A DNA stretch of 64,000 nucleotides, from positions 1 to 64,000 of the forward strand of contig JALQPE010001851.1 of NCBI GenBank assembly GCA_030407315.1, written 5' to 3'. Made by a program: the position numbers and the translations under genes. The DNA comes from Asparagopsis taxiformis (taxonomy: Eukaryota; Rhodophyta; Florideophyceae; Bonnemaisoniales; Bonnemaisoniaceae). Under the pieces are notes generated by a model. The model was not told the DNA's origin. It searched no databases and saw only the letters and a program-made list of their open reading frames with translations. Every line of letters begins with the position of its first letter. Within the stretch, counting starts at the first letter, position 1. This document shows, piece by piece, positions 1-64,000 of this stretch.

Positions 1-832
1 TGTAGGACTTAACTGGCGCTTAGACGTAATGACTTAGGTAGTCGTCCAACGTCTCGAGTAGTCGCCGGAGAGGCGGCTTCGCACTCCTGGCTTTTGTTAA
101 CCCGAAGCGGTAAAGCGTAGTCGCACTGCCGACGACCGTCCACTGGCCTCGACTCGGTAGGTGGTAGAGCGGTTTGAATCGGAAGGATCTTGATCACCCT
201 TAGAGGAAAATCCACCAGGGCGACACACGAGCCAACGGTGGCTAGGTCGGATCACGGAAACAGGCGGGCGTTTTAGCGGTTAGTCAACCCAGAACGGACG
301 GCGCGACACACAGTGTATGTCGGTTCCGGGCACTCACGCTTAGACGAAACCGTTGACCTTGATCAGCCTCACACGCGTAGACGTCGTGTTGGCGTTCCGT
401 GGCAACCCGGGGACCACGGTACGTTACGCACCCACGCCGTGATGCGGAACGGAACAATCCCTAAGACGGAAACGATAGACACAAGTGTCGAAAACAATGC
501 GTCACCTCTAGGATTGACTTGGATCGGTACCTTAGAGGGGTTTGTTACCTTTTACTCATTGGAGAAGGGTCACTACTTGTAATTGCGTACCGGGCCGAGC
601 GGTCCCGTCCCGAGGGCCCAATGGGGTGGCCGCGCCGGCGGCCGCGGTGGTATTGCAATACGTGTACTACGACCAATAACCCTACACGTGGCGCTCGCCA
701 TGCTCGCATGTGCGCCCGCCAATTCTACATAATTTCGAAAATTTCCAAATTACGCAAGGAAACTGCTGGTTTCGAAACGATAGCTACTGGCGGATGCATT
801 GAGTGCTCGCACGTTTCAGCTCTTGTCCCACA
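1..832 (-). repeat. 3' LTR of chromovirus 1
   Basis: It matches 16333-17167 end to end. On the plus strand it starts TGTAGGACTT and ends TGTCCCACA, so in element orientation it is TG...CA. Only five differences separate the copies and all are one-base homopolymer changes: AA/AAA near 49, GGGG/GGGGG near 538, GGG/GGGG near 592, CCC/CC near 604 and GG/GGG near 628. Short open frames inside it recur in both LTRs and are not supported as genes. Confidence 0.95.
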
Positions 833-844
833 TTCCCCCTTCCC
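833..844 (-). promoter_or_regulatory. Polypurine tract of chromovirus 1
   Basis: On the minus strand this reads GGGAAGGGGGAA, immediately before the 3' LTR start TGTGGG. Position and composition are those expected of a plus-strand priming site for an LTR retrotransposon. Confidence 0.8.
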
Positions 845-957
845 AGTCTTCGAGCCCCTGCGAGTGCACATCATCCCATACCTGCGCACCCGGGTTGCAT
901 CGAGCGTATTCGACACACCTTTTCGACTTGCGAGACTTGGGAACCACGCCTGAAAGA

Positions 958-3357
958 ATGTCGGAGACACGCCTTACTGACCCATGTGATCCAGCTGGTT
1001 CTCGTCCAGTGGCCTCCCAGTCTGTACCCGTTGGGGACGGCTGTGCGCCCGCGACTCTCAGGGGTGAGACTATTTCGCCGGAGCGGGAGGGGTCGCGTGC
1101 GCGATCCGCGGCCCCCTGTCAACCCGTGGAGCCGGTGGCAACAAAATCGGCTCTCCCGCCGTCCAGCAGCGTCACAACGCGAGAGGTGCTCCTTTCCTCA
1201 AAGGGTATAAGTGCGGAGGTCGACAAACCTGTGTCGAATACCCGCCTCCACGACACTCAAGAAAACCCTTGGTCGGGTGCTTTTGAGACTTCCGCCCCTG
1301 TCGACACTCGTAGTCTTGTTGGCTACGAACAAGTCGATATTCCTCCCAGTCAACCTCAGCAAGAGACCCCGCTCCCCTCTTCTCGCGTTGACAACCCCGC
1401 GAATCCGATGCCGGCGCGCCCGGTACACCGTGTGGTGACGTCCATTCGGGTCCCGAAGTCCGAAATCCCCGTGACTCGGATTACCGGCAGGAACGAGCCG
1501 CCGACTAGAATGTGGTTGGACAATGTGGTGGCGGCTTTGTCGACTCCACCGAATGAGGACGAACTCCTTACAGAACTCCGAAACCGGATGGCGTGCTTGG
1601 ATGACGCCGCCCGTCGTCGGGTTCTCGCTCGGATGGGGGATGGGGCTCCCCCACGGGTGAGCTCAAGTCGGGGAGATGGATCATCCGCTCCAATTTTCGC
1701 TGTTACCGATAACCGGAACTTCGCGGCGGAAAAGGTACGAAGGCTGCAAAAATTGGTGTTCGACCGGTACACCGATGCGTTCGGTCGCGACCTTCGGCGT
1801 AACCCTCCGTATTTGCCGTATGAGAGTTATCTCACTCTTTCTCCAGTGAGGCCGATACTCCGGCGTTTTGCGCATTTGGCTCGAGCGCGTGGCATGTCCT
1901 TTGCCAATGAGGTCATGCTCCGTCGGACGGAGCATGGGACCTTTCGCGCAATGATTCCCACGGAGTGTCCGGTCGACACATATAGTGTGACTCAGCCCGG
2001 TGACGTCCCCTTCATCCGGTTCATATCATGCCTGATTACCGAATACGAGAACGGCGTCCTCGTCGATGATTACCAGGACGTGGACGTGCGGCTTTTGCCG
2101 CCTGACGCGGGGTTTTTTCCCGCGCCCTGGATGGACGGCCGTTGGCCCATAGAGTGGCAAACAGAGCAGCGGCGTACATTTCCGCATTCGCGTAGCCCAG
2201 ACGCTGCACCCGGTTCGCGCGACCGGCACGTCATCATGACGTTCAAGGACGTCGAGTTCCACCAAATGTCCAGCGGGGACCGTCATAAGTTTTACGCTCC
2301 CATCCCTCAGTGGATGATGATGACCCCGGCGGAGATTACGATGCCCATGCCATTTGTGTATCGTTACGCGACTTCTCATCTTATGTCGCCGAGCCCGCTA
2401 GCTACCGTTCTGGACAAGATGGCACGAACCGAGTGGGTGTGCCGGTATGTCACAACCTGGTTGGAGGTCATGTTGCGCTCGAGAAGAATGCACGAGATGC
2501 CCGCTGTCGTGGTCGATGGTATTCGGATGTTAGGCCTCGAGGCGCCGTTGCGCCCGTCTGGGTACGAGGCGCCTGAGTTTCCGCCGTTTATCCGCGAGCC
2601 GATAAGTGTAGTGCGCCTCACTCAACTGGTAAAGGACCACAATGGGTGGGACTGGTGTGCAACCCGGCACATTTATTTGCCTCACACATTAGGTGTTACT
2701 ACGAAGTGGGTGCCCTTATATCTTGAAACGGTAGACATCCACGTCGGATCTGACTTGTTGGGGATGTCGCTTGATGTGGAAGTCCCTGTGGCACTAATGC
2801 GTGAAGCAGGTCTGACGAAGGTGGCCGAACATTTCGAGGCCGGACATTACGATCGTGCGAGTTTGCGCCATTTGATACATCGTACCAAGTGTTTGATGAC
2901 TGCTCCCGACGTGGGACACAGCTTGGCTGCACAGGAACAGCTTCAAGAAGCTCAACAGTCACTGGCTACCGCTCAGACGACAATCCGCGTCCTCAAGGGG
3001 AACGAGCATAGCGCCCGTGAGGCCAAACGAGCGGCCTTGGTGGCCAAGGCCATTGCGGAGGCTGAAATTATTGCGCTTAAGCGTCAGTTGGGGAACCATT
3101 CTCGTGAGTTGGACATGGCCCGGGAGGAGCTCACGACTTTCCGCTCCAAAGTAGTGATGAGCATGGACGTGCTGGCGAAGGTGCGATCCTTGTTACGCCA
3201 TGGTTCTCGGGTCAACGAGGATTTACGCTCATTGTTAGAGGCACAATTACCCGCGGCTATGCGTAAAGGCACAGTGCGGTCTCCTTCTTCCGACCCGGAG
3301 ATGCATCCTTCCCAGCTACCTCCACACCCGCAAGGGAGGCAACAAATCTGCCTCTGA
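958..3357 (+). CDS. Opposite-strand accessory protein of chromovirus 1
   Basis: About 799 residues from the first ATG at 958, encoded opposite to gag-pol and starting about 115 bp inside the PPT. The N-terminal ~230 residues are low-complexity and rich in Pro and Ser. A globular middle follows, and then a long predicted coiled coil from about 2920 to 3250 rich in Ala, Glu, Gln and Arg. I recognise no enzymatic motif. The middle clearly resembles the opposite-strand gene of chromovirus 2 (28980-26168): WVxxxxxxWLxV followed by GIxxxG, then KWVPLY against QWLPWS, and DVxVP against HTEIP. A function is unknown; a Gag-like, envelope-replacing or antisense regulatory role are all possible. The frame ends at 3357, but a basic tail continues in another frame (next entry). 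Confidence 0.75.
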   Translation: MSETRLTDPCDPAGSRPVASQSVPVGDGCAPATLRGETISPEREGSRARSAAPCQPVEPVATKSALPPSSSVTTREVLLSSKGISAEVDKPVSNTRLHDTQENPWSGAFETSAPVDTRSLVGYEQVDIPPSQPQQETPLPSSRVDNPANPMPARPVHRVVTSIRVPKSEIPVTRITGRNEPPTRMWLDNVVAALSTPPNEDELLTELRNRMACLDDAARRRVLARMGDGAPPRVSSSRGDGSSAPIFAVTDNRNFAAEKVRRLQKLVFDRYTDAFGRDLRRNPPYLPYESYLTLSPVRPILRRFAHLARARGMSFANEVMLRRTEHGTFRAMIPTECPVDTYSVTQPGDVPFIRFISCLITEYENGVLVDDYQDVDVRLLPPDAGFFPAPWMDGRWPIEWQTEQRRTFPHSRSPDAAPGSRDRHVIMTFKDVEFHQMSSGDRHKFYAPIPQWMMMTPAEITMPMPFVYRYATSHLMSPSPLATVLDKMARTEWVCRYVTTWLEVMLRSRRMHEMPAVVVDGIRMLGLEAPLRPSGYEAPEFPPFIREPISVVRLTQLVKDHNGWDWCATRHIYLPHTLGVTTKWVPLYLETVDIHVGSDLLGMSLDVEVPVALMREAGLTKVAEHFEAGHYDRASLRHLIHRTKCLMTAPDVGHSLAAQEQLQEAQQSLATAQTTIRVLKGNEHSAREAKRAALVAKAIAEAEIIALKRQLGNHSRELDMAREELTTFRSKVVMSMDVLAKVRSLLRHGSRVNEDLRSLLEAQLPAAMRKGTVRSPSSDPEMHPSQLPPHPQGRQQICL

Positions 3358-3698
3358 GTAGCGGTGAACGCGATCCTTCTTTGCCCACGCTGCTGGCTGA
3401 CTCAACTCAGCGTCCCCTTCTGCCTGATAACAGCGGTGAGACGGATTTGAATATCCCGGATCCTCGTGCCGCGTCCGAAAAAGTAATCAACGTTGCCGAG
3501 AGCGAGCGGGACAGTTCGGACTCTCCCGTTATATCGCGTACGCGTAAGCGTTCTCGCAGTGGGGTTGAATCCAGTCCCCCAGGGCGTTCGCGCAAGCGCG
3601 GTGGTACCGTTGGTGGGACGGCGTCCCGCGGCGGTACCCCTCGTACTCGTAACTCGCGGCGCACTCCTCGCGGTGCGACGCGTAGCGGTCGTAGTTAA
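3342..3698 (+). CDS. Basic C-terminal tail of the opposite-strand protein, frame-shifted
   Basis: This open frame overlaps the end of the preceding one and continues for about 110 residues. It ends in a strongly basic stretch of Arg, Ser, Gly and Thr, including TRKRSRSG and RSRKRGG. The homologous protein of chromovirus 2 also ends in a basic Arg/Ser tail after its coiled coil, so this is most likely the true C-terminus. A single-base shift between about 3300 and 3345 would separate it from the rest. An independent small basic protein is less likely. The tail could bind nucleic acid or act as a nuclear localisation signal (inference). Confidence 0.5.
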   Translation, partial: TNLPLSSGERDPSLPTLLADSTQRPLLPDNSGETDLNIPDPRAASEKVINVAESERDSSDSPVISRTRKRSRSGVESSPPGRSRKRGGTVGGTASRGGTPRTRNSRRTPRGATRSGRS

Positions 3699-3926
3699 CT
3701 CAGGTCTTGACGTGACAGTAGTTTGCCTCTTCGTGTAAATTGACCCTTCATTTGTTTCGAGTCCTTCGTCGGAGGGGAGACTTTACTCCCCCTTGGGTAT
3801 CTTCATAATACCCTCAGGAGTTATTGAATCCAGCTGGATAAAAACCCCACGGTGTGGGGAAACCTTGATGGATTCCGTGATTTGTTAACTCAAAGAGCGT
3901 CATTTTAACTGTGAGACCCTCTGGCG
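3699..3926. other. Junction between opposite-strand gene and host-fragment cassette
   Basis: No gene is seen. Short inverted repeats are present, for example CCCCAC/GTGGGG at about 3845-3861 and GGGGAGACTTTACTCCCC near 3774-3791. They could fold in RNA near the 3' end of the opposite-strand transcript. No function is demonstrated. Confidence 0.35.
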
Positions 3927-4166
3927 ATGGCGTGTGATTTGCACACACTGCATGTCTGTGAACGGTGCAGCAGCCTGTTGTCGCCAATGGCGGAGACTGC
4001 GCACGTTAGAGAAGTGCGAGAACCGGACATCTATTGCATGGTATGCAAGGACAAGTCAGATGTACCACGCGTCGCAATTCCATATTCATTAAGGTATCTT
4101 GCTATTGAACTGGCGACTATGAACATCAGAAAGTGTTGGCGCTTTGTGAAGTCGACCTGGTGCTGA
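3927..4166 (+). pseudogene. Fragment of RNA polymerase second-largest subunit, C-terminal (Pol I RPA135/RPA2-like)
   Basis: About 79 residues match the extreme C-terminus of the second-largest subunit of a nuclear RNA polymerase. There is a four-cysteine zinc site (HVCERC, then IYCMVC about 30 residues later) followed by VPRVAIPYSLRYLAIELATM, which resembles the IPYxFRYLxxELxxM segment of Pol I. The full subunit is over 1,100 residues, so this is only the last few percent. It lies inside a retrotransposon next to other unrelated gene fragments, which points to a captured piece. Pol II or Pol III homologues are possible alternatives. Confidence 0.6.
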
Positions 4167-4331
4167 GTTGCAGTCGTATCCATAGGTATTGGAGGCGCGA
4201 GATAAAGCCAAATATCATCACACTTTACCCCCCCTTTCGAACTCTGTTACTCGCTTTTGCGAGAAACGAGCGAGTCGAGAACACATTACCAGATCGTTTC
4301 GTTGCCCCAGCACATTCTTGAAAAGCAGTAA

Positions 4332-5066
4332 TCAAATGGGTTCTTTCGTACCAACTTGAGAAGCTTCATCCGTTGGGGCACGAGCGAGGAGTTTGTCAAT
4401 GTCATCAACTTCCAGAACTTTCTTCTCTTCTGCCGTCTCATCCTTGTCATCGTCTGCCGCACTATGCGCGGTGGGAGCACTGGCATTAGTTTCATCCGGC
4501 TACTCGAATTCCACCTTTCCATACCCGGCTACGCGCACAAAGCCCCTGTCGGCTGGCAGTGCCGGGTTGCCATTAATAAGCATGAACCGATTTGTGGGCG
4601 CCGGTCGCTCGAGTCGCAATATAGCAATGTCGAGCTTGCGCGTATCGTCGGTGTATTTCAGGTGATTGATGGCGAGATTAATGCCAATGACAGTGCCGTC
4701 CACCTCAGTTTGCGAGGGGCCCAATTCCTCCACCCATGTCGTGTCAAATTCGCAATGTGCGGCGGATAGCACACATCGCGCGGAGATGAGACTGCCAGAG
4801 CGCACCGAGAAGTCGGACAAAAGCGACACAAGCATGTCGTTCAACGACCGCGACGTCGTCAGATCGCCGCCGACGATGCGAGGTGCAACGGCCCGTTGCG
4901 ATGAGAGCTTGTAGTCGGCGCGAATTTGGCGTGACACCGTGGCATTGGCTTGTTGGTCAATCGGGCGTATGACGGGACATTGCACACTCCGGCTCAGGTC
5001 CGGGATGGATGCCGCGTGAACGGCGTGGAGCAGCAGCACAGGGAAGAGTATTTGCAGGAATTTCAT
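4332..5066 (-). pseudogene. Truncated trypsin-like (S1) serine protease
   Basis: The 188-residue frame 5066-4500 starts with a signal peptide (MKFLQILFPVLLLHAVHA) and a short pro-region. The chymotrypsin-fold activation site RIVGG follows, then the catalytic-His motif SAAHC and the catalytic-Asp region LDIAILRL. It stops after a VAGYGKVEFE segment, before the GDSGGP region, so the catalytic Ser is missing. After the TAG the same frame stays open to 4332 through an acidic Asp/Glu/Ala stretch unlike a normal S1 C-terminus. As it stands the protein cannot be an active protease. It is probably a captured and truncated secreted-protease gene. Confidence 0.7.
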
Positions 5067-5390
5067 GTAGGTATGCGCGTACGGTGAAGGACTGTTGGTT
5101 CAGCTGGGGCTGGTGTGGGATTGGTGGTTAAGTAGACCGCAGAGAAGGGATTACATTGAGGTGTATGCTGCTTGCACACAAAAACCACGTAGCATAAACG
5201 CTGGAAACCCAATGTATGTCGCATCGCAACAATGCCGTCAATAGATAGTCCGGATTCCCACTACCTCTTGTTTACCACATCCCGCTTTGACAACTACGAA
5301 GCCATAACACCGATAGCAGTCCGTACTGCCACGGCAACAAGAGCCCACTACGGACCAATTCGCACCATGTTAGCAAAAACGTTCGCTTCG
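5067..5390. other. No gene seen between protease and bestrophin fragments
   Basis: I see no convincing coding sequence, structured repeat or known site in this stretch of the captured cassette. Confidence 0.4.
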
Positions 5391-6543
5391 TCATCGCCTG
5401 CTTTGGACCGGAGAATCGCGGTATTGGGTTCTCAGTAAGTTATTTGCGTCAACTTCTTCTGAGAATGCTGCTAAATTATATCGATCTTGCACTTTCTTGC
5501 CTATAAGATGAGAACCAATTCGAGCTTGTCCATCGGCTAGAGATTCATAGACATGGTGGGTGTAATCCCAATTTGCAGACTGCACAGCTTCAACCAATCT
5601 TTCAGTCGACTCTGTCATCATTGTGTCCGCAGGTATGTCAAGGTCATCTTCACCAACTGGCTCTACTAACGTTGTTTGCAAGCGATTCCACAGCAAGAAT
5701 TCCGTGGGCAGTAATCAGGGCCCAAAGAATGGCGAAGAATCCAGTCTGCGAAGTCATGCTGGATGGTAGCAGAATCAACCAAAGATAGGTGAAAATGCTT
5801 TGATGATTGGTGTAACTTTGTACGACTGGGAACCTCTTGATGTTTTTCAGCTTGCTCATAATGTAGCCGAGCATGTAGAATCGGATATAAACTGTGACCA
5901 TGAGTGGTAGTGGTACATGTGGTTGCAGATCTGAACTAATTACGCATTCTGAGTAATCTTGACTTGTTATCAAACGCTCTTCCTCGCTTTGCTTTGTACC
6001 AAGATGATCTCTCAGAAATAAGGGTACGTGCACCAAATGCGCAAATATCCTTTCCTTGTCATTCTTGAGCCACGTACTGGCTTGATATCCAGTCGTTACT
6101 TCCATAATGATCGACCTCAGTTCTTTTTCAAGCTTCGATATAAGTGCTCCGGCATTCTGGTACCTGCCCATCGCATCTGAAGCTCGGAAAGACGGAATCA
6201 AAAAGAGTGAAACCCCAATCTCAAGTAGGATACTATTGTCAATATCTACCGGACTGCACCACTCATTGCCTCCTTTGTTTCTTCAATCATTATCCTAGGC
6301 ACACGAAAGACCGTAGGAGATGAATACTGCAGCGACAATCCACAGTGAGATCAAGAACTGCGAAGGCAGTGGTACTGGCGGTAACTGGTGGAAAATCTGC
6401 TTGACAGCATTCTTCATCGTCATCTGAACCGTGTGACTGTTGCCAACTGGTTGAAGTTTGCACCCAGAATTTCCTCCAATCCAAGGTGCACTTTTCGCTA
6501 CCTGTGGATACGCAAGTAGTTGATCAATTGTTATTGCGAGCAT
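5391..6543 (-). pseudogene. Bestrophin-family (UPF0187) anion-channel gene, frame-shifted fragment
   Basis: Three minus-strand frames together resemble the bestrophin/UPF0187 chloride-channel family. The first (to about 6296) has a hydrophobic segment after LPPVPLPSQF. The second (6201-5650) begins LFLIPSFRASDAMGRYQNA, matching the family's FRxxxAxxRYxxA after the first membrane segment, and later has two more hydrophobic stretches. The third (5696-5391) has VEPVGEDDLDIPADT, matching the family's conserved NPFGxDDxDLPxD calcium-binding region. The frame changes near 5690 and in-frame stops lie near 6250-6296. Members are membrane channels or chloroplast-targeted homologues in algae and plants. 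This copy looks non-functional, or is broken by sequence errors. Confidence 0.55.
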
Positions 6544-6895
6544 GAGACGGAAACAAACTGACGTCGAATCTTTCCATTCACTAAAACGGTGCTCTGCGAA
6601 GTGAACTTTGCAAATCCAAAGTAGACATCAACGCCGAGCTTGCGCATGTAACTCGATGCAGCATCTGCCTCGCTAATATGCGAACGAATAGTCCTCAGAC
6701 GTTTCATAGTCTGTGCGGAATCAACCGACGCGGTGACATCAAACGAAATACCCGACTCTTCCAGGTGCTTTGTACTCTTAACTGTATGCGCGAGGTTGGC
6801 GTCATGGATGGGCGATTTGGACGGCACAAAACCGGGCTTGAGACAATCACCACATAGTCGCATTGGTCGGCATGGGCGGTTGTGGCATACAACAT
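6531..6895 (-). pseudogene. Fragment of pyridine-nucleotide-disulfide oxidoreductase (MerA-like)
   Basis: The frame from 6863 carries CGDCLKPGFVPSK, matching the redox-active GGTCxxxGCxPSK motif of flavin disulfide reductases, except that the second cysteine is Phe here. It continues with a region like the MerA/FAD-reductase helix and ends around LGVDVYFGFAKF, a family motif of the form LGVDVxxGxAxF. Only about 110 residues of roughly 500 are present, and the FAD-binding N-terminus is absent. It abuts the NB-ARC fragment directly with no spacer, as expected of joined gene pieces rather than natural neighbours. Confidence 0.55.
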
Positions 6896-7896
6896 GTCTC
6901 AGACAGCTTGCTCGTCTGCCGCAAATCTGCTCTCAGTTTCAACACGGCATCTGGTTCATTCAGCTCGGACAGGGCGCCGCCGTACAATCTCTCCTCCGTC
7001 AATTCCGTGCACTAGTTTAGCGTACCTTCCCACGCTGGTTTCCACATTTTGAACAAATGGACGCGTCGGAGGAGCAGCACGAAGCCCTGCTCATCGACCT
7101 GTTCGACCGTCTATCAGCCAAGCGTTTCCTCGTCATGTTCGATAATGTCGCTGATGACCGAAACAGCGTTTAAAAACTCGTGGCCAAGTTCTGCTCGCAG
7201 GTGTGCTCATTACGCACAAATCGTTTCAAAGTTCTCACACCTACCAGATCCGTTCAAGTCATTCTCAACACTATCCACGACAAGATTGTATACGTCAGTG
7301 GGTCACGAGACCGCCAGGGAAATTCTTTGCCATTCTGCTACGATTGACATATCTGCCACTGACGATTTCTCTCCAACAATCAGCGAAGCAATTCACGACA
7401 TTATAGCCAGATGCCACTGTCTCCCACTCGCGCCTGCAGTTGCTGGAACCTCTGTTCGTCTGGCAATCACGCAGCAGCACAAAAACACGAACAGAACTTC
7501 TGGGTGCAATAACGTTCAAGGCTGCGAAGAAACTTTGCACAACTTGGAAATGGCGTTGGACCCGATCATGATGAATTGTTCGCATCGCTCAAATCCAGCG
7601 TACAATTTCTGGCCACCAAACGCAGCAGTGCAGAAATCGCAATTGGACAAGCCGTCTCGTCGCCATGTGTACTCCCGAAGCAAATGTGGATCCCGTTGGA
7701 TGATCTCGCCATAAGGTGGCATGTCGGTGACTCGCGTGCGGAGAGCATCCTCGATCTGCTTGCTGATAATAACCTTTGCTCATGCGAGTTTAGCGATGAT
7801 GGCAATGCAAAAGGTTTGCGATTACACTACCTTGTGCATGAGGTTTGCACAGTTTCAGCCGTGGAGAACGAAGGCACCGTCATTGGCATGCAATGA
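6857..7896 (+). pseudogene. NB-ARC (STAND) ATPase fragment
   Basis: Several frames together follow an NB-ARC domain. Near 6857 LVGMGGCG is a Walker A start, and a shift then gives a TTCLRQLA continuation with FQHGIWFIQLGQ. Around 7100-7140 RFLVMFDNVAD fits the Walker B/kinase-2 strand. Near 7380-7460 AIHDIIARCHCLPLAPAVAG matches the conserved GLPLA motif. At 7680-7870 a winged-helix-like region ends in RLHYLVHEVC, like the HDLV motif. In-frame stops and at least two frame changes (about 6890 and 7155) break it. NB-ARC proteins are nucleotide-switch sensors of cell death or immunity. This copy appears dead or transduced. Confidence 0.6.
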
Positions 7897-8245
7897 TTGT
7901 TGAAAAATATTGTCGCGAATTGGGTACAGATATGTACCAAGGACATTTGAACCTCGATTCGTTTGTCAAGACGAGAGATTTCAATAGCGCAAGATACAAC
8001 TTCGTGTCCTAAACGTCTGGAATGTGAGCAACCCGTCAAACGGCGCCGATCTCGTGTATTGATTACGGAATCATCTCATGACCAGAGTAGTTTCGCTGTT
8101 ACTTGGCGAAGATGAATCCGAACTGTTCCAATTTTCACATCCCAGCGATATTATATTCGCCCGGCGAACGCAGCGACGGATGGATATATGCAGCGATTTC
8201 AAAGAATCTTACGCTGGTTTCTTGGAAAACGTAACAGCGTAAGGA
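7897..8245 (+). other. Spacer between NB-ARC and repeat-like fragments
   Basis: No continuous frame. It lies between the NB-ARC winged helix and a possible beta-propeller and may be a decayed linker of the same gene. Nothing more specific is seen. Confidence 0.3.
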
Positions 8246-8713
8246 GTGTCTGCAAATGGTTCGACCTTGGTCACGCATTGTGAATCTTCTATACAAGTAA
8301 AGTTGCACCATGCAGAGGATGCATGTACAATGAGGAACCATGTGATCGCAGGGTTCAAACTGAAGACGGAAAATAGTGGCCTTCACCAAATCGCTGTGCC
8401 GGACGGTCAGGCTCTCATAGCGTACACGCTGTACTTCGAGAACTCAGCGATCTACGTCGTGGATGAACGCAACGGAGCGACAGCTCAGCGTCTACAAATG
8501 TTGGACAATCGGTTGCAAGCAGTGAAAGCAGGCCAGGATGAGCAGTCGGCTGAGCTACTTCGTGAAACCGCAATGCGCTTCAATCATGATGGAACTTGCT
8601 TGGTTGCGAAAGTGATGAATTTCAAGACTGATCGCGTAGGGGATTTTGCATGGAGTACATTGATAGGGGGCAAAAGTCTTCAGCAGATGCAGTGCAACTC
8701 GGGACGAGTTTAG
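8246..8713 (+). pseudogene. Possible WD40-type repeat region downstream of NB-ARC
   Basis: A 155-residue frame holds two pieces like WD40 blade starts (SANGSTLVT and FNHDGTCLVAKV) plus an intermediate VPDGQALIAYTLYF. It follows the NB-ARC fragment on the same strand, and NB-ARC-WD40 proteins are a known architecture. There is no GH...WD signature, so the assignment is tentative. It ends with a stop at 8711-8713. Confidence 0.35.
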
Positions 8714-9232
8714 AAGGTGACGGTGAAATAATGACTGCGACTCGCATAGTCTGCAGGACGTGAGGCCGCGCCACACGACAGACTCGAAACGAACGAGTAG
8801 TCTGAGATTCCGAACGAGGTGTGAACGGAAGTGAATTGGATGACGTATTGCGGTCGACGAGCGATACGGGCGTGACAGCTGCAACCGCAAAACAACGATT
8901 AAAAACAAAAGAAAAATTTGGAGTCTATCCAATCACTGACCAGTATTAAAGTGCTTCACTCTGAGCATCCAAACACAAGGGCAGGCGATGCGGAACGCGT
9001 GACACGGGGCGGATCTGGAGAGAGAAAGAGATCAATTACAGAGACACTTGATGGAGCATCTGACAGCAGTTTTCTGGCGTCGACCACCAAAATGGAGCAC
9101 ATCAAACTTCATTTGAATGTTTCTTCAATTCCCGGCATCGAGGAAGCAAAAGCGGAGACCTACCCGACGGTCGTAAGAATGACTTGAAAGTGGGGCACCA
9201 GCGGTTTCTTCCTTGGCAGACGACTCTGCCTA
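8714..9232. other. Stretch between host-fragment cassette and pol 3' end
   Basis: A small open frame at 8918-9187 (plus) encodes about 89 residues without recognisable motifs. It may be the last piece of the captured cassette. Otherwise nothing is seen. Confidence 0.25.
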
Positions 9233-12200
9233 TTACGCTTCTTTCATCGTCGATACGAGAGAAAACCCAACTTTCCGCTTATTCTCGCTTCGCAATTTTT
9301 GGCGCGACTTTTCTTGATTACGCTTTTTGCGGCGAAAGCGAGCCACAAATGCTGGCGGGATGCTAGCTGCGGGTTCCCAGGTATCATCAGCTTTCGTGTA
9401 ACCGTACCACCGCACTTTGAACAGGGTTTCACCTTGTTCCCCCTTTCTCTCTTCCAAGAGCCTCTCTATCGGATATTCGGTTTCTGAGCGACGGCTTCCG
9501 CTGCGTCCCGTATGGGCCTTACTAATACCTTTTGTGGGCCGCGAAGTCCTCTTTTGCGACTTGCCTGTGCGAGCGCTCCGGCGCAACGGTGTGTTCTTTC
9601 GCACAATATTCCGAGGGCTTCTCCGTGCGCTGCCTTCTTCGTGTTTGTTGGCCTGCGAACGCTCGAGTTCGGAGCTTAAGTTACCCTTCGAGGTTTTGGA
9701 CAATTCTTCCCCCATTGTGGTCAAAGATGGACATGTAGGGATAGGTACTTCCGCAATCTCCTTATCCATTATGGTTTCTCGTTCGGCTCGGCTGTTCACC
9801 CGCGACGCTCCCAAGGTGGTAAAATGCTGGTGATCTCCCGAGCCCATAGAAACGTCATTTGGGCCCTCCGATTTGTTCAAGCCTTTTGGGCTCAGTTCTT
9901 CGTGAGTAATGCCATTTGGGCCATTTTCGATATCCGCAGCGCTCTCCGGTTTCTTGTCCGCCTCATTCCTTGTGGGATTCGTTACCTCGTCCCTCTCAGG
10001 CTCCGTAACCTTTGCGTCTGTAAGGGGATTCGGGGCTGGCCTCACGCGGTCGGAACTGACCCGTTCCGGGATATCGTCTATGAGAATGTCCAACGTATGA
10101 CCGTTATTGGTTATCACCGGGTATGGCCCGAATGACTGGAAGTCCAATTTGTTGCGAGCGCGTCCCAGAATAGTTATCTCCTGCGAGGTTCCTTTCAGGT
10201 CTAGATACACTTGATCCCCTGCGCGTAAATTCCGATTAGGTGAGCGGACGTTTTTGTCGAAGTCCTTCTTGTAGCGTTCCTGAGCCTTGTTCAGAGAGCG
10301 ATTTGCTTTTGCCAGCATAGTTCCGAAACGCCCCCTCCAGGTTTCTCTCGTCCAAGCGTTGCGGTCCTCCTCCAATTGGAGGTCCTCCACACCCAGACTC
10401 GGTGGGGCTCGCGTTAGCGTCAACTCGAAGGGAGTAGTATTTGTTGCCCGATGAACGCATCGGTTGTACGCATATGCGAGCATAGCGAGATACTCGTCCC
10501 AGTTTTTCTGATCTTCTGAAACGTAATGTCGTAACATTGATGCGAGCGTGCGGTTAAACCGCTCTACCTGCCCGTTTGTCTGCGGGTGGTAGGTAGTCGT
10601 GGTTATCGGCTTGATGTTCAGCATGCGGCACATGTCTAAAAATAGTTTAGACGTGAACTGCGGGCCGTTATCGGATAAAATGGATTTCGGCGCTCCGTAT
10701 ACAAACACCCATTCCTCCACAAAGGCTTTCGCCACTAGATGAGACTTGATGGACGCCATCGGTACCAGGCGACACAACTTCGAGAATCGGTCCATTATGA
10801 CAAGGACGTGTAATCTTCCCTTTGTAGTCCTAGGGAGCGGTCCTAGTATGTCAATTGCGATCTCCTCCAAGGGATATGTCGCTGGAAATAACTGCAGCGG
10901 GTTGGTATGCCGCGACAATTGGACACGGTCTCTGGCGCATGTCTCGCAACCCCTCACAGTCGCATACACTTCAACGATCATTGACGGCCAGTAGAGGTTT
11001 TGCTTAAGGGTTTCGTACATTCGCCGAATCCCAGGGTGTCCTGCAATGGCCGAAAAATGGTAAGCCTTGAGTAAGCGAGGGCGAAGTGTTTCTGGGACCA
11101 CGACTTGAACGCTTCGGGTCCTCGGGTGGGTGCGAACCAGCACCCCTTCTGTCGTCAAAGCGTATTCGGTTCGTTCTCCCCGTTCCATCCTTCCCTGGAT
11201 GGTCTGGCATAGGTCGTCTCTGCTTTGCTCGACTACCCATTCGTCGCGTGAAATAGCGATTGGTAGGGCCTGTGTGAGATTTACAAAACACGGAACGGAT
11301 TCACGCAACAGTGCGGGATACATCTCTTCTCCCCATTCTTCGCTGTTGGACGCACCTGCGTCCAATTGTTCGTCGATCAGGAAGGTTGGAATCTCCTCTT
11401 CGATGGGGTACTTATCCGTTCCGGTTGTCCGTAAGCGCGAGAGTGAGTCGGGGACTACATTCTTGACGCCTGGACGGTATTCGATGTCAAAGTCGAATTC
11501 GGCTAGGCGTAACCTCCATCGAGCGAGCCTCCCCTCTGAGGGGGTGATAGATAGGATCCACGTCAGGGCGTTGTGATCCGTTCTGACGGTGAACCTTGTC
11601 CCCTCGAGGTACGGGCGCAGTAGTGATATGGCCCAGAATACCGCCAGACACTCCTTCTCCGTTGTAGAGTATCTTCTTTGCGCGTCATTCATGGTTTTAC
11701 TCCAGTAACCAACCGGGTGGAGAACCTTGTCTTCTTGCTCCTGGAGTAGCGCGCAACCCAACTGGTAATCCGAAGCATCCACGTCGAGGGTGTAATGCAT
11801 TCCCGGTTTCGGTAAACATAGTATCGGCGGGGATATTAGCGCTTCCTTCAGTGCGTTGAACGCACCTTGCTGTTCGACCGATGGGACCCCTAGGCTAGTT
11901 GGAGCTCCCTTCTTCAGCAATTCTGTCAGCGGGGCGGCGAGTTTAGCGAAAGACTTCACGAATCTGCGATATACATTACAAGAACCCAGGAAACTTCTCA
12001 GTTGAGTCTGCGTGGTGGGGTACTCTGCCCCTTGTATCGCATTCAAGCCCTGTGACAAGACTTCTAGGCGTCCGGGTCGGATGCGATGGCCTAGGTAGTC
12101 GACCTTGCGCCTGAAGAATTCGCTCTTCTTGAACTTCAAGGTCACTCCCGCTTTTCGTAATATCGTTAGTATCTCGTCTACATGAGTCAGGTGCTCTTCC

Positions 12201-13804
12201 TCTGAGCGGGAGAAGATGATAACATCATCCAGATAGACCAAACAAAAGCGCCATTTTACCGCCGAGAGCAGTATATCCAGCGCTCTTTGGAAGGTCGCAG
12301 GTGCGTTAGTTAGTCCGAAAGGCATTCGGAGGAACTGGTAGGACCCAACGTGGGCCGTGAAGGTAGTCTTCTCACGGTCTTCCGGCGCGACAGGGATTTG
12401 CCAATAGCCGCTATTGCAATCCAAGGTTGTGAAAATGCATGCTTCTCCAAGCGAATCGATGCAGTCATCCATCCGGGGTATGGGGTATGCATCTTTCACC
12501 GTAACGGAGTTTAGTTTCCGGTAATCGACGCAAAAGCGGGAGGATCCATCCTTTTTGGGCACCACCACCACCGGGCTAGCCCATTCTGATTGCGCCGGTT
12601 CGATGACTCCGGCATCGAGCATTTCTTGTATCTGGGCGGAAATCACCTCCCGGTTTTTGTGACCGGCTCGGTAAGGTGCCTGGCGAATTGGGCGGACACC
12701 GGCGTGGAGCTGAATGCGGTGCTCCGTGGCGGCTATTTCTCCCAGGTGGCCGCTCCACATGGTAGAGTGCCGCCGCAGCATTTGGAGGATACGGTTCTTC
12801 AATGATTTGTCCTTCAGTTCCATGTCGGTGAGTAGGTTCTGTTCCCAGTCATCTGCATCATTCGGCTTTCCTAGCCTAGAGGTTTCCTTCGGCTGCTCGT
12901 CTGGAGCTGGATTTCCTTTGGGTTTCTGGCCCTGTAGGGTGAGTATGGCAGGTGGTGGACCATCAGTATGTCCCATGACCATCCCTTTTGGTAGCCATAC
13001 GTCGCGGCCGCCGAAGTTCATAACCTGCACTCCAAAGGGCACCAATGGCCGGATGGTTGCGATGCCATTGAGCATTTGGACTTGGCGGTTATCCGATAAT
13101 TCCTTATAGGGCACCATGACTTGGAGTCCCTCCGTGCGGGCAACGACTGGTACTCTTGTGGCGGTTCCAGGGCGCAGGAGAGTCCTCTTGGCGATTCGTA
13201 TTGTCCTGTCAACACCGTCGTTTCTCGTCCTTGCAGTATTGGGTCTTAGCCGTTCTGGGCGCTTCGTCCACCCTATCGGCACCCGTTCTTGAGTCCGCTG
13301 CAGTACCATTACCTTCTGTTTTGGTAGTATGGCTTCGACGGCTGCGTTGATGAAGTCGCAGCCCAGGATACAGGACACTGATAGCTGCTCCACTACAATA
13401 AACCGTTGACGCAGAGACGATCTTCCGACTTGGATTGGTATTGTTGCTAACGCAATTGGCGGCATGCGCTTCCCATTAGCGTCCAGGACGTGCACCCCTG
13501 CGGGTAATAAATCCAACGGATAGCGTTCTTTCCAGTCTGCCGGTAGGCATGACTCCTTGAACACGCTCAAGCTAGCACCAGTGTCCAGAATTGCTGGTAC
13601 GTGTGCGTATTTTTCACTCTTGAGAGCGAAAAGGACGTCCACGCGGTAGTTCTTTGTTCCGACGGCTAGGACAGGAACATCGGTCCGAGGCGATGCATCG
13701 GGTGAGATGGCAACCTCTTGGTCCTGTGTGGTGGGGATAGGAGGACGAGTCGCCGGCGAATCCTCGTCCCCCTCGGTGACCCCTATCTCTTCCTGAGTCA
13801 CCAT
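9233..13804 (-). CDS. pol: Pol polyprotein of chromovirus 1
   Basis: An intact 1,523-residue frame starting with ATG. An aspartic protease (ILDTGAS near residue 74, CILGCDF further on) is followed by a linker ending in LPKGM. Reverse transcriptase has DYRKLNSVTVKDAYPIPRMD, LDCNSGYWQI, MPFGLTNAPATFQ and the catalytic YLDD at residues 524-527. RNase H has LDVDASDYQLG, STTEKECLA and RTDHNALTW. Integrase has the HHCC zinc finger (ending CETCARD), then IDILGPL, LSDNGPQF and the Glu in GQVERFNR. A GPY/F module (SFGPYPV) and a C-terminal chromodomain (near residues 1440-1490: EYPIERLL, FKVRWYGY, DDTWEP) follow. It makes and integrates the element's cDNA, and chromodomains typically steer insertion to marked chromatin. 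Pol starts 17 nt after the gag stop in a different frame, as in chromovirus 2. Confidence 0.95.
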   Translation of the reverse strand: MVTQEEIGVTEGDEDSPATRPPIPTTQDQEVAISPDASPRTDVPVLAVGTKNYRVDVLFALKSEKYAHVPAILDTGASLSVFKESCLPADWKERYPLDLLPAGVHVLDANGKRMPPIALATIPIQVGRSSLRQRFIVVEQLSVSCILGCDFINAAVEAILPKQKVMVLQRTQERVPIGWTKRPERLRPNTARTRNDGVDRTIRIAKRTLLRPGTATRVPVVARTEGLQVMVPYKELSDNRQVQMLNGIATIRPLVPFGVQVMNFGGRDVWLPKGMVMGHTDGPPPAILTLQGQKPKGNPAPDEQPKETSRLGKPNDADDWEQNLLTDMELKDKSLKNRILQMLRRHSTMWSGHLGEIAATEHRIQLHAGVRPIRQAPYRAGHKNREVISAQIQEMLDAGVIEPAQSEWASPVVVVPKKDGSSRFCVDYRKLNSVTVKDAYPIPRMDDCIDSLGEACIFTTLDCNSGYWQIPVAPEDREKTTFTAHVGSYQFLRMPFGLTNAPATFQRALDILLSAVKWRFCLVYLDDVIIFSRSEEEHLTHVDEILTILRKAGVTLKFKKSEFFRRKVDYLGHRIRPGRLEVLSQGLNAIQGAEYPTTQTQLRSFLGSCNVYRRFVKSFAKLAAPLTELLKKGAPTSLGVPSVEQQGAFNALKEALISPPILCLPKPGMHYTLDVDASDYQLGCALLQEQEDKVLHPVGYWSKTMNDAQRRYSTTEKECLAVFWAISLLRPYLEGTRFTVRTDHNALTWILSITPSEGRLARWRLRLAEFDFDIEYRPGVKNVVPDSLSRLRTTGTDKYPIEEEIPTFLIDEQLDAGASNSEEWGEEMYPALLRESVPCFVNLTQALPIAISRDEWVVEQSRDDLCQTIQGRMERGERTEYALTTEGVLVRTHPRTRSVQVVVPETLRPRLLKAYHFSAIAGHPGIRRMYETLKQNLYWPSMIVEVYATVRGCETCARDRVQLSRHTNPLQLFPATYPLEEIAIDILGPLPRTTKGRLHVLVIMDRFSKLCRLVPMASIKSHLVAKAFVEEWVFVYGAPKSILSDNGPQFTSKLFLDMCRMLNIKPITTTTYHPQTNGQVERFNRTLASMLRHYVSEDQKNWDEYLAMLAYAYNRCVHRATNTTPFELTLTRAPPSLGVEDLQLEEDRNAWTRETWRGRFGTMLAKANRSLNKAQERYKKDFDKNVRSPNRNLRAGDQVYLDLKGTSQEITILGRARNKLDFQSFGPYPVITNNGHTLDILIDDIPERVSSDRVRPAPNPLTDAKVTEPERDEVTNPTRNEADKKPESAADIENGPNGITHEELSPKGLNKSEGPNDVSMGSGDHQHFTTLGASRVNSRAERETIMDKEIAEVPIPTCPSLTTMGEELSKTSKGNLSSELERSQANKHEEGSARRSPRNIVRKNTPLRRSARTGKSQKRTSRPTKGISKAHTGRSGSRRSETEYPIERLLEERKGEQGETLFKVRWYGYTKADDTWEPAASIPPAFVARFRRKKRNQEKSRQKLRSENKRKVGFSLVSTMKEA

Positions 13805-13821
13805 AGCCGGAGCCCCCTCCC

Positions 13822-16047
13822 CTACTGGTTCTCCGGCTGGTCGTTTTCCGTCAACTCGAGAGAGTCGGAGGAGGACCCGCTACCGAAGTTCTCCTGTTCG
13901 GCTCCCCCTTCCTCCTCTTGGATAGTGAGAGCGCGCAAAAACGCGAGCTCTTGTCGGTTGTACGGTTCCTTCGCCTGGGCATCTCTTATTGCCATGCGTA
14001 ACTCTTGTGGCAACATCCGACATTGGGTCATCACGTGGCCCATCTTACGGCAAATGAGACACTTTAACGGCGGCCTGGTTGCACCCCCTTGCGGTTTCGG
14101 CGGGTAGCCCGGGCGAGCGTGTTCCTTTTGCTGGCTTGGGCGACGCGCGAAATTCACGCCATTATAAGCCCCGCCCTGTTCGGCGAAATTCACGGGCTTC
14201 GGCTGTCTTGCGGGTATCTCGTCTTGGCGTAACCCGTTGTCTCCCGGGTTTCTCGGTGCCGTTGTCGGCGGTGACTCCGACGATGCCGGAGTGCCGGTAC
14301 CCATGCCTACTGTTAGTATCGCATTTTCGTTACCCATGGGATAGTCTTCGGAGTCCAGCGAAATGGTGTTAACTCGCCTTGCGCTTTTGACTGGCGGCAA
14401 GTTCGTCCGAAAACGGTTATGAATGCGGTGAGTTTCCCGAGCGGTGTCGCCGAGACTCTGGGCTCTCATTCTTACATCTTGAAATGACATGCGGGGGTTC
14501 CTCGCGACATCGTCGCGGACCACGTGCTGCGAATATGACGAAAGCCCGTCGATATATGCGGCCATCAGTGAACGTTCTTGGAATGCGTCCCCGCAACGGA
14601 GTGCCGCTTTCCTGAGGCGGAAAGCAAATTGGTCTTCGCTTTCACCGACGACCTGACGCATTTGCGTGACTTCTCGGAAAGATGCCTGCAGGACCGATTC
14701 CTTCGCATAAGCGAGAAGTAGCCAGTTAACTGCCTCGGGGTAAGAGTAGATCACATCCACCCCGGGGCGGGCGTCTTCGAAGCCAGTGCCACGGCCCACA
14801 TATGATAGCATTGTCTCCCGGGCTTCGCCTCCCATGAAGTATTTCATTAGGGGCAGGGCAGCACCCTCGGCCACGCCCGTTTCGTCACATGCGAATTTAA
14901 AGTTTTTGAGGAAAGCTAGTACGGCGATCGGGTCCTCACCGGTAAATATGGGTACCGTCATGACATGCTTGAGTTGGCGAGCTGTCTTGGACAAGCCCTG
15001 TGCCACTTCGTCATCATATCGACTATCGCGCTTGCGTAAGCGGTAAGTACGGTACGATAAAACCTTGGTGAAGCGTTCGTTTAGCGGCTTCAGTTCGATC
15101 AGGCCCGGATACACGTCGTCGCCAAGGGTACCCCCATGCGGCGAGGGTACTTCTTGGGTGACACCCGAGGCTTCTCGCATGAGATTCAACCAACGGCGGG
15201 TGTCTTCGTGCTCTTGGTCCATTACCACTTTGGGTAATTCGGTTGGCGCGGCAATGCACTCCTGCTGCGGTTCCTTCGTCACCTCCTGTGGTGACGCTTG
15301 CACTGATTCCTCAACCCGAGTAATTGCTAGCGTCTCTTGCACGAGGCGCGCGACCTCCTCCGGTAGGGTTGATTCCATTTCCCTGCGTGCCCACCGCATG
15401 ACCGCGGGCTCCAGTTGCCTTAAGAGGATAGGTAGTATCTCCGCTACGAGTGATGCCTTCATGTCTTCGTAGGACTGCCGGGGGTTGACCCGGGCCTCTT
15501 GATCTATCTCCTCGCGAGCGATTTCTCTGGCGATTGCTCGCGCTTGTTTGACGTTGACGGATTCCGAACTTCTTTCCCTGCCCCTTCCCGTTACGGAAGA
15601 CGGCTTTTTCGGAGGCTTATCCGGAAAGGCAAAAATCGACGGCAGCGATTCTATCTCCAAATTTGGTAATGATCCGGCCGTGACGGCGGGTTCCATGGCT
15701 ACTGGCACCCCCGTTTCTGGTCCCGCCGATGCGCTCGGCTGACCGACAGTGGAGCGAGGGTCCGTGGTCAGGTCCACCCTGACCGGAAGATCGGACTTCA
15801 CCTCCGTCTGCTTCGGAGATGAGAACTCCAATCGTTGCACCGGGTTGCCGTTACCGGATTCCGGCGAATTTTTCGACGACGCGGCCGATGCTGCCCTTCG
15901 CTGCGAGCGCGTTCGTGGCGAGCGCATGGGCGGAATGCTTGCGGGTCCCCTTCTCGGTTTTCCGCTAGTTTGCGCCGTCTTTGATGACGACGCTTCCTTC
16001 GCCTTGGCCAACGAGCTGGCCGTAGGGCGATTCACGTTCGGTGACAT
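13822..16047 (-). CDS. gag: Gag protein of chromovirus 1
   Basis: A 741-residue frame directly upstream of pol. The N-terminal ~200 residues are basic and Ser/Pro/Ala-rich. A retrotransposon-gag (capsid) domain lies in the middle, including a conserved block around SYRTYRLRKRDSRYDDEVAQ and RSLMAAYIDGLSSYSQH. The C-terminal part has a single CCHC zinc knuckle of spacing CX2CX4HX4C (CLICRKMGHVMTQC), expected to bind element RNA. The same blocks occur in the gag of chromovirus 2, confirming the family. Gag forms the cytoplasmic virus-like particle in which reverse transcription occurs. Confidence 0.9.
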   Translation of the reverse strand: MSPNVNRPTASSLAKAKEASSSKTAQTSGKPRRGPASIPPMRSPRTRSQRRAASAASSKNSPESGNGNPVQRLEFSSPKQTEVKSDLPVRVDLTTDPRSTVGQPSASAGPETGVPVAMEPAVTAGSLPNLEIESLPSIFAFPDKPPKKPSSVTGRGRERSSESVNVKQARAIAREIAREEIDQEARVNPRQSYEDMKASLVAEILPILLRQLEPAVMRWARREMESTLPEEVARLVQETLAITRVEESVQASPQEVTKEPQQECIAAPTELPKVVMDQEHEDTRRWLNLMREASGVTQEVPSPHGGTLGDDVYPGLIELKPLNERFTKVLSYRTYRLRKRDSRYDDEVAQGLSKTARQLKHVMTVPIFTGEDPIAVLAFLKNFKFACDETGVAEGAALPLMKYFMGGEARETMLSYVGRGTGFEDARPGVDVIYSYPEAVNWLLLAYAKESVLQASFREVTQMRQVVGESEDQFAFRLRKAALRCGDAFQERSLMAAYIDGLSSYSQHVVRDDVARNPRMSFQDVRMRAQSLGDTARETHRIHNRFRTNLPPVKSARRVNTISLDSEDYPMGNENAILTVGMGTGTPASSESPPTTAPRNPGDNGLRQDEIPARQPKPVNFAEQGGAYNGVNFARRPSQQKEHARPGYPPKPQGGATRPPLKCLICRKMGHVMTQCRMLPQELRMAIRDAQAKEPYNRQELAFLRALTIQEEEGGAEQENFGSGSSSDSLELTENDQPENQ

Positions 16048-16310
16048 AACTGCTTTGTGTTAGAACGCAATTGACTTGTTGAGGTTATTCTTCTCCAAGG
16101 GTTTTACGTCTGTCGACGGTTATCACTACGACGCGTGGTCGATTTACGGTGACCTGCGATCCAACCTCAGTGGATCGGCTTACTCACAATTTTCCTAATT
16201 GGTAAGGAATTTGTATCTTCACGCTGATACGCGATCTTCACGCTGATAAGCGGTGTATCAAGCCCACTCGGCGAAATGTTCTTGCAACTTGTGTAACTTG
16301 ATCTTTCCGG
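16048..16310 (-). other. 5' leader of chromovirus 1
   Basis: The non-coding leader between the primer binding site and the gag ATG. It contains a short direct repeat (ATCTTCACGCTGATA, also CTTCACGCTGATACGCG) at about 16216-16246. This is where packaging signals would be expected, but none is identified. Confidence 0.45.
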
Positions 16311-16329
16311 ATTCTAGGTCGAGAGACCA
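16311..16329 (-). promoter_or_regulatory. Primer binding site of chromovirus 1
   Basis: On the minus strand TGGTCTCTCGACCTAGAAT lies 3 nt inside the 5' LTR. It starts TGG, complementary to a tRNA 3' CCA, and is identical to the PBS of chromovirus 2. The priming tRNA is not identified. Confidence 0.8.
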
Positions 16330-16332
16330 GAA

Positions 16333-17167
16333 TGTAGGACTTAACTGGCGCTTAGACGTAATGACTTAGGTAGTCGTCCAAACGTCTCGAGTAGTCGCCG
16401 GAGAGGCGGCTTCGCACTCCTGGCTTTTGTTAACCCGAAGCGGTAAAGCGTAGTCGCACTGCCGACGACCGTCCACTGGCCTCGACTCGGTAGGTGGTAG
16501 AGCGGTTTGAATCGGAAGGATCTTGATCACCCTTAGAGGAAAATCCACCAGGGCGACACACGAGCCAACGGTGGCTAGGTCGGATCACGGAAACAGGCGG
16601 GCGTTTTAGCGGTTAGTCAACCCAGAACGGACGGCGCGACACACAGTGTATGTCGGTTCCGGGCACTCACGCTTAGACGAAACCGTTGACCTTGATCAGC
16701 CTCACACGCGTAGACGTCGTGTTGGCGTTCCGTGGCAACCCGGGGACCACGGTACGTTACGCACCCACGCCGTGATGCGGAACGGAACAATCCCTAAGAC
16801 GGAAACGATAGACACAAGTGTCGAAAACAATGCGTCACCTCTAGGATTGACTTGGATCGGTACCTTAGAGGGGGTTTGTTACCTTTTACTCATTGGAGAA
16901 GGGTCACTACTTGTAATTGCGTACCGGGGCCGAGCGGTCCGTCCCGAGGGCCCAATGGGGTGGGCCGCGCCGGCGGCCGCGGTGGTATTGCAATACGTGT
17001 ACTACGACCAATAACCCTACACGTGGCGCTCGCCATGCTCGCATGTGCGCCCGCCAATTCTACATAATTTCGAAAATTTCCAAATTACGCAAGGAAACTG
17101 CTGGTTTCGAAACGATAGCTACTGGCGGATGCATTGAGTGCTCGCACGTTTCAGCTCTTGTCCCACA
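16333..17167 (-). repeat. 5' LTR of chromovirus 1
   Basis: 835 bp, matching 1-832 except for five one-base homopolymer changes. It contains the element's promoter by family logic. Its outer end (CCCACA at 17162-17167) directly touches sequence internal to the LTR of chromovirus 2, marking the insertion junction. Confidence 0.95.
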
Positions 17168-17603
17168 GTCAGCACTTTCGCAGCTACGAGTTAAGCGTTG
17201 AGCGCGTCGCGAGGACCGATTGCGTTACAACGTTGCGTGCGGATTGCTCACGATCGCCGACGTACGTGCGCGCGCGCCACGTTTACCGACCGTCGAATTG
17301 CGTCGCACCGCGAGACCGCGCGTTGCGTCGCCTACCGCTAGGCCAGGGATTTACGACCCCTGCGTGGATCGTGTTGAGCTCGAGTTTACTCGGTGATCTC
17401 ACCCTGAGATCACGGCTTGCGCCGGCCCGCGAATCCCGTGTTGCGATCGACCCTGTGCGTTCCGCCGTTGTACCACCCGATCGCCTCCGCGACCGAGCGA
17501 CGTGCGAAACGCAAGTTCACGAGCGCGTTATGGTTCAACACGCCCTGACAGGGCAAGCGATTCTAGAACTCTCTTAGTGACCGCCATCCCGGCTGGTCCT
17601 ACA
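17168..17603 (+). repeat. 5' LTR of chromovirus 2 (3' part only)
   Basis: Matches 29703-30138 with the same length. It ends GGTCCTACA like the LTR of chromovirus 1. The sequence before it belongs to the LTR of chromovirus 1, so the front of this LTR has been displaced. The open frame across it occurs unchanged in both LTRs and is not a supported gene. Confidence 0.9.
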
Positions 17604-17605
17604 AC

Positions 17606-17624
17606 TGGTCTCTCGACCTAGAAT
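17606..17624 (+). promoter_or_regulatory. Primer binding site of chromovirus 2
   Basis: TGGTCTCTCGACCTAGAAT two nucleotides inside the 5' LTR, identical to that of chromovirus 1, so both use the same priming tRNA. Confidence 0.8.
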
Positions 17625-18180
17625 TGCGCGAACCGACGTGCGAACTCAGCGAAGAACAGAAACTCCGCTTGGGGAAACACGGGACGCCAAACCTATCGCT
17701 TACTCTAACTTTCCCTTTCTCCGTTCGTCGTGCGCGACAGCGAGGGCGATTGACGCGTGCGCGCGTATCGCTATCCCGGAAGCGGTGCTATAGCCTCTCT
17801 GGTTTGTATAACTACCCTACCTCTACTACGACGATTCGCCGCGCGGAACGACGCGATCGACGACGCAGCGCGTGCGCGCGCTAGTTCGCAACCCTAACGC
17901 GGGTTCGGCAGTGCCGAAAATATTGGGTTAGCAGACGGTCGAGACCCGTCTCCGCGCGTACCGAGCGAGGAAGAAGCCCTCCTGCGAGCGAACTCGTCCC
18001 CCTCACCCTTACTACGCGCGCCCGATACGCAGACAATTTTCGGGAAGCGCTTCCCTTTTTACTTGCCAATTTTTCGACGCGCCGACGCGAGATCTTTGAC
18101 GCGCGCCGAATTCCCCTTTCTACCTTACCATCATCCCTTTTTCCCTTTTCCCTAGGCGACGATCGAACGCGACCGCGCCG
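17625..18180 (+). other. 5' leader of chromovirus 2
   Basis: Untranslated leader of 556 bp between PBS and gag ATG, dense in CGCG. No convincing gene is seen. Confidence 0.5.
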
Positions 18181-20202
18181 ATGGATCCCCCTACGCGCGA
18201 GCGATCGAACGCGCCGACCGAACCACCGCCAGTCGCGTCGCAAACGCACGCAGTCGACGCACTGGTCGCTTCACACATCCCTGACCCTACCGCTTCCCCG
18301 TGGCCGCCGCTACCGACGCAAGCGCTCGCGAGCATTGACGACGACGCGCAAACGTCCGACGATGGCGCCGCAACGAAGCGCGAGACCGAGTTCCGCGTTT
18401 CCGACGTGCACGCTACGCCGTCCGCAACGCTTCCGAGCTTGGTTCGACAAGTAGTGGACGAACCTACGTTCCAATGCATGCTCGAGGCAGAAGTCCGAGC
18501 GGCTGTGGACCGCGCCATCAAGGGCCAATCACGTGGATTGACGCAAGTCCACAACCTAATCGTCACTACGATGGACTCCCGCCAGGAGCACAATATTGAA
18601 CGCGCGAACGTCGCTGCGCGCGAAAACCGAACGCGAACCGCAGCGCGCGCGACTCCGACGAACTACGCGCGTAACGCGGATCCCGAAGGATGGCTGGAAC
18701 TGGCGCGCCAGGACCTGTCATTCGATGATCATCCGCGCTCGAATAGCGACGACGGACCCGCGCACCCCGGGCTGGTAGAGATCAAGCCGTTGAACGAGCT
18801 ATTCACGCGCGCGCTTTCGTACCGCACGTATCGCTTGCGAAATACGGACCGCGCGTTTAATCGGGAAATCGCGAGCGAATTGGCTAACACCGCGAAAATG
18901 GTGCGCCATTCGATGCAAGGAGAGAATTTAACGGGCACTGACGGAATCGCGGTACTATCGTTTCTGAAGTACTTCAAGAGCGCATGCGACGACACCGGCG
19001 TATCCGAAGGCGCAGCGCTGCCGATTCTCAAGTATTTCCTGGCCGACGAGGCGCGCGACACGTTCCAAACGTACGTGGGACGAACGTTCCGAGGAGCTCG
19101 CGCGGGCGTCGACTCGATTACGTGCTACGCGGAAGCCGTTCAGTGGCTCCTGCTAACCTATGCGCGCGAAGGCGACGTCGCGCAAGCGTATCGTGACGTG
19201 GCGCAACAAACGCAAGACCCGAAGGAAACCGAAACGCAATTCGCTACGCGATTACGACGACGAGCGCTGCGCTGCGGCGACGCGTTTAGCGAGCGAACGC
19301 TTGTTTCTATTTTCGTCGATGGTCTACGCCCCTACGCGCAACACCTCGTGCGGGACGCGCTGTCTCGTGACCCGCGGCGATACACCTTTCGAGAGCTAGT
19401 CTCTATGGCGCAGAGCCACGGGGACACGCACCGAGCGATGACGCCGACGACGAGCGCGCGACCGCTACTGCGACGAACGCCTGCGCTCTACGTAGACGAG
19501 GACGAGAAACCGATGATGCAAGCTCTGACCGTGGGGCACACCCCACCATCAGGCTTCTCATCGCCAAACGTCTCAACCTCCGCCGCGACACCGCACGCTC
19601 CGCGCGAACGGAAGTTCTCGACTCCGAGCCCCATGCGAAGTCCGACCTCGCTTGGCACTCCTTCGTCGAATTACCGCACGCCACGCTCGCGCGACGCCTC
19701 GCCCGCCGACCGCTCACGACGCACTGCGCATACCGACGACCGGGAACGCGAACGCGCGGGACCGTACACGGCGCACATACCGCGCGCGACTTACCCACCG
19801 CCTATCGTGAGGCAGACGGCACCGGCCGACACGTCTCGCACGGCAGCGTTCCGATGCCTGATATGCAGGAAGTTCGGGCAAGCAATGGTGAATTGCCCAC
19901 TGCTCTCGTCCGAGCAGCAGGCCGCGATTCGCGAAATGCATAGCCACGCGCGCCTAACGCCCGAAGAACTGAACCTGCAGCGTAACGTTCAGGTCTTCGA
20001 AGTCTCCGCACACGCCGACGCGAACGAGAGCGAGCGACAGCGCGTCGACGGCAACGAGCGAACGCGCGAAAACGAGGGCGCACGCGAGCGCGAGCGCGAA
20101 AACGATCGGACGCGCGAATACGACGCGCATGACAGCGAGCAGCTCACGCCCCACTCGGTTCGTTTTGCAGAAGACCCGGGAAACGCCTACGAGGAGCCGT
20201 AG
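18181..20202 (+). CDS. gag: Gag protein of chromovirus 2
   Basis: 673 residues from ATG at 18181. A Pro/Ala/Thr-rich N-terminus precedes the capsid domain (SYRTYRLRNTDRAFNREIAS, then TLVSIFVDGLRPYAQHLVRD), which aligns with the gag of chromovirus 1. The knuckle CLICRKFGQAMVNC keeps three cysteines, but its histidine is replaced by Gln, so zinc binding would be impaired unless this is a sequence error (CAC/CAT to CAA). The C-terminus is very rich in Glu and Arg. It ends 26 nt before the pol ATG. Confidence 0.9.
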   Translation: MDPPTRERSNAPTEPPPVASQTHAVDALVASHIPDPTASPWPPLPTQALASIDDDAQTSDDGAATKRETEFRVSDVHATPSATLPSLVRQVVDEPTFQCMLEAEVRAAVDRAIKGQSRGLTQVHNLIVTTMDSRQEHNIERANVAARENRTRTAARATPTNYARNADPEGWLELARQDLSFDDHPRSNSDDGPAHPGLVEIKPLNELFTRALSYRTYRLRNTDRAFNREIASELANTAKMVRHSMQGENLTGTDGIAVLSFLKYFKSACDDTGVSEGAALPILKYFLADEARDTFQTYVGRTFRGARAGVDSITCYAEAVQWLLLTYAREGDVAQAYRDVAQQTQDPKETETQFATRLRRRALRCGDAFSERTLVSIFVDGLRPYAQHLVRDALSRDPRRYTFRELVSMAQSHGDTHRAMTPTTSARPLLRRTPALYVDEDEKPMMQALTVGHTPPSGFSSPNVSTSAATPHAPRERKFSTPSPMRSPTSLGTPSSNYRTPRSRDASPADRSRRTAHTDDRERERAGPYTAHIPRATYPPPIVRQTAPADTSRTAAFRCLICRKFGQAMVNCPLLSSEQQAAIREMHSHARLTPEELNLQRNVQVFEVSAHADANESERQRVDGNERTRENEGARERERENDRTREYDAHDSEQLTPHSVRFAEDPGNAYEEP

Positions 20203-20228
20203 CGGGTGGGCCGGCTCCTCCTCACTCA

Positions 20229-23200
20229 ATGGATACGCGACGCGCGACGACGCAACCACCGCGCGAAAAACCGCCTCCGTTACCACCCGAAACAGTGGTC
20301 CTGTTTCAGACCCCTACCGCGAACTACAAACTCGAGACCCGCGTCGGGTATAATCAACGCACGGCCACCGCGGTGACCGCCGTGCTTGATACTGGCGCAG
20401 GCCCGAGCCTCATTCGCGAAAACGTACTAGGCGCCGACTGGAAGCACCACGCTACGCCGCCGACGCTGCGCTGCGCGATTATCGACGCGAACGGACGACG
20501 CCTCGCGCCAAACGCGTCGCTGCGACTTAGCGTTTTTCTAGGTGCCCGAGCGCATCTCCAAACCTTTTTGGTGATGCCACGCTTATCCGTCCCATGTATC
20601 TTGGGAGCGGACTTCATCGACCGCGTAGTCGAAATTATCTACACTGGACCGCAGCGCGCGTTGCGAACCCGCTATGGCGACCACGTCCCGATGCTTCCGC
20701 GTACGCCGACGAAACCGCGCCGCGCGCCGACCGCGAAGACGACCCGACCCACAAGCTTCGCGCCTATTCGCGCTGCGCGCCGCACATCGATTCCGCCGAA
20801 CGCGACGCGAGCGATCGACGTTACCACGAGCGCTGAAGGGCGCTGCATCGTAGTCCCGCGACTAACCTCTACGCGCAGAAACTACTCCGTTTAACCAACG
20901 GGGAGACGATGGTTCGAAGGAATGTACCCTTCCGAGTACAGGTACACAACGCTGGCACTCGTCTACAAGTATTGCCCAAAGGCATGAAGGTAGGCACCGC
21001 CGTGCCCAACCCCGTGGGGTGTCTACAAGTCGCTCAAGAAGCGCCGGACCCGCAAGACCGACCGCCCGACGACGCGACGCGACGCAACGTTACGACACCG
21101 CCGGACCCGCGCGAGACCGACGAAATTGCGAGCGCGACGCCGCCTTGGGAAGAACTCTTACGCGCGACGCTACGCGACGAGCGAGTAGACGACGACCTGC
21201 ACGCGGAAATTATCGAGATGCTACGAAAGCATGAGCGCATGTGGAGCGGCACGCTGGGAGCCATTCACGCGACGGAGCACCGCATCGAGCTGGTTCCGGG
21301 GGCGACCCCCGTGAACCAACCGCCGTATCGCCCCGGACATGCGTCGCGCGAAATTATCCGTACGCAAGTGGAGAAGATGCTCCGCGCTGGAGTAATCGAA
21401 CCCGCTACGTCGGAATGGGCGAGCCCGGTCGTGGTCGTGCCTAAGAAGGACGGGACCTCCCGCTTCTGCATCGACTACCGCCGCTTGAACGCCGCCACCG
21501 TGAAGGACGCGTACCCGATTCCGCGCATGGACGATTGCGTCGATTCGCTCGGTAACGCGACAGTTTTCACGACGCTGGACTGCAACTCGGGATACTGGCA
21601 AATCCCAGTGGCGCACGCCGACCGCGATAAGACTACGTTTACGTCGCACGTCGGTACGTACCGCTTTCGCCGCATGCCTTTCGGACTTTCGAACGCGCCC
21701 GCGACGTTTCAGCGCGCGCTCGACATTTTGCTCGCGAACGTGAAGTGGCAACATTGCCTTGTCTACCTGGATGACGTAATCATCTTCTCCGCCGACGTAA
21801 ACGCGCACGTGCACCACGTCGACGAGATACTGGGAATCCTCGGACGCGCAGGCGTTTCGCTGAAATTCGCGAAGACCGAGTTCTTCAAGCGCTCGGTGGA
21901 CTACCTGGGACATACTATTTCGCCTGGGAAGCTCTCCGTACCGACGACGAAGTGCGACGCGCTGCGCGATGCGACGTACCCGACGACGAAGACGCAGCTG
22001 CGAAGTTTCCTAGGAACTTGCAACGTATACCGCCGATTCGTCGAAAAATTCGCGTTCGTCGCGGCGCCGCTTACGCAGTTGCTAAAGAAGGACCAAGGAG
22101 ACAACTTACCCGCGCCGACGCCGGAGCAAACGCGCGCGTTCGAATCATTGCGACAAGCGATGTTTTCTCCGCCAATCCTCCGTCTACCGCGCGAAGGACA
22201 CCCGTATGTGCTCGATACAGACGCGTCGCAAGGGCAAATCGGATGCGCGCTACTTCAGCTAGACGCGGACGACGACGTACTACATCCAGTCGGATACTGG
22301 TCGCGCACGCTTAACGACGCGGAGCGCAACTATTCGACAACGGAACGCGAATGCCTCGCGGTCGTATGGGCAGTTTTGCTATTACGCGCATATTTGGAAG
22401 GACGGAAGTTCACGGTTCGCACCGACCATAATTCGTTGCGTTGGATCCTGAACATGACGTCCGCGGAAGGACGACTCGCGCGCTGGAGATTGCGACTCGC
22501 CGAGTTCGAATTCGACGTCGAATACAAGAAGGGAAAACGCCACGTTATCGCCGACGCGCTCTCGCGAATGGCCACGCGAAGCTGCGACGAGACGGAAATA
22601 CCGGATGAGATACCCTGCTTCGGCGCCGCGAACATCATCGAACCGCACGCGAACGCATACGACCGAACCGACGCTGCGCTACTATGCGACTACGCAGAAT
22701 ACTACCCGAGCTTGGCCTGCCTATTGGCAACTCGGTCGTGTATCGAGCCGCCCGTATCCACTGACGAGTGGATTCGCGAACAGGCGACGGACGAATTCTG
22801 CCAGAACGCGAAACGCGACGTCGAAACCGCGCCGCGATCGCGCTTCCATCTGTCCCCCGACGGGATACTCATGAGGACCGCCCCGCTCGACGACGCGACG
22901 CAGATAGTTGTGCCCGAAGCGATAAAAGGACGTATTCTGCGAGCGAACCATTACGCGGTAACTGCAGGACACCCGGGCGCGCGACGCATGTACGACGCAA
23001 TTCGACGCGCGTATTACTGGCCGATGATGAGCGTAGACGTCTACACCACGGTGAGACAATGCGATGCGTGCGCGCGCAACCGCGTTACGCAATATCGCCA
23101 TACGAACGCCCTGAAGCTATTCCCCGCTACGCGCCCGCTCGAAGACGTCGCTATCGATATTCTGGGACCGCTGCCCGAGACCCCGCGCCAACGCCGCTTC

Positions 23201-24451
23201 GTACTCGTAATCGCCGATCGCTACAGCAAGCTCTGTCGACTCATTGCGCTCGGACGCGTATCCGCGCTCGCCGTCGCAAAAGCGTTTTGCCGAGATTGGG
23301 TCTTCGTTTACGGACCGCCGCGCACGCTACTTTCAGATAACGGACCGCAGTTCCGCTCGAAGCTGTTTCAGGAAACGTGCGCGCTAATGGGAACGCGTAA
23401 CATCTTCACGACTACCTATCACCCGCAGTCGAACGGGCAGGTCGAGCGCATGAACCGTACCATCGTCGCGACGCTGCGCCACTACGTCGACGAAGAGCGA
23501 AAAAATTGGGACGAGCACCTAGACGCGCTGGCGTACGCATACAACCGCGCGATACACCGCTCGACGAATACGTCGCCGTTCGAACTTACGCTCACGCGCT
23601 ACCCCGTATCGCTGGGGACGGAGCAGGTCGACACGATTCGCAGCACGCCGTTCCTCCGCATGGAGTTTCTCGCGAAGCTATCCGACGCGTACGTGCGCGC
23701 CGCGAACGCGTTGAAGAAAGCGCAAGCGAGATACAAACGCGACTTCGACCGCGGCTCACGCGCGGTGAACAAAAGCATCAAGGTTGGCGACCAAGTATAT
23801 CTGGACACTCGCGCGGGAGCGACGACGCGAACGCAGCGCGACGACGGAGCGCGCCCTTCGAAGTTGGACTATCCCGTGTCGGGACCCTTCCCGGTCACAA
23901 GCTGCCGCGGGCACACTTACGAAATCATAATCGACGGCGTGCCCGAACTCGTCAGCTCCGACCGTATTCGCCTAGCACCGCGCAACGCGACGCGCGCGCC
24001 GGTTACGCCAAGCGGCGAAGAAGGGGGGACGGACGCGGAGGACACAAGCGACGCAGCGCGACGTGACGAACGCGTACTCGATGACGCACGCAAGGTCAAT
24101 CCTGAAGCAGGATATGGGACGCGGGAGTTCATGATTGACAAATTGACGGCTGAAGGTGTCGACGACACCGGAGCGCCCGTATTCCGTGTACGCTGGAAGG
24201 GCTTCTCTCCGCGCGACGACACTTGGGAGCCCGAAAGTTCGTTACCCGCGCCCATCGTTGCCCGTTTCCGCCGCGACCGCGGACGCTCCGCCTCTGAAAA
24301 CACTGCGCGCAACACCGAGATTGACGCCACGTCACCGCGCAATCGTAGAAAGCAACCGGCACGCGGCGACGCCCCACGTATAACGCCACCTAGCCGCGCG
24401 AGCGCGCGCATCGCGAGTCGACGAACGCCTTCGCATGCACCGCGCAACTGA
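20229..24451 (+). CDS. pol: Pol polyprotein of chromovirus 2 (one frame change)
   Basis: The first frame (20229-20894) holds the aspartic protease (VLDTGAG, CILGADF). The second (in frame from about 20868 to 24451) holds RT (FCIDYRRLNAATVKDAYPIP, VYLDDVI), RNase H (LDTDASQGQIG, RTDHNSLRWI), integrase (HHCC finger ending CDACARN, IDILGPL, LSDNGPQF, GQVERMNR), GPF module (VSGPFPV) and chromodomain (EFMIDKLT, FRVRWKGF, DDTWEP). A single-base shift near 20865 splits protease from RT. All catalytic residues are present on either side, and the LTRs are identical where visible, so the shift is either very recent or a sequence error. Confidence 0.9.
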
Positions 24452-24589
24452 CGCGCGGAACGGGGCTGAACACCCCAGTTACGCCCAGCGGAACCGACGC
24501 GTAGATAAACACGCGGGCCAAGCCTCCCATCGCCACCTGTCGTCGCACGCCGCGCAGCTGCGCCACCGTTTGCCACGCAATTGCTTCCA

Positions 24590-25012
24590 TCGTATGCCGC
24601 GCAACCGTTCGACGCAACGCGACCGCGCTTGACCGACGCCACGCAATCGCGTTCATCTTTTGCCGCGCAATCGCCAAGCGTCACATCGCCGCGCTACCAC
24701 GCAATCGTTGTCACCGCGCAACCGTCGCCTGTCGTTGCACGCCGCGCAACCGCGCCATCGCTACTACGCAGCCGTTGTTGCTACGCCCTCGCCGCATGTC
24801 GCCCTCGCCACGCAATCGTTTTCACCGCGCAACCGTCGCTTGTCGTTTTCGCCGCGCAACCGCGCCACCGTATGCCGCGCAACCGTTCGACGCAACGCGA
24901 CCACACCCGACCGACGCCACGCAATCGTGTTCGTCTTTCGCCGCGCAATCGCCAAGCGTCGCATCGCCGCGCTACCACGCAATCGTCGTCACCGCACAAC
25001 CGTCGCATTCCA
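24590..25012. repeat. Imperfect direct repeats rich in CCGCGCAAYCG
   Basis: A segment of about 140 bp starting with TATGCCGCGCAACCGTTCG near 24593 recurs near 24870 with high identity. Shorter units of CACGCAATCGT and CCGCGCAACCG occur throughout. Confidence 0.7.
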
Positions 25013-25544
25013 CCGTCCGTCTTCCGCTCCTGCACGAACCCAAGCGGCAACCGTAGCCGGGAGTCCATGTGCCGTTCGCTTCCCATCCCCCATGCCGACA
25101 ACGCCAGAATCTCCAGGAGTGGGCACGCCCGACAGCGCAATTACGCGTGAAAAAGGGAGGCGCGCACACCGGATTGGTCGTTGCGGGGGAGGGATTGGCC
25201 CATACAGCATGGCCATTTACGGGGCTGGAAGATTATAGGCCGAAAAACGAGCCGAGGCCGGGGCAGGCCAAAAATGGACGGCGCCGATCTGCCCCGACGC
25301 CGTGGCGAGATGCTTCCTGATGGCACCCCCGGATTGGCTGTTCACATACGCGCGCACGCGACGAACCATACGGGTGGCAGGGAACGACGCAGAATACCAG
25401 CAAGCGAAAGCCTCCGCTGGAAAGGGGGATGCCACCCACACGCCCATCCTCTTCGTCCAGGAAGGCCATGGCGAACCCCAAACCTCCGGGGGCGGGAACC
25501 CACCTAGACGCTCGCTAAAAACCAGAGCATTAGAAACCCAGCCC

Positions 25545-25690
25545 CCGAAGCGCGAACGAGAAGCGACGAAGCGCGAACGAAACGAGACGAAGCGCGAACG
25601 AGACGCGACGAAGCGCGAACGAAACGAGACGAAGCGCGAACGAAACGCGACGAAGCGCGAACGAAACGCGACGAAACGCGGACGAAACGC
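25545..25690. repeat. 21-bp minisatellite (GAAGCGCGAACGAAACGAGAC-type)
   Basis: About six to seven tandem units starting GAAGCGCGAACGA with small variants, decaying to shorter GAAACGCG units until about 25740. Read on the plus strand the units would encode a 7-residue Lys-Arg-Glu-Arg repeat, but no start or context supports translation. Confidence 0.75.
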
Positions 25691-26167
25691 GGACGAAACG
25701 CGACGAAGCGCGACGAAACGCGAAGCGAAAAAGCGAACGAAAACGCGACGAACGCGCGACGATAAGCACGACGAGAACGCGCCCGTTCTATATGCCTACC
25801 GGCCAGCAGCTCTATCCCCCTCTCTCCCGCCTCGCCCTACGCGACCCCAACCGCGTCGCTCGCGAATCCCGAGCGTCGACGCGGTCACTGGGCAAACACC
25901 GCTTCAAGCGGCGACTCGCGCGACGAAACTCGCACCGAACCGTGGCTAGTAGCTCCCCGACCGGACGTCCGCACGGCACTCCGAGGAGCCGCTGGACGCA
26001 GCGGCAGTCGCGCGCGGTACACCGTCGCGCCTACGCATGCGCCGCAAACGCAATTCGCGCCGCGCGTACGAAAGGAAGGATGGCCAAGGCGAAGTTAACA
26101 AAACACAAGAGGTTTAATCAAGGGAGTAGAATGGACTACCGGCTAGCCCGGATGTGGACGAAGAAGC

Positions 26168-28980
26168 TCACTCAAGTGCGTTATCCTCGCGGCGCGTGCG
26201 TCGGCTCGAAGAACTGCCCGTTGCGCCGCGCGCGCGAGCACGACTTGAAGCCGTGTCTGCTTGGTGATTGCGTCGTCGCTCGGAGTTCAGCACGCGCACG
26301 ACGCGCCCGTCTTGCACGCCGAGACGCAAGGGAGGAACGCCGGGACGTGCAGCCGCTGCGGCCGCCGCGCGAGTGCGAGTCGTTGGACGCGCACCTCCGC
26401 GACCAGCCCCGTCGCTTCCCACCGCGACCGATGCATCACCTCCCCCTTCCGCTCCCTCGTTAAGACCGCTGACCGACTGCGTCTCGCTGTTAGACACCAC
26501 CCCCGCCAAGGACGTTTCGGGCGACCGCTGCACTAAGCCAACGATATCATTCAGCGTCGTGCCGAGGCGATGCGTGCGTTCGATCGTATCCTGGATCCTA
26601 CGAACGGTCTCTCGTTCACGCGCAGTATATACCCGACGCACCGCAGCAACACGCTCCGCGCCCCGTTGACGTTCGCCCGCGAGATTCGCTTCGACATCGC
26701 TAAGCGCGCGTTCCGCCCGTTCCTGCGCCGAAGTAGCAGCCTCGCAACGTTCTTGGAGGGTCGTGATCATCGCGCGATTGCCGCTGGCAGCCCGTTCGTA
26801 ATTCGCCACGCGTTCTTGCAAGTCGCCGATGTCCTTGTGCATCCGCTCGATCCGCGTCGCATCTTCCCCGGCCTTGCGCTCTAACGTCGCCTCGCGTCCA
26901 GCCGCGTCCTTAAGTGTTTTTCAGCCTCGTGCACGAGACTCACCGCTTCGTCGCGCGTTGCGTTCGCTTTGCTAAGGCGCGCCGCAGCGTCGTCGCGCGC
27001 TTGCGCAATCGTCGTCACCCGTGCCACCGCCTCGTCACGGCTCTGCTCGACCGACGCCAGACGCGCCAGCGCTTCGCTGCGGCCCTCCACGGCGGAAGCC
27101 ATTCGCGCCAAAGCGTCGTCGCGAGCTCCTTCGAGCAACGCCACGCGCGCCAACGCCTCTTCCCGGCCCTTTTCGGCGGCGGCAAGCTGGCCCCGCAACA
27201 CGTTCGCGTCTGATTCGGCCAAAACAGCACCCGCCTCGTTGACAGCGGTCGCCGCGTCACTTGCCGCTACGTTATCAGCCGTTGCCTCGCCTGCGCCCGT
27301 GCGGCTGCCCGCAGCAGCACCGTCACCTGCGCCGCTTTTCGCCGCGCTGCTGACCGCCGCCCCGCCGTCGCCCGCACTGCTGGACGCCGCAGCCCCGCCG
27401 TGCCCGGAAGACGCCGCTTTCAAGGCCTGCAACTCGTTGTAAACCTTCACGTACTCCGCGCGCAGCGCCGCGTCGAGTCGCTCGACGTCGATAGGAGCGC
27501 GCGGTGGCTCGGAGAAAAGAGAATACCGGCCGTCTCGGAAGCGCCGACGCTCGATCGCCAACAACGCCGCCATGCCAAGGTACTGCGCATACTCGCACGA
27601 ATCGGTCGCGCGCATAACGTGCAGTTCGTTAGTTGATAGCGCGGATAACACGGCATCAACGGTAACGACATCGCGCGCTTCTAAATTCGCAAACGCGTCG
27701 CGCGACGGATTGCGCGGCGACTTGAGAAGGAGATGTGGAATTTCAGTATGCCGGTGAACGCCAAGCGAACCATGCGCCCAGTCGACGACGCCGCGCTCCG
27801 CGCTCCAGGGCAACCATTGCCCGCCCTCCTTGAAGTCCATGCCAGGCGCGAGATCGAAAACCGGAGTTTCGTCCCACGCGCACGCGCGATGCTCCGTCAG
27901 GAGACTCTCGAGGTGCGCCGTCGTATACGTTCCGCCCCGCACGATCGCCGAAACGCCGACGCGCTCGATTCCCGCGATCAGTTTTTCGTTTAAGCGCAAG
28001 AAGCGGCGCTCGACGTAAGCGACGTGAAGCCACGCGGCGGCAACCATCACCACCCACTCGCTCAGAGCAATAGCCCAGAAATACGAACGGGCCTCGACCG
28101 GAACGTCGCGCCCGAGCAGTACCGACGGCGCGTAATGGAACACGCAGGGAAGCGGCACCGACAACGAGTCGGGCGCTTCCGGCCAATCGCGCGCATCGTA
28201 ACGCGGGAAGAAAGCGGCGACGCGGTCATCAGGAAACTCGCGAAATTAGATATCGCGATACGTAACGAAGTAGCCCGACGTGCGCCGCAAACGCAACTCG
28301 CGCCGCGCTTCCGGGCGCATATCCGCGTTCAGGAACCATGGCACGCTCGCCTCCCCTTCGTGCTCGACGTCGTTCCACGGAACGCCGCCGTCAAGTAAGA
28401 AGCCCGCACTGGGCGCCGCGGCCCATGGATCGACTCGCGCAAATTCGTCGCGACGCATCACGCGCAACCGAGCCAAGTGGCGTACGAGTCATTCGTCGGC
28501 TTCGTCTTCGAGAAAATACGCGTCGCACGGTAAGTTCGCGGGGACCGCCAAATCGCACAACGCCGATTCGCGCCGCGCGTCCCACACCGCTTGCGCATCC
28601 TTATGGCCGGGTAACACGGCATAGCGTGACACATCAGCGATGTGCGTCCACTGGAAGCGCTGCGGGTAGAAGTGGCGACGGCCCAATTCCGCCCACGTCG
28701 GCATAGGGCGTGGCATGAAACGGAACGCGATCGGGTCGTCGTAGCGCGCGCGCGGAATCGACTCGGGAGCGTCTTGCGCGGCCGACGGAAGCGAAACGGA
28801 CGCAGGCGCAGGAACCGAACGAAGCGGGACGCCGCTCCCAGAACGCGCAGCGGATGCAGAAGTTGGAGTCGCGGTCGCATCCACCGTAGCGACAACGTCA
28901 GACGACGCGACGACGCCACTGCCGCCACGGCCGCTCGCGGTTACGGGTACGGTTGAGGAGGATGCTTGCGCCATGGACAT
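26168..28980 (-). pseudogene. Opposite-strand accessory gene of chromovirus 2 (two stops, one frameshift)
   Basis: It starts at ATG 28980 (MSMAQASSST), just inside the PPT and opposite to gag-pol. One frame runs to 26881 and is interrupted by an in-frame TGA (28489-28491) and TAA (28246-28248). The coding trace then moves to another frame (to 26168) after an A-run near 26915-26920. It parallels the chromovirus 1 protein: RRxE...LPCDAYF against RRTE...CPVDTY, SAGFLLDG against DAGFFPAP, SEWVVMVAAAWLHV against TEWVCRYVTTWLEV, then an Ala-rich coiled coil and a basic Arg/Ser tail. No enzyme motif is recognised. Conservation of strand, position and architecture across two divergent elements argues that it is an element gene. 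Confidence 0.65.
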
Positions 28981-29321
28981 GTAATAGGGACTCTCCGGGC
29001 TTGAAAGAGAAGGGAACGCGATGCGCGCAGGGCGAGGAGACGCGTTCGTGGGCGTTGACGGTCGTCGCGAGGCGCAGCGCCGGCGCGAGGCCAACTTGGC
29101 AGAGCGTTATCATCGCGCGACATCACGAAGCGCGAGCGCGTGTGGCGTTAACGGAGCGAACGCACGCGGGATGGAGAAGAGGGATGGAATAGAGACAGAA
29201 GGATGGAAGAGAAGTAGAAGGATGGAAGAGAAGAAGAAGATTGGAAGAGGAGAACAAGACAGAAGAGAGCTGAAGGTGTGCACAAGAACGTTACGCGCGA
29301 GGACGCGCTGTGAAGTTAGTC
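28981..29321. other. Spacer between opposite-strand gene start and PPT of chromovirus 2
   Basis: No gene seen. It presumably holds the promoter of the opposite-strand gene. A GATGGAAGAGAAG purine-rich run occurs at about 29170-29265. Confidence 0.35.
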
Positions 29322-29329
29322 GGGGGGAG
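29322..29329 (+). promoter_or_regulatory. Polypurine tract of chromovirus 2
   Basis: GGGGGGAG directly precedes TGTGGCGC, the inferred 3' LTR start. This fixes the LTR length at 809 bp, close to the 832-835 bp of chromovirus 1. Confidence 0.65.
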
Positions 29330-30138
29330 TGTGGCGCAATTTAAGGTGGTCGATGGAACCGATGCGAGCGCGCGCGTTTACGTTAGTCCGCAAGCATCCG
29401 TTGGAGTTAGTTTAGTAAGCGAGCGTACGCGGGGCGTCTTGATTACGTGTCACGGAGCGTCAATGCGAGCGCGTGCGCGCGTACGTTGCCACGAAACCGC
29501 GAGCCGCGCCACGTGTAGCGATTTCCGCGAATTTCCCTTTATTTCCCTTTTTTGGGTTTTTTATGACGAAAGTCTTTTTCCCAAATATTTCCCCTTTTTG
29601 CGTGCGAGCGTGCGGCCGCCGCCGGCCGGCCACACAAGGACAGCCTGTCCCAAGTAAGTTAGCTATTAGTGGTCGCATGGCTTCGCACCCTACCAATAAA
29701 CAGTCAGCACTTTCGCAGCTACGAGTTAAGCGTTGAGCGCGTCGCGAGGACCGATTGCGTTACAACGTTGCGTGCGGATTGCTCACGATCGCCGACGTAC
29801 GTGCGCGCGCGCCACGTTTACCGACCGTCGAATTGCGTCGCACCGCGAGACCGCGCGTTGCGTCGCCTACCGCTAGGCCAGGGATTTACGACCCCTGCGT
29901 GGATCGTGTTGAGCTCGAGTTTACTCGGTGATCTCACCCTGAGATCACGGCTTGCGCCGGCCCGCGAATCCCGTGTTGCGATCGACCCTGTGCGTTCCGC
30001 CGTTGTACCACCCGATCGCCTCCGCGACCGAGCGACGTGCGAAACGCAAGTTCACGAGCGCGTTATGGTTCAACACGCCCTGACAGGGCAAGCGATTCTA
30101 GAACTCTCTTAGTGACCGCCATCCCGGCTGGTCCTACA
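29330..30138 (+). repeat. 3' LTR of chromovirus 2 (complete)
   Basis: Begins TGTGGCGC after the PPT and ends GTCCTACA, so it is TG...CA. Its last 436 bp match 17168-17603. The first ~373 bp have no partner in the window because chromovirus 1 interrupted the other LTR. Confidence 0.8.
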
Positions 30139-30465
30139 ATGTCGTTAAGACCCCTATAGTCGACGCAAAAGCGTAATTTACCATCCTTCTTCGGGACAAG
30201 TACAACCGGGCTAGCCCATTCGGAGGTCGAAGGTTCGATCACTCCTTTTTCCAGCATGCTGGTAATTTCCTTACGCGCAATCTCTCGTCGAGCGGGTCCC
30301 ATCCGATAGGGTTGTTGCCGCCTGGGCTTGCTCCCTTCCATAATATCGATTCGGTGTTCCGTAGCACGGATATCTCCCAGGGATCCATCCCACATAGACT
30401 CGTGGTGAGACAACATTTCGAGGATGCTCTCCCGTAACGGGGCTTGACCAAGATGGTCGAGAGAG
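30139..30465 (-). pseudogene. Gypsy 3: N-terminal reverse transcriptase fragment
   Basis: The minus strand carries the start of a third, distinct Ty3/gypsy RT. It includes [57 protein letters not shown] and VDYRGLNDI, where it is cut by the LTR of chromovirus 2. Upstream it is cut at 30465 by the giant transposon and resumes at 55088. It is an old target rather than an active copy. Confidence 0.85.
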
Positions 30466-30479
30466 CACTACGGTGTTGA
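30466..30479 (+). repeat. Left terminal inverted repeat of giant transposon
   Basis: CACTACGGTGTTGA is the exact reverse complement of 55074-55087. The CACTA start is the hallmark of the CACTA/EnSpm superfamily. Confidence 0.85.
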
Positions 30480-30489
30480 GAATGAAAAA

Positions 30490-30840
30490 AGACAGTAAAT
30501 TTACTGTCTGAGACAGTAAAAATTACTGTCTGGCCAAGACAGTGCGCGGAGACAGTAAAATTTACTGTCTGGAAATTTCAGAATACTGCTGCAGCAGTAA
30601 ACCGGCACGAAATCTGGACAGTACCAAAAACAGTAAAATTTACTGTCCAGAACAGTAAATTTTACTGTCCGGAAGTGTTGCCGCCAGACAGTATGTGCAG
30701 ACAGTACATTTTACTGTCTGAGGCAATGCATTGTATTGTATTACTGCACTGTCTGGGTAAATCTGTAGACAGTAGTGTAGATAGCAAATTGTATTGTCTG
30801 CGGGTAGTACCGTGCATTGGTTCACAACACTGTCTGGTGG
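30490..30840. repeat. Left subterminal palindrome cluster (GACAGTAAATTTACTGTC)
   Basis: At least a dozen CAGACAG/CTGTCTG motifs, many paired as near-perfect palindromes around AAATTT. The same motif family fills 54593-55063. CACTA subterminal repeats are typically transposase-binding sites. Confidence 0.85.
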
Positions 30841-31377
30841 AGTGGACTTGACAGGAAATGTGGTGCATAGTGTTGGTGTGAAGGTAAATACTGGAATGGT
30901 GTGTGGTATTCGACTATAGTAATTGTGATGGTGCTTTACAGATAGTTGGGTGCAGGGAAGCTAGATGTTGAATAGGACGTAGAATGAAAGATTGGGAAGA
31001 TTGAACATATCTGGTTTGTCTCACCGTAAGGAGAGAATGTACAGAGTAGCTATATTATGTTGAGTTTAGCATTTCAAATTATACTTATCTATCTTTGCAT
31101 TGAAAGTGTCGAGTAGGAGACGTCAGTCTGGTAGCGAGGTGTGGTATGCACAGGACGTGGGTGGTGGCAAAGGAAAGAATACGCACCATCCACCACTAAA
31201 TTATGAAAAATAACCGTTACGGAGCACTGGGAAGCATTATTATTATGTAGAGTAGAACAGGATGGATGCATCCACTGGAATGATATTTGCTACAACACTG
31301 CTGTACTAAGCGTGACATCCTTCCTTCAAAGCACTTCTCCACTTCTCCTTTTAGCAAACTCCAATTGCAAGTTCAAG
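30841..31377. other. Region upstream of the coiled-coil gene
   Basis: AT-richer non-coding DNA, presumed promoter and 5' region. No specific site recognised. Confidence 0.35.
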
Positions 31378-32899
31378 ATGAATCCCGAAACGTCCGTAAG
31401 CATCGCCGCATTTTCCGAAATAACGCGTGAGGGCTTTTCGAACATCACTGCAGAGCTGAAAGCCCTAAGTGATAAAATGGATGCCGTCGAGAAGAGCACC
31501 ATTCAATTACGCGAGACTCTCGGAAATGTCGCCAAGACTGTCTCCATGCTAAACACCGATCTGCAGGAGGTCAAGAGCATCGTCGATGGGCTTCTGAGCC
31601 AGGGACAAGGACATCCGAAGAAGATCGCCTCCGAGAAGGACAGGGAACGTCTCCGCATTGCGCAGGAAGAAATCGTTCACGTTCGAAATGGTGTGTGCTG
31701 TGCTGTGTGCTGTTGTTCCAACGTACACGAAGGTAATGGTGGATAAGAGGGATAGGCATTTCAACGGATGCCAGCTAATCAATACGCTGATGTTCGCCAG
31801 GCAGAGCAATGAGCGAAAGGATGTGTTCAATAGGACGCTTGCCGGCCGGAACCACATTGAATTGCGCTGCCAAGTTGTGACCTCTTTAATCAAGAATACG
31901 TGTCAAAACAATTCTTTCAGAGAGGGAGGAGACCGTTCCAGCTCCAATGGAACGTCGGAAGGTATCGAACGGTGGAGGGCGCGGGGGTATGTGACTACCG
32001 GGACCATTGAGGAGACAATTCGCGGAACGGACTCTGCTCGCATGGATGGAATGCATGGGACGTCCGAGGCAAGTGATGGGGCCGCTCGAAAGCACAAGCG
32101 AAGAAAGGTTGGTGACAATGGGCCGTTGCACAGAAAGGAGGTAGGCATCACTGTGACGAAATCGGCACTGACGGCAGTGACCGGGTTTATGAACAAGTCC
32201 AGAGATCATGTGCGAAACCGGTTCATCCGAGATCTTGGATTCGTTCTATACAGTGGGTTTCAAGGTTCAGTCCGAATGGAGCATCATTTGCACGACGGTG
32301 GGCTGGACATTGAGTCAGTTCCAAGTCTGTACTCGGCGCAGAGGAAAATGAATGCAGCGGAGCGTGCAGCAATGGATGACAAGAATATGAAGATTCTTCG
32401 CGACTTCATTGCGTTGCGAAAAGAAATGCTATTCAAAGTCGAGTACGAAGTTCAAATAATTGGAGAACCGGACAAGAGGTTTTTGACTAGGAGGATCAAT
32501 TTAGTAGAGGTTGCACTGAACTTTGCAGTCGCCTACACGCAATGTTCTGATAAGAACATGTTCCTGCGACGTTCAGAATACTCCTTGCAATTCATCTACA
32601 TACTTGCATACGGGTTCCGAACGATTTTGAAATTTCAAAGTGGAACAGAGGTGGAAGGAGCGCAAATCCGGGAAATCAATGAAGCAGTGAAACTGCTTCT
32701 TCCCGGGGAGCGGGTGAGTAGTCGGTTCATGAATGAGGAGGTTTTGACTATATCGCGTGATAGATATGAAGAACTGAATGTAGACGATGGGGGGGAATCA
32801 GTGCTGGAGGAGAGCTTCAGGTCTATGGAAGAGGACGGAGGAGATGCAGAATATGTGAAGGTATTCGTCGATGATGAAATCGAGAATGAAGGGGAGTAG
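31378..32899 (+). CDS. Coiled-coil nuclear-type protein, family copy A (frame change near 31690)
   Basis: From ATG 31378 the first frame gives about 105 residues with a coiled coil (ITAELKALSDKMDAVEKS...). Coding then moves to another frame that runs to 32899. The change near 31690-31735 could be a very short intron (GTGTGC...CACGAAG) or a one-base error. The rest has a conserved block after CQLINTLMF, a basic patch KHKRRK that may be a nuclear localisation signal, and a C-terminal half with SALTAVTGFMNKSR and KLLLPGERVSSRF. The same blocks occur in copy B (61970-60327): CQLVNSIF, SALRALTKFFNNSR, IPGGELLSSF. No known domain is recognised. It is convergent with the Tudor-like gene, 275 bp apart. 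Confidence 0.65.
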
Positions 32900-33174
32900 T
32901 ATCGGATGAAACCAGTTTCGGTGTAGTAGACGAAGAATGAAGAAATAAAATTTCTGTTGAGTTGGATTTTGTAATAGATGGAAGTAGATAGATGCGAGAC
33001 ATCAGGAAACCAGTCAGACGATAGTGTCAAGTCGAAGGAAAAGCGCAGAGACAGGTAGTGGAATAGTCGAAGTAGGAAGGGGCGAGGGTATCCGTCTTTA
33101 CTAGAAATTGATGGCCACAGGAGCTCTAGAATGGAATACCCAGGAACAGGATAACTACGGATAGGTGTGCTTTA

Positions 33175-34536
33175 TCATTTTTGCTCCGGACTGCAGGTGG
33201 CAGGTGGAGGAGAGGGAGGGTGTGTACTGTCTGAATCCGCATTGAAGCCAAGACGAGAGATAGCCTCATAGCCAATGTCTTCAAGCTCCTGGCATGTAGT
33301 AGTACCACTGAAAATACAGCAAGGTAAGCGTAGATGTAGTGTACCAAACGTCTCTGCGGTTGATAGAGGCTGGAAAGTGCTGTAACAAGCTCGGCGCTGA
33401 ATACGTCTCCACAGTAACGAAAACGTTGCTCCATAGGTAACAGTAGCCTTATCACGTAGGTGGAAAGAGTCCACGATGCTAGACTGTGATAGTTGGCTAA
33501 GACATAGGGGATGTAAAAATGTATTGTTGACGTGGTCAAACTCGTAGGAGTCTCTGCAAAGAACTGTCATACGTTGGTCTGGGCTGGACAGGACGTAAGC
33601 AGATGAGCCGACGAGAAATGCGGAAGAAGGAGCATCATGAGAGCAATCAACGTCGACTAGATTTCCTAAAATTCGGACAATCGATGAGCTGCCTCCATCG
33701 CGTTCCGCCCTGCTCTTCACCAATATTTTCTGGAACCCGTGTTGCGAGGTACCTATGGAGTCACATAGTGCCTGAAAGGTGGGGAAAATGATGGAAAGAT
33801 CCGACTCATTTCCAGAGGGAAAGGTGATGTCCTCAAAGGACGGCTGGAAGAGAACGTCACGATTCTCTTTCGCCTTGCATTGAATGGCAATAGTGCGGAA
33901 TTGAGCAAGGGAGCAGTCGGCCTGTACTCTGATTTCTTCTTGCGATGTTTGTCGCATTCCCCTGGAGTGCTCGGATTTTGTCATCCGGAGGGAGAGGGGC
34001 TTGTCCGTGTACACACCAAGCTTCTGAAACAGAATGCTACATACAGTCAGAGCAGAGGAGGTCATGGAACTGTTGGAATCGAATGGAGGGGGTAGAGGAT
34101 GTTTGGCAGCTGACTCCAGCTTTTCCAATCTTGCCAGCATTTCTGCTACGGTCTTCTTCATTTGATCCGCAGTGCAATCTTGAAGGATGCCGCGGTGGCG
34201 GTGGCGAGTGTGGTCAATGCCGTAGTCCGGGTCTCTCTCTGCTGGGGATGGAGGTGAGTCCATACTGCGAAGCTCACCACTTCGCCACGGGAGAACCCTT
34301 CCGGAATCCTTGTCGACGAGCTCGTTACGATCTGAAATCTTGACTTGAGAAAGGGTAGAGTCGAAACCATATTCAGCTTTGTATTCGAGCAATGCATGGA
34401 GGAATGGGTCTGTTTCAGTCTTGACCTGAGTAATTTCCTTGACGATTGCAGACCACCACACAATTTTTCGTTTCCTCCCAAACGGCCGAAGTTCCCATTG
34501 AACTTCTATAACGTCGTTTGGAGCGAGAGGAAGCAT
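33175..34536 (-). CDS. Tudor-like N-terminal protein, family copy A
   Basis: An intact 453-residue frame from ATG. Residues ~1-60 (VIEVQWELRPFG...VWWSAIVKEI) resemble the small beta-barrel of Tudor-type readers, where an aromatic WW precedes a V-x-x-I strand. A short helix (KKTVAEMLARLEKLESA) follows, then a conserved C-terminal domain. That domain is shared with copy B at 58467-60206: LLSIIFPTFQALCDSIGT against YDVYPSLHSAMHGTG, FLVGSSAYVL against SMSIGSSMFCAL, and a shared LPCCIF/VPYVLI strand before a helix near the end. The Tudor call is by pattern only. It might read a mark made by the element's methyltransferase or SET domain (inference). Confidence 0.6.
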   Translation of the reverse strand: MLPLAPNDVIEVQWELRPFGRKRKIVWWSAIVKEITQVKTETDPFLHALLEYKAEYGFDSTLSQVKISDRNELVDKDSGRVLPWRSGELRSMDSPPSPAERDPDYGIDHTRHRHRGILQDCTADQMKKTVAEMLARLEKLESAAKHPLPPPFDSNSSMTSSALTVCSILFQKLGVYTDKPLSLRMTKSEHSRGMRQTSQEEIRVQADCSLAQFRTIAIQCKAKENRDVLFQPSFEDITFPSGNESDLSIIFPTFQALCDSIGTSQHGFQKILVKSRAERDGGSSSIVRILGNLVDVDCSHDAPSSAFLVGSSAYVLSSPDQRMTVLCRDSYEFDHVNNTFLHPLCLSQLSQSSIVDSFHLRDKATVTYGATFSLLWRRIQRRACYSTFQPLSTAETFGTLHLRLPCCIFSGTTTCQELEDIGYEAISRLGFNADSDSTHPPSPPPATCSPEQK

Positions 34537-35049
34537 GTTGGGATAGCTATGGGATAGAATTGTTGTATTAGTGAAAGCCTAACCGTTACCTTCTGCTAAA
34601 GAGTAGTATATACTAGGAGGATTGGAAAGGTCGAGAAGAGATGTTTAGGTGGTGTAGAAATAGAATGGACAATTGACAAAATTGACACGTCAGTGTGGAT
34701 GATGTCTGCCATGAACTGATTGCAGCATAAAATTTGATGTGAATAATCGTTCTAGAAGTGAATGTCGGATGCATACGATTGGACTACAAAGATACGTTTA
34801 GAGATGTTACGGGGCCCAATAAATTGCATGGAAAAATATTTTGAGTATTACTTTAGTATTACATTGATTATTGAGCTAACAGTCGATGTAGTTATCTTGT
34901 AAAGGTTCGGACAGGGGTGGAAAGGAAACAGCCACCGAAGTGCTACCACTCGCTGACACTTTGTTTTAAACAACCAACTTCTGCTTTGCGCCACCCTGGT
35001 CAAGCAGCAACCAACTATCCCTTTCTTAAAAACTCTACCTTTGTTCGCC
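34537..35049. other. Divergent intergenic region (Tudor-like / methyltransferase)
   Basis: 513 bp between two divergently transcribed genes, so probably a shared promoter region. No repeat or binding motif stands out. Confidence 0.4.
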
Positions 35050-38000
35050 ATGGAAGGAACGTTCCACAATCACGGTGAAAAGCACGACGGATGGGTGTTC
35101 ATCGACCCCAATCAAGTCAGCAAATTCGTATCGATTCGCGATGTTGATGCAAGTCATGTGGAAGCGCTCATGGAGAGCATTCGCAACAGCGGTTATGACA
35201 CAGCTCATCCCGTGACTGGCAGGTTTCGAGAAGGCGTTCTGGAGATATTGGATGGAGCGCACCGCTGCATGGCAATTGTACGTGGAATGGAGAAGGGCGT
35301 CTTTCCTCCTGGCGTTACGATTCCTATGCGAGAAGAGTCTATCGTGGCGGACACCAACAGCAGTACTGCTGTTGTGCTGGACCGTGTGAGAGCGACGACA
35401 TCCAACGACATTGCAGGCCTGCAAAGGCGCATGATGTTTGTTGAGTATCTGATGATCGCCGTTGATCTCAGAGACGAGTACTGGGTCCAAAACGGAAAGG
35501 ACAAGTACGCTCATATTTCGTCTGTGAGGATGGCTGATGTGTTGGGCTGGATCAAATCCTGCGATCCAAGCGGCCAAATTGCTTCAAGCCTGAGTGGTAA
35601 ACCGCAGTACAGCTCATGCATGTCTATCCTGGCTGTGCTTCGGCCGTATCACCGAGCAGAAGATTCGAGTGCGATTGATTTGCGTCTGTGGCAAATGTTT
35701 TGTCATGCATGGGGACTCAATGCAGAGATGGGTGATTCTCCGAGGATGGTTGAGTTTCCGAAACAGGTGGGGGTGACTAGTTCTCGTGCCGTCGAAATGT
35801 TTGGCAAGACACCCCGCGGAGAATTGTCCTCTCCACTGAACCGCGAACTGCTTTCGAGCAGGTACTTTCTGGACGGCGCTACATCCGACATGCAAGATTC
35901 TTTGCAGGCTAGCCAGAAGCGGTTCAGGAGGCTGATGGTTATGATGTGCCAGTGTATCTTGGCTATTCGCAGTAAGGAGATGGGCAGTGTGCCATCTAGG
36001 CGGGCCAGAGCCACATCCGGGGCCATTGGTGGTGGTGGAATGGTTGGAATTGCAACATCCAGTGCGCAAGCCAACCAGCTTGGATTTGTTGTCGACCGTG
36101 TGTTAGCTGCGTGGGATACCGGGGCAAGAGTGTTGGGGTATGAGGATGTTGAATCGATGTGCTGGCCGTTCATGGTATTCGATCCTGCGAGCCTTTGCTT
36201 CAGGTCACTCCCGAATCGGTCTGATGGCTGCGCGGTCGAGGAGCATCGGAAAAACCTGACCATTGTCCCGAAAACTGTAGACAGTGAAAACGGGTTCTGT
36301 GCCGACCTTCCAGTGGCTGTGGATGCAAGGCTGCGATCATTGACAAGCGCCTTCCTGCTGTCGATACGCCAATGTGTCACTGAGGTGAATGTGTTCGCCG
36401 AGCGTGGTCAGCTGATGCAGAGACTTCGAGCCTTGCTTTTCGACACTCCTGACAAGTTCGGATTGAACTCGTTCATGCGAGCCAAGTTGAACACGTCTCA
36501 TGCCCTGGATGGTCAGAGGAGGCTGAAGGCTTGGTTATTGCGAACCCGAGAGCAACGAAAGCTTCCTCTGACCATGGATGAGTTGCACAGTCTTGAGGAT
36601 ACGCCCGAGCCTGGCATCCTTGAAGGTGCACCTGCGCAGATGGAAATATCCGCAGCAGTGCCAAACAATGGCAGCGAGGATATAGAAGAGGATAGTCTGG
36701 AGCCACAGAGGAAGAAGGCTAGGCTGGAGCGCGGTGGTGGAGAGGACGATAATGCGGCGGTTGCTAGCGAAACAGCAACAAGAGAAGGTGCGGCCGAGGA
36801 TGACGCTATGGAGGTTGACACTGTATCGCCTACAGAAGCACCGCTCGTTGACGTCGGAAAGGAAACCAAGCCAGAATATGTCACCAAGCTGGAAGCTGTG
36901 ATGGGGCGTTACATTCACACTGTGAATTGTGACGCCACTGATGTAGCCAAAGAGGTGGAGGACAAAATTAGTTTCCTGGAAGATGGCGTGTTGGAGGACA
37001 GTGTTCAGCTTGTGCTCACTGATCCTCCATTCAACACGAGGCGGGAAGGCGGCAGAGAAAACTCGGAGTACGATATTCTGGAGCCGGAAGAGTTGGCGAG
37101 TGTTGCGTGTGAAATAGTTCGAGTTCTTCGGCCTGGCGGTCATGCTCTGATCTATTCCAGCGTGCGCCAACTCGTGGCATGGATGGATGCAATCAGAAAT
37201 GCCGAGCCTGGCAAGATGATTGTGGACAGTGTTCCAGTCGTGCTATCTCGCCGACCACACAGCTTTACGTCCAATCCATCGACGAAAACGTGCACACTGC
37301 ATAATATGCACGATTTCGTTATCCATGCGTATAAGCGGGGGAAGGGTATGGCTGCATACGATATGGTGGATTACAGGTTGCACAATCCGGACATATCGAG
37401 GCACCCTGGGTTCACCAACGCGATTGACAACGTTCCGAGGTTGTCGGCTGGTGAAGCTCAATACGATGGGCAGAACAACCGACTGCGCCATGAGCAGAAG
37501 GCGTTGACCACTCTTCGTGAGCTTCTGGAACGATTTTCGAAGCAGAACGATATCGTGATGGATTTCTTCTCGGGAACATACAGCACAGCCATAGCGTGTA
37601 TGACGTTGAGGGATGGTACGTATCGTCGGTTCATTGGGTGTGAGAAGGAAAAAAGGTGCCACGATGCATCGCAGGAGTGGATACTGCATGCTTTCGTCAG
37701 TGAGGTGAAAGCCGGGCGATATGGGGGGATCTTGCAGCGTGAGGTGGAGAGTATTCTTGGGGACGAGTCGGTACCGGTCACAGGAAAAGCTCCAAGGCTT
37801 CGTCAGAAGCACATCTCAGATGCACCAGAAGGTTTCCCTGCTGTGACAGCATTGCCGAACCATCTGCTTGTGTTCGTTGCGTCAATGAAGAAGGACGGGT
37901 CTATGCTTCACAGATTGAGCGGGGTGCCTATGGACCAGTGGCCGGCCGAGGACATGCACTCGTTTTGGAGCATAGACCCGGACGCGATTCTGGCTGCTGA

Positions 38001-38517
38001 TGCCGCATTCTACGGTGTCTATGTTTCGCAATCGGAGGTAAGAGGTGGTGGGTTTGGCGTATTCGCGGCGAAGAAACTGAAGAAGGGGACGGTCATTGGC
38101 TGGTACAACGGGACGATTTTCTATGCGAAGATTCGAGACTCGGAACCGCAGAGATCAGTGATGTACGGCCCGGAAGGATTTGGGTGCACAGGAGAGAGGT
38201 TCCAGGACTACAACATGGAATTGGAAACCACGTACATAGGGAGGGGTGCACCTGTTCGGAAGGTCTGGCTCGTTCCAGCGGTCTATAATTGTACCAGCTA
38301 CCTCAATGATTGTCGGGTCATTGACGGAACGGAGAAAGCGACCGAGGTGAGTCGAACACAGTCAGCCGAGTTTCGACAAGGCGATGCCATAGACAAACCG
38401 GACTTTGCTTCAAATATCAAGAATCCCCATGCTGTCAAGGTCGTTCTGACCAGAGACGTTGAAGCTGATGAGGAGATATTTGCCGACTATGGTAGAAAAT
38501 ATTGGCCAGCTAACTGA
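35050..38517 (+). CDS. ParB-like / DNA methyltransferase / SET-domain fusion protein
   Basis: An intact 1,155-residue frame; the ATG at 35050 is preferred because it sits in GCCATGG. Residues ~10-100 carry a ParB/Srx-like fold with DGAHR at 68-72. A long middle region ends in an acidic, Lys/Arg-containing linker. A DNA amino-methyltransferase follows with DPPF at 658-661 before the SAM-binding DFFSGT at 838-843, the order of beta-class N6-adenine or N4-cytosine enzymes. The last ~180 residues form a SET domain (GGGFGVFAAKKL near 999, YLNDCR, EIFADYG near the end), a protein-lysine methyltransferase fold. ParB-methyltransferase fusions are known from bacterial and phage DNA; the added SET domain points to a eukaryotic chromatin role. 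Substrates are unknown. Confidence 0.85.
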   Translation: MEGTFHNHGEKHDGWVFIDPNQVSKFVSIRDVDASHVEALMESIRNSGYDTAHPVTGRFREGVLEILDGAHRCMAIVRGMEKGVFPPGVTIPMREESIVADTNSSTAVVLDRVRATTSNDIAGLQRRMMFVEYLMIAVDLRDEYWVQNGKDKYAHISSVRMADVLGWIKSCDPSGQIASSLSGKPQYSSCMSILAVLRPYHRAEDSSAIDLRLWQMFCHAWGLNAEMGDSPRMVEFPKQVGVTSSRAVEMFGKTPRGELSSPLNRELLSSRYFLDGATSDMQDSLQASQKRFRRLMVMMCQCILAIRSKEMGSVPSRRARATSGAIGGGGMVGIATSSAQANQLGFVVDRVLAAWDTGARVLGYEDVESMCWPFMVFDPASLCFRSLPNRSDGCAVEEHRKNLTIVPKTVDSENGFCADLPVAVDARLRSLTSAFLLSIRQCVTEVNVFAERGQLMQRLRALLFDTPDKFGLNSFMRAKLNTSHALDGQRRLKAWLLRTREQRKLPLTMDELHSLEDTPEPGILEGAPAQMEISAAVPNNGSEDIEEDSLEPQRKKARLERGGGEDDNAAVASETATREGAAEDDAMEVDTVSPTEAPLVDVGKETKPEYVTKLEAVMGRYIHTVNCDATDVAKEVEDKISFLEDGVLEDSVQLVLTDPPFNTRREGGRENSEYDILEPEELASVACEIVRVLRPGGHALIYSSVRQLVAWMDAIRNAEPGKMIVDSVPVVLSRRPHSFTSNPSTKTCTLHNMHDFVIHAYKRGKGMAAYDMVDYRLHNPDISRHPGFTNAIDNVPRLSAGEAQYDGQNNRLRHEQKALTTLRELLERFSKQNDIVMDFFSGTYSTAIACMTLRDGTYRRFIGCEKEKRCHDASQEWILHAFVSEVKAGRYGGILQREVESILGDESVPVTGKAPRLRQKHISDAPEGFPAVTALPNHLLVFVASMKKDGSMLHRLSGVPMDQWPAEDMHSFWSIDPDAILAADAAFYGVYVSQSEVRGGGFGVFAAKKLKKGTVIGWYNGTIFYAKIRDSEPQRSVMYGPEGFGCTGERFQDYNMELETTYIGRGAPVRKVWLVPAVYNCTSYLNDCRVIDGTEKATEVSRTQSAEFRQGDAIDKPDFASNIKNPHAVKVVLTRDVEADEEIFADYGRKYWPAN

Positions 38518-38821
38518 GCTACTTTGATAGATTTGAGTAAACACGCATTGGCAGAGACAATAGACTGTGCATCATCTTCCAAGAGCGCTAGATATTATAG
38601 ACTAGACTACAACAATCGTGACATGACTGCAGGAAGGCATCTGCGGCCTGGAGTGCAAACTATCCACTTTTCTACTGCTATACCTATGGATACGAAAAGG
38701 AGAGAAACTAGAAAGATGTGAGTGAGAAATTGTGTAGCAACGCAGCATGTAGAACACCAGTAAGAGAGCGATGTAGGAGAAGCAGTCACCCCATTACAGT
38801 GCGGGCCGTTTACCGGGGATG
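38518..38821. other. Spacer after methyltransferase gene
   Basis: No gene seen. It ends at the outer motif of palindrome block 1 (CATTACAGTGCGGGCCGTTT near 38792). Confidence 0.35.
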
Positions 38822-39209
38822 CTGACAGCAAAGTCATCGTTACGATGACTTTGCTGTAAGAAAACAAATCATTACAGCAGCCACGATTTCTTTACCGGGT
38901 AAAAAAATTGTGGCCGCTGTAATGAAACGTTTTCTTACAGCAAAGTCATCGTTACGATGACTTTGCTGTAAGAAAGCAAATCATTACAGCGGCCACAATT
39001 TTTTACCCGGTAAAATTCTTGCTGATTTTTTACCCGGTAAAAAATTCTTTGGCCACTGCAAGGAAACGGTTCCTTACAGCAAAGTCATCGTTACGATGAC
39101 AACAAATGCGGCCACAGGTAAAGAAATCGTGGCTGCTGTAATGACAGCAAAGTCATCGTAACGATGACTTTGCTGTAAGGAACCCTGGTAAACGGCTTCG
39201 GCTGTAAGC
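38822..39209. repeat. Palindrome block 1
   Basis: Alternating perfect palindromes. Type A has half-site CTTACAGCAAAGTCATCG mirrored around a GTWAC centre, at 38822-38860 and 38934-38972, with a truncated copy at 39073-39100 and a fourth at 39143-39179. Type B has half-site CATTACAGCGGCCAC mirrored around TTTTACCCGGTAAA, at 38870-38924 and about 38982-39062. The block is bounded by GTAAACGGC/GCCGTTTAC motifs, so the whole unit is itself roughly palindromic. Confidence 0.9.
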
Positions 39210-39318
39210 AGCAGGGAGTTTCGTCGTTCTCCCATCTTAGTAAAGGTGAGAAGCGAAGTGTGAAGTCGGGAAAATTGCTCAGCAAAGGTCTGTACGGCTG
39301 TGAGCAGCTCTCAGGAGT
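39143..39318 (+). repeat. Left arm of ~178-bp inverted repeat around ParB/oxygenase copy B
   Basis: The sequence after the last type-A palindrome (GTAAACGGCTTCGGCTGTAA, GGGAGTTTCGTCG, GGTGAGAAG, GTACGGCTGT) recurs as reverse complement at 44280-44458. Identity by eye is roughly 75-85%. Confidence 0.7.
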
Positions 39319-39792
39319 ATTTTACCTCACGTGGTCTCTGTTCAGGGTATACCCTGTATATATATAGGTAGCCTAGTGTAGGTGGGAAGATAGACGAAAA
39401 TTCTACCAATAATTTATCACAGTGACGGCTCTCGTAGTCGAAATGTGCGCGTTGTCAAGGGTTGAAACTAGTCTCCCCCTACGGCCTAGCTAGTAAAATC
39501 ATACAACGTTGTAGACTAATATTAAAAAGTAGCAAGCAATCTGCTGAGTAGCACTAAACTATGAGATGAAGGACAGATGTATAGATGAAAACGAAAAGTG
39601 GGCTAAGATAACAATGTTGAGATGAGAAAGACAGAACTTTATAGCAGGGAACAGTAGTATAGGTTTTAATACTTCTGATATGCTATCTATTGCTCCTATC
39701 GTACTTGTAATATTCGACGGTGTGGATGTGGTCCGTGAGGACGTCCTTCTCCGTCTTCAAGTAGATGTGGCCGCGCGTGGGCAGGCCATAGA
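39210..39792. other. Spacer between palindrome block 1 and ParB/oxygenase copy B
   Basis: No gene. Positions up to about 39318 pair with 44280-44390 as an inverted repeat (reported separately). The rest is the presumed 3' region of the minus-strand gene. Confidence 0.4.
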
Positions 39793-40515
39793 CTAACTTT
39801 TCGCCCGCAGGAATATCTCCGCGCTGAAGCCGACCCCGTAATGGTAAAGGTCACCGCGACCAACCAATACGGAATAGGGTGGCACATAAAGCCTATGAAT
39901 GGGAACCTTCCACATATCGGCGTCCGGATTGGCCAGGCATACATGACTATAAGGGGCAGCTACTATAGAGAATCCATCTGCTCCGCTCGACATCATGAAA
40001 TATGATGGAGACTCGGTAGGTCCTGCAACACGACTCGTTGATACCTTGAAGTCCGTGTGCCCATCCTGGTCCGCAGCCCCATCTGCTGTAAGAAGCAGCC
40101 GCAATCCTGTCTTCGGGAAGAAGACAGGATCCTCACCCTCCATTCCCAACTTCAAGAACTCCGCACAAACACCAAGAGCAAGCTCTGCCACCAACTTGTT
40201 CTTATACATCTCCAAATTCCCCTCCTCCAACTTGTCGCACAACTCACGCCGCGGCAGAGAGAGGCGCCCACGACCACCATCGATGCGGTCCTTCGCATCA
40301 CCCACGTTGTGGATGAACTGCCACGGCGAAGGATCGAAGCCGGGCTTTGCGAAAGCTGGCGGCTCGTCCTGTGGCTCCCTGTCGTCATCGTTAGAATCAG
40401 ACTGCTGGGAGGGTTTTTCAACCTCCTCAACCAGCGGGAACTGCCTAGCGAAGTGACCGAACAGCTCATGCGTCGCATTCCAGCCGTGGACGATGCCAAC
40501 AGGCCTTCCAAACAA
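39793..40515 (-). CDS. 2-oxoglutarate/Fe(II)-oxygenase-like domain, C-terminal part of copy B
   Basis: A 240-residue frame continuing the ParB-like protein that ends at 40466. It holds TGLRLLLTADG, an HTD triad part (H codon 40057-40059, D codon 40051-40053), SPSYFMMSSGADGFSI, and PPYSVLVGRGDLYHYGVGF with the second candidate His at 39841-39843. HxD...H with a distal basic residue is the metal and 2-oxoglutarate signature of double-stranded beta-helix oxygenases, a fold that includes DNA and histone demethylases. The blocks recur in the copies at 44847-45314 and 62663-63921. Family identity is inferred from the motif alone; a specific substrate cannot be named. Confidence 0.55.
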   Translation of the reverse strand: MFGRPVGIVHGWNATHELFGHFARQFPLVEEVEKPSQQSDSNDDDREPQDEPPAFAKPGFDPSPWQFIHNVGDAKDRIDGGRGRLSLPRRELCDKLEEGNLEMYKNKLVAELALGVCAEFLKLGMEGEDPVFFPKTGLRLLLTADGAADQDGHTDFKVSTSRVAGPTESPSYFMMSSGADGFSIVAAPYSHVCLANPDADMWKVPIHRLYVPPYSVLVGRGDLYHYGVGFSAEIFLRAKS

Positions 40516-43198
40516 TAACCCCCAAGTTTTCCAGCAACGCCCGCTTCACCGCAAAGTACTGTTCCACCACCGTATCCTCAGCACCCGGCGATGCAGCTAC
40601 CTGGAATGCTGCCGCCCTCATTTCCGCCCGAACCGTCTCCACCGTCGTACTTTCCATATAGTACTTCATCCGGCTGCCAGACGCAATTGCGCTGGGGAGA
40701 ACGGCGGCCACATTCTCATCGACGATACTGTCGGGAATGGGATTCTCCTGGGCGTCGTCGAACTGGAGAACCGGCTCCCGAGAGCGACCTCGGGAAGCCG
40801 ACTTGGATTTCTTTGACGACGACTTTGATGAAGTCTCACCGAGCCTTCTCTTTTTGGTAGAAGGCTCGGGCGTCGCAGAAGCTGCTTCCAAGTTACGCTT
40901 CCCGAGGATGGAGTTTTCACCCGCATCCTCGGGGGCGCTCTCCAGCTCGACGACCTCCACAGCACCACCCGCCGTTCCACCACGACCGGAACGACTCGCT
41001 TGCAGGCGGGTACTCCTTCTGGGCATCACTTTCCTCCCAGAAGTTTCCACTCCGGGCGGTGCAGAATCACTGACTTCAATGACATCTTCGTCAGGATCTG
41101 CACCGCCCTTCGCACTGCTGCCCTCGACCACATTCTCGGGAGTAGGGCCCTCCGTCGAAATCCTCGCAACCGTCTTCTGTCCAACCCCACCGGATGGTGA
41201 AGGGACGAAACTGTCATCGCTGGAGCTTCCCGAACTGCTAGCAGATGCAGAACGGGAAGCTTCGACAGCGGGGGCCGGAGCAGCAGGGTGCTGCTCGGCA
41301 GCCGGAGTCGCAGGCTCAGGCTGCGAAGCCGGTGAGACCTGCTCCTGCGCGGCTTGGACAGGACGGTTGGGGGTACCAGTCCCGGCGTGGGAAACTGGAC
41401 CAGAGCGTTCGCTGCCATCCTGGGGACCACGCGCAGTCGGCTTGACCGGGGTCACCGCAGGGGAGGATGCCGACACGGCAGGGGTAGAGACAGGAACAGG
41501 GGCAACCTCGGAATCGCTGGAAGATTCCAGTTGAGGTGGTGGGGGCAAAGGAATGGAGGATGAAGGGATGGGCAAGGAATTGGAAGAGGAAGGGATGGGG
41601 GCATCATCACCACATGTGGCTGGGAGCGCAGCATGTGGGATGTCTGGGTACATCGCGTGAAAGCGTTTCCGCATAATCATGTCGCGGTACCCAGTGACGC
41701 GCAGGAGCATTTTCCTGGCGTCCTTCCCGAAGACAGACTTCTTACGGGGAAAAATGTTCTCCGACTTGTAACCATCGGGGGGGCCTTCCTTGGGACGGAA
41801 GTCTGCCCAGCACCCCTTCTTGGGGACCATCTGAGCAAGAACTTCGACAACGCGCGAGCGAATGTCGAAGCTCTTGCTCGGGTCACCCACGCTGGGAATT
41901 GAGCCATCCAGCATCCTCAACACATCCGACACGTTCCAGTACTCGGCCACCTCCTTCACGTACCCGAAGATTTCCAACAAACCAGCAATCCATTCCTGCC
42001 CAATGGTACCAACCGAGTACGGTTTCAGCCCGGCCGACCGACGGCTACAAGTGTAGCGCGCCGTCATCTCCAGGATGAAACACTTCTGCACATCCGGAGC
42101 ACTCCTGAACGACCCATTGAACAACAAGTTCACCGTACACCCAGCCAGATCCTCCGTCGAAGAAAATTGAACGAACTCCGGCCTGTTCGGGATGCTCGAC
42201 CAGTATTTGAAAGCAGGGCTTTCAATGGTCTTGAACCCTCGCGCGATCGAGACGTAGCGCATGAGCTGTCTCGGACGAATCCAGCTCAGCGCTTTCCGTT
42301 CTTTGATGTATTGAACGGTCGGCTCGATCTTCTTCTTTCCCAGGCGGTGGATATTGATGAACTCCATCACAGAGCACACATTGTCAGCAACTGTTACCTC
42401 GCTGACATTGTGGGTGTGGAAGTTCATCAGCCGTGAAAGCGGGAGTACTTCTTCGGAGCAGAAGACATCCCGGCCAAGCCGAGTCGGTGGGAGGAGAAAG
42501 TCGACTGGAATAGTTCCAAAGCGACGGTAGATGTCAGACTTGACAAACTCCTCCCACTCTGGACTGTCCTTCGCAGGAGCAGGTCCAGCCGACTCGAGAA
42601 TGGCCTTCAACGCGGTCACTCGGTGAGATCCATCGACGTATTGCAGTCGTACTTTGGCATTGGAATCAATCACCTCGCAGACGGACACGCGTGAAGCAAT
42701 CACGGAAAATCCCTGAGTGAGAAACGTTTTCTTCAACTCATCAACGCGATGCGGCCTGACCACCCTGGACACGACTGCCGGAGGAGAAACATCCAGAGGG
42801 GAAATGAAGACTGGAATGTTTCGGCAGCTCTCCGGACTTATGTCGTAGTCCACATCCACCGGGATGGGCACTGTGCCAGGGTAGGCCAGCCTGGTGCTGC
42901 GGAGAGGCTTGTTCGGTACGATGTCACGAGCGTTGTGATCATCGACCTTCTCCGCATCCTCTGCCAAGTCGCTGCCGGACGCGATGATCATGTCCGGAGC
43001 AGGCGAGCTAGGCAGAGGAGCACCAGATCCCTCGACGGCTGGCGCCGCTTCGGCAGATTGAGCCGGAAGCGGAGTTGCGGGAACGCCAGCGTCGATTGTC
43101 GGGACAACCGCGGGATCGGAAGCGGAAGGGGGGGAGGGGACGGGCTTAGGTGCTGGGCTGAGCTGGGTCAGCGCTGCAGCAGCTTCGCAAACGTCCAT
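40466..43198 (-). CDS. ParB-like domain protein, N-terminal part of copy B
   Basis: A 910-residue frame. After a Pro/Ala-rich start, residues ~150-260 form a ParB/Srx-like domain with YVDGSHRVTAL. A conserved helical region (ADNVCSVMEFI, YVSIARGFKTIESPAFKYWSSIP, ILEMTARYTCSRR) aligns with copy C. A long low-complexity stretch with basic clusters (KKRRLGE, KKSKSASRGRSRE) leads to GSRMKYYMES and ALLENLGVIV, where the frame is lost. The oxygenase-like half continues in another frame from about 40500. The homologous proteins align across this point, so gene and domain are one unit, shifted by a base near 40495-40510. An upstream frame with MAQQSPNAFD (to about 43320) may be the true N-terminus. 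Confidence 0.7.
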   Translation of the reverse strand: MDVCEAAAALTQLSPAPKPVPSPPSASDPAVVPTIDAGVPATPLPAQSAEAAPAVEGSGAPLPSSPAPDMIIASGSDLAEDAEKVDDHNARDIVPNKPLRSTRLAYPGTVPIPVDVDYDISPESCRNIPVFISPLDVSPPAVVSRVVRPHRVDELKKTFLTQGFSVIASRVSVCEVIDSNAKVRLQYVDGSHRVTALKAILESAGPAPAKDSPEWEEFVKSDIYRRFGTIPVDFLLPPTRLGRDVFCSEEVLPLSRLMNFHTHNVSEVTVADNVCSVMEFINIHRLGKKKIEPTVQYIKERKALSWIRPRQLMRYVSIARGFKTIESPAFKYWSSIPNRPEFVQFSSTEDLAGCTVNLLFNGSFRSAPDVQKCFILEMTARYTCSRRSAGLKPYSVGTIGQEWIAGLLEIFGYVKEVAEYWNVSDVLRMLDGSIPSVGDPSKSFDIRSRVVEVLAQMVPKKGCWADFRPKEGPPDGYKSENIFPRKKSVFGKDARKMLLRVTGYRDMIMRKRFHAMYPDIPHAALPATCGDDAPIPSSSNSLPIPSSSIPLPPPPQLESSSDSEVAPVPVSTPAVSASSPAVTPVKPTARGPQDGSERSGPVSHAGTGTPNRPVQAAQEQVSPASQPEPATPAAEQHPAAPAPAVEASRSASASSSGSSSDDSFVPSPSGGVGQKTVARISTEGPTPENVVEGSSAKGGADPDEDVIEVSDSAPPGVETSGRKVMPRRSTRLQASRSGRGGTAGGAVEVVELESAPEDAGENSILGKRNLEAASATPEPSTKKRRLGETSSKSSSKKSKSASRGRSREPVLQFDDAQENPIPDSIVDENVAAVLPSAIASGSRMKYYMESTTVETVRAEMRAAAFQVAASPGAEDTVVEQYFAVKRALLENLGVIVWKACWHRPRLECDA

Positions 43199-43553
43199 GG
43201 GGACAGGGGGGCCAGAGAAGGAGAGGGAGAAGGAGAGGGAGAAGGAGTGGGAGAATCGTTGTCACGGCGGCTGGCAGAGCGCACCTGGCGGTCGAAAGCG
43301 TTGGGGGATTGTTGAGCCATTGCTTTGGTGAGTGATTGACAAACGAAGAGTGAAAGATTGAGAAAGAGAGAAGAAGATCTGAACGACAAGCTGTTTTGCT
43401 GCGTAAGCTGAGTAAGATAGGCGAAACTTAGAGAACTGACATATTCCTATTAGTATACACCCTGGTAATGATATTCAGCGGTTGACCAATCCGAACCTTC
43501 CACATCACTTTTCGTTGTACGACAATTACAGCTCAGGCAGTTTACCAAGGATC
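43199..43553. other. Upstream region of ParB/oxygenase copy B
   Basis: Contains a tandem GGAGAGG/GAGAAG run (43217-43256) encoding a Ser-Pro repeat in one minus frame that may belong to the gene's N-terminus. Otherwise presumed promoter. Confidence 0.35.
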
Positions 43554-43849
43554 CTTACAGCAAAGCCATCGTTACGATGACTTTGCTGTAAGGAAACGTT
43601 TCATTACAGAGGCCAGGAATTTTTTTACCGGGTAAAGAAATCATGGCTACTGTAATGTTTTGTTTCCTGACAGCAAAGTCATCGTTACGATGACTTTGCT
43701 GTAAGAAAACGTTTTCATTACAGCGGCCAGGAATTTTTTTACCGGGTAAAGAAATCATGGCCACTGTAATGAAACCTTTCCTTACAGCAAAGTCATCGTA
43801 ACGATGACTTTGCTGTAAGCATCCCTGGTAAACTGCTCCATCTGTAAGC
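43554..43849. repeat. Palindrome block 2
   Basis: Order A-B-A-B-A with type A at 43554-43592, 43667-43705 and 43781-43819, and type B at 43602-43657 and 43716-43771, using the half-sites of block 1. Outer motifs GCAGTTTACC and GGTAAACTGC flank it. Confidence 0.9.
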
Positions 43850-44387
43850 CGTTGGTCTCAACCCTCGCTCTCATTTCTGTTGTCCTCCTTCATCATCTCC
43901 ACCTACCTTCCCCCTACACACCACGTCTCTAATGTCACTCTGCCCACCCTTTGGTGCATGAAATATTTTCTTACCACTGCCATAGTCTACACATACTGCT
44001 GCCTTCATACTTCTGCATGCCTACCCTTCAATCTTTCTTCCATCTTTCTCTACCGTGCTAGGCTTAGACCATGCTCTGTGCACATCTGACTTACTTAATA
44101 TCATTGTATAGTTAGAAACTAGAATAATAATTACATCACTAGAGTACACTGCAAATGTTAGTAACTATGGTTGGTGTGGTACACAACACCCTACCTCCTT
44201 CATGAGTAAACTTTGCGCACAGAACCGTTCAATACCAGGTAGTGCAGCCAGCGCAAACCAGGCTTGCACGACGCAGAGTGCTCCCCAGAGCCGTCAACAG
44301 CCGTCCAAACCATCGTTGTACGATGTTCCCGGCTCCACACTTCCCTTCTCACCCTTCCCAGGGTGGGAGACGGACGAAACTCCCAAC
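43850..44387. other. Spacer between palindrome blocks 2 and 3
   Basis: No supported gene. From about 44280 it is the right arm of the inverted repeat that pairs with 39143-39318. Confidence 0.4.
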
Positions 44388-44458
44388 CGCTTACAGCCGA
44401 AGCCGTTTACCCGGGATGCTTACAGCAAAGTCATCGTTACGATGACTTTGCTGTAAGG
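44280..44458 (-). repeat. Right arm of ~178-bp inverted repeat around ParB/oxygenase copy B
   Basis: Reverse complement of 39143-39318, sharing the terminal type-A palindrome, GTAAACGGCTTCGGCTGTAA, GGGAGTTTCGTC and GGTGAGAAG. Confidence 0.7.
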
Positions 44459-44622
44459 AAAGGTTTGATTACAGTGGTGAGAAAATTTTACCGGGTAAAA
44501 AATCAGCAAGAATTTTTTACCCGGTAAAAAATTGTGGCCGCTGTAATGATTTGATTTCTTACAGCAAAGTCATCGTAACGATGACTTTGCTGTCAGCACC
44601 CCAGCGAAACTGCATCATCTGT
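44388..44622. repeat. Palindrome block 3
   Basis: Type A at 44420-44458 and 44559-44597, separated by a type-B palindrome with an internal duplication of the TTTTACCCGGTAAA centre (about 44467-44549), as in one unit of block 1. Confidence 0.9.
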
Positions 44623-44846
44623 AAGCCTTCCTCACCTCAATGTTGCAACCAAAGACGACTGCGATATTACCTTGTTCTATTCTAGTAGTGCCCACCATAG
44701 TTTCCTCCCCTTCTCATATTAAATTGAGTATTGTATATCTCCTGACCCGTCTACATACGCAAACGTCATGTACTAGCCTAACTTTCATCGTTTACTTGAA
44801 GGCGGCCTTGATGCCTGCCATAGAATGCTATTAAGAACTAATTTCA

Positions 44847-45314
44847 TCAGATATCTAAACGCTCCCAGTAGTTGACATTGAAGGGAGGCTGTAGCAACTT
44901 CTCCCTGGAAGTTCGCAGTGATAGATGGGACCGGATAGGATGCTGGTACCTCACCGAAGAACGACCCTCCGCGAATCCCATTCCTCCGTGATACACGTCC
45001 GTTCGGCATACAAGCAGGGAATACGGTGGGATGCGCACGTTCGTCACTGGCACGCGGTACTTGTCTTTCGCTGGATGACTTAGGCACACATGGCTGAACT
45101 TGGCGATACGAATGATGAACCCATCCGCACCAGCAGCCATCATGAAATATGATGGCGAGTTGAGAGGACCAGTTCCAGTTCCCTCACGGACGGGAACATC
45201 GGTATGCATAAGTTGCTCCTGACTACCTTCTGCGGTCAAAATCAGACGAAGACCCGTTTCTGGAAAACCACCGCTTCTTCTCTTCCAAACCCGAGCTTCA
45301 GGTTCTCCGCACAA
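44847..45314 (-). CDS. 2-oxoglutarate-oxygenase-like domain, C-terminal part of copy C
   Basis: Continues the frame that stops at 45242. It carries TGLRLILTAEG, HTD (H codon 45204-45206, D codon 45198-45200), SPSYFMMAAGADGFII, and IPPYSLLVCRTDVYHGGMGF with the second His at 44988-44990, followed by Arg residues. All candidate iron ligands match copy B. The shift from the preceding frame falls at a run of four A (45263-45266), where one base is missing relative to the family. It ends NVNYWERLDI. Confidence 0.55.
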   Translation of the reverse strand: MCGEPEARVWKRRSGGFPETGLRLILTAEGSQEQLMHTDVPVREGTGTGPLNSPSYFMMAAGADGFIIRIAKFSHVCLSHPAKDKYRVPVTNVRIPPYSLLVCRTDVYHGGMGFAEGRSSVRYQHPIRSHLSLRTSREKLLQPPFNVNYWERLDI

Positions 45315-46600
45315 ATCGCCTTACCTAGCTCCAGAATCAGCTTGTTCCTGTACTGCCGCGCGCTTTCTTGCTCAAGGTCATCGCAGATGCTTTTCCGGTC
45401 CGTCTTGAATACACCAGTGCTGTCTTTCGGTCGAAGTGGTTTCCACGGGTTCTTCTGACTTGCACTTGAGCCACTTGTAGTACCTTGGAATGTGCTGGCC
45501 ATCTGTGTGAATAACTCGTGCGTAGCTGCTCCCACTGTAGTAGAAGAGAAAATGTCTTGCAACACCACGTAACCAAGCTCGTCGATCATTCTTCTCTGGT
45601 AGCTGAAGTATTGTTGGCTTTCACAAGAACCGAGGGGACATACCAAAGTAGAGTAGCCTGCAGCTGCTTCCATTATCTCCGTCCGGATTGTATCAATGTC
45701 TTCTTCTGTGATATAATACTTCATTCTCGAGTTGGAAGGAACGCATAAAGGCAGCTTCTCAGGTATCTCCTCTGCGAATGTGCGGTCTGGAAGGGAGTTT
45801 TCTTGCTCGTCAGTGAAGAGTGGTGCTTCTTCTCCAGTCGTTCGTTTTCTTGCATTGACTCTACTCTTCTTTTCCCGGGGAGGCCCAATCTCAATGTTGT
45901 CATCCGGCGTATTGGGCTCAGAAAACTTCGCGCTAGTATCTTCCCTTCTTCGCTTCTTATGCAACCTGGACTCGTTTTCATCGCCGCTTCCACCAGAACT
46001 CCTGCTTCTTCCCGAATTCTCCTTGTCCACTTCGGCCGGGCTAGTGCTGTTAGTTTCTGGTGTCCTGATTCGAAGTTTCAATATCACAGAGCGGTTCTGC
46101 GCATCTCCAGCTTGTTGTCCAGGCGTGTCTATGTCCATGCGACCACTATTGTCCAAGTTGATATCCAGACTTTGCGTATCGCCGCTTTGTTTCCTTCCCT
46201 GAGGAAGATCTTCTCTGACAATCCTTCCCGGCGAATTATCCCTGGCACGACTTTCCCGCTCTGCCCTTGAAGCTGAAAGACGTTCCTGTTCTTTTTGGAG
46301 AACAGCAAGACGTTCTGCTTCCCTCTTCTCAGCTGCTGCAAGACGCGTGGCAGGACGTTCCTGTCCTCCCTCTTTTGCTGCGGCAGGACGGTCTTCTGCT
46401 TCTTTCGGGGTGCTCAGAGGTGCCTCTTCTATTGCTTTCGTCGCGACAGCAGGAATCACTTCTTCAGCCACCACATTTGGAGGAATTTCCTGTTCTTCCT
46501 CCACAACAGCAGAAACTTCCTGCTCTACTTGGGCTTCGGCAGATACTCCTTCTTCTGCTTGAACAGGACCAGGAGTTTCCACCGTTTCCTTCTCTGTAGA
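45242..46600 (-). CDS. Linker and pre-oxygenase region of ParB/oxygenase copy C
   Basis: A frame of about 450 residues. A Glu/Ala/Val-rich, partly coiled-coil N-part contains AAEKREAERLAVLQKEQERL. Basic clusters (KKRRRED, KKSRVNARKRTTGEE) and the family block SRMKYYITEEDIDTIRTEI...RMIDELGYVVLQDIFSS...ATHELF follow. The last block aligns with copies B and E just before the oxygenase-like domain. This frame connects the ParB-like frame (to about 46600) with the C-terminal domain. Both junctions look like one-base shifts. Confidence 0.6.
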   Translation of the reverse strand, partial: STEKETVETPGPVQAEEGVSAEAQVEQEVSAVVEEEQEIPPNVVAEEVIPAVATKAIEEAPLSTPKEAEDRPAAAKEGGQERPATRLAAAEKREAERLAVLQKEQERLSASRAERESRARDNSPGRIVREDLPQGRKQSGDTQSLDINLDNSGRMDIDTPGQQAGDAQNRSVILKLRIRTPETNSTSPAEVDKENSGRSRSSGGSGDENESRLHKKRRREDTSAKFSEPNTPDDNIEIGPPREKKSRVNARKRTTGEEAPLFTDEQENSLPDRTFAEEIPEKLPLCVPSNSRMKYYITEEDIDTIRTEIMEAAAGYSTLVCPLGSCESQQYFSYQRRMIDELGYVVLQDIFSSTTVGAATHELFTQMASTFQGTTSGSSASQKNPWKPLRPKDSTGVFKTDRKSICDDLEQESARQYRNKLILELGKAICAENLKLGFGREEAVVFQKRVFV

Positions 46601-47885
46601 ATGTCATGCGATTCCGTTCCTTCTCCTCCTCCGCTTTCGTCTCCTTCATTGCCTTTGTCCCGGTAGCATATTCCAGTTTGTCGTAAAAACTGTTTGTAAA
46701 CATCCCGTTCTTGGTTCTCAGACTGCTTCTGTCTACCACGTCGTCATGAAAGTCGACAAGGACGAATACAATGCGCTCTCCAATGCGATGATCATTATCC
46801 CCGACCTCCTTCGCGTTTTCTGCTGCCAAATCCGTTCGCACGAATTCCTCCATCGTTGCAGAGTTCAACCATTTGCGGACGACCTCTGCCATATCATAGA
46901 TGGCCAACAGAGCCAGTAGCCAAGTGCGCATCGTGAACGGACTTCCGCTTCCGATATTTCTGACAAGTCCTCTCTTCCTCCTCATCCTTGTCCACGACGC
47001 TGTCATCTCGAGCACAAACCACTGGAACCACTCCTTATCGCGCGTCCCGCGTCCGTCCGTGCCATTGCGGAATATTGCGTTATTGACAAGATCGAGCACG
47101 CACCCGTACATATCGGCAGAGTCAATTCGAGAAAAGTCCGGATCTCTTCCCTCGGTTCTTGCATCCTCGATTTCTCTGTTCCTATCCAAAGCATTGTAAA
47201 CGCTAGGGATAGAGCTCCAGTACACGAAAGCAACGCTGTCTGTGCGATTGAACCCCTTCGCAATGTTGATGTACTGCCTATACGAGTTCTCCGAACGGTT
47301 CCTGTCGGACGGCAGAATATAGCTCACTTCTTTCAGAATAGGAATAAGCCGGACAACAGGAAGATCCATCTGGTTGGAAAACCTGAGAAACTCTATGACC
47401 GCACAGACATTGTCGGCAATGCTCACAGAAGCGACATCGTGAGTTTGTATATTGGCTTCGAGAGACAGTTTCAGAACCTCCAGCGCATCGAAAATTAGAC
47501 GCCCGTTCGGCGCAATCAACTGTTGTACCCAAACCAATTCCAAGGAATCCCTGTTCTTTCCTGAGTACTTCTCCAGGCATAGTTGCAGAGCAGCTATGCG
47601 ATGAGAGCCATCGATGCAGTAAAACTCGTCTCCTTCGTTATCTTCCATTTTGCAGACTGTAATCATAGTTCCAGTGGTAGAGAAACCTCTATCCATGAAA
47701 ATGCTGGCCAGTTCGTTTACACGACCCGGTCGCACCAAACGGGAGGTCACTGTCGGAAACTTCACTTTGCGAGGATCAACTTGCACTTTAGAAGAGCTGT
47801 ACTGAGCAATAGTGATGCTTTTCTCTTCAGCAGAAGGAGAATTGCTCTTCTCCGCTGTAGTATTCATGATACTATTGTCTCCCAT
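46464..47885 (-). CDS. ParB-like domain protein, N-terminal part of copy C
   Basis: The start is taken at ATG 47885 (MGDNSIMNTT). The ParB/Srx-like domain carries CIDGSHRIAAL. The helical region ADNVCAVIEFL, YINIAKGFNRTDSVAFVYWSSIP and VLEMTASWTRMRRKRG matches copy B block for block. The coding trace moves to another frame near 46600, so the true gene runs 47885-44847 and would give a protein of about 1,000 residues. Overlap of the frames (46464-46600) is by-product reading. ParB-like proteins bind palindromic DNA and use CTP in bacteria. Whether this eukaryotic relative does so is unknown. Confidence 0.7.
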   Translation of the reverse strand: MGDNSIMNTTAEKSNSPSAEEKSITIAQYSSSKVQVDPRKVKFPTVTSRLVRPGRVNELASIFMDRGFSTTGTMITVCKMEDNEGDEFYCIDGSHRIAALQLCLEKYSGKNRDSLELVWVQQLIAPNGRLIFDALEVLKLSLEANIQTHDVASVSIADNVCAVIEFLRFSNQMDLPVVRLIPILKEVSYILPSDRNRSENSYRQYINIAKGFNRTDSVAFVYWSSIPSVYNALDRNREIEDARTEGRDPDFSRIDSADMYGCVLDLVNNAIFRNGTDGRGTRDKEWFQWFVLEMTASWTRMRRKRGLVRNIGSGSPFTMRTWLLALLAIYDMAEVVRKWLNSATMEEFVRTDLAAENAKEVGDNDHRIGERIVFVLVDFHDDVVDRSSLRTKNGMFTNSFYDKLEYATGTKAMKETKAEEEKERNRMTFYREGNGGNSWSCSSRRRSICRSPSRAGSFCCCGGRTGNSSKCGG

Positions 47886-48715
47886 TGTAATCCCTGCAAT
47901 CTCAGTTCGTTCAATCGGTTCTCTGTTCAAATGTTGTGTAGACGATGAAATCCACAATTGTGGTACCTCCGAGTGCGCTTCCCGTCTCTCAGCTTCCTCT
48001 CATATACTGTCCGGACAAGACATTCCCTACCTACCTTCAGTCCTGATGAACCTTACGCTGCACCCGCTCAGCACCTCTGACTCTACCTGATCCTGATACC
48101 TCCACAAAGCGTTTAGCCCTTTCCATCAATCTACACCTAATAGTATGTACCTCTAGCGCATATAATGCAATCGAACCCGTTTACCTCACCACGTCAATTA
48201 TCATTCATATTCCAACAACCTATTTCATCCACACTCTCCACCTCGCTTCTTCTTCCGTACCATTGATTCCTATCAATCGATTCTACGTGAGTTTTATACA
48301 TTTACTACGATCCACCTCTCCTACAAGTCTGAAAAATTCATTTCTACACTAACTTTTGCTACTCACAAATAAACGGTTCCCGTGCAGGCCACTGCTTGAA
48401 TTTCTTCCTATTGGCGTACTCGGCTGCAAAGGATTCATAGACTATTTAAACGGTGATCATATAAATGGTTTTCAATGTGCTCCAATGGACAATACACCAA
48501 AGAACATCAATATGAATTCATTTCAACTACCTATTCACTACTGCGATTCAGTTTTCTTGCATACCAAATCTCATTGCGTTCCTACCCTAGTCGATTCAAA
48601 ATGCTTCCTCTTCGTCAGTTGATCAATATTCCTTACAACGAGCAGGTCCTCTGGACATCCTAAAGTTGGTTACTTAACCTTAACAATCGATGAATTTGCT
48701 GTAATGAAACGTTTT
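47886..48715. other. Spacer upstream of copy C
   Basis: No supported gene. Short open frames at 48356-48663 have no recognisable features. Presumed promoter of copy C plus spacer. Confidence 0.4.
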
Positions 48716-48867
48716 CTTACAGCAAAGTCATCGTAACGATGACTTTGCTGTAAGAAAGCAAATCATTACAGCTGCCACGATTTTTTTACCCGGTAAAAAA
48801 TTCTTGGCCACTGTAATGGAAACGTTTTCTTACAGCAAAGTCATCGTAACGATGACTTTGCTGTAAG
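48716..48867. repeat. Palindrome block 4
   Basis: Order A-B-A: type A at 48716-48754 and 48829-48867, type B at 48764-48818. It lies just beyond the 3' end of the transposase gene. Confidence 0.9.
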
Positions 48868-48987
48868 CATACCTCCCTCCATCCTCTCAGATCCTCTCCC
48901 CACTACTTTGCACCAATCCACCAACGCCCTAGAGTGTACAATTCATATGTGATGCATCTGGTTATTCATTTTATTCTTCCCTAAAAA

Positions 48988-50160
48988 TCATGCAGCCCTC
49001 GGTGGAAATCCGTCTCGCCTACATAGTGCATATATCTCTCCACCCTCCAGCAGTCCGGGTCCGTGCCTTACCTCCCTCATGTTCTCATCATATTCGCATA
49101 CACTCCCATTGCAATAGTGCATACCAAACACCTCAGTGACTCCCTCACTCATCTCCACAATTACTGTTCGTCGCCTCTCTTCGACCTTGAACACTCCTTC
49201 ATCAGTTTTTTGCAAACCCAGGCAAACTCCATAAGCTGTACCTTGCTCATCTCTCGCACTCTCGTTCCTCAGGATAAAGAACGCTAGAACAATAAAAAAC
49301 CGCGGTTCATAATTAATTCTTCCCCGCATTATCTCTGATGTGAGACGAGACGCCGGGTACAGAATCGCTTGTGAAGTTGCACCATCCTCACATGTCCTCT
49401 GTTCAGGGCAAACAGCATGGATGATAGCTCCTGATTCTAGAGAGCCAGACCTCTGCACTGTTTTCCTTCCCCACTCTGTCGTAGTGCTTCTAGAAACTCT
49501 TCTCACCCATTCGGCATACTTTCCACACCCGCTTGTTCCGCTTCCGTACCTTTCGGTAAAGAACCGTTTGAAAACACCTACAGCACCCTCTGCCATATCA
49601 CATTTTCCATTCATGTACTCCTTGACCTCGTCAATAGATATACCTCCATGCCCTCTCCACGTCACAATTTCACCATCCGCCGACAATATCTTTCCTCGAC
49701 GCTGGGAGAGAAGCTGGAGAACCGGTTCCTGGAAGCAGTTTTTCACTACCTCGTCTTCCACATCTATTTCTCTCCCTAGCTCCTGTGAAAGAACGTTGAC
49801 CATTTGAGAGCATTCGGACGAGGACCAATGTTGTGGCTCCATGCCGATTTCGCGCAAAACAATGGCCACTCTCGTCTGCCAGTCATCCGCAAGAACTAAT
49901 TCCAGCGCTGAAAGCTGTTCGCTTTGGTGATTGGACATTCTCACACCTTTCTTCAGCGGCTGATGCATCCGTTCGAATATAAGCTCCTGCACGTGCTTCA
50001 CAGAGCCGTAGGCAGGAAGCGTATGAACACAAAACTCGACAAGACGATGAACATTAGGCTTGTCCAAATGTGCTCCTGCTCCCTTCACTTTCCGACAATA
50101 CTCATTCAACGTCTCCACGTAGTCTACAGGTTCTTCCCAGAATGTATTCATTCCTGCCAC
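48988..50160 (-). CDS. Transposase of giant transposon, C-terminal part
   Basis: Third frame of the transposase. It begins at about MNTFWEEPVDYVETLNEYCR and contains NVHRLVEFCVHTLPAYGS and ELIFERMHQPLK. These resemble the segment after the catalytic core of CACTA/Plavaka transposases, where a His-rich helix and an FERxHxxLK motif occur. The remaining ~300 residues are specific to this element. Joined to the preceding frame by a one-base shift near 50165. Confidence 0.6.
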   Translation of the reverse strand: MAGMNTFWEEPVDYVETLNEYCRKVKGAGAHLDKPNVHRLVEFCVHTLPAYGSVKHVQELIFERMHQPLKKGVRMSNHQSEQLSALELVLADDWQTRVAIVLREIGMEPQHWSSSECSQMVNVLSQELGREIDVEDEVVKNCFQEPVLQLLSQRRGKILSADGEIVTWRGHGGISIDEVKEYMNGKCDMAEGAVGVFKRFFTERYGSGTSGCGKYAEWVRRVSRSTTTEWGRKTVQRSGSLESGAIIHAVCPEQRTCEDGATSQAILYPASRLTSEIMRGRINYEPRFFIVLAFFILRNESARDEQGTAYGVCLGLQKTDEGVFKVEERRRTVIVEMSEGVTEVFGMHYCNGSVCEYDENMREVRHGPGLLEGGEIYALCRRDGFPPRAA

Positions 50161-51121
50161 CTTCTCCGTCAGCCGTCTCTACTTCATGTGGACCGTCTTT
50201 CCACCATACGGGCATGAAACTAATACACGAAACCAGCTTCTGAAACATCACTACTAGTTTGACGGCCCCATCAAATTTTTCACGATGACCTTCCCCTTTC
50301 CCATCCATCATTCGAGCTGCGTTTTCGAATGCCATAGGTGCTATCAGCAGCACACTGAATATGTCACTCATGTTCATGGAAAGCAGATTGTTGGTTCCAA
50401 ATAAACGGTTCTGCCTTCCCATCCTGAACTTCTTCAGAGCGCCCAGAATTTGCAATTCAGCTACCTCTCGAATTCGTGGGCTGGCAGCTGAAATACAAGC
50501 GTTCAGTACATCTTGTGCCAGTCCAGACAATAGATGGTCAGGTGCTATCACTGCGGAACGGTACGGGTCAAAAATTGCTGGGACAACTGAAACTCCGTTT
50601 TCCGTCTTCGGTACTTCTTCCTGCACTGCTTCCAAGGAAGTGCTCAGGACATGAAATGGTAAATCTTCCCCTTCTTCTGCAGCCAGTCCGAGAGTGCGAA
50701 GCTGGGTTTCTGTGGCATCCTTACGTGTCGATGCATTCCGATACTTGCTCCTGGCATGCGTCGATGTTTGCCCGTTCACTACCGAAGTGTATGCATTCTT
50801 CGTGCCACCAGTACTGCTCAGGTCATATTTGCGGAAACTGCAGATGTGGCACGGAGAGTTTGATGTGTGTCCAAGAACATCCAGGGTATGTGAAACTGCA
50901 GGATAGTCTCCAATGCTCCCCACTGGGTCTAGAAATACCACAACATCTTCTCCCTCTGCATTTTTCGTTGGGAAACCCTCTGTGCTTCCCGCACTATATC
51001 TTGAACGATATATCGCAATACACAATTTGTGGACACTCCCGGAGGTGGCAAACCAATCACTCGAACCGCTTGGTAGCTTCCCCTTTTCCGAGGCGGTAGA
51101 TTGAGAGGTAACATATAGCAT
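50102..51121 (-). CDS. Transposase of giant transposon, middle part
   Basis: Second frame. VVVFLDPVGSIGDYPAVSHTLDVLGHTSNSPCHIC matches the family pattern D...GDxPA...PCxxC (second catalytic Asp region and a zinc-binding CxxC). A helical region follows. Long stretches around it read through the first and third frames only as by-products. The shift from the first frame lies between about 50950 and 51040. Confidence 0.65.
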   Translation of the reverse strand: MLYVTSQSTASEKGKLPSGSSDWFATSGSVHKLCIAIYRSRYSAGSTEGFPTKNAEGEDVVVFLDPVGSIGDYPAVSHTLDVLGHTSNSPCHICSFRKYDLSSTGGTKNAYTSVVNGQTSTHARSKYRNASTRKDATETQLRTLGLAAEEGEDLPFHVLSTSLEAVQEEVPKTENGVSVVPAIFDPYRSAVIAPDHLLSGLAQDVLNACISAASPRIREVAELQILGALKKFRMGRQNRLFGTNNLLSMNMSDIFSVLLIAPMAFENAARMMDGKGEGHREKFDGAVKLVVMFQKLVSCISFMPVWWKDGPHEVETADGEGGRNEYILGRTCRLRGDVE

Positions 51122-52791
51122 CCACCAAAACTTCCCTTCCTGCTTGTGAATGGTTCAAAGTCATCCGTGTAAAGGAGAAATCGGTAAACAAAGTAGTTTC
51201 GACCATCCTCCAGCTTTCCCCAACATGGTGCATCTTCTCGCGGAGACGCTGGGTGCCATTGCGACCTGTGGTCTCCGAAACCATCCGAGAACACCCCTGA
51301 AACACGAATTTCTTCATAGTTGGGGCTTCCTAGTCTATCGGGCGGGTTTCTGGCTTCAGCAAAGCTCGCGCCCGGTGAAAAGCAAAGTAACATGGTGGAT
51401 GCTTCTCCGACCTGCTCTTTCAAATACCTGTTCACCAATACGACGTGTGGAACAATATCACCCTCTTCCATTCCAATTGGTAATAGAACGGTTATCACGT
51501 CCCCAGCTCGTGTTCCTTTTCCCTTGGCTCCTGCTCCGATTACACATTGCGATATCGCTCGCAGAGCATGCTGCCTCTCCCATTCCAATAGATGTGACAT
51601 TCGCGGCTGCAGATATTTTTCGACATGCACATCATGCTCACCGTCGTGTCGAGCCTCATAGGTAACTATGGTCCTAGCATGAAGTTCCCACAACGACGTA
51701 ACCGCCACTCTTCTCCTCTTCGGTTTCCCACCATCTCTGTCATTCTTCCTGAACCCTTTTGCTCTTTCGATGACGGCAACCTGACGAGCTCCTGGATGAC
51801 ATCGGATTCGAATTGCTGTTCCATCAGGTACATAAATGTGCTTCAAACCCTTTTTCCCATCGCTGTCAATGGGAACAACTGCTGTGCGAACGAATGGGTC
51901 GCTCAAAACACCCCTCCTGCACTTTGCAATGAACGAATCTTCAATGCTGCACTCTGCGGTTGATTTTTCTCCTTCCGAGCTTCGATTGTTCGCATCACTG
52001 CGGAATGCTTTAAAGATTGGTCGAGTCTGGACATCTTTCAGAGCCCATGTGCTTGGGAGTACAATACGAACTTTCGCCATTCCTCCACAATTGTCTCTGT
52101 CATCTGTTGTTCCACGGGTTCCTACTGCACCTCGATGCTGTGCAGCTCTTGCTCCGCTCTTTCGAAGGTCTATCGGAAACTCGATGTCACAGCTCTTTGC
52201 ATAGCAGTGTTTCCTCAAGAATGGTAGTATCTTCTGTCGCATCACAGAGTCCGACGGGACGTGCTCACTTGGATCTCTGCGGAAATTCATTCCGAACAGG
52301 GTACCTTCATAGTGGGCTCTTGTCATTCTTTGAGTTCCACTCAGCTGAAGAGCCCCATACATCGCAGGCCATTGTAGTAATGCCTTGAAATCACCACATG
52401 CTTCATCCCCAGCATTTCGGTCTATCGGGCCTCCAGTTGAAATGGAATCAGAACCTCGTCCGGTTGCTTCTTCCGATTCCATTAGCGTGCTCGATGCTAC
52501 GTAGATGTCACTTCCAGCTTCATCGTTGTTGCTGTACACATCAATACAACCTTCTATTGTGTCACCCATAGGGATTGGGGACTCCAATAGGTCATCTGTG
52601 GTACACTCACGTCGTAGCTCATTACCTCTCGGGATTTCTTTGTTCATGCAGGCTGCATCACTGCTGCGGATTTCTCCCTGCAGTTTCCCAGGAAGCTGTT
52701 TACTGGGACTGGCCACATTGAGTGAATCGAATCTCGCCTTTGTCCTACGACTTGTGGTTTTCTTTCGAATAGGAGTCCGTCTCGGAGCCAT
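50929..52791 (-). CDS. Transposase of giant transposon, N-terminal part
   Basis: A 620-residue frame from ATG. A basic N-terminus (RRTPIRKKTTSRRTKAR) is followed by a low-complexity region and then a conserved core: VFSDGFGDHRSQWHP, LLYTDDFEPFTSRKGSFGGCYMLPLNLPP and VIGLPPPG. The TDDFxPF...GG(C/V)YxLPLNLPP pattern is characteristic of the CACTA/Plavaka-type transposase group, with the first catalytic Asp in TDD. It is the only candidate for mobilising this element. Together the three frames cover 52791-48988 (about 1,260 residues), which is in the usual size range. Confidence 0.7.
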   Translation of the reverse strand: MAPRRTPIRKKTTSRRTKARFDSLNVASPSKQLPGKLQGEIRSSDAACMNKEIPRGNELRRECTTDDLLESPIPMGDTIEGCIDVYSNNDEAGSDIYVASSTLMESEEATGRGSDSISTGGPIDRNAGDEACGDFKALLQWPAMYGALQLSGTQRMTRAHYEGTLFGMNFRRDPSEHVPSDSVMRQKILPFLRKHCYAKSCDIEFPIDLRKSGARAAQHRGAVGTRGTTDDRDNCGGMAKVRIVLPSTWALKDVQTRPIFKAFRSDANNRSSEGEKSTAECSIEDSFIAKCRRGVLSDPFVRTAVVPIDSDGKKGLKHIYVPDGTAIRIRCHPGARQVAVIERAKGFRKNDRDGGKPKRRRVAVTSLWELHARTIVTYEARHDGEHDVHVEKYLQPRMSHLLEWERQHALRAISQCVIGAGAKGKGTRAGDVITVLLPIGMEEGDIVPHVVLVNRYLKEQVGEASTMLLCFSPGASFAEARNPPDRLGSPNYEEIRVSGVFSDGFGDHRSQWHPASPREDAPCWGKLEDGRNYFVYRFLLYTDDFEPFTSRKGSFGGCYMLPLNLPPRKRGSYQAVRVIGLPPPGVSTNCVLRYIVQDIVREAQRVSQRKMQREKMLWYF

Positions 52792-54592
52792 CTTGATGTT
52801 TTTGTTCTTTTCTTCTTCGCTCAGTTTTGTTGCATAGAATACAACTCTAAACTTCTATGACATGACTACTATCTCAATACAGTACTACTACTTTTAACCG
52901 TTACGAAACCTTTCCAGGCTTTCATTCGATCCAATGAACTGGTTCACCACAATGCTTTGCCCTATGCTCATTGCTTTATGCACATTGATTGCTATTTCAT
53001 CCGGACTCAACATCGTTTTGCTATCTTGTATCGCATCCCCTAACCACAAACCCAGCCAAGATGTATCCATTTCCGGAAAACGGCCGTTTATTTCGCAGTG
53101 ATGCTCTAGGCACTAATACTGAATCTGATTTTCTCATACACGTACTTCCTACTCGTATACTCTACCATTTTCGGCCCTATTTACAAGTTGAAAGCACAAT
53201 CTCTCGTTGAATCGTACTCGGTGTGATATCTTAAATTAGCATAAATTTATATATTGCAATGCAGATTCACTGCTCGCTTGCAACATGAAAATTATAAAAT
53301 TTCTCCCACACTGCTGTTTCCTAGCCGCCCACATCCACGTGGCCCGCTTTGACTGCCTGCCAAGTGTGCTCAGAGCATGCAATGACGTCATCGATATATA
53401 CCGTCCAAATCATCACTGGAAGCGCGGACTCCTCGTCCAGGAAAGTGCGCCATTTTTCCTACTCCTCGCCTCACCCTTTTCTGTAGGCCCCATATGCTAG
53501 TGTTTTTCCTATATTTCTGTAGTGATGACGTCATTATAGACTAGAGAAGGCGGTAGAAGATACAATAATTTTGCGCCTGTTCTGCCAGGTCATGTGCTTC
53601 AAAGCGTAATTCGCACCCTAGGTATCGTTTTTCTGGGCCTCCCATCGCACCGCTCCGTTTCAAATTCATCCCTCTATTGTTCTCCTACACGTCATTTCCG
53701 CCCGCAGAGTGCTACTTAAACAACAGATTCTGGAAATCCCTGTTTCCATCTTCATATCCGTCGGAAACAAAGCAACAACCCTGGCCGTGGAAGCCGTATA
53801 GATCATCTAAACTGCTTCCAAAGCGTAAGTTTTAGATCATCAATACGGCTTCCAAGGCCAAAGTTGTTGCTTTGTCTCCGACGGATATGAACCATGATGG
53901 TACGTTTCCACAACTCACGCCACTAACCCAGTTTTCTATTTGTTTTCTCTTTCTCAGGTTTCCAGTCGGTGAGTGTTCCACTTCTACTTTCATTTATCTT
54001 TCTCTCTTACCACTTCTCCACTACTTTTCTTTTCTGCCTGTGAGTACATATCTCAATTTGGGATGCAATGGTATTTGTTAAGGTACGTTAGTCTCCTAAT
54101 CACCATCAATTTCCCTCTCCAATTCAACGTCACTAACTTGTTTCCTTTCTCTACATCATTTTTTCTTCTTCTCTTCATTTCCTAGCTTATTCATGCAGCT
54201 CAATCAGTTGATAGATTTCTAGACTTTTCTAGTAGTTTTAGTTTTACTCGTCGGAATAGTGTTAGTTGTAGTAGCATTTTTAACATAGGGATTGTTTATT
54301 CTCAATGTAGCCTGCGCAAATAAACAAATCCAGAGTGAAGCTTCCCATATCGCACCCTCTTAGATTGCTACCTATCCTACCGCGTATACCTCTCGCTAGC
54401 TCATAGTCACTACGAAATAAAAATTCCTAGCCGTACTATTCTGTCCATTCCCATATGAATACCGTCCATGCCCCATCCTCATAGCGCTAGAACTGCCTTC
54501 CTCTACCCCAGAAAGATGCCCACGACAGCGTGACGCTCCATCTCATCCACCACTCCCAGACACCGAATTTTACTATATCAGGACACTACTTT
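52792..54592. other. Non-coding right arm of giant transposon
   Basis: No supported gene in 1.8 kb. It contains the large inverted repeat at 53751-53891 and otherwise AT-rich unique-looking DNA. Confidence 0.45.
53751..53891. repeat. 141-bp inverted repeat (about 60-bp arms)
   Basis: The left arm from TTCATATCCGTCGGAAACAA pairs with the right arm ending TTGTCTCCGACGGATATGAA at roughly 90% identity, with a loop of about 15-20 nt. It could extrude a cruciform or yield a hairpin RNA. Confidence 0.85.
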
Positions 54593-55063
54593 TACTGTCT
54601 CCAGGTGCTGCCCAGGGCTGCAGCACGAAATACTGTCTACAGGTGCTGCCCAGGGCAGCACAAATACTGTCTACAGGTACTGCCCAGGACAGTGAAAATC
54701 ACTGTCTCCAGGTACTGCCCAGGACAGTGCACCGTGTTGGTTCCATCTATTGTCCCAGGCAGCGTATTTCACTATCCGGCCATGTTGCCTTGGCCAATAC
54801 AAAACACTATCCGCCAACACTGCCCAGTACAGTAAATTACATCATATCCAACTATTGAATAAATCATTAATTTTTACTGCATCCATTCACTGCCTCAGAC
54901 AGTACGGTGAGACAGTGTTTTTTACTGTCTGCAGACAGTGTTCCGTACTGTCTGCCAGACAGTGCAAATCACTGTCTCCAGGTGTGGCATTAATTTTCAT
55001 TTGCCGCATAGTGATTTTTACTGTCTCAGACAGTAAAAATCACTGTCTCGCAGTACTGTCTGA
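54593..55063. repeat. Right subterminal palindrome cluster
   Basis: Many ACTGTCT/AGACAGT motifs, plus a local tandem CTGTCTACAGGTGCTGCCCAGG unit at 54596-54726 that is not seen on the left side. It mirrors 30490-30840. Confidence 0.85.
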
Positions 55064-55073
55064 GGCCCCCTTT

Positions 55074-55087
55074 TCAACACCGTAGTG
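55074..55087 (-). repeat. Right terminal inverted repeat of giant transposon
   Basis: TCAACACCGTAGTG, exact reverse complement of 30466-30479, followed by AG as on the left outer side. Confidence 0.85.
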
Positions 55088-55738
55088 AGACTTCTTGCTT
55101 CCAGCTTAATGGTCGAGTGGCATCAGCCTCAGTCCCCTGAGGGAGAGTGGTTGCCACAGGGAAGGCTTGTTGGGAGGAGGTCGGACGGCGGAGAGCCATG
55201 GGGCGCATCGGCCGTTCGGGCGCCCGAAGGGCGTAGCCTATGACTGTTCCTTTTGGGAGGTACTTGTTGGACATACCGAAGTTAGTTAAGATAGTTAGGA
55301 ATTCCTGTCGCGGGATGACTTCCTTAACCCATTTGGGATGGAGACTCGGTGTCGTTGAAGGATCCGATCTCTCGGGATGAGTATACTCAAGCCGCCGCCG
55401 GCGCACACGACAGTGGTTGTTACTTGACTTCGCGGGGGAATAGTCACACTGTGTGATAATCGAATGCCGTGAGACTGGCGGTCTAGGTTAATCCCGCTAG
55501 AGGGTCGCGGGGCATCCACGTAGCACGAGAGAGCGGGGGATGTTTTACGTACAGACAACATCACTAGGATAGCTATCGAGCCGCCGTCGTGAATATCGAT
55601 TCGTTGGGCCCGGCACCTAATTGCGTCTACGTGGTTATTCATTGCCCCAGTTCCCAGATGAGGGGTACGGCCAATCTAGGCGCGACGAAGAATTCTTCCT
55701 CAAAGGATTTGTAGCCTACACAGCATGAGCAATTTTTG
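55088..55738 (-). pseudogene. Gypsy 3: protease C-terminus and pre-RT linker fragment
   Basis: Minus strand, reading down from about 55738: GYKSFEEEFFVAPRLAVPLI and, in another frame, MNNHVDAIRC, matching the end of a gypsy protease; then IPPRSQVTTTVVC and NFGMSNKYLPKGTVIGYALRAPE, the linker that also precedes RT in chromoviruses 1 and 2. It stops at SWKQEV next to the transposon end and is continued by 30465-30139. At least two frame changes (near 55640 and 55320) show decay. Sequence above 55738 is not recognisably gypsy. Confidence 0.75.
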
Positions 55739-56163
55739 AGAAAACCATTGATTTCACTGGTTTGAACCAGTAGATTTGGATGGAATAGCCGGCCAGAGCA
55801 AAATTTGTAAATTTTACTGGAAAAAAACCACGCGACGTGGCTGGATACAGTAGAGAAATGGGATGGAAAAAACCAGAGAAAAGCATTGGCCAGGCCAGGC
55901 TGAAAGGCTGGTTCTGTACTGTAGTTGGGCATGATTTTTTTGATGGTTTTAGATTTGCGCCCGTCCATACGCTGGCGGCCGGCGGTGGGTGGAAAAAAAC
56001 CATTGAAATTACTAATTTCAGCTATGGAATGACGGGAATGGCAAACCAGCGACGGGTACAGTACGGAGGGTGGTTTAAACCAGTGCATGGACTGGTTTGG
56101 GAGGCTGGTTTCACTGGTTTTGGTGGTTCCATTACAGTAGGTGTAATTTGGGACATGATGGAA
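55739..56163. repeat. Stretch rich in ACTGGTTT/AAACCAGT
   Basis: Repeated ACTGGTTT and its complement (for example 55757-55772, 56080-56130), some as palindromes. It resembles a subterminal repeat region of another DNA element, but no end pair was found. Confidence 0.45.
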
Positions 56164-56475
56164 ATGAACTTACGCATGGGCAATGTCTTAAGGTGAGCTA
56201 CTTGTAGGCTAGGTGCATGTATGAAATTGTTTCTTGGAATATACTCTGGCGTTGCTGTGGACGAGGGAAATTTCCTATGTTGAGGTAGGTGAGAAGATGA
56301 AAGCTAGGAAATAATTGATAGGTAGTATAGTATGGTAGTGCTGGAAGGGAGGTCAATTGGGCGATGGGGCCGTAGTGAACGCGGGAATTACAATGAAGAG
56401 TGGAGGGATTGACATTGTACAGAAGGTCAGGAAATGGTTTGGCGTCGCGGTCATAATCTTCATATCTGCAGATTG
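56164..56475. other. Unassigned spacer
   Basis: No gene. It includes a ~55-bp segment starting GGGGCCGTAGTGAACGCGGG (56366) that recurs at 57471. Confidence 0.35.
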
Positions 56476-56567
56476 GCATTCCAATACTTCAGGTGCGTAC
56501 GCCCCCAAACATGACAGACTATAGTCTGTCATGCTTTGGGGCGTAAGCACCTGAAGTATTGGAATGC
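56476..56567. repeat. 92-bp palindrome
   Basis: GCATTCCAATACTTCAGGTG mirrored to CACCTGAAGTATTGGAATGC around ACTATAGT, with arms of about 45 bp nearly perfect. Confidence 0.9.
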
Positions 56568-56649
56568 TAATACTTCAACCGCGTATGCATACGAATCCGT
56601 AGAACCGGAATTCTGCCGGTTACCAAGATCGATTTTGAACGACCCTTAC

Positions 56650-58052
56650 GCCCGCTCGCATGCACCCGATCCGTATGCAAAAAGAGACGAACCAGACCCG
56701 TCTGGTTCGTCCCGCTTCGCATATGGATCGGGTGCATGCGAGCGGGCATAGGGTTCGTTGTAGCCAGAGACTCAATTTACGTATGGGACCTTGCCGCAGT
56801 AGTACCTGTCATTCACTATACAATCTGTAGAGGGAAGTGGTAGAGGATCCACAAAATTAGTCTGAATTACCAATCACGAAATGTAGTTTGATCGGGAGCT
56901 ATAATGGGTAATTGGACGCGAATATGAAGAAAAATTGGAGTTAGAAATGGTCGGAATCGCAATCCGGGCTGGTTGACATGCCGGATTGAGTTTTGCTCGA
57001 GTAAATCTAGAAACAACCGGAATTCTTCTACTTACCAAGATCGATTTTGAACTACCCCTATGCCCGTTCGCACACACCAGATCCGTACGCCAAACGCGAC
57101 GAACCAGACCCGTTTGGTTCGTCGCGCTTTGCATAGGGATCCGGTGTGTGCGAACGGGTCCGTTTGAAAGCACCCGTACGCCGGCGTAAGGGTCGTAGCC
57201 AGAGAAACTATATATACTCTCGAGAGGGAAGTGGCTGAGGATCAGCGAAATTAATCTGAACTACCAATCACGAAATGGAGTACTACACACGTGTGATTGG
57301 GAGCTATAATGGGTAATTAGAAGCGAATATGAAAAATTGAAAAAAATTGGAGTTAAAAATGGTCGGAATCGCAATCCGGGCTGGTTGACATGCCGGATTG
57401 AGTTTTGCTCGAGTAAGTCTGGAAACCACCAGAATTCTTCCAGTTATCAAGATCGATTTTTAACTACCGAGGGGCCGTAGTGAACGCGGGAATTAAAATG
57501 AAGAGTGGAGGGATTGACGTTGTAGAGTATACTGTATACCTATAGTTCGACCTATTGTACAGCAGATTACGACCGAGATGCGAAGCCATTTCCTGATCAG
57601 GAAATGGCTTCGCATCGCGGTCATAATCTGCATATCTGCACATCGGTGCAAGCGGGCGTAAGGGTCGCTGGAGCCAAAGGCACTACATATACTCTTGAGG
57701 GAAGGGGCTGAGGATCTGCAAAATTAATCTGAATTACCAATCACGAAATGTAGTTTAAAGAATGAATTACCAATCACGAAATGTAGTTTAATTGGGAGCT
57801 ATAATGGGTAATTAGAAGCGAATGTGAAAAAATTGGAGTTAGAAATGGTCAGAATCGCAATCCGGGCTGGTTGACATGCCGGATTGAGTTTTGCTCGAGT
57901 AAGTCTAGTAACAACCTGACTTCTTCTACTTACCAAGATCGATTTTGAACAACCGCTGTGCCCGCTCGGTCGATGCAAACCCATATGGCATGCGAGAACC
58001 AGACGGGTCTTGTTCACGTTTGGCGTATGGGTCTGCATCGACCGAACCGGCC
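56650..58052. repeat. Series of long hairpins with conserved tip and variable arms
   Basis: Hairpins at 56650-56748, 57063-57158 and about 57960-58052 share the tip GAACCAGAC(CCG/GGG)TYTKGTTC, while the outer arms differ (CGCTCGCATGCACCCGATCC, CGTTCGCACACACCAGATCC, CTCGGTCGATGCAAACCC). A fourth, unrelated palindrome is at 57563-57630 (CAGATTACGACCGAGATGCG arm). Each shared-tip hairpin follows CCAAGATCGATTTTGAAC. Confidence 0.8.
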
Positions 58053-58275
58053 CGTCCGTACGGGTCGCTGGAGCCAAAGACACTATATATACTCTCGAGA
58101 GGGAAGTAGCTGAGGATCAGCCAAATTAATCTGAACTACCAATCACGAAATGTAGTTTGATCGGGAGCTATAATGGGTAATTAAAAGGGAATGTGAAGAA
58201 AAATTGAATTTAAAAATGGTCGGAATCGCAATCCGGGCTGGTTGACATGCCGGATTGAGTTTTGCTCGAGTAAGT
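56831..58275. repeat. Four dispersed copies of a ~180-bp unit
   Basis: Copies at about 56831-57010, 57222-57420, 57692-57908 and 58093-58275 share CCAATCACGAAATG, GGGAGCTATAATGGGTAATT, and end with CGCAATCCGGGCTGGTTGAC and GCCGGATTGAGTTTTGCTCG. Hairpins lie between them. The ending resembles the hairpin arm at 62162-62428. Confidence 0.85.
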
Positions 58276-58466
58276 TGAGTATGAGAATCGATCAGCGAGT
58301 CATGCCATTTCGTGGTAAACGCAATGACGTTACGGAGTAGATGATTCATCATGAGTATGTACACATATATTAGGCTGTATCGCCGTAGTGAAAAGATGGT
58401 ATTGCATCAACTACATTGTTAAATTGTCGTCTTCTCTAGTATTACAACTAATTTGGAAGGGGAATC

Positions 58467-60206
58467 ATGACGAACAGGCGTGAGTCAGCGAGGATTAGGT
58501 GCAAGAGCGAAAAAGCGATTGCGAACCGTGCCCAAGAGAGGGTACTCGGTATCGAAGACTTGCCGAAAGTGGGGTCTAGGATCGAGGTGTGGTTTGAGGT
58601 GTCTGGTGTGGGGATGTGGTGGGGCGGGAAGGTGGTGTCACTGAGCCTCCCCGAAGAGTTTCCAGTATGCACGGGAGCTCCTCCACCAGGAGCCCTCGTA
58701 GACGTAGAGAGGGAAAGTGGAGTGTACGTGCCCGGGGTCGTGGAATCTGGGGACGCTAAGGATGGAGACGGCGCGTCGGTGATGATGATCCATATTATAC
58801 AAGGTGGGAGAAAGGTGGCGTTTTCGGATGTAAGGTCTTGGAGATTTTCGGGTAGCGTGCAGCCGAAATTCGAGGAAGAGATCATCGCTGAAGGCAGGAT
58901 TCTGTACGATGCAATGCCGGAAAAGGGATATCCCTGCGTGGGATATGATGATGGAACGTTCCTACTCGGACGGAGAATTATGTGCGCCGGACAGCAGCCG
59001 ACTGCGTGGCGCAGAGGAAAATGCTCTGTCGGAAACGTTGACGGTCACGATGAGGGGGAGGAGATTGAACTGTCGGAGGAGTCCAGCTACAGTAGCGCTG
59101 AGGATAGCCGGCAAGCTGGGGAGCCGGATTACAAGCGTGTTAAAACCGAAGATGGAGCAGTGAGGGCACAGAGGACGTCGAATGAGAGCCAGCTGGAGAC
59201 CAGGGTGCGAGTTCTGGAGGATGCAATGTCGTTGTTGGACGCTGGGAAGTTTAATTGTTCCAGCAGCATCGTTGATAATGTTGGTCTGGTGCTGTTGTCG
59301 ATGATGCGGAGAGGAGTGGAGAAGATGGTAGAACAGGCTGTACGAATACCGACTGGAAGCTCTAGTCGCGTGTTCTCTACAAGTATGGTGGACGGAGCTA
59401 TGATGTGCGGAAATCTCGTGACCTCTCCGATACAAGTTCCTGCTACATTGTGCAGCGGGATATTCCGAGAGTTACTGAAGGGAACAATAGACCTATACGG
59501 TGAAGGTCTGTACGATGTGTATCCCAGTTTACACTCGGCAATGCATGGAACTGGAAACGAAGCGATCACAGTGGTTTGCAGCAACTTTGCTGTGCTATCC
59601 GACATGCTAGGAATATCTTTATTGCAGCGCAGCGAAATGCTTGTGCACACCCGTAACGTGTCTACTACTGACGGGAAAGAAGAAGAGAAAGAGAATGAAG
59701 AGAGGTTTTGGAAACAGAGTAGCCTGCAAATATTGGGGACGGCACTTTGTGAGGATGATGGAGGGAATAGTGAGAATGGACCGGTATCGATGAGCATCGG
59801 GAGCAGCATGTTCTGTGCGCTGCGGAGGGAACAATCTGCACTGTGTGCAGTTCGAAGGGATCGCACAATAGTGCAGGGACAGTACGTTTCGAAGATGGAG
59901 GTTGAGAGTCGAGAGGGGGTGTGCCCAATTCATTCAGAGGTTCGCAGTGGATGTGTCAATGGGGGAAGAAGTCGAAGGAGCGGAGTTGTGAAGAGTTTCC
60001 GGGTGGAATGGGAGCCTGTTGGGCAGAGGAAACGTGGAAGGAATGGAGAGGGACAGTGGGGTTGTTTGCGAGTTTACGTACCGTATGTTTTAATCCATGG
60101 TATTGACGAACCGCGAAGAATAGCCAAACTGCTGTCCGAAGAAGTAGTGAACAGGGCAGTAGGAGCGGGAAGAATGGAAAAACTGGCCGAGAAGTACCTG
60201 CTATAG
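58467..60206 (+). CDS. Tudor-like N-terminal protein, family copy B
   Basis: An intact 579-residue frame from ATG. A basic start is followed by a small beta-rich region (VGSRIEVWFEVSGVGMWWGGKVVSL) like that of copy A. A second similar stretch is at about residues 140-175 (GRILYDAMPEKGYPCVGYDDG), so there may be two Tudor-like units. An acidic/Ser linker, a basic DYKRVKTED patch and a helix follow. The conserved C-terminal domain matches copy A (SMSIGSSMFCAL; FRVEWEPV; LRVYVPYVLIHG). Copy B is larger and more open than copy A and shows no frame break. It is convergent with the coiled-coil gene, ends 120 bp apart. Confidence 0.65.
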   Translation: MTNRRESARIRCKSEKAIANRAQERVLGIEDLPKVGSRIEVWFEVSGVGMWWGGKVVSLSLPEEFPVCTGAPPPGALVDVERESGVYVPGVVESGDAKDGDGASVMMIHIIQGGRKVAFSDVRSWRFSGSVQPKFEEEIIAEGRILYDAMPEKGYPCVGYDDGTFLLGRRIMCAGQQPTAWRRGKCSVGNVDGHDEGEEIELSEESSYSSAEDSRQAGEPDYKRVKTEDGAVRAQRTSNESQLETRVRVLEDAMSLLDAGKFNCSSSIVDNVGLVLLSMMRRGVEKMVEQAVRIPTGSSSRVFSTSMVDGAMMCGNLVTSPIQVPATLCSGIFRELLKGTIDLYGEGLYDVYPSLHSAMHGTGNEAITVVCSNFAVLSDMLGISLLQRSEMLVHTRNVSTTDGKEEEKENEERFWKQSSLQILGTALCEDDGGNSENGPVSMSIGSSMFCALRREQSALCAVRRDRTIVQGQYVSKMEVESREGVCPIHSEVRSGCVNGGRSRRSGVVKSFRVEWEPVGQRKRGRNGEGQWGCLRVYVPYVLIHGIDEPRRIAKLLSEEVVNRAVGAGRMEKLAEKYLL

Positions 60207-60326
60207 AGCGATAAATAAATGGATGAGTAGAATATGAAAGGAGAACGGTAAAAGTTTGAAGGTTTCAAAGAAGACTACAGTTTACATTATTGTTTGAGTC
60301 TACTAGGCATAAGGGGAAAGGAGAAG

Positions 60327-61970
60327 TCACATGACGAGGGATATTCCAAGCTCCTCATCCTCCTGCAAAGCTTGATGGTCTTCCGTAACGTTGCAGGGAG
60401 GATCGAGGTCCTCAGTTGCTATGGAACAAAGATCTGTTGTGTCGAATTTGATTGCATCGTATTCGTGGGCGGATATATTCTTCTTCTTTCGAATGAAGCT
60501 GGAGAGTAGCTCGCCACCAGGAATATAGTCGCGGAGGTCAAGGCATCCGTGACTTCCAACAAGCGGGAAGCCATCTCTACCATATTCATCTGAGTCTATC
60601 ATTGAGGAGAATAGTGATTTTAAGCATATAGCTATCTTGTAAGAGGCAAGAATAGCTTCCGTATTGTGGCACAGAAGATGGCGTTGAGGGCATTGGCAGA
60701 AACTGGTGAGCAGTACCATGGCAGTGGTGAGGAAGGAGAATTTGGTCAGAGCTTTTCGTTGCTGTGAGGAACGAGACGGAGAGGAGTCGGCTTCGGAGTC
60801 TGTGACGGAAACTGTATAGGTGACCTGAACGATGAGCTCATGACAGTCGAGCGTGAAAGTATTGAAGATTCTGTCGTTTTCTTCATATACCTTGTTTGCT
60901 TCTGCACTGTTCCCGTACGCTCTAGCAGTGGTAGGAATAGAATCATCGGAACGAAGGGGAAAGTCGTTATTGAACGTCATGAACGATGCTTGATTACTAT
61001 CTGCAGAGTTGTCGAGAAGAACGGCGTCGAAATCTTGGTGAAGAAGAAAGAAACATGATTTGAGAAGCTCTTGTTTCATATTCTTTCTAGAGTTGTTAAA
61101 GAACTTTGTAAGAGCACGCAGCGCGGACGTAGCCAACATAACGGGTCCAGTATCTGCTGCAGGGATAGCGGAGTTTCTGGATGTCGAGGAAGAGGCAGGG
61201 GGAGCTCGGATGGAGTCTACATCGGTGCCGGTAGATAGTCGCTTCCGCTTTGAAGGCGGCACAACGATGTTGTCTTCATCTGTGGGCATTGCAAGTGCAA
61301 AGGCTTCTCGAAGAGCATGAGGCGGGAGGCGCACCCAGGCAGGCTTATCCTGAGGTACAACGGTGGCGTTTCGGAGGGGGTAGCTGCGGATGGCTGTCGA
61401 CATGTTAAGGTCATCCTCTTCTCCAGGGTCTACGTTGCCGGCTTTACGCGATGTCGAGTCCTTCCACCTAACGACCTGGTCGTTGGCCATTGAGAAGAAA
61501 GCGGAACCGACGATTGAGCGCTTCAAGTAGACGTGCTTTTTCCCTACGGGGCTGGAAATGAGGGAACGCTTGGACTTTGCGGAGTCCGCGGGAGTGGAAG
61601 AGAATTGGGAGAAGGACAGTGCGGCGAGGAGCAGAGTCGGACAGGAGTTGGAAGGATGGGAGGAACTAGGACAGCTGGTCTGGAACGGAGCGCCAGTCCT
61701 GGCCAACTCCTTGACTGTGCAGTGAGCAACGAAGCGAGAGACGGTTGCTTTGTTGCTGAAAATGCTGTTCACAAGCTGACAGGCAATATGAACGCTCCTG
61801 TATGGATCCTCAGCGCTGGCAGCTGGAACAGTGTTGGTGCCGGCGAGGAGGGAAGAAAGGTAACGTAGAGCGGCCAGTTCTTCCTGAATGGGAGCGAGGA
61901 ACTGTTGGAGAAGAGCGGAGAAGCGCGCTTCCACGTCGCGGTGGATGTTTTCATTGTTGGGAGGAGCCAT
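60327..61970 (-). CDS. Coiled-coil nuclear-type protein, family copy B
   Basis: 547 residues from ATG 61970 (MAPPNNENIH), in one frame. Order as in copy A: N-terminal helix (EARFSALLQQFLAPIQEELAAL), CQLVNSIFSNK block, Ser/Pro-rich linker, basic SKRKRLS patch, SALRALTKFFNNSRKN block, a Cys-containing hydrophobic region, and IPGGELLSSFIRKKKNISAHEYD near the end. The intact frame here supports reading copy A as one gene with a frame change. No known domain. The constant pairing with the Tudor-like gene suggests the two proteins act together (inference). Confidence 0.65.
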   Translation of the reverse strand: MAPPNNENIHRDVEARFSALLQQFLAPIQEELAALRYLSSLLAGTNTVPAASAEDPYRSVHIACQLVNSIFSNKATVSRFVAHCTVKELARTGAPFQTSCPSSSHPSNSCPTLLLAALSFSQFSSTPADSAKSKRSLISSPVGKKHVYLKRSIVGSAFFSMANDQVVRWKDSTSRKAGNVDPGEEDDLNMSTAIRSYPLRNATVVPQDKPAWVRLPPHALREAFALAMPTDEDNIVVPPSKRKRLSTGTDVDSIRAPPASSSTSRNSAIPAADTGPVMLATSALRALTKFFNNSRKNMKQELLKSCFFLLHQDFDAVLLDNSADSNQASFMTFNNDFPLRSDDSIPTTARAYGNSAEANKVYEENDRIFNTFTLDCHELIVQVTYTVSVTDSEADSSPSRSSQQRKALTKFSFLTTAMVLLTSFCQCPQRHLLCHNTEAILASYKIAICLKSLFSSMIDSDEYGRDGFPLVGSHGCLDLRDYIPGGELLSSFIRKKKNISAHEYDAIKFDTTDLCSIATEDLDPPCNVTEDHQALQEDEELGISLVM

Positions 61971-62096
61971 GAGGGAGAGAAAGGTGTGTGGGAGAGAAAG
62001 TCTGGCGAGGGAAAGGAGCGAACGGACGGAATACGGACGGGTTCGGATACCGAGCCGTATTTGGTAGAGGGGACGGCGCTTGGGTTTGGTGATCAC

Positions 62097-62161
62097 CCAG
62101 AATCGGAAGGGACGGGAGGCAGGCAGTTTACGTCAGGGATGACCGTTACATTGCAAAGTGA
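62097..62161. other. Short upstream spacer of copy B coiled-coil gene
   Basis: Presumed promoter; nothing specific seen. Confidence 0.25.
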
Positions 62162-62428
62162 ATTGGTCGAGCAAATCTCAATCCGGCATTGCGAGGTTCC
62201 CGGATTGAGTATTGCTCGACCAATCTGTAGCTGTCATACTGAAATTAAATAAATATTATCATACTAAAATTGGTCGAGCAATACTCAATCCGGGAACCAC
62301 GCAATGCCGGATTGAGATTTGCTCGACCAATTTGTATCTGTCATACTGAAATATTGTCATACTGAAATTGGTCGAGCAATACTCAATCCGGGAACCAAGC
62401 AATGCCGGATTGAGATTTGCTCGACCAA
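62162..62428. repeat. Three tandem hairpins (GGTCGAGCAA arms)
   Basis: Hairpins at 62162-62224, 62270-62331 and 62367-62428. Each has arms GGTCGAGCAAWWCTCAATCC and its complement around GGAACCNNGCAATGCC. Spacers repeat CTGTCATACTGAAAT. The first unit is in opposite arm order to the other two. Confidence 0.9.
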
Positions 62429-62662
62429 CTATGTGAAGGGTGAAGAGTGGAGACTGTGAAATGAGAACACCAGCGAAGGACGGAGATGGAATGAGAGAAG
62501 TGGAAATGGAAAAGAAGTGTGGCAATCACTTTAAGAGATGCAAAACACTAGCTAGGAGTAGGCAAAAGTAGAGGAAGAATAGAGAGAAACCCTACAGAAT
62601 ATGGTGAAGATGATGGTAGAGAGAATGGAAAGGGAGTCTGTGGGACATCATTTGATGGAGGT
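62429..62662. other. 3' flank of ParB/oxygenase copy E
   Basis: Purine-rich non-coding spacer; no gene seen. Confidence 0.3.
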
Positions 62663-64000
62663 TTAGATGACTTGGACGTCGTCATGTGGGAATTTGTAGC
62701 GTTTGGGGGAGTTGTCGATGCATTGCATGTCTTCAGGAACCATGGCACCCTCGCGAACAGCTAGAGACTGAATACGGACATACTGTCCGTACGTAGAGAG
62801 CTGACCATCATTGGGATGCATGGTTCTCATTAGGGCATGGTCATCCCAACCGGGACCAGCATGTTCGACGTCACCGCGCATGACCATGACGGAGAAGGGG
62901 GGATCCATACAATCCGAGGAGGAAGAAGATGCCAAATTTTCGAGACATAACGCGGGGCGCAATTGATGTAGACATGGGAGCGCGGGCGAACGAGCACTGG
63001 AGACCCCACAGCCCCGGTGGCAACAAAGACATAGCTCGGTTCAGGGTTTGCGTCAACATTAGTCTTCCACAATTTGCCGGGGGTAGTGGGATTGAAGGCG
63101 AAGTGGGAGGCCTGGCGTTTAGTGCCATTGCCTGTAAGAAGAAGTCGAAGTCCGGACCCTTGAAACTTCAACTCCGAGCCTTCAGCATATTCACGCAGGC
63201 TGGATATAGCAGAGCGCAGATGGAGCTGATGTCCGACAACAGCCAAAGCGACGTCCACAATGAGCTTATCAGAGAAAAGCGGTTCGTTGGAATTCTCTAG
63301 ATCGTCGGTGACGGCGGAACAGGGAGTCATGTAGCGACGCTCGTTTTCACTGGTGGCAGCGCCGACGTTCGTGGTGCCAATGTTAGGTATAAGCATCCAA
63401 GAGTTCTTGCTTTGATTGGTGAACATTTCTGCAAACGACTTGCAGAGAACATCCACGGAAGCCTTGACAATGGGCTGACTGAGGATATCATCAAGAACAG
63501 CATAACCGAGGGACTCAATGGAACCTCTTGCGCGTTCAAAGAAGATTTCTTGCTGTAGAGGCTCGGTCGCTGCGGCGGTAGCAATAGAGTCCTTGATGGA
63601 CTGAATCTTCTCCACGGTGAGATAGAAACCGCTTCTATGGTTGTCTGGTAGTAGAGAGGAAGCGAGGTGAACGTTGCGGGCGGCCTTCTGGGTGGAAACT
63701 TTTTCCAACACGGCAGGAGGGACGTCCTGCTGTTTTTCCTCGTTCTTTGGATGGGGTACGGCAGAGAACGGTGCTGGAAAGGCGGAATTGGTTTCCGAGC
63801 CCTTGAGTGTTTTTGTTTTCGGGCCCTTCTTGGAAGCGGAGCGAGAAATCTTTTGCTTGACATTGCGCTCCGGAGTGTATAGAGAGGTAACGTTTCTCTT
63901 GGTGCGGGGACTTTTACGCACAGTCGCAGTGGAGGGCGTATCTGCACTTTTCTCGGCAACCGGGGTACGCGCACTCTCCGCAGGCGTTTCTGGCGTGGAA
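62663..64000 (-). CDS. ParB/oxygenase-like family, copy E (partial, runs off right edge, one frameshift)
   Basis: The frame is open from the window edge (64000) to about 62900, then continues in another frame to 62663. It has a basic linker (KRNVTSLYTPERNVKQKISR, KKGPKTK), the pre-oxygenase block GFYLTVEKIQSIKDSI...SLGYAVLDDILSQ, and the oxygenase-like domain SGLRLLLTGNG. The HxD motif reads H-F-A (His at 63103-63105, Ala at 63097-63099), so the Asp ligand is lost. After a six-base G run (62897-62902 on plus), where the family needs one more base, PPFSVMVMRGDVEHAGPGW restores the second His (62861-62863). The ParB-like half should lie beyond the window. Confidence 0.6.

Follow-up and report, generated by a model that had tools for sequence, protein, structure and literature searches.

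Does the 24,622-bp segment at positions 30466..55087 of the window (the whole 64,000-nucleotide stretch of DNA that was analysed) form a single mobile unit, and what role would DNA-modification and chromatin genes have on such a unit? The host is a red alga and not a fungus, as its phycobilisome genes indicate. The first-pass annotation had described perfect 14-bp CACTA ends, subterminal palindromes at both ends and a clean split of a gypsy element, and these descriptions were upheld. The sequence CACTACGGTGTTGA was present without mismatch as the left (30466-30479, forward strand) and right (55074-55087, reverse strand) terminal inverted repeat. Within the window, three matches to this 14-mer were found at up to two mismatches (0.27 expected; none of 100 shuffles reached three). 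A search of the genome for further copies with the same ends returned 1,431 exact 14-mers (722 + 709), compared with 0 for the reversed control, and copies carrying several of the genes. Inside the ends lie arrays of GACAGT and ACTGTC (30480..30915 and 54538..55073), with a combined count of 16 for the left 450 bp and of 17 for the right 550 bp, far above the shuffle mean of 0.49 and the shuffle maxima of 4 and 3 (500 shuffles). The arrays contain perfect palindromes of 20 bp (left, at 30490) and 16 bp (both ends, on the right at 54924).

The interrupted gypsy element leaves a reverse-transcriptase fragment to the left of the insertion (30063..30463) and the upstream part of its reading frame to the right (55090..55487), both on the reverse strand and recognized by eye, with an AG on either side (30464..30465, in a GA run, and 55088..55089) as target-site duplication. 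When the two flanks were joined and one AG taken out, this query matched uninterrupted gypsy sequence elsewhere in the genome at 100% over 75/75 nt in five places, and at 95% or more in 19 of the 40 places scored (the best 40 of 266 first-look candidates). The uninterrupted match is an empty site with a 2-bp target duplication, the GA run leaving its register ambiguous. Matching 2-bp duplications were seen in six of the nine element insertions examined (8 + 1; chance ~4e-6) and were absent in copies C44 and C64b and in the possible pair C10. Rather than a lone copy, or small elements flanking host genes, we see what is almost certainly one mobile unit, a giant red-algal transposon of the cut-and-paste, CACTA/EnSpm-like kind that was active recently and has many near-identical copies.

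The transposase gene TP (48988..52791, reverse strand; 1267 aa where open, but with a broken frame in the window) has 20 relatives. In an alignment of TP with 19 of these, the CxxC, acidic and His positions were invariant in the 20 sequences, and none of the 20 matched TNP2 or Plavaka (PF18759) in Pfam. Another gene in the same genome matched Plavaka at 1.7e-24. Plavaka termini, as given in the part of PMC12730594 drawn on here, are TGT..ACA or CATCA..TGATG, and those of the element are CACTACGG, not of Plavaka type. Of the earlier designation of a CACTA/Plavaka-like transposase, the transposase stands; the Plavaka label was rejected on the 0/20 Pfam result and the differing termini. The CACTA terminal inverted repeats, the subterminal arrays and the 2-bp target duplication (2-3 bp expected) are those of the CACTA/EnSpm superfamily. 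For the transposase type of that superfamily, TNP2/CMC (DDE with a C(2)C motif), the alignment gave the invariant positions and Pfam gave no TNP2 match.

The element carries six intronless genes: CC, TUD, PMS, PO1, PO2 and TP. What is new here is that a like gene set occurs in a second family in the same genome and, in part, in a third. Family 2 encodes TP, PO, PMS and CC and probably TUD, each with an open frame, at a protein identity of ~20-31% to the window family, and family 3 encodes at least PMS and PO. At least 144 methylase matches scored with the family 2 query fall outside the 40 listed PMS places of the window family. No convincing pair of CACTA-type ends was found around family 2, and ends were likewise not found for family 3. 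CC (31378..32899, forward strand; 508 aa in open copies) has an N-terminus that is coiled-coil-like by eye and a region in common with its homologs in family 2. TUD (33175..34536, reverse strand; 453 aa), which has a probable homolog in family 2, had been taken for a possible Tudor-like reader by eye only. This was not confirmed: its N-terminal 103 aa had no match in Pfam or the PDB, the whole frame matched no Tudor profile in Pfam, and the Tudor label was rejected for want of profile support.

Two of the six genes, TUD and PMS, have an intact reading frame in the window copy; CC, PO1, PO2 and TP contain small frameshifting indels there. Introns were ruled out as the cause of these breaks, since other copies are open through the same places, and each of the six genes has an open frame in one or more of the other copies. 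None of the copies read whole had all six open (C44 is broken in PO1, C74 in CC, PMS and PO1). In the PMS of copy C64b, 16 of 16 indels break the frame beside ~20 substitutions, a pattern that suggests assembly error; part of the breaks in the window copy may therefore be sequencing error.

PMS (35050..38517, forward strand; 1155 aa) had been proposed to be a ParB/DNA-methyltransferase/SET fusion, and the profiles bear this out, with Pfam recognizing the methylase (PF01555, 2.3e-16) and the SET domain (PF00856, 4.1e-6; 27.6 bits against a cut-off of 22.4). Other profile matches were phrog_67 (3.8e-23) and the ParB profile phrog_1033 (0.003). The methylase is of the beta class, with a DPPF motif read by eye. 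Its nearest named relatives are DpnA-type adenine methylases from phages and bacteria (22-30% identity to phage adenine methylases), and it scored under the models' own cut-offs against the NCBIfam methylase models. PMS is very probably a DNA adenine methylase. The SET domain, which scored 24.6 bits in family 2 and 24.2 bits in family 3, has by eye a core without a textbook NHS motif; it is somewhat more probably active on a histone than inactive.

No Pfam ParB model matched the ParB-type regions of the element above cut-off. These regions share a DGxHR motif and several individually weak, concordant profile matches that together assign them to the superfamily: the best PDB match was sulfiredoxin (0.011), with SbnI at 0.15, and the others were ParBc_2 (0.059), GmrSD_N (0.056) and DndB (0.067). 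An AlphaFold model from a 3-row alignment had a mean pLDDT of 34.5 and was not used. We are confident that these regions adopt a ParB/Srx fold. The BLAST match of the family 2 PMS begins past the ParB region, and ParB targeting therefore need not be general for PMS.

As an overall explanation, we lean toward a giant CACTA-like element whose genes would form a self-marking, anti-silencing cassette; taken by itself, that role of the cassette is a tentative reading, close to evenly balanced. The modification could also protect or license the element DNA, as a self/non-self label for the transposase or against a nuclease, in the manner of phage methylases and not against chromatin silencing. The DpnA-type affinity of the methylase agrees with this, as do the prokaryotic ParB-adenine-methylase fusions described in the part of PMC5512222 used here, one of them with nicking activity. 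However, the SET fusion is present in all three families and points to chromatin, and we regard protection or licensing alone as unlikely.

PO1 (39683..43320, reverse strand; 1215 aa in copy C64, where it is open) and PO2 (44847..48023, reverse strand; 1086 aa in open copies), both with a broken frame in the window and an approximate 5' end, share an architecture of a ParB/sulfiredoxin-like N-terminus and a 2OG-oxygenase-like C-terminus. In the earlier call of two ParB/2-oxoglutarate-oxygenase-like genes, the ParB part stands by profiles, and the 2OG part corresponds to a motif plus one weak profile match. The motif HxD...H...R, which 2OG-Fe(II) oxygenases carry on a double-stranded beta-helix, is invariant in three PO paralogs (PO1, PO2 and family 3; 34-42% identity), and HxD, the distal H and the R are visible also in the PO of family 2. 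The sole PDB match of the PO profile, a weak one (E 0.41, 25 positions), was between a GYIVLEDIL-type segment and ectoine hydroxylase, a 2OG enzyme; earlier PO profiles had matched unrelated PDB chains only. For the C-terminus Pfam returned no 2OG match, and the AlphaFold model of the PO2 oxygenase-like region (2-row alignment) had a mean pLDDT of 31.2 and was not used. An unrelated beta-rich domain would accord with the Pfam result and the poor model, but is made doubtful by the residues kept across the PO proteins and by the segment shared with ectoine hydroxylase. The motif suggests that PO is a 2OG oxygenase, which we consider likely.

Transposons often acquire genes, and the chromatin genes might be passive cargo, captured by chance and of no use to the element. 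Such a history would fit the four broken genes of the window copy and the lack of a purifying signal in PO2, for which pN/pS between copies was 1.17 with few changes. Pooled pN/pS between copies was 0.21 for CC, 0.13 for TUD, 0.26 for PO1, 0.38 for PMS and 0.53 for TP; the signal is purifying in CC, TUD, PMS and PO1. Copies were counted genome-wide for PMS, PO2 and TP, and the best-scoring ones were all open (at least 40, 42 and 37, respectively), these being lower bounds drawn from the best candidates scored and not a fraction intact. TP was found at the expected offset past PMS in 5 of 8 copies sampled from the 40 listed PMS places, and among the matches listed at least 15 TP-PO2 pairs were spaced by 1190-1339 bp, 12 of them by exactly 1339. 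The open copies, the purifying signal and the like module in family 2, partly in family 3, make passive cargo very unlikely. Because a like gene set is kept in family 2 and partly in family 3, the cassette is very probably not accidental cargo and the putative self-marking role is strengthened. Used as protein queries, PMS and PO2 retrieved nothing beyond the element (~7,990 candidates scored each), and relatives were therefore taken from its own genome. Viral contigs gave no relative of TP or PMS, and phages no DNA match to the element.

That PO is a TET-like 5-methylcytosine eraser has a precedent in what is proposed for TET-bearing fungal DNA transposons (PMC12730594, in part), but is improbable here, as neither PO nor any other element gene matched Tet_JBP in Pfam and no PF00145 (C5-methylase) match was found in the genome, where actin, the positive control, was found. 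The PF00145 search detected 10 of 14 controls. Given the lack of a C5-methylase match, an adenine-based mark is favoured over an eraser of 5-methylcytosine. The Tet_JBP result applies to the element genes; in genome-wide Tet_JBP and MT-A70 searches the controls were silent.

If the genes form a self-marking cassette, it would act on the chromatin of its own element. The terminal and subterminal repeats would be recognised by TP, perhaps with CC. PMS, brought to the element DNA, would write N6-methyladenine and a histone-lysine mark, and PO might oxidise a methyl mark, be it on the DNA or on chromatin, allowing the state to be reset. The likely benefit would be escape from host silencing and/or licensing of the element DNA for its own transposase. 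In the red alga Cyanidioschyzon, half of the repeats bear H3K27me3, as stated in the part of PMC8566409 used here. A closed element-encoded loop, in which PMS would be loaded from parS-like GACAGT arrays to write N6-methyladenine and the histone mark, and the ParB/2OG proteins would remove or convert that mark, seems to us a rather speculative reading of the sequences.

Plant Vandal/MuDR transposons encode anti-silencing proteins named VANC, which to our knowledge are not the same protein types as those of the element. The likeness lies in the likely working, namely element-encoded, sequence-directed control of an element's own silencing (cited in PMC12730594, in part). Among red algae, large EnSpm/CACTA elements of 16-20 kb with 4-5 ORFs are on record in Chondrus crispus (Kojima, Bao & Jurka 2013, cited in PMC6431247, in part). 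They are alike in being red-algal, in CACTA/EnSpm type and in enlarged size, and differ by description from the present element, of 24.6-27.2 kb across copies and six genes; common descent is likely. The first-pass claim of an undescribed combination has to be limited in view of this record of large multi-ORF CACTA elements, which were compared by size and number of ORFs.

Fungal DNA transposons bearing TET/JBP, including EnSpm, Plavaka and KDZ, are likewise cut-and-paste elements with an oxygenase thought to counter silencing (PMC12730594, in part). The present element differs in its red-algal host, in an oxygenase-like domain that is not TET/JBP by Pfam, in the ParB-type fusion and in carrying a methylase and a SET domain as well; with phycobilisome genes in the host and no Tet_JBP match in its genes, the fungal TET/KDZ group, named at first as a partial parallel, is not supported as a close relative. 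SET-bearing HarbingerS/MuDR elements of Phytophthora also place a histone-methylase-type domain on a DNA transposon, but belong to other superfamilies, and the part of PMC12730594 that cites them mentions no DNA methylase fusion. The bdelloid rotifer N4CMT, likewise from a eukaryote, joins a bacterial-type amino-methylase to a chromatin domain of eukaryotic type, in this case a chromodomain; it is encoded by the host and believed to silence transposons (PMC8885841, in part), whereas PMS is transposon-borne and SET-fused. Bacillus cereus Bce_0392 and like prokaryotic proteins combine a ParB/Srx-type domain with an adenine methylase, but are bacterial, with SET not mentioned in the part of PMC5512222 used here.

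Transposons with one chromatin enzyme are already known. A transposon lineage that retains a multi-gene kit of a DNA adenine methylase, a SET domain and, probably, 2OG oxygenases in families that diverged deeply would amount to a natural, self-contained epigenetic operating system and, if the closed loop were true, to a complete write/erase system borne by transposons whose host genome has no recognisable C5-methylase. The element opens three questions to experiment: whether a transposon is able to establish a DNA mark of its own in a eukaryotic host, whether N6-methyladenine plays a role in red algae, and how ParB and methylase domains of bacterial type came to be reused on eukaryotic chromatin. 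These transposons may label their own DNA and in this way influence their treatment by the host.

The CACTA element at 30466..55087 is a real, well-bounded transposition unit. The first-pass annotation had proposed perfect 14-bp ends, subterminal palindromes and a gypsy element split by the insertion, and all three held up. A sequence search of the window found the 14-bp termini inverted and without mismatch; the terminal 14-mer occurs exactly 1,431 times in the 141.5-Mb assembly, against 0 occurrences for the reversed 14-mer used as a control. GACAGT/ACTGTC arrays are dense at both ends, far more so than in shuffled sequence. The uninterrupted gypsy target is present elsewhere: with the flanks joined and one AG dropped, the resulting 75 nt were recovered exactly at 5 places and with at least 95% identity at 19 of the 40 places scored. 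A matching 2-bp target duplication was seen in 6 of 9 insertions (window, C74, C64, C19, C104 and C436, these names denoting contigs and the copies on them), that of C64 resting on two flanking bases, all that this contig offers; the other three (C44, C64b and C10) had no matching duplication. At least 6/9 matches would arise by chance with a probability of ~4e-6. The window also contains two more gypsy elements, at 9233-16047 (-) and 18181-24451 (+), whose pol frames are long and open and end in a chromodomain.

Searching the genome for further copies with the same ends and gene set, we found all six genes in C44 (27.2 kb) and C74 (25.3 kb), ordered as in the window copy and ~96-99.5% identical to it in DNA per aligned block. 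These genes are CC, TUD, PMS (ParB/sulfiredoxin-like, DNA adenine methylase and SET regions), PO1 and PO2 (ParB/sulfiredoxin-like N-terminus, 2OG-oxygenase-like C-terminus) and the transposase gene TP. C64 and C64b are reduced copies of 19.3 and 15.5 kb, and the 14,445-bp elements of C19 and C104 (stretches L019-L022) have the same ends and contain only diverged PO2 remnants; they were apparently mobilised in trans. At L024, L025 and L026 (contigs C4, C60 and C65), like-oriented ends are separated by ~6.5 kb that includes a PO1 relic, and one end has the same flank in all three, a recurrent composite or non-autonomous derivative. Partly inverted repeats of ~150-180 bp, intergenic within the element at 38786-39339, 43526-44627 and 48697-48874, are common to other end-bearing loci.

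Each gene is one intronless frame where open. In C44 the open frames measure 508 (CC), 453 (TUD), 1155 (PMS), 1086 (PO2) and 1267 aa (TP), and PO1 is open over 1215 aa in C64. CC, PO1, PO2 and TP are broken in the window copy, PO1 in C44, and CC, PMS and PO1 in C74; none of the copies read whole has all six open together. Genome-wide counts covered PMS, PO2 and TP: the best 40 of 3,822 first-look candidates for PMS, 42 of 5,134 for PO2 and 37 of 2,173 for TP were all open and listed at 100% identity, which gives lower bounds for intact copies and no fraction, as only top candidates were scored. Some of these copies may represent the same locus present in both haplotypes, as suggested by actin-family matches that occur as identical pairs on contigs C171 and C386. 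TP was found at the expected distance past 5 of 8 PMS copies sampled from the 40 listed and was absent there at 3. In C64b (G000:C64:23100-39100, L017-L018) all 16 PMS indels break the frame beside ~20 substitutions, which suggests assembly error. Pooled pN/pS, computed against one reference copy so that the comparisons are not independent, was 0.13 for TUD, 0.21 for CC, 0.26 for PO1, 0.38 for PMS and 0.53 for TP; the PO2 value of 1.17 comes from few changes.

The gene set of this transposon has counterparts in further families of the same genome. In the family 2 member on contig C2217, a 17.5-kb part of a 24.8-kb stretch contains homologs of TP (31% identity), PO (27-29%), PMS (28%, methylase and SET above the Pfam cut-off) and CC (25%, E 1.7e-11). 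It also includes a probable TUD homolog (20% identity; BLASTP 1e-4 when six proteins were compared), and each of the five lies in a single open frame. The TUD candidate ranked 1/201 with phmmer, yet barely above shuffles. Homologs of both PO and PMS are present in family 3, on contig C2066, where the PMS shares 65% identity with that of family 2. Gene order is not the same between families, and the module is therefore kept without collinearity. With a family 2 query, 144 methylase matches were scored from 2,673 candidates, 50 at ≥94% and 94 at 69-89%. The C436 copy interrupts a family 2 PMS, parts of which lie on both sides of it. Terminal ends were not found around the family 2 and 3 loci examined; their copy number, together with the homolog of TP, leads us to infer that both families are mobile. 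Adjoining family 2 on C2217, yet another PMS-like gene, the fourth, starts in L045 from ~2674 (23% identity, E 6.5e-14).

The predicted enzymatic assignment of PMS is well supported. Profile searches recovered both the methylase (PF01555) and the SET domain (PF00856) of the proposed fusion; its closest named methylases are adenine-specific and DpnA/CcrM-like, DPPF and FxGT-type motifs were recognised by eye, and the ParB-type region matched phrog_1033 (E 0.003). In family 2 PMS the BLAST match begins past this region. The ParB/sulfiredoxin-like reading was further supported by individually weak but concordant matches: GmrSD_N (0.056) and DndB (0.067) for PO2, ParBc_2 (0.059) for family 2, and, for a four-row profile against PDB, sulfiredoxin (best, 0.011) and SbnI (0.15), which make up 7 of 13 matches, the remainder being unrelated or not judged. 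We take phrog_1033, GmrSD_N, DndB, ParBc_2, sulfiredoxin and SbnI as one superfamily. The 2OG-oxygenase-like assignment is moderately supported: H, D, H and R are invariant across the C-termini of PO1, PO2 and family 3, whose profile gave a single, weak PDB match, ectoine hydroxylase (0.41), but Pfam gave none, and a two-row profile and a single sequence hit unrelated PDB chains only. A Cys/His-rich, zinc-finger-like stretch occurs in the middle part of family 3 PO (L043:3-2945, +) and in family 2; it was not visible by eye in PO1/PO2, and that of family 3 had no convincing Pfam match.

The transposase claim stood in part. TP has 20 relatives at 26-42% identity, its own entry excluded and none carrying a name, and acidic, CxxC and His positions are conserved in an alignment with 19 of them (omitting P0021), but neither TP nor these 19 matched a Pfam transposase. 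The function of these positions, as of the PMS DPPF and PO H/D/H/R motifs, is presumed. Elsewhere in this genome, an open 1036-aa frame (L041:4209-7316, -) contains a Plavaka transposase domain (PF18759, 1.7e-24); PMC12730594 deals with Plavaka in fungi.

In the working we propose, TP would cut the element at its ends, PMS would write adenine methylation and a histone mark, and PO would remove or convert a mark, with the ParB-type domains or CC directing PMS/PO to element DNA, perhaps to the palindromic arrays. That PO erases 5mC is a less likely reading, because an intron-blind search with actin recovered as positive control found no C5-cytosine methylase (PF00145) match in the genome, although non-CG-biased DNA methylation is reported for another red alga (PMC8566409). 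In the MT-A70 and Tet_JBP searches the controls were silent. Contig C469, with 11 of the 13 phycobilisome-family matches, is read as a plastid genome; on this basis the host is taken to be a red alga, some other alga with phycobilisomes being less likely.

No description of a transposon with a ParB/methylase/SET protein was found among the titles and abstract openings of the open-licence papers listed. By description, the nearest precedent lies in Chondrus crispus, whose CACTA families include enlarged ones (PMC6431247). If those families carry the cassette, the novelty would lie in its identification and conservation and not in the elements themselves.
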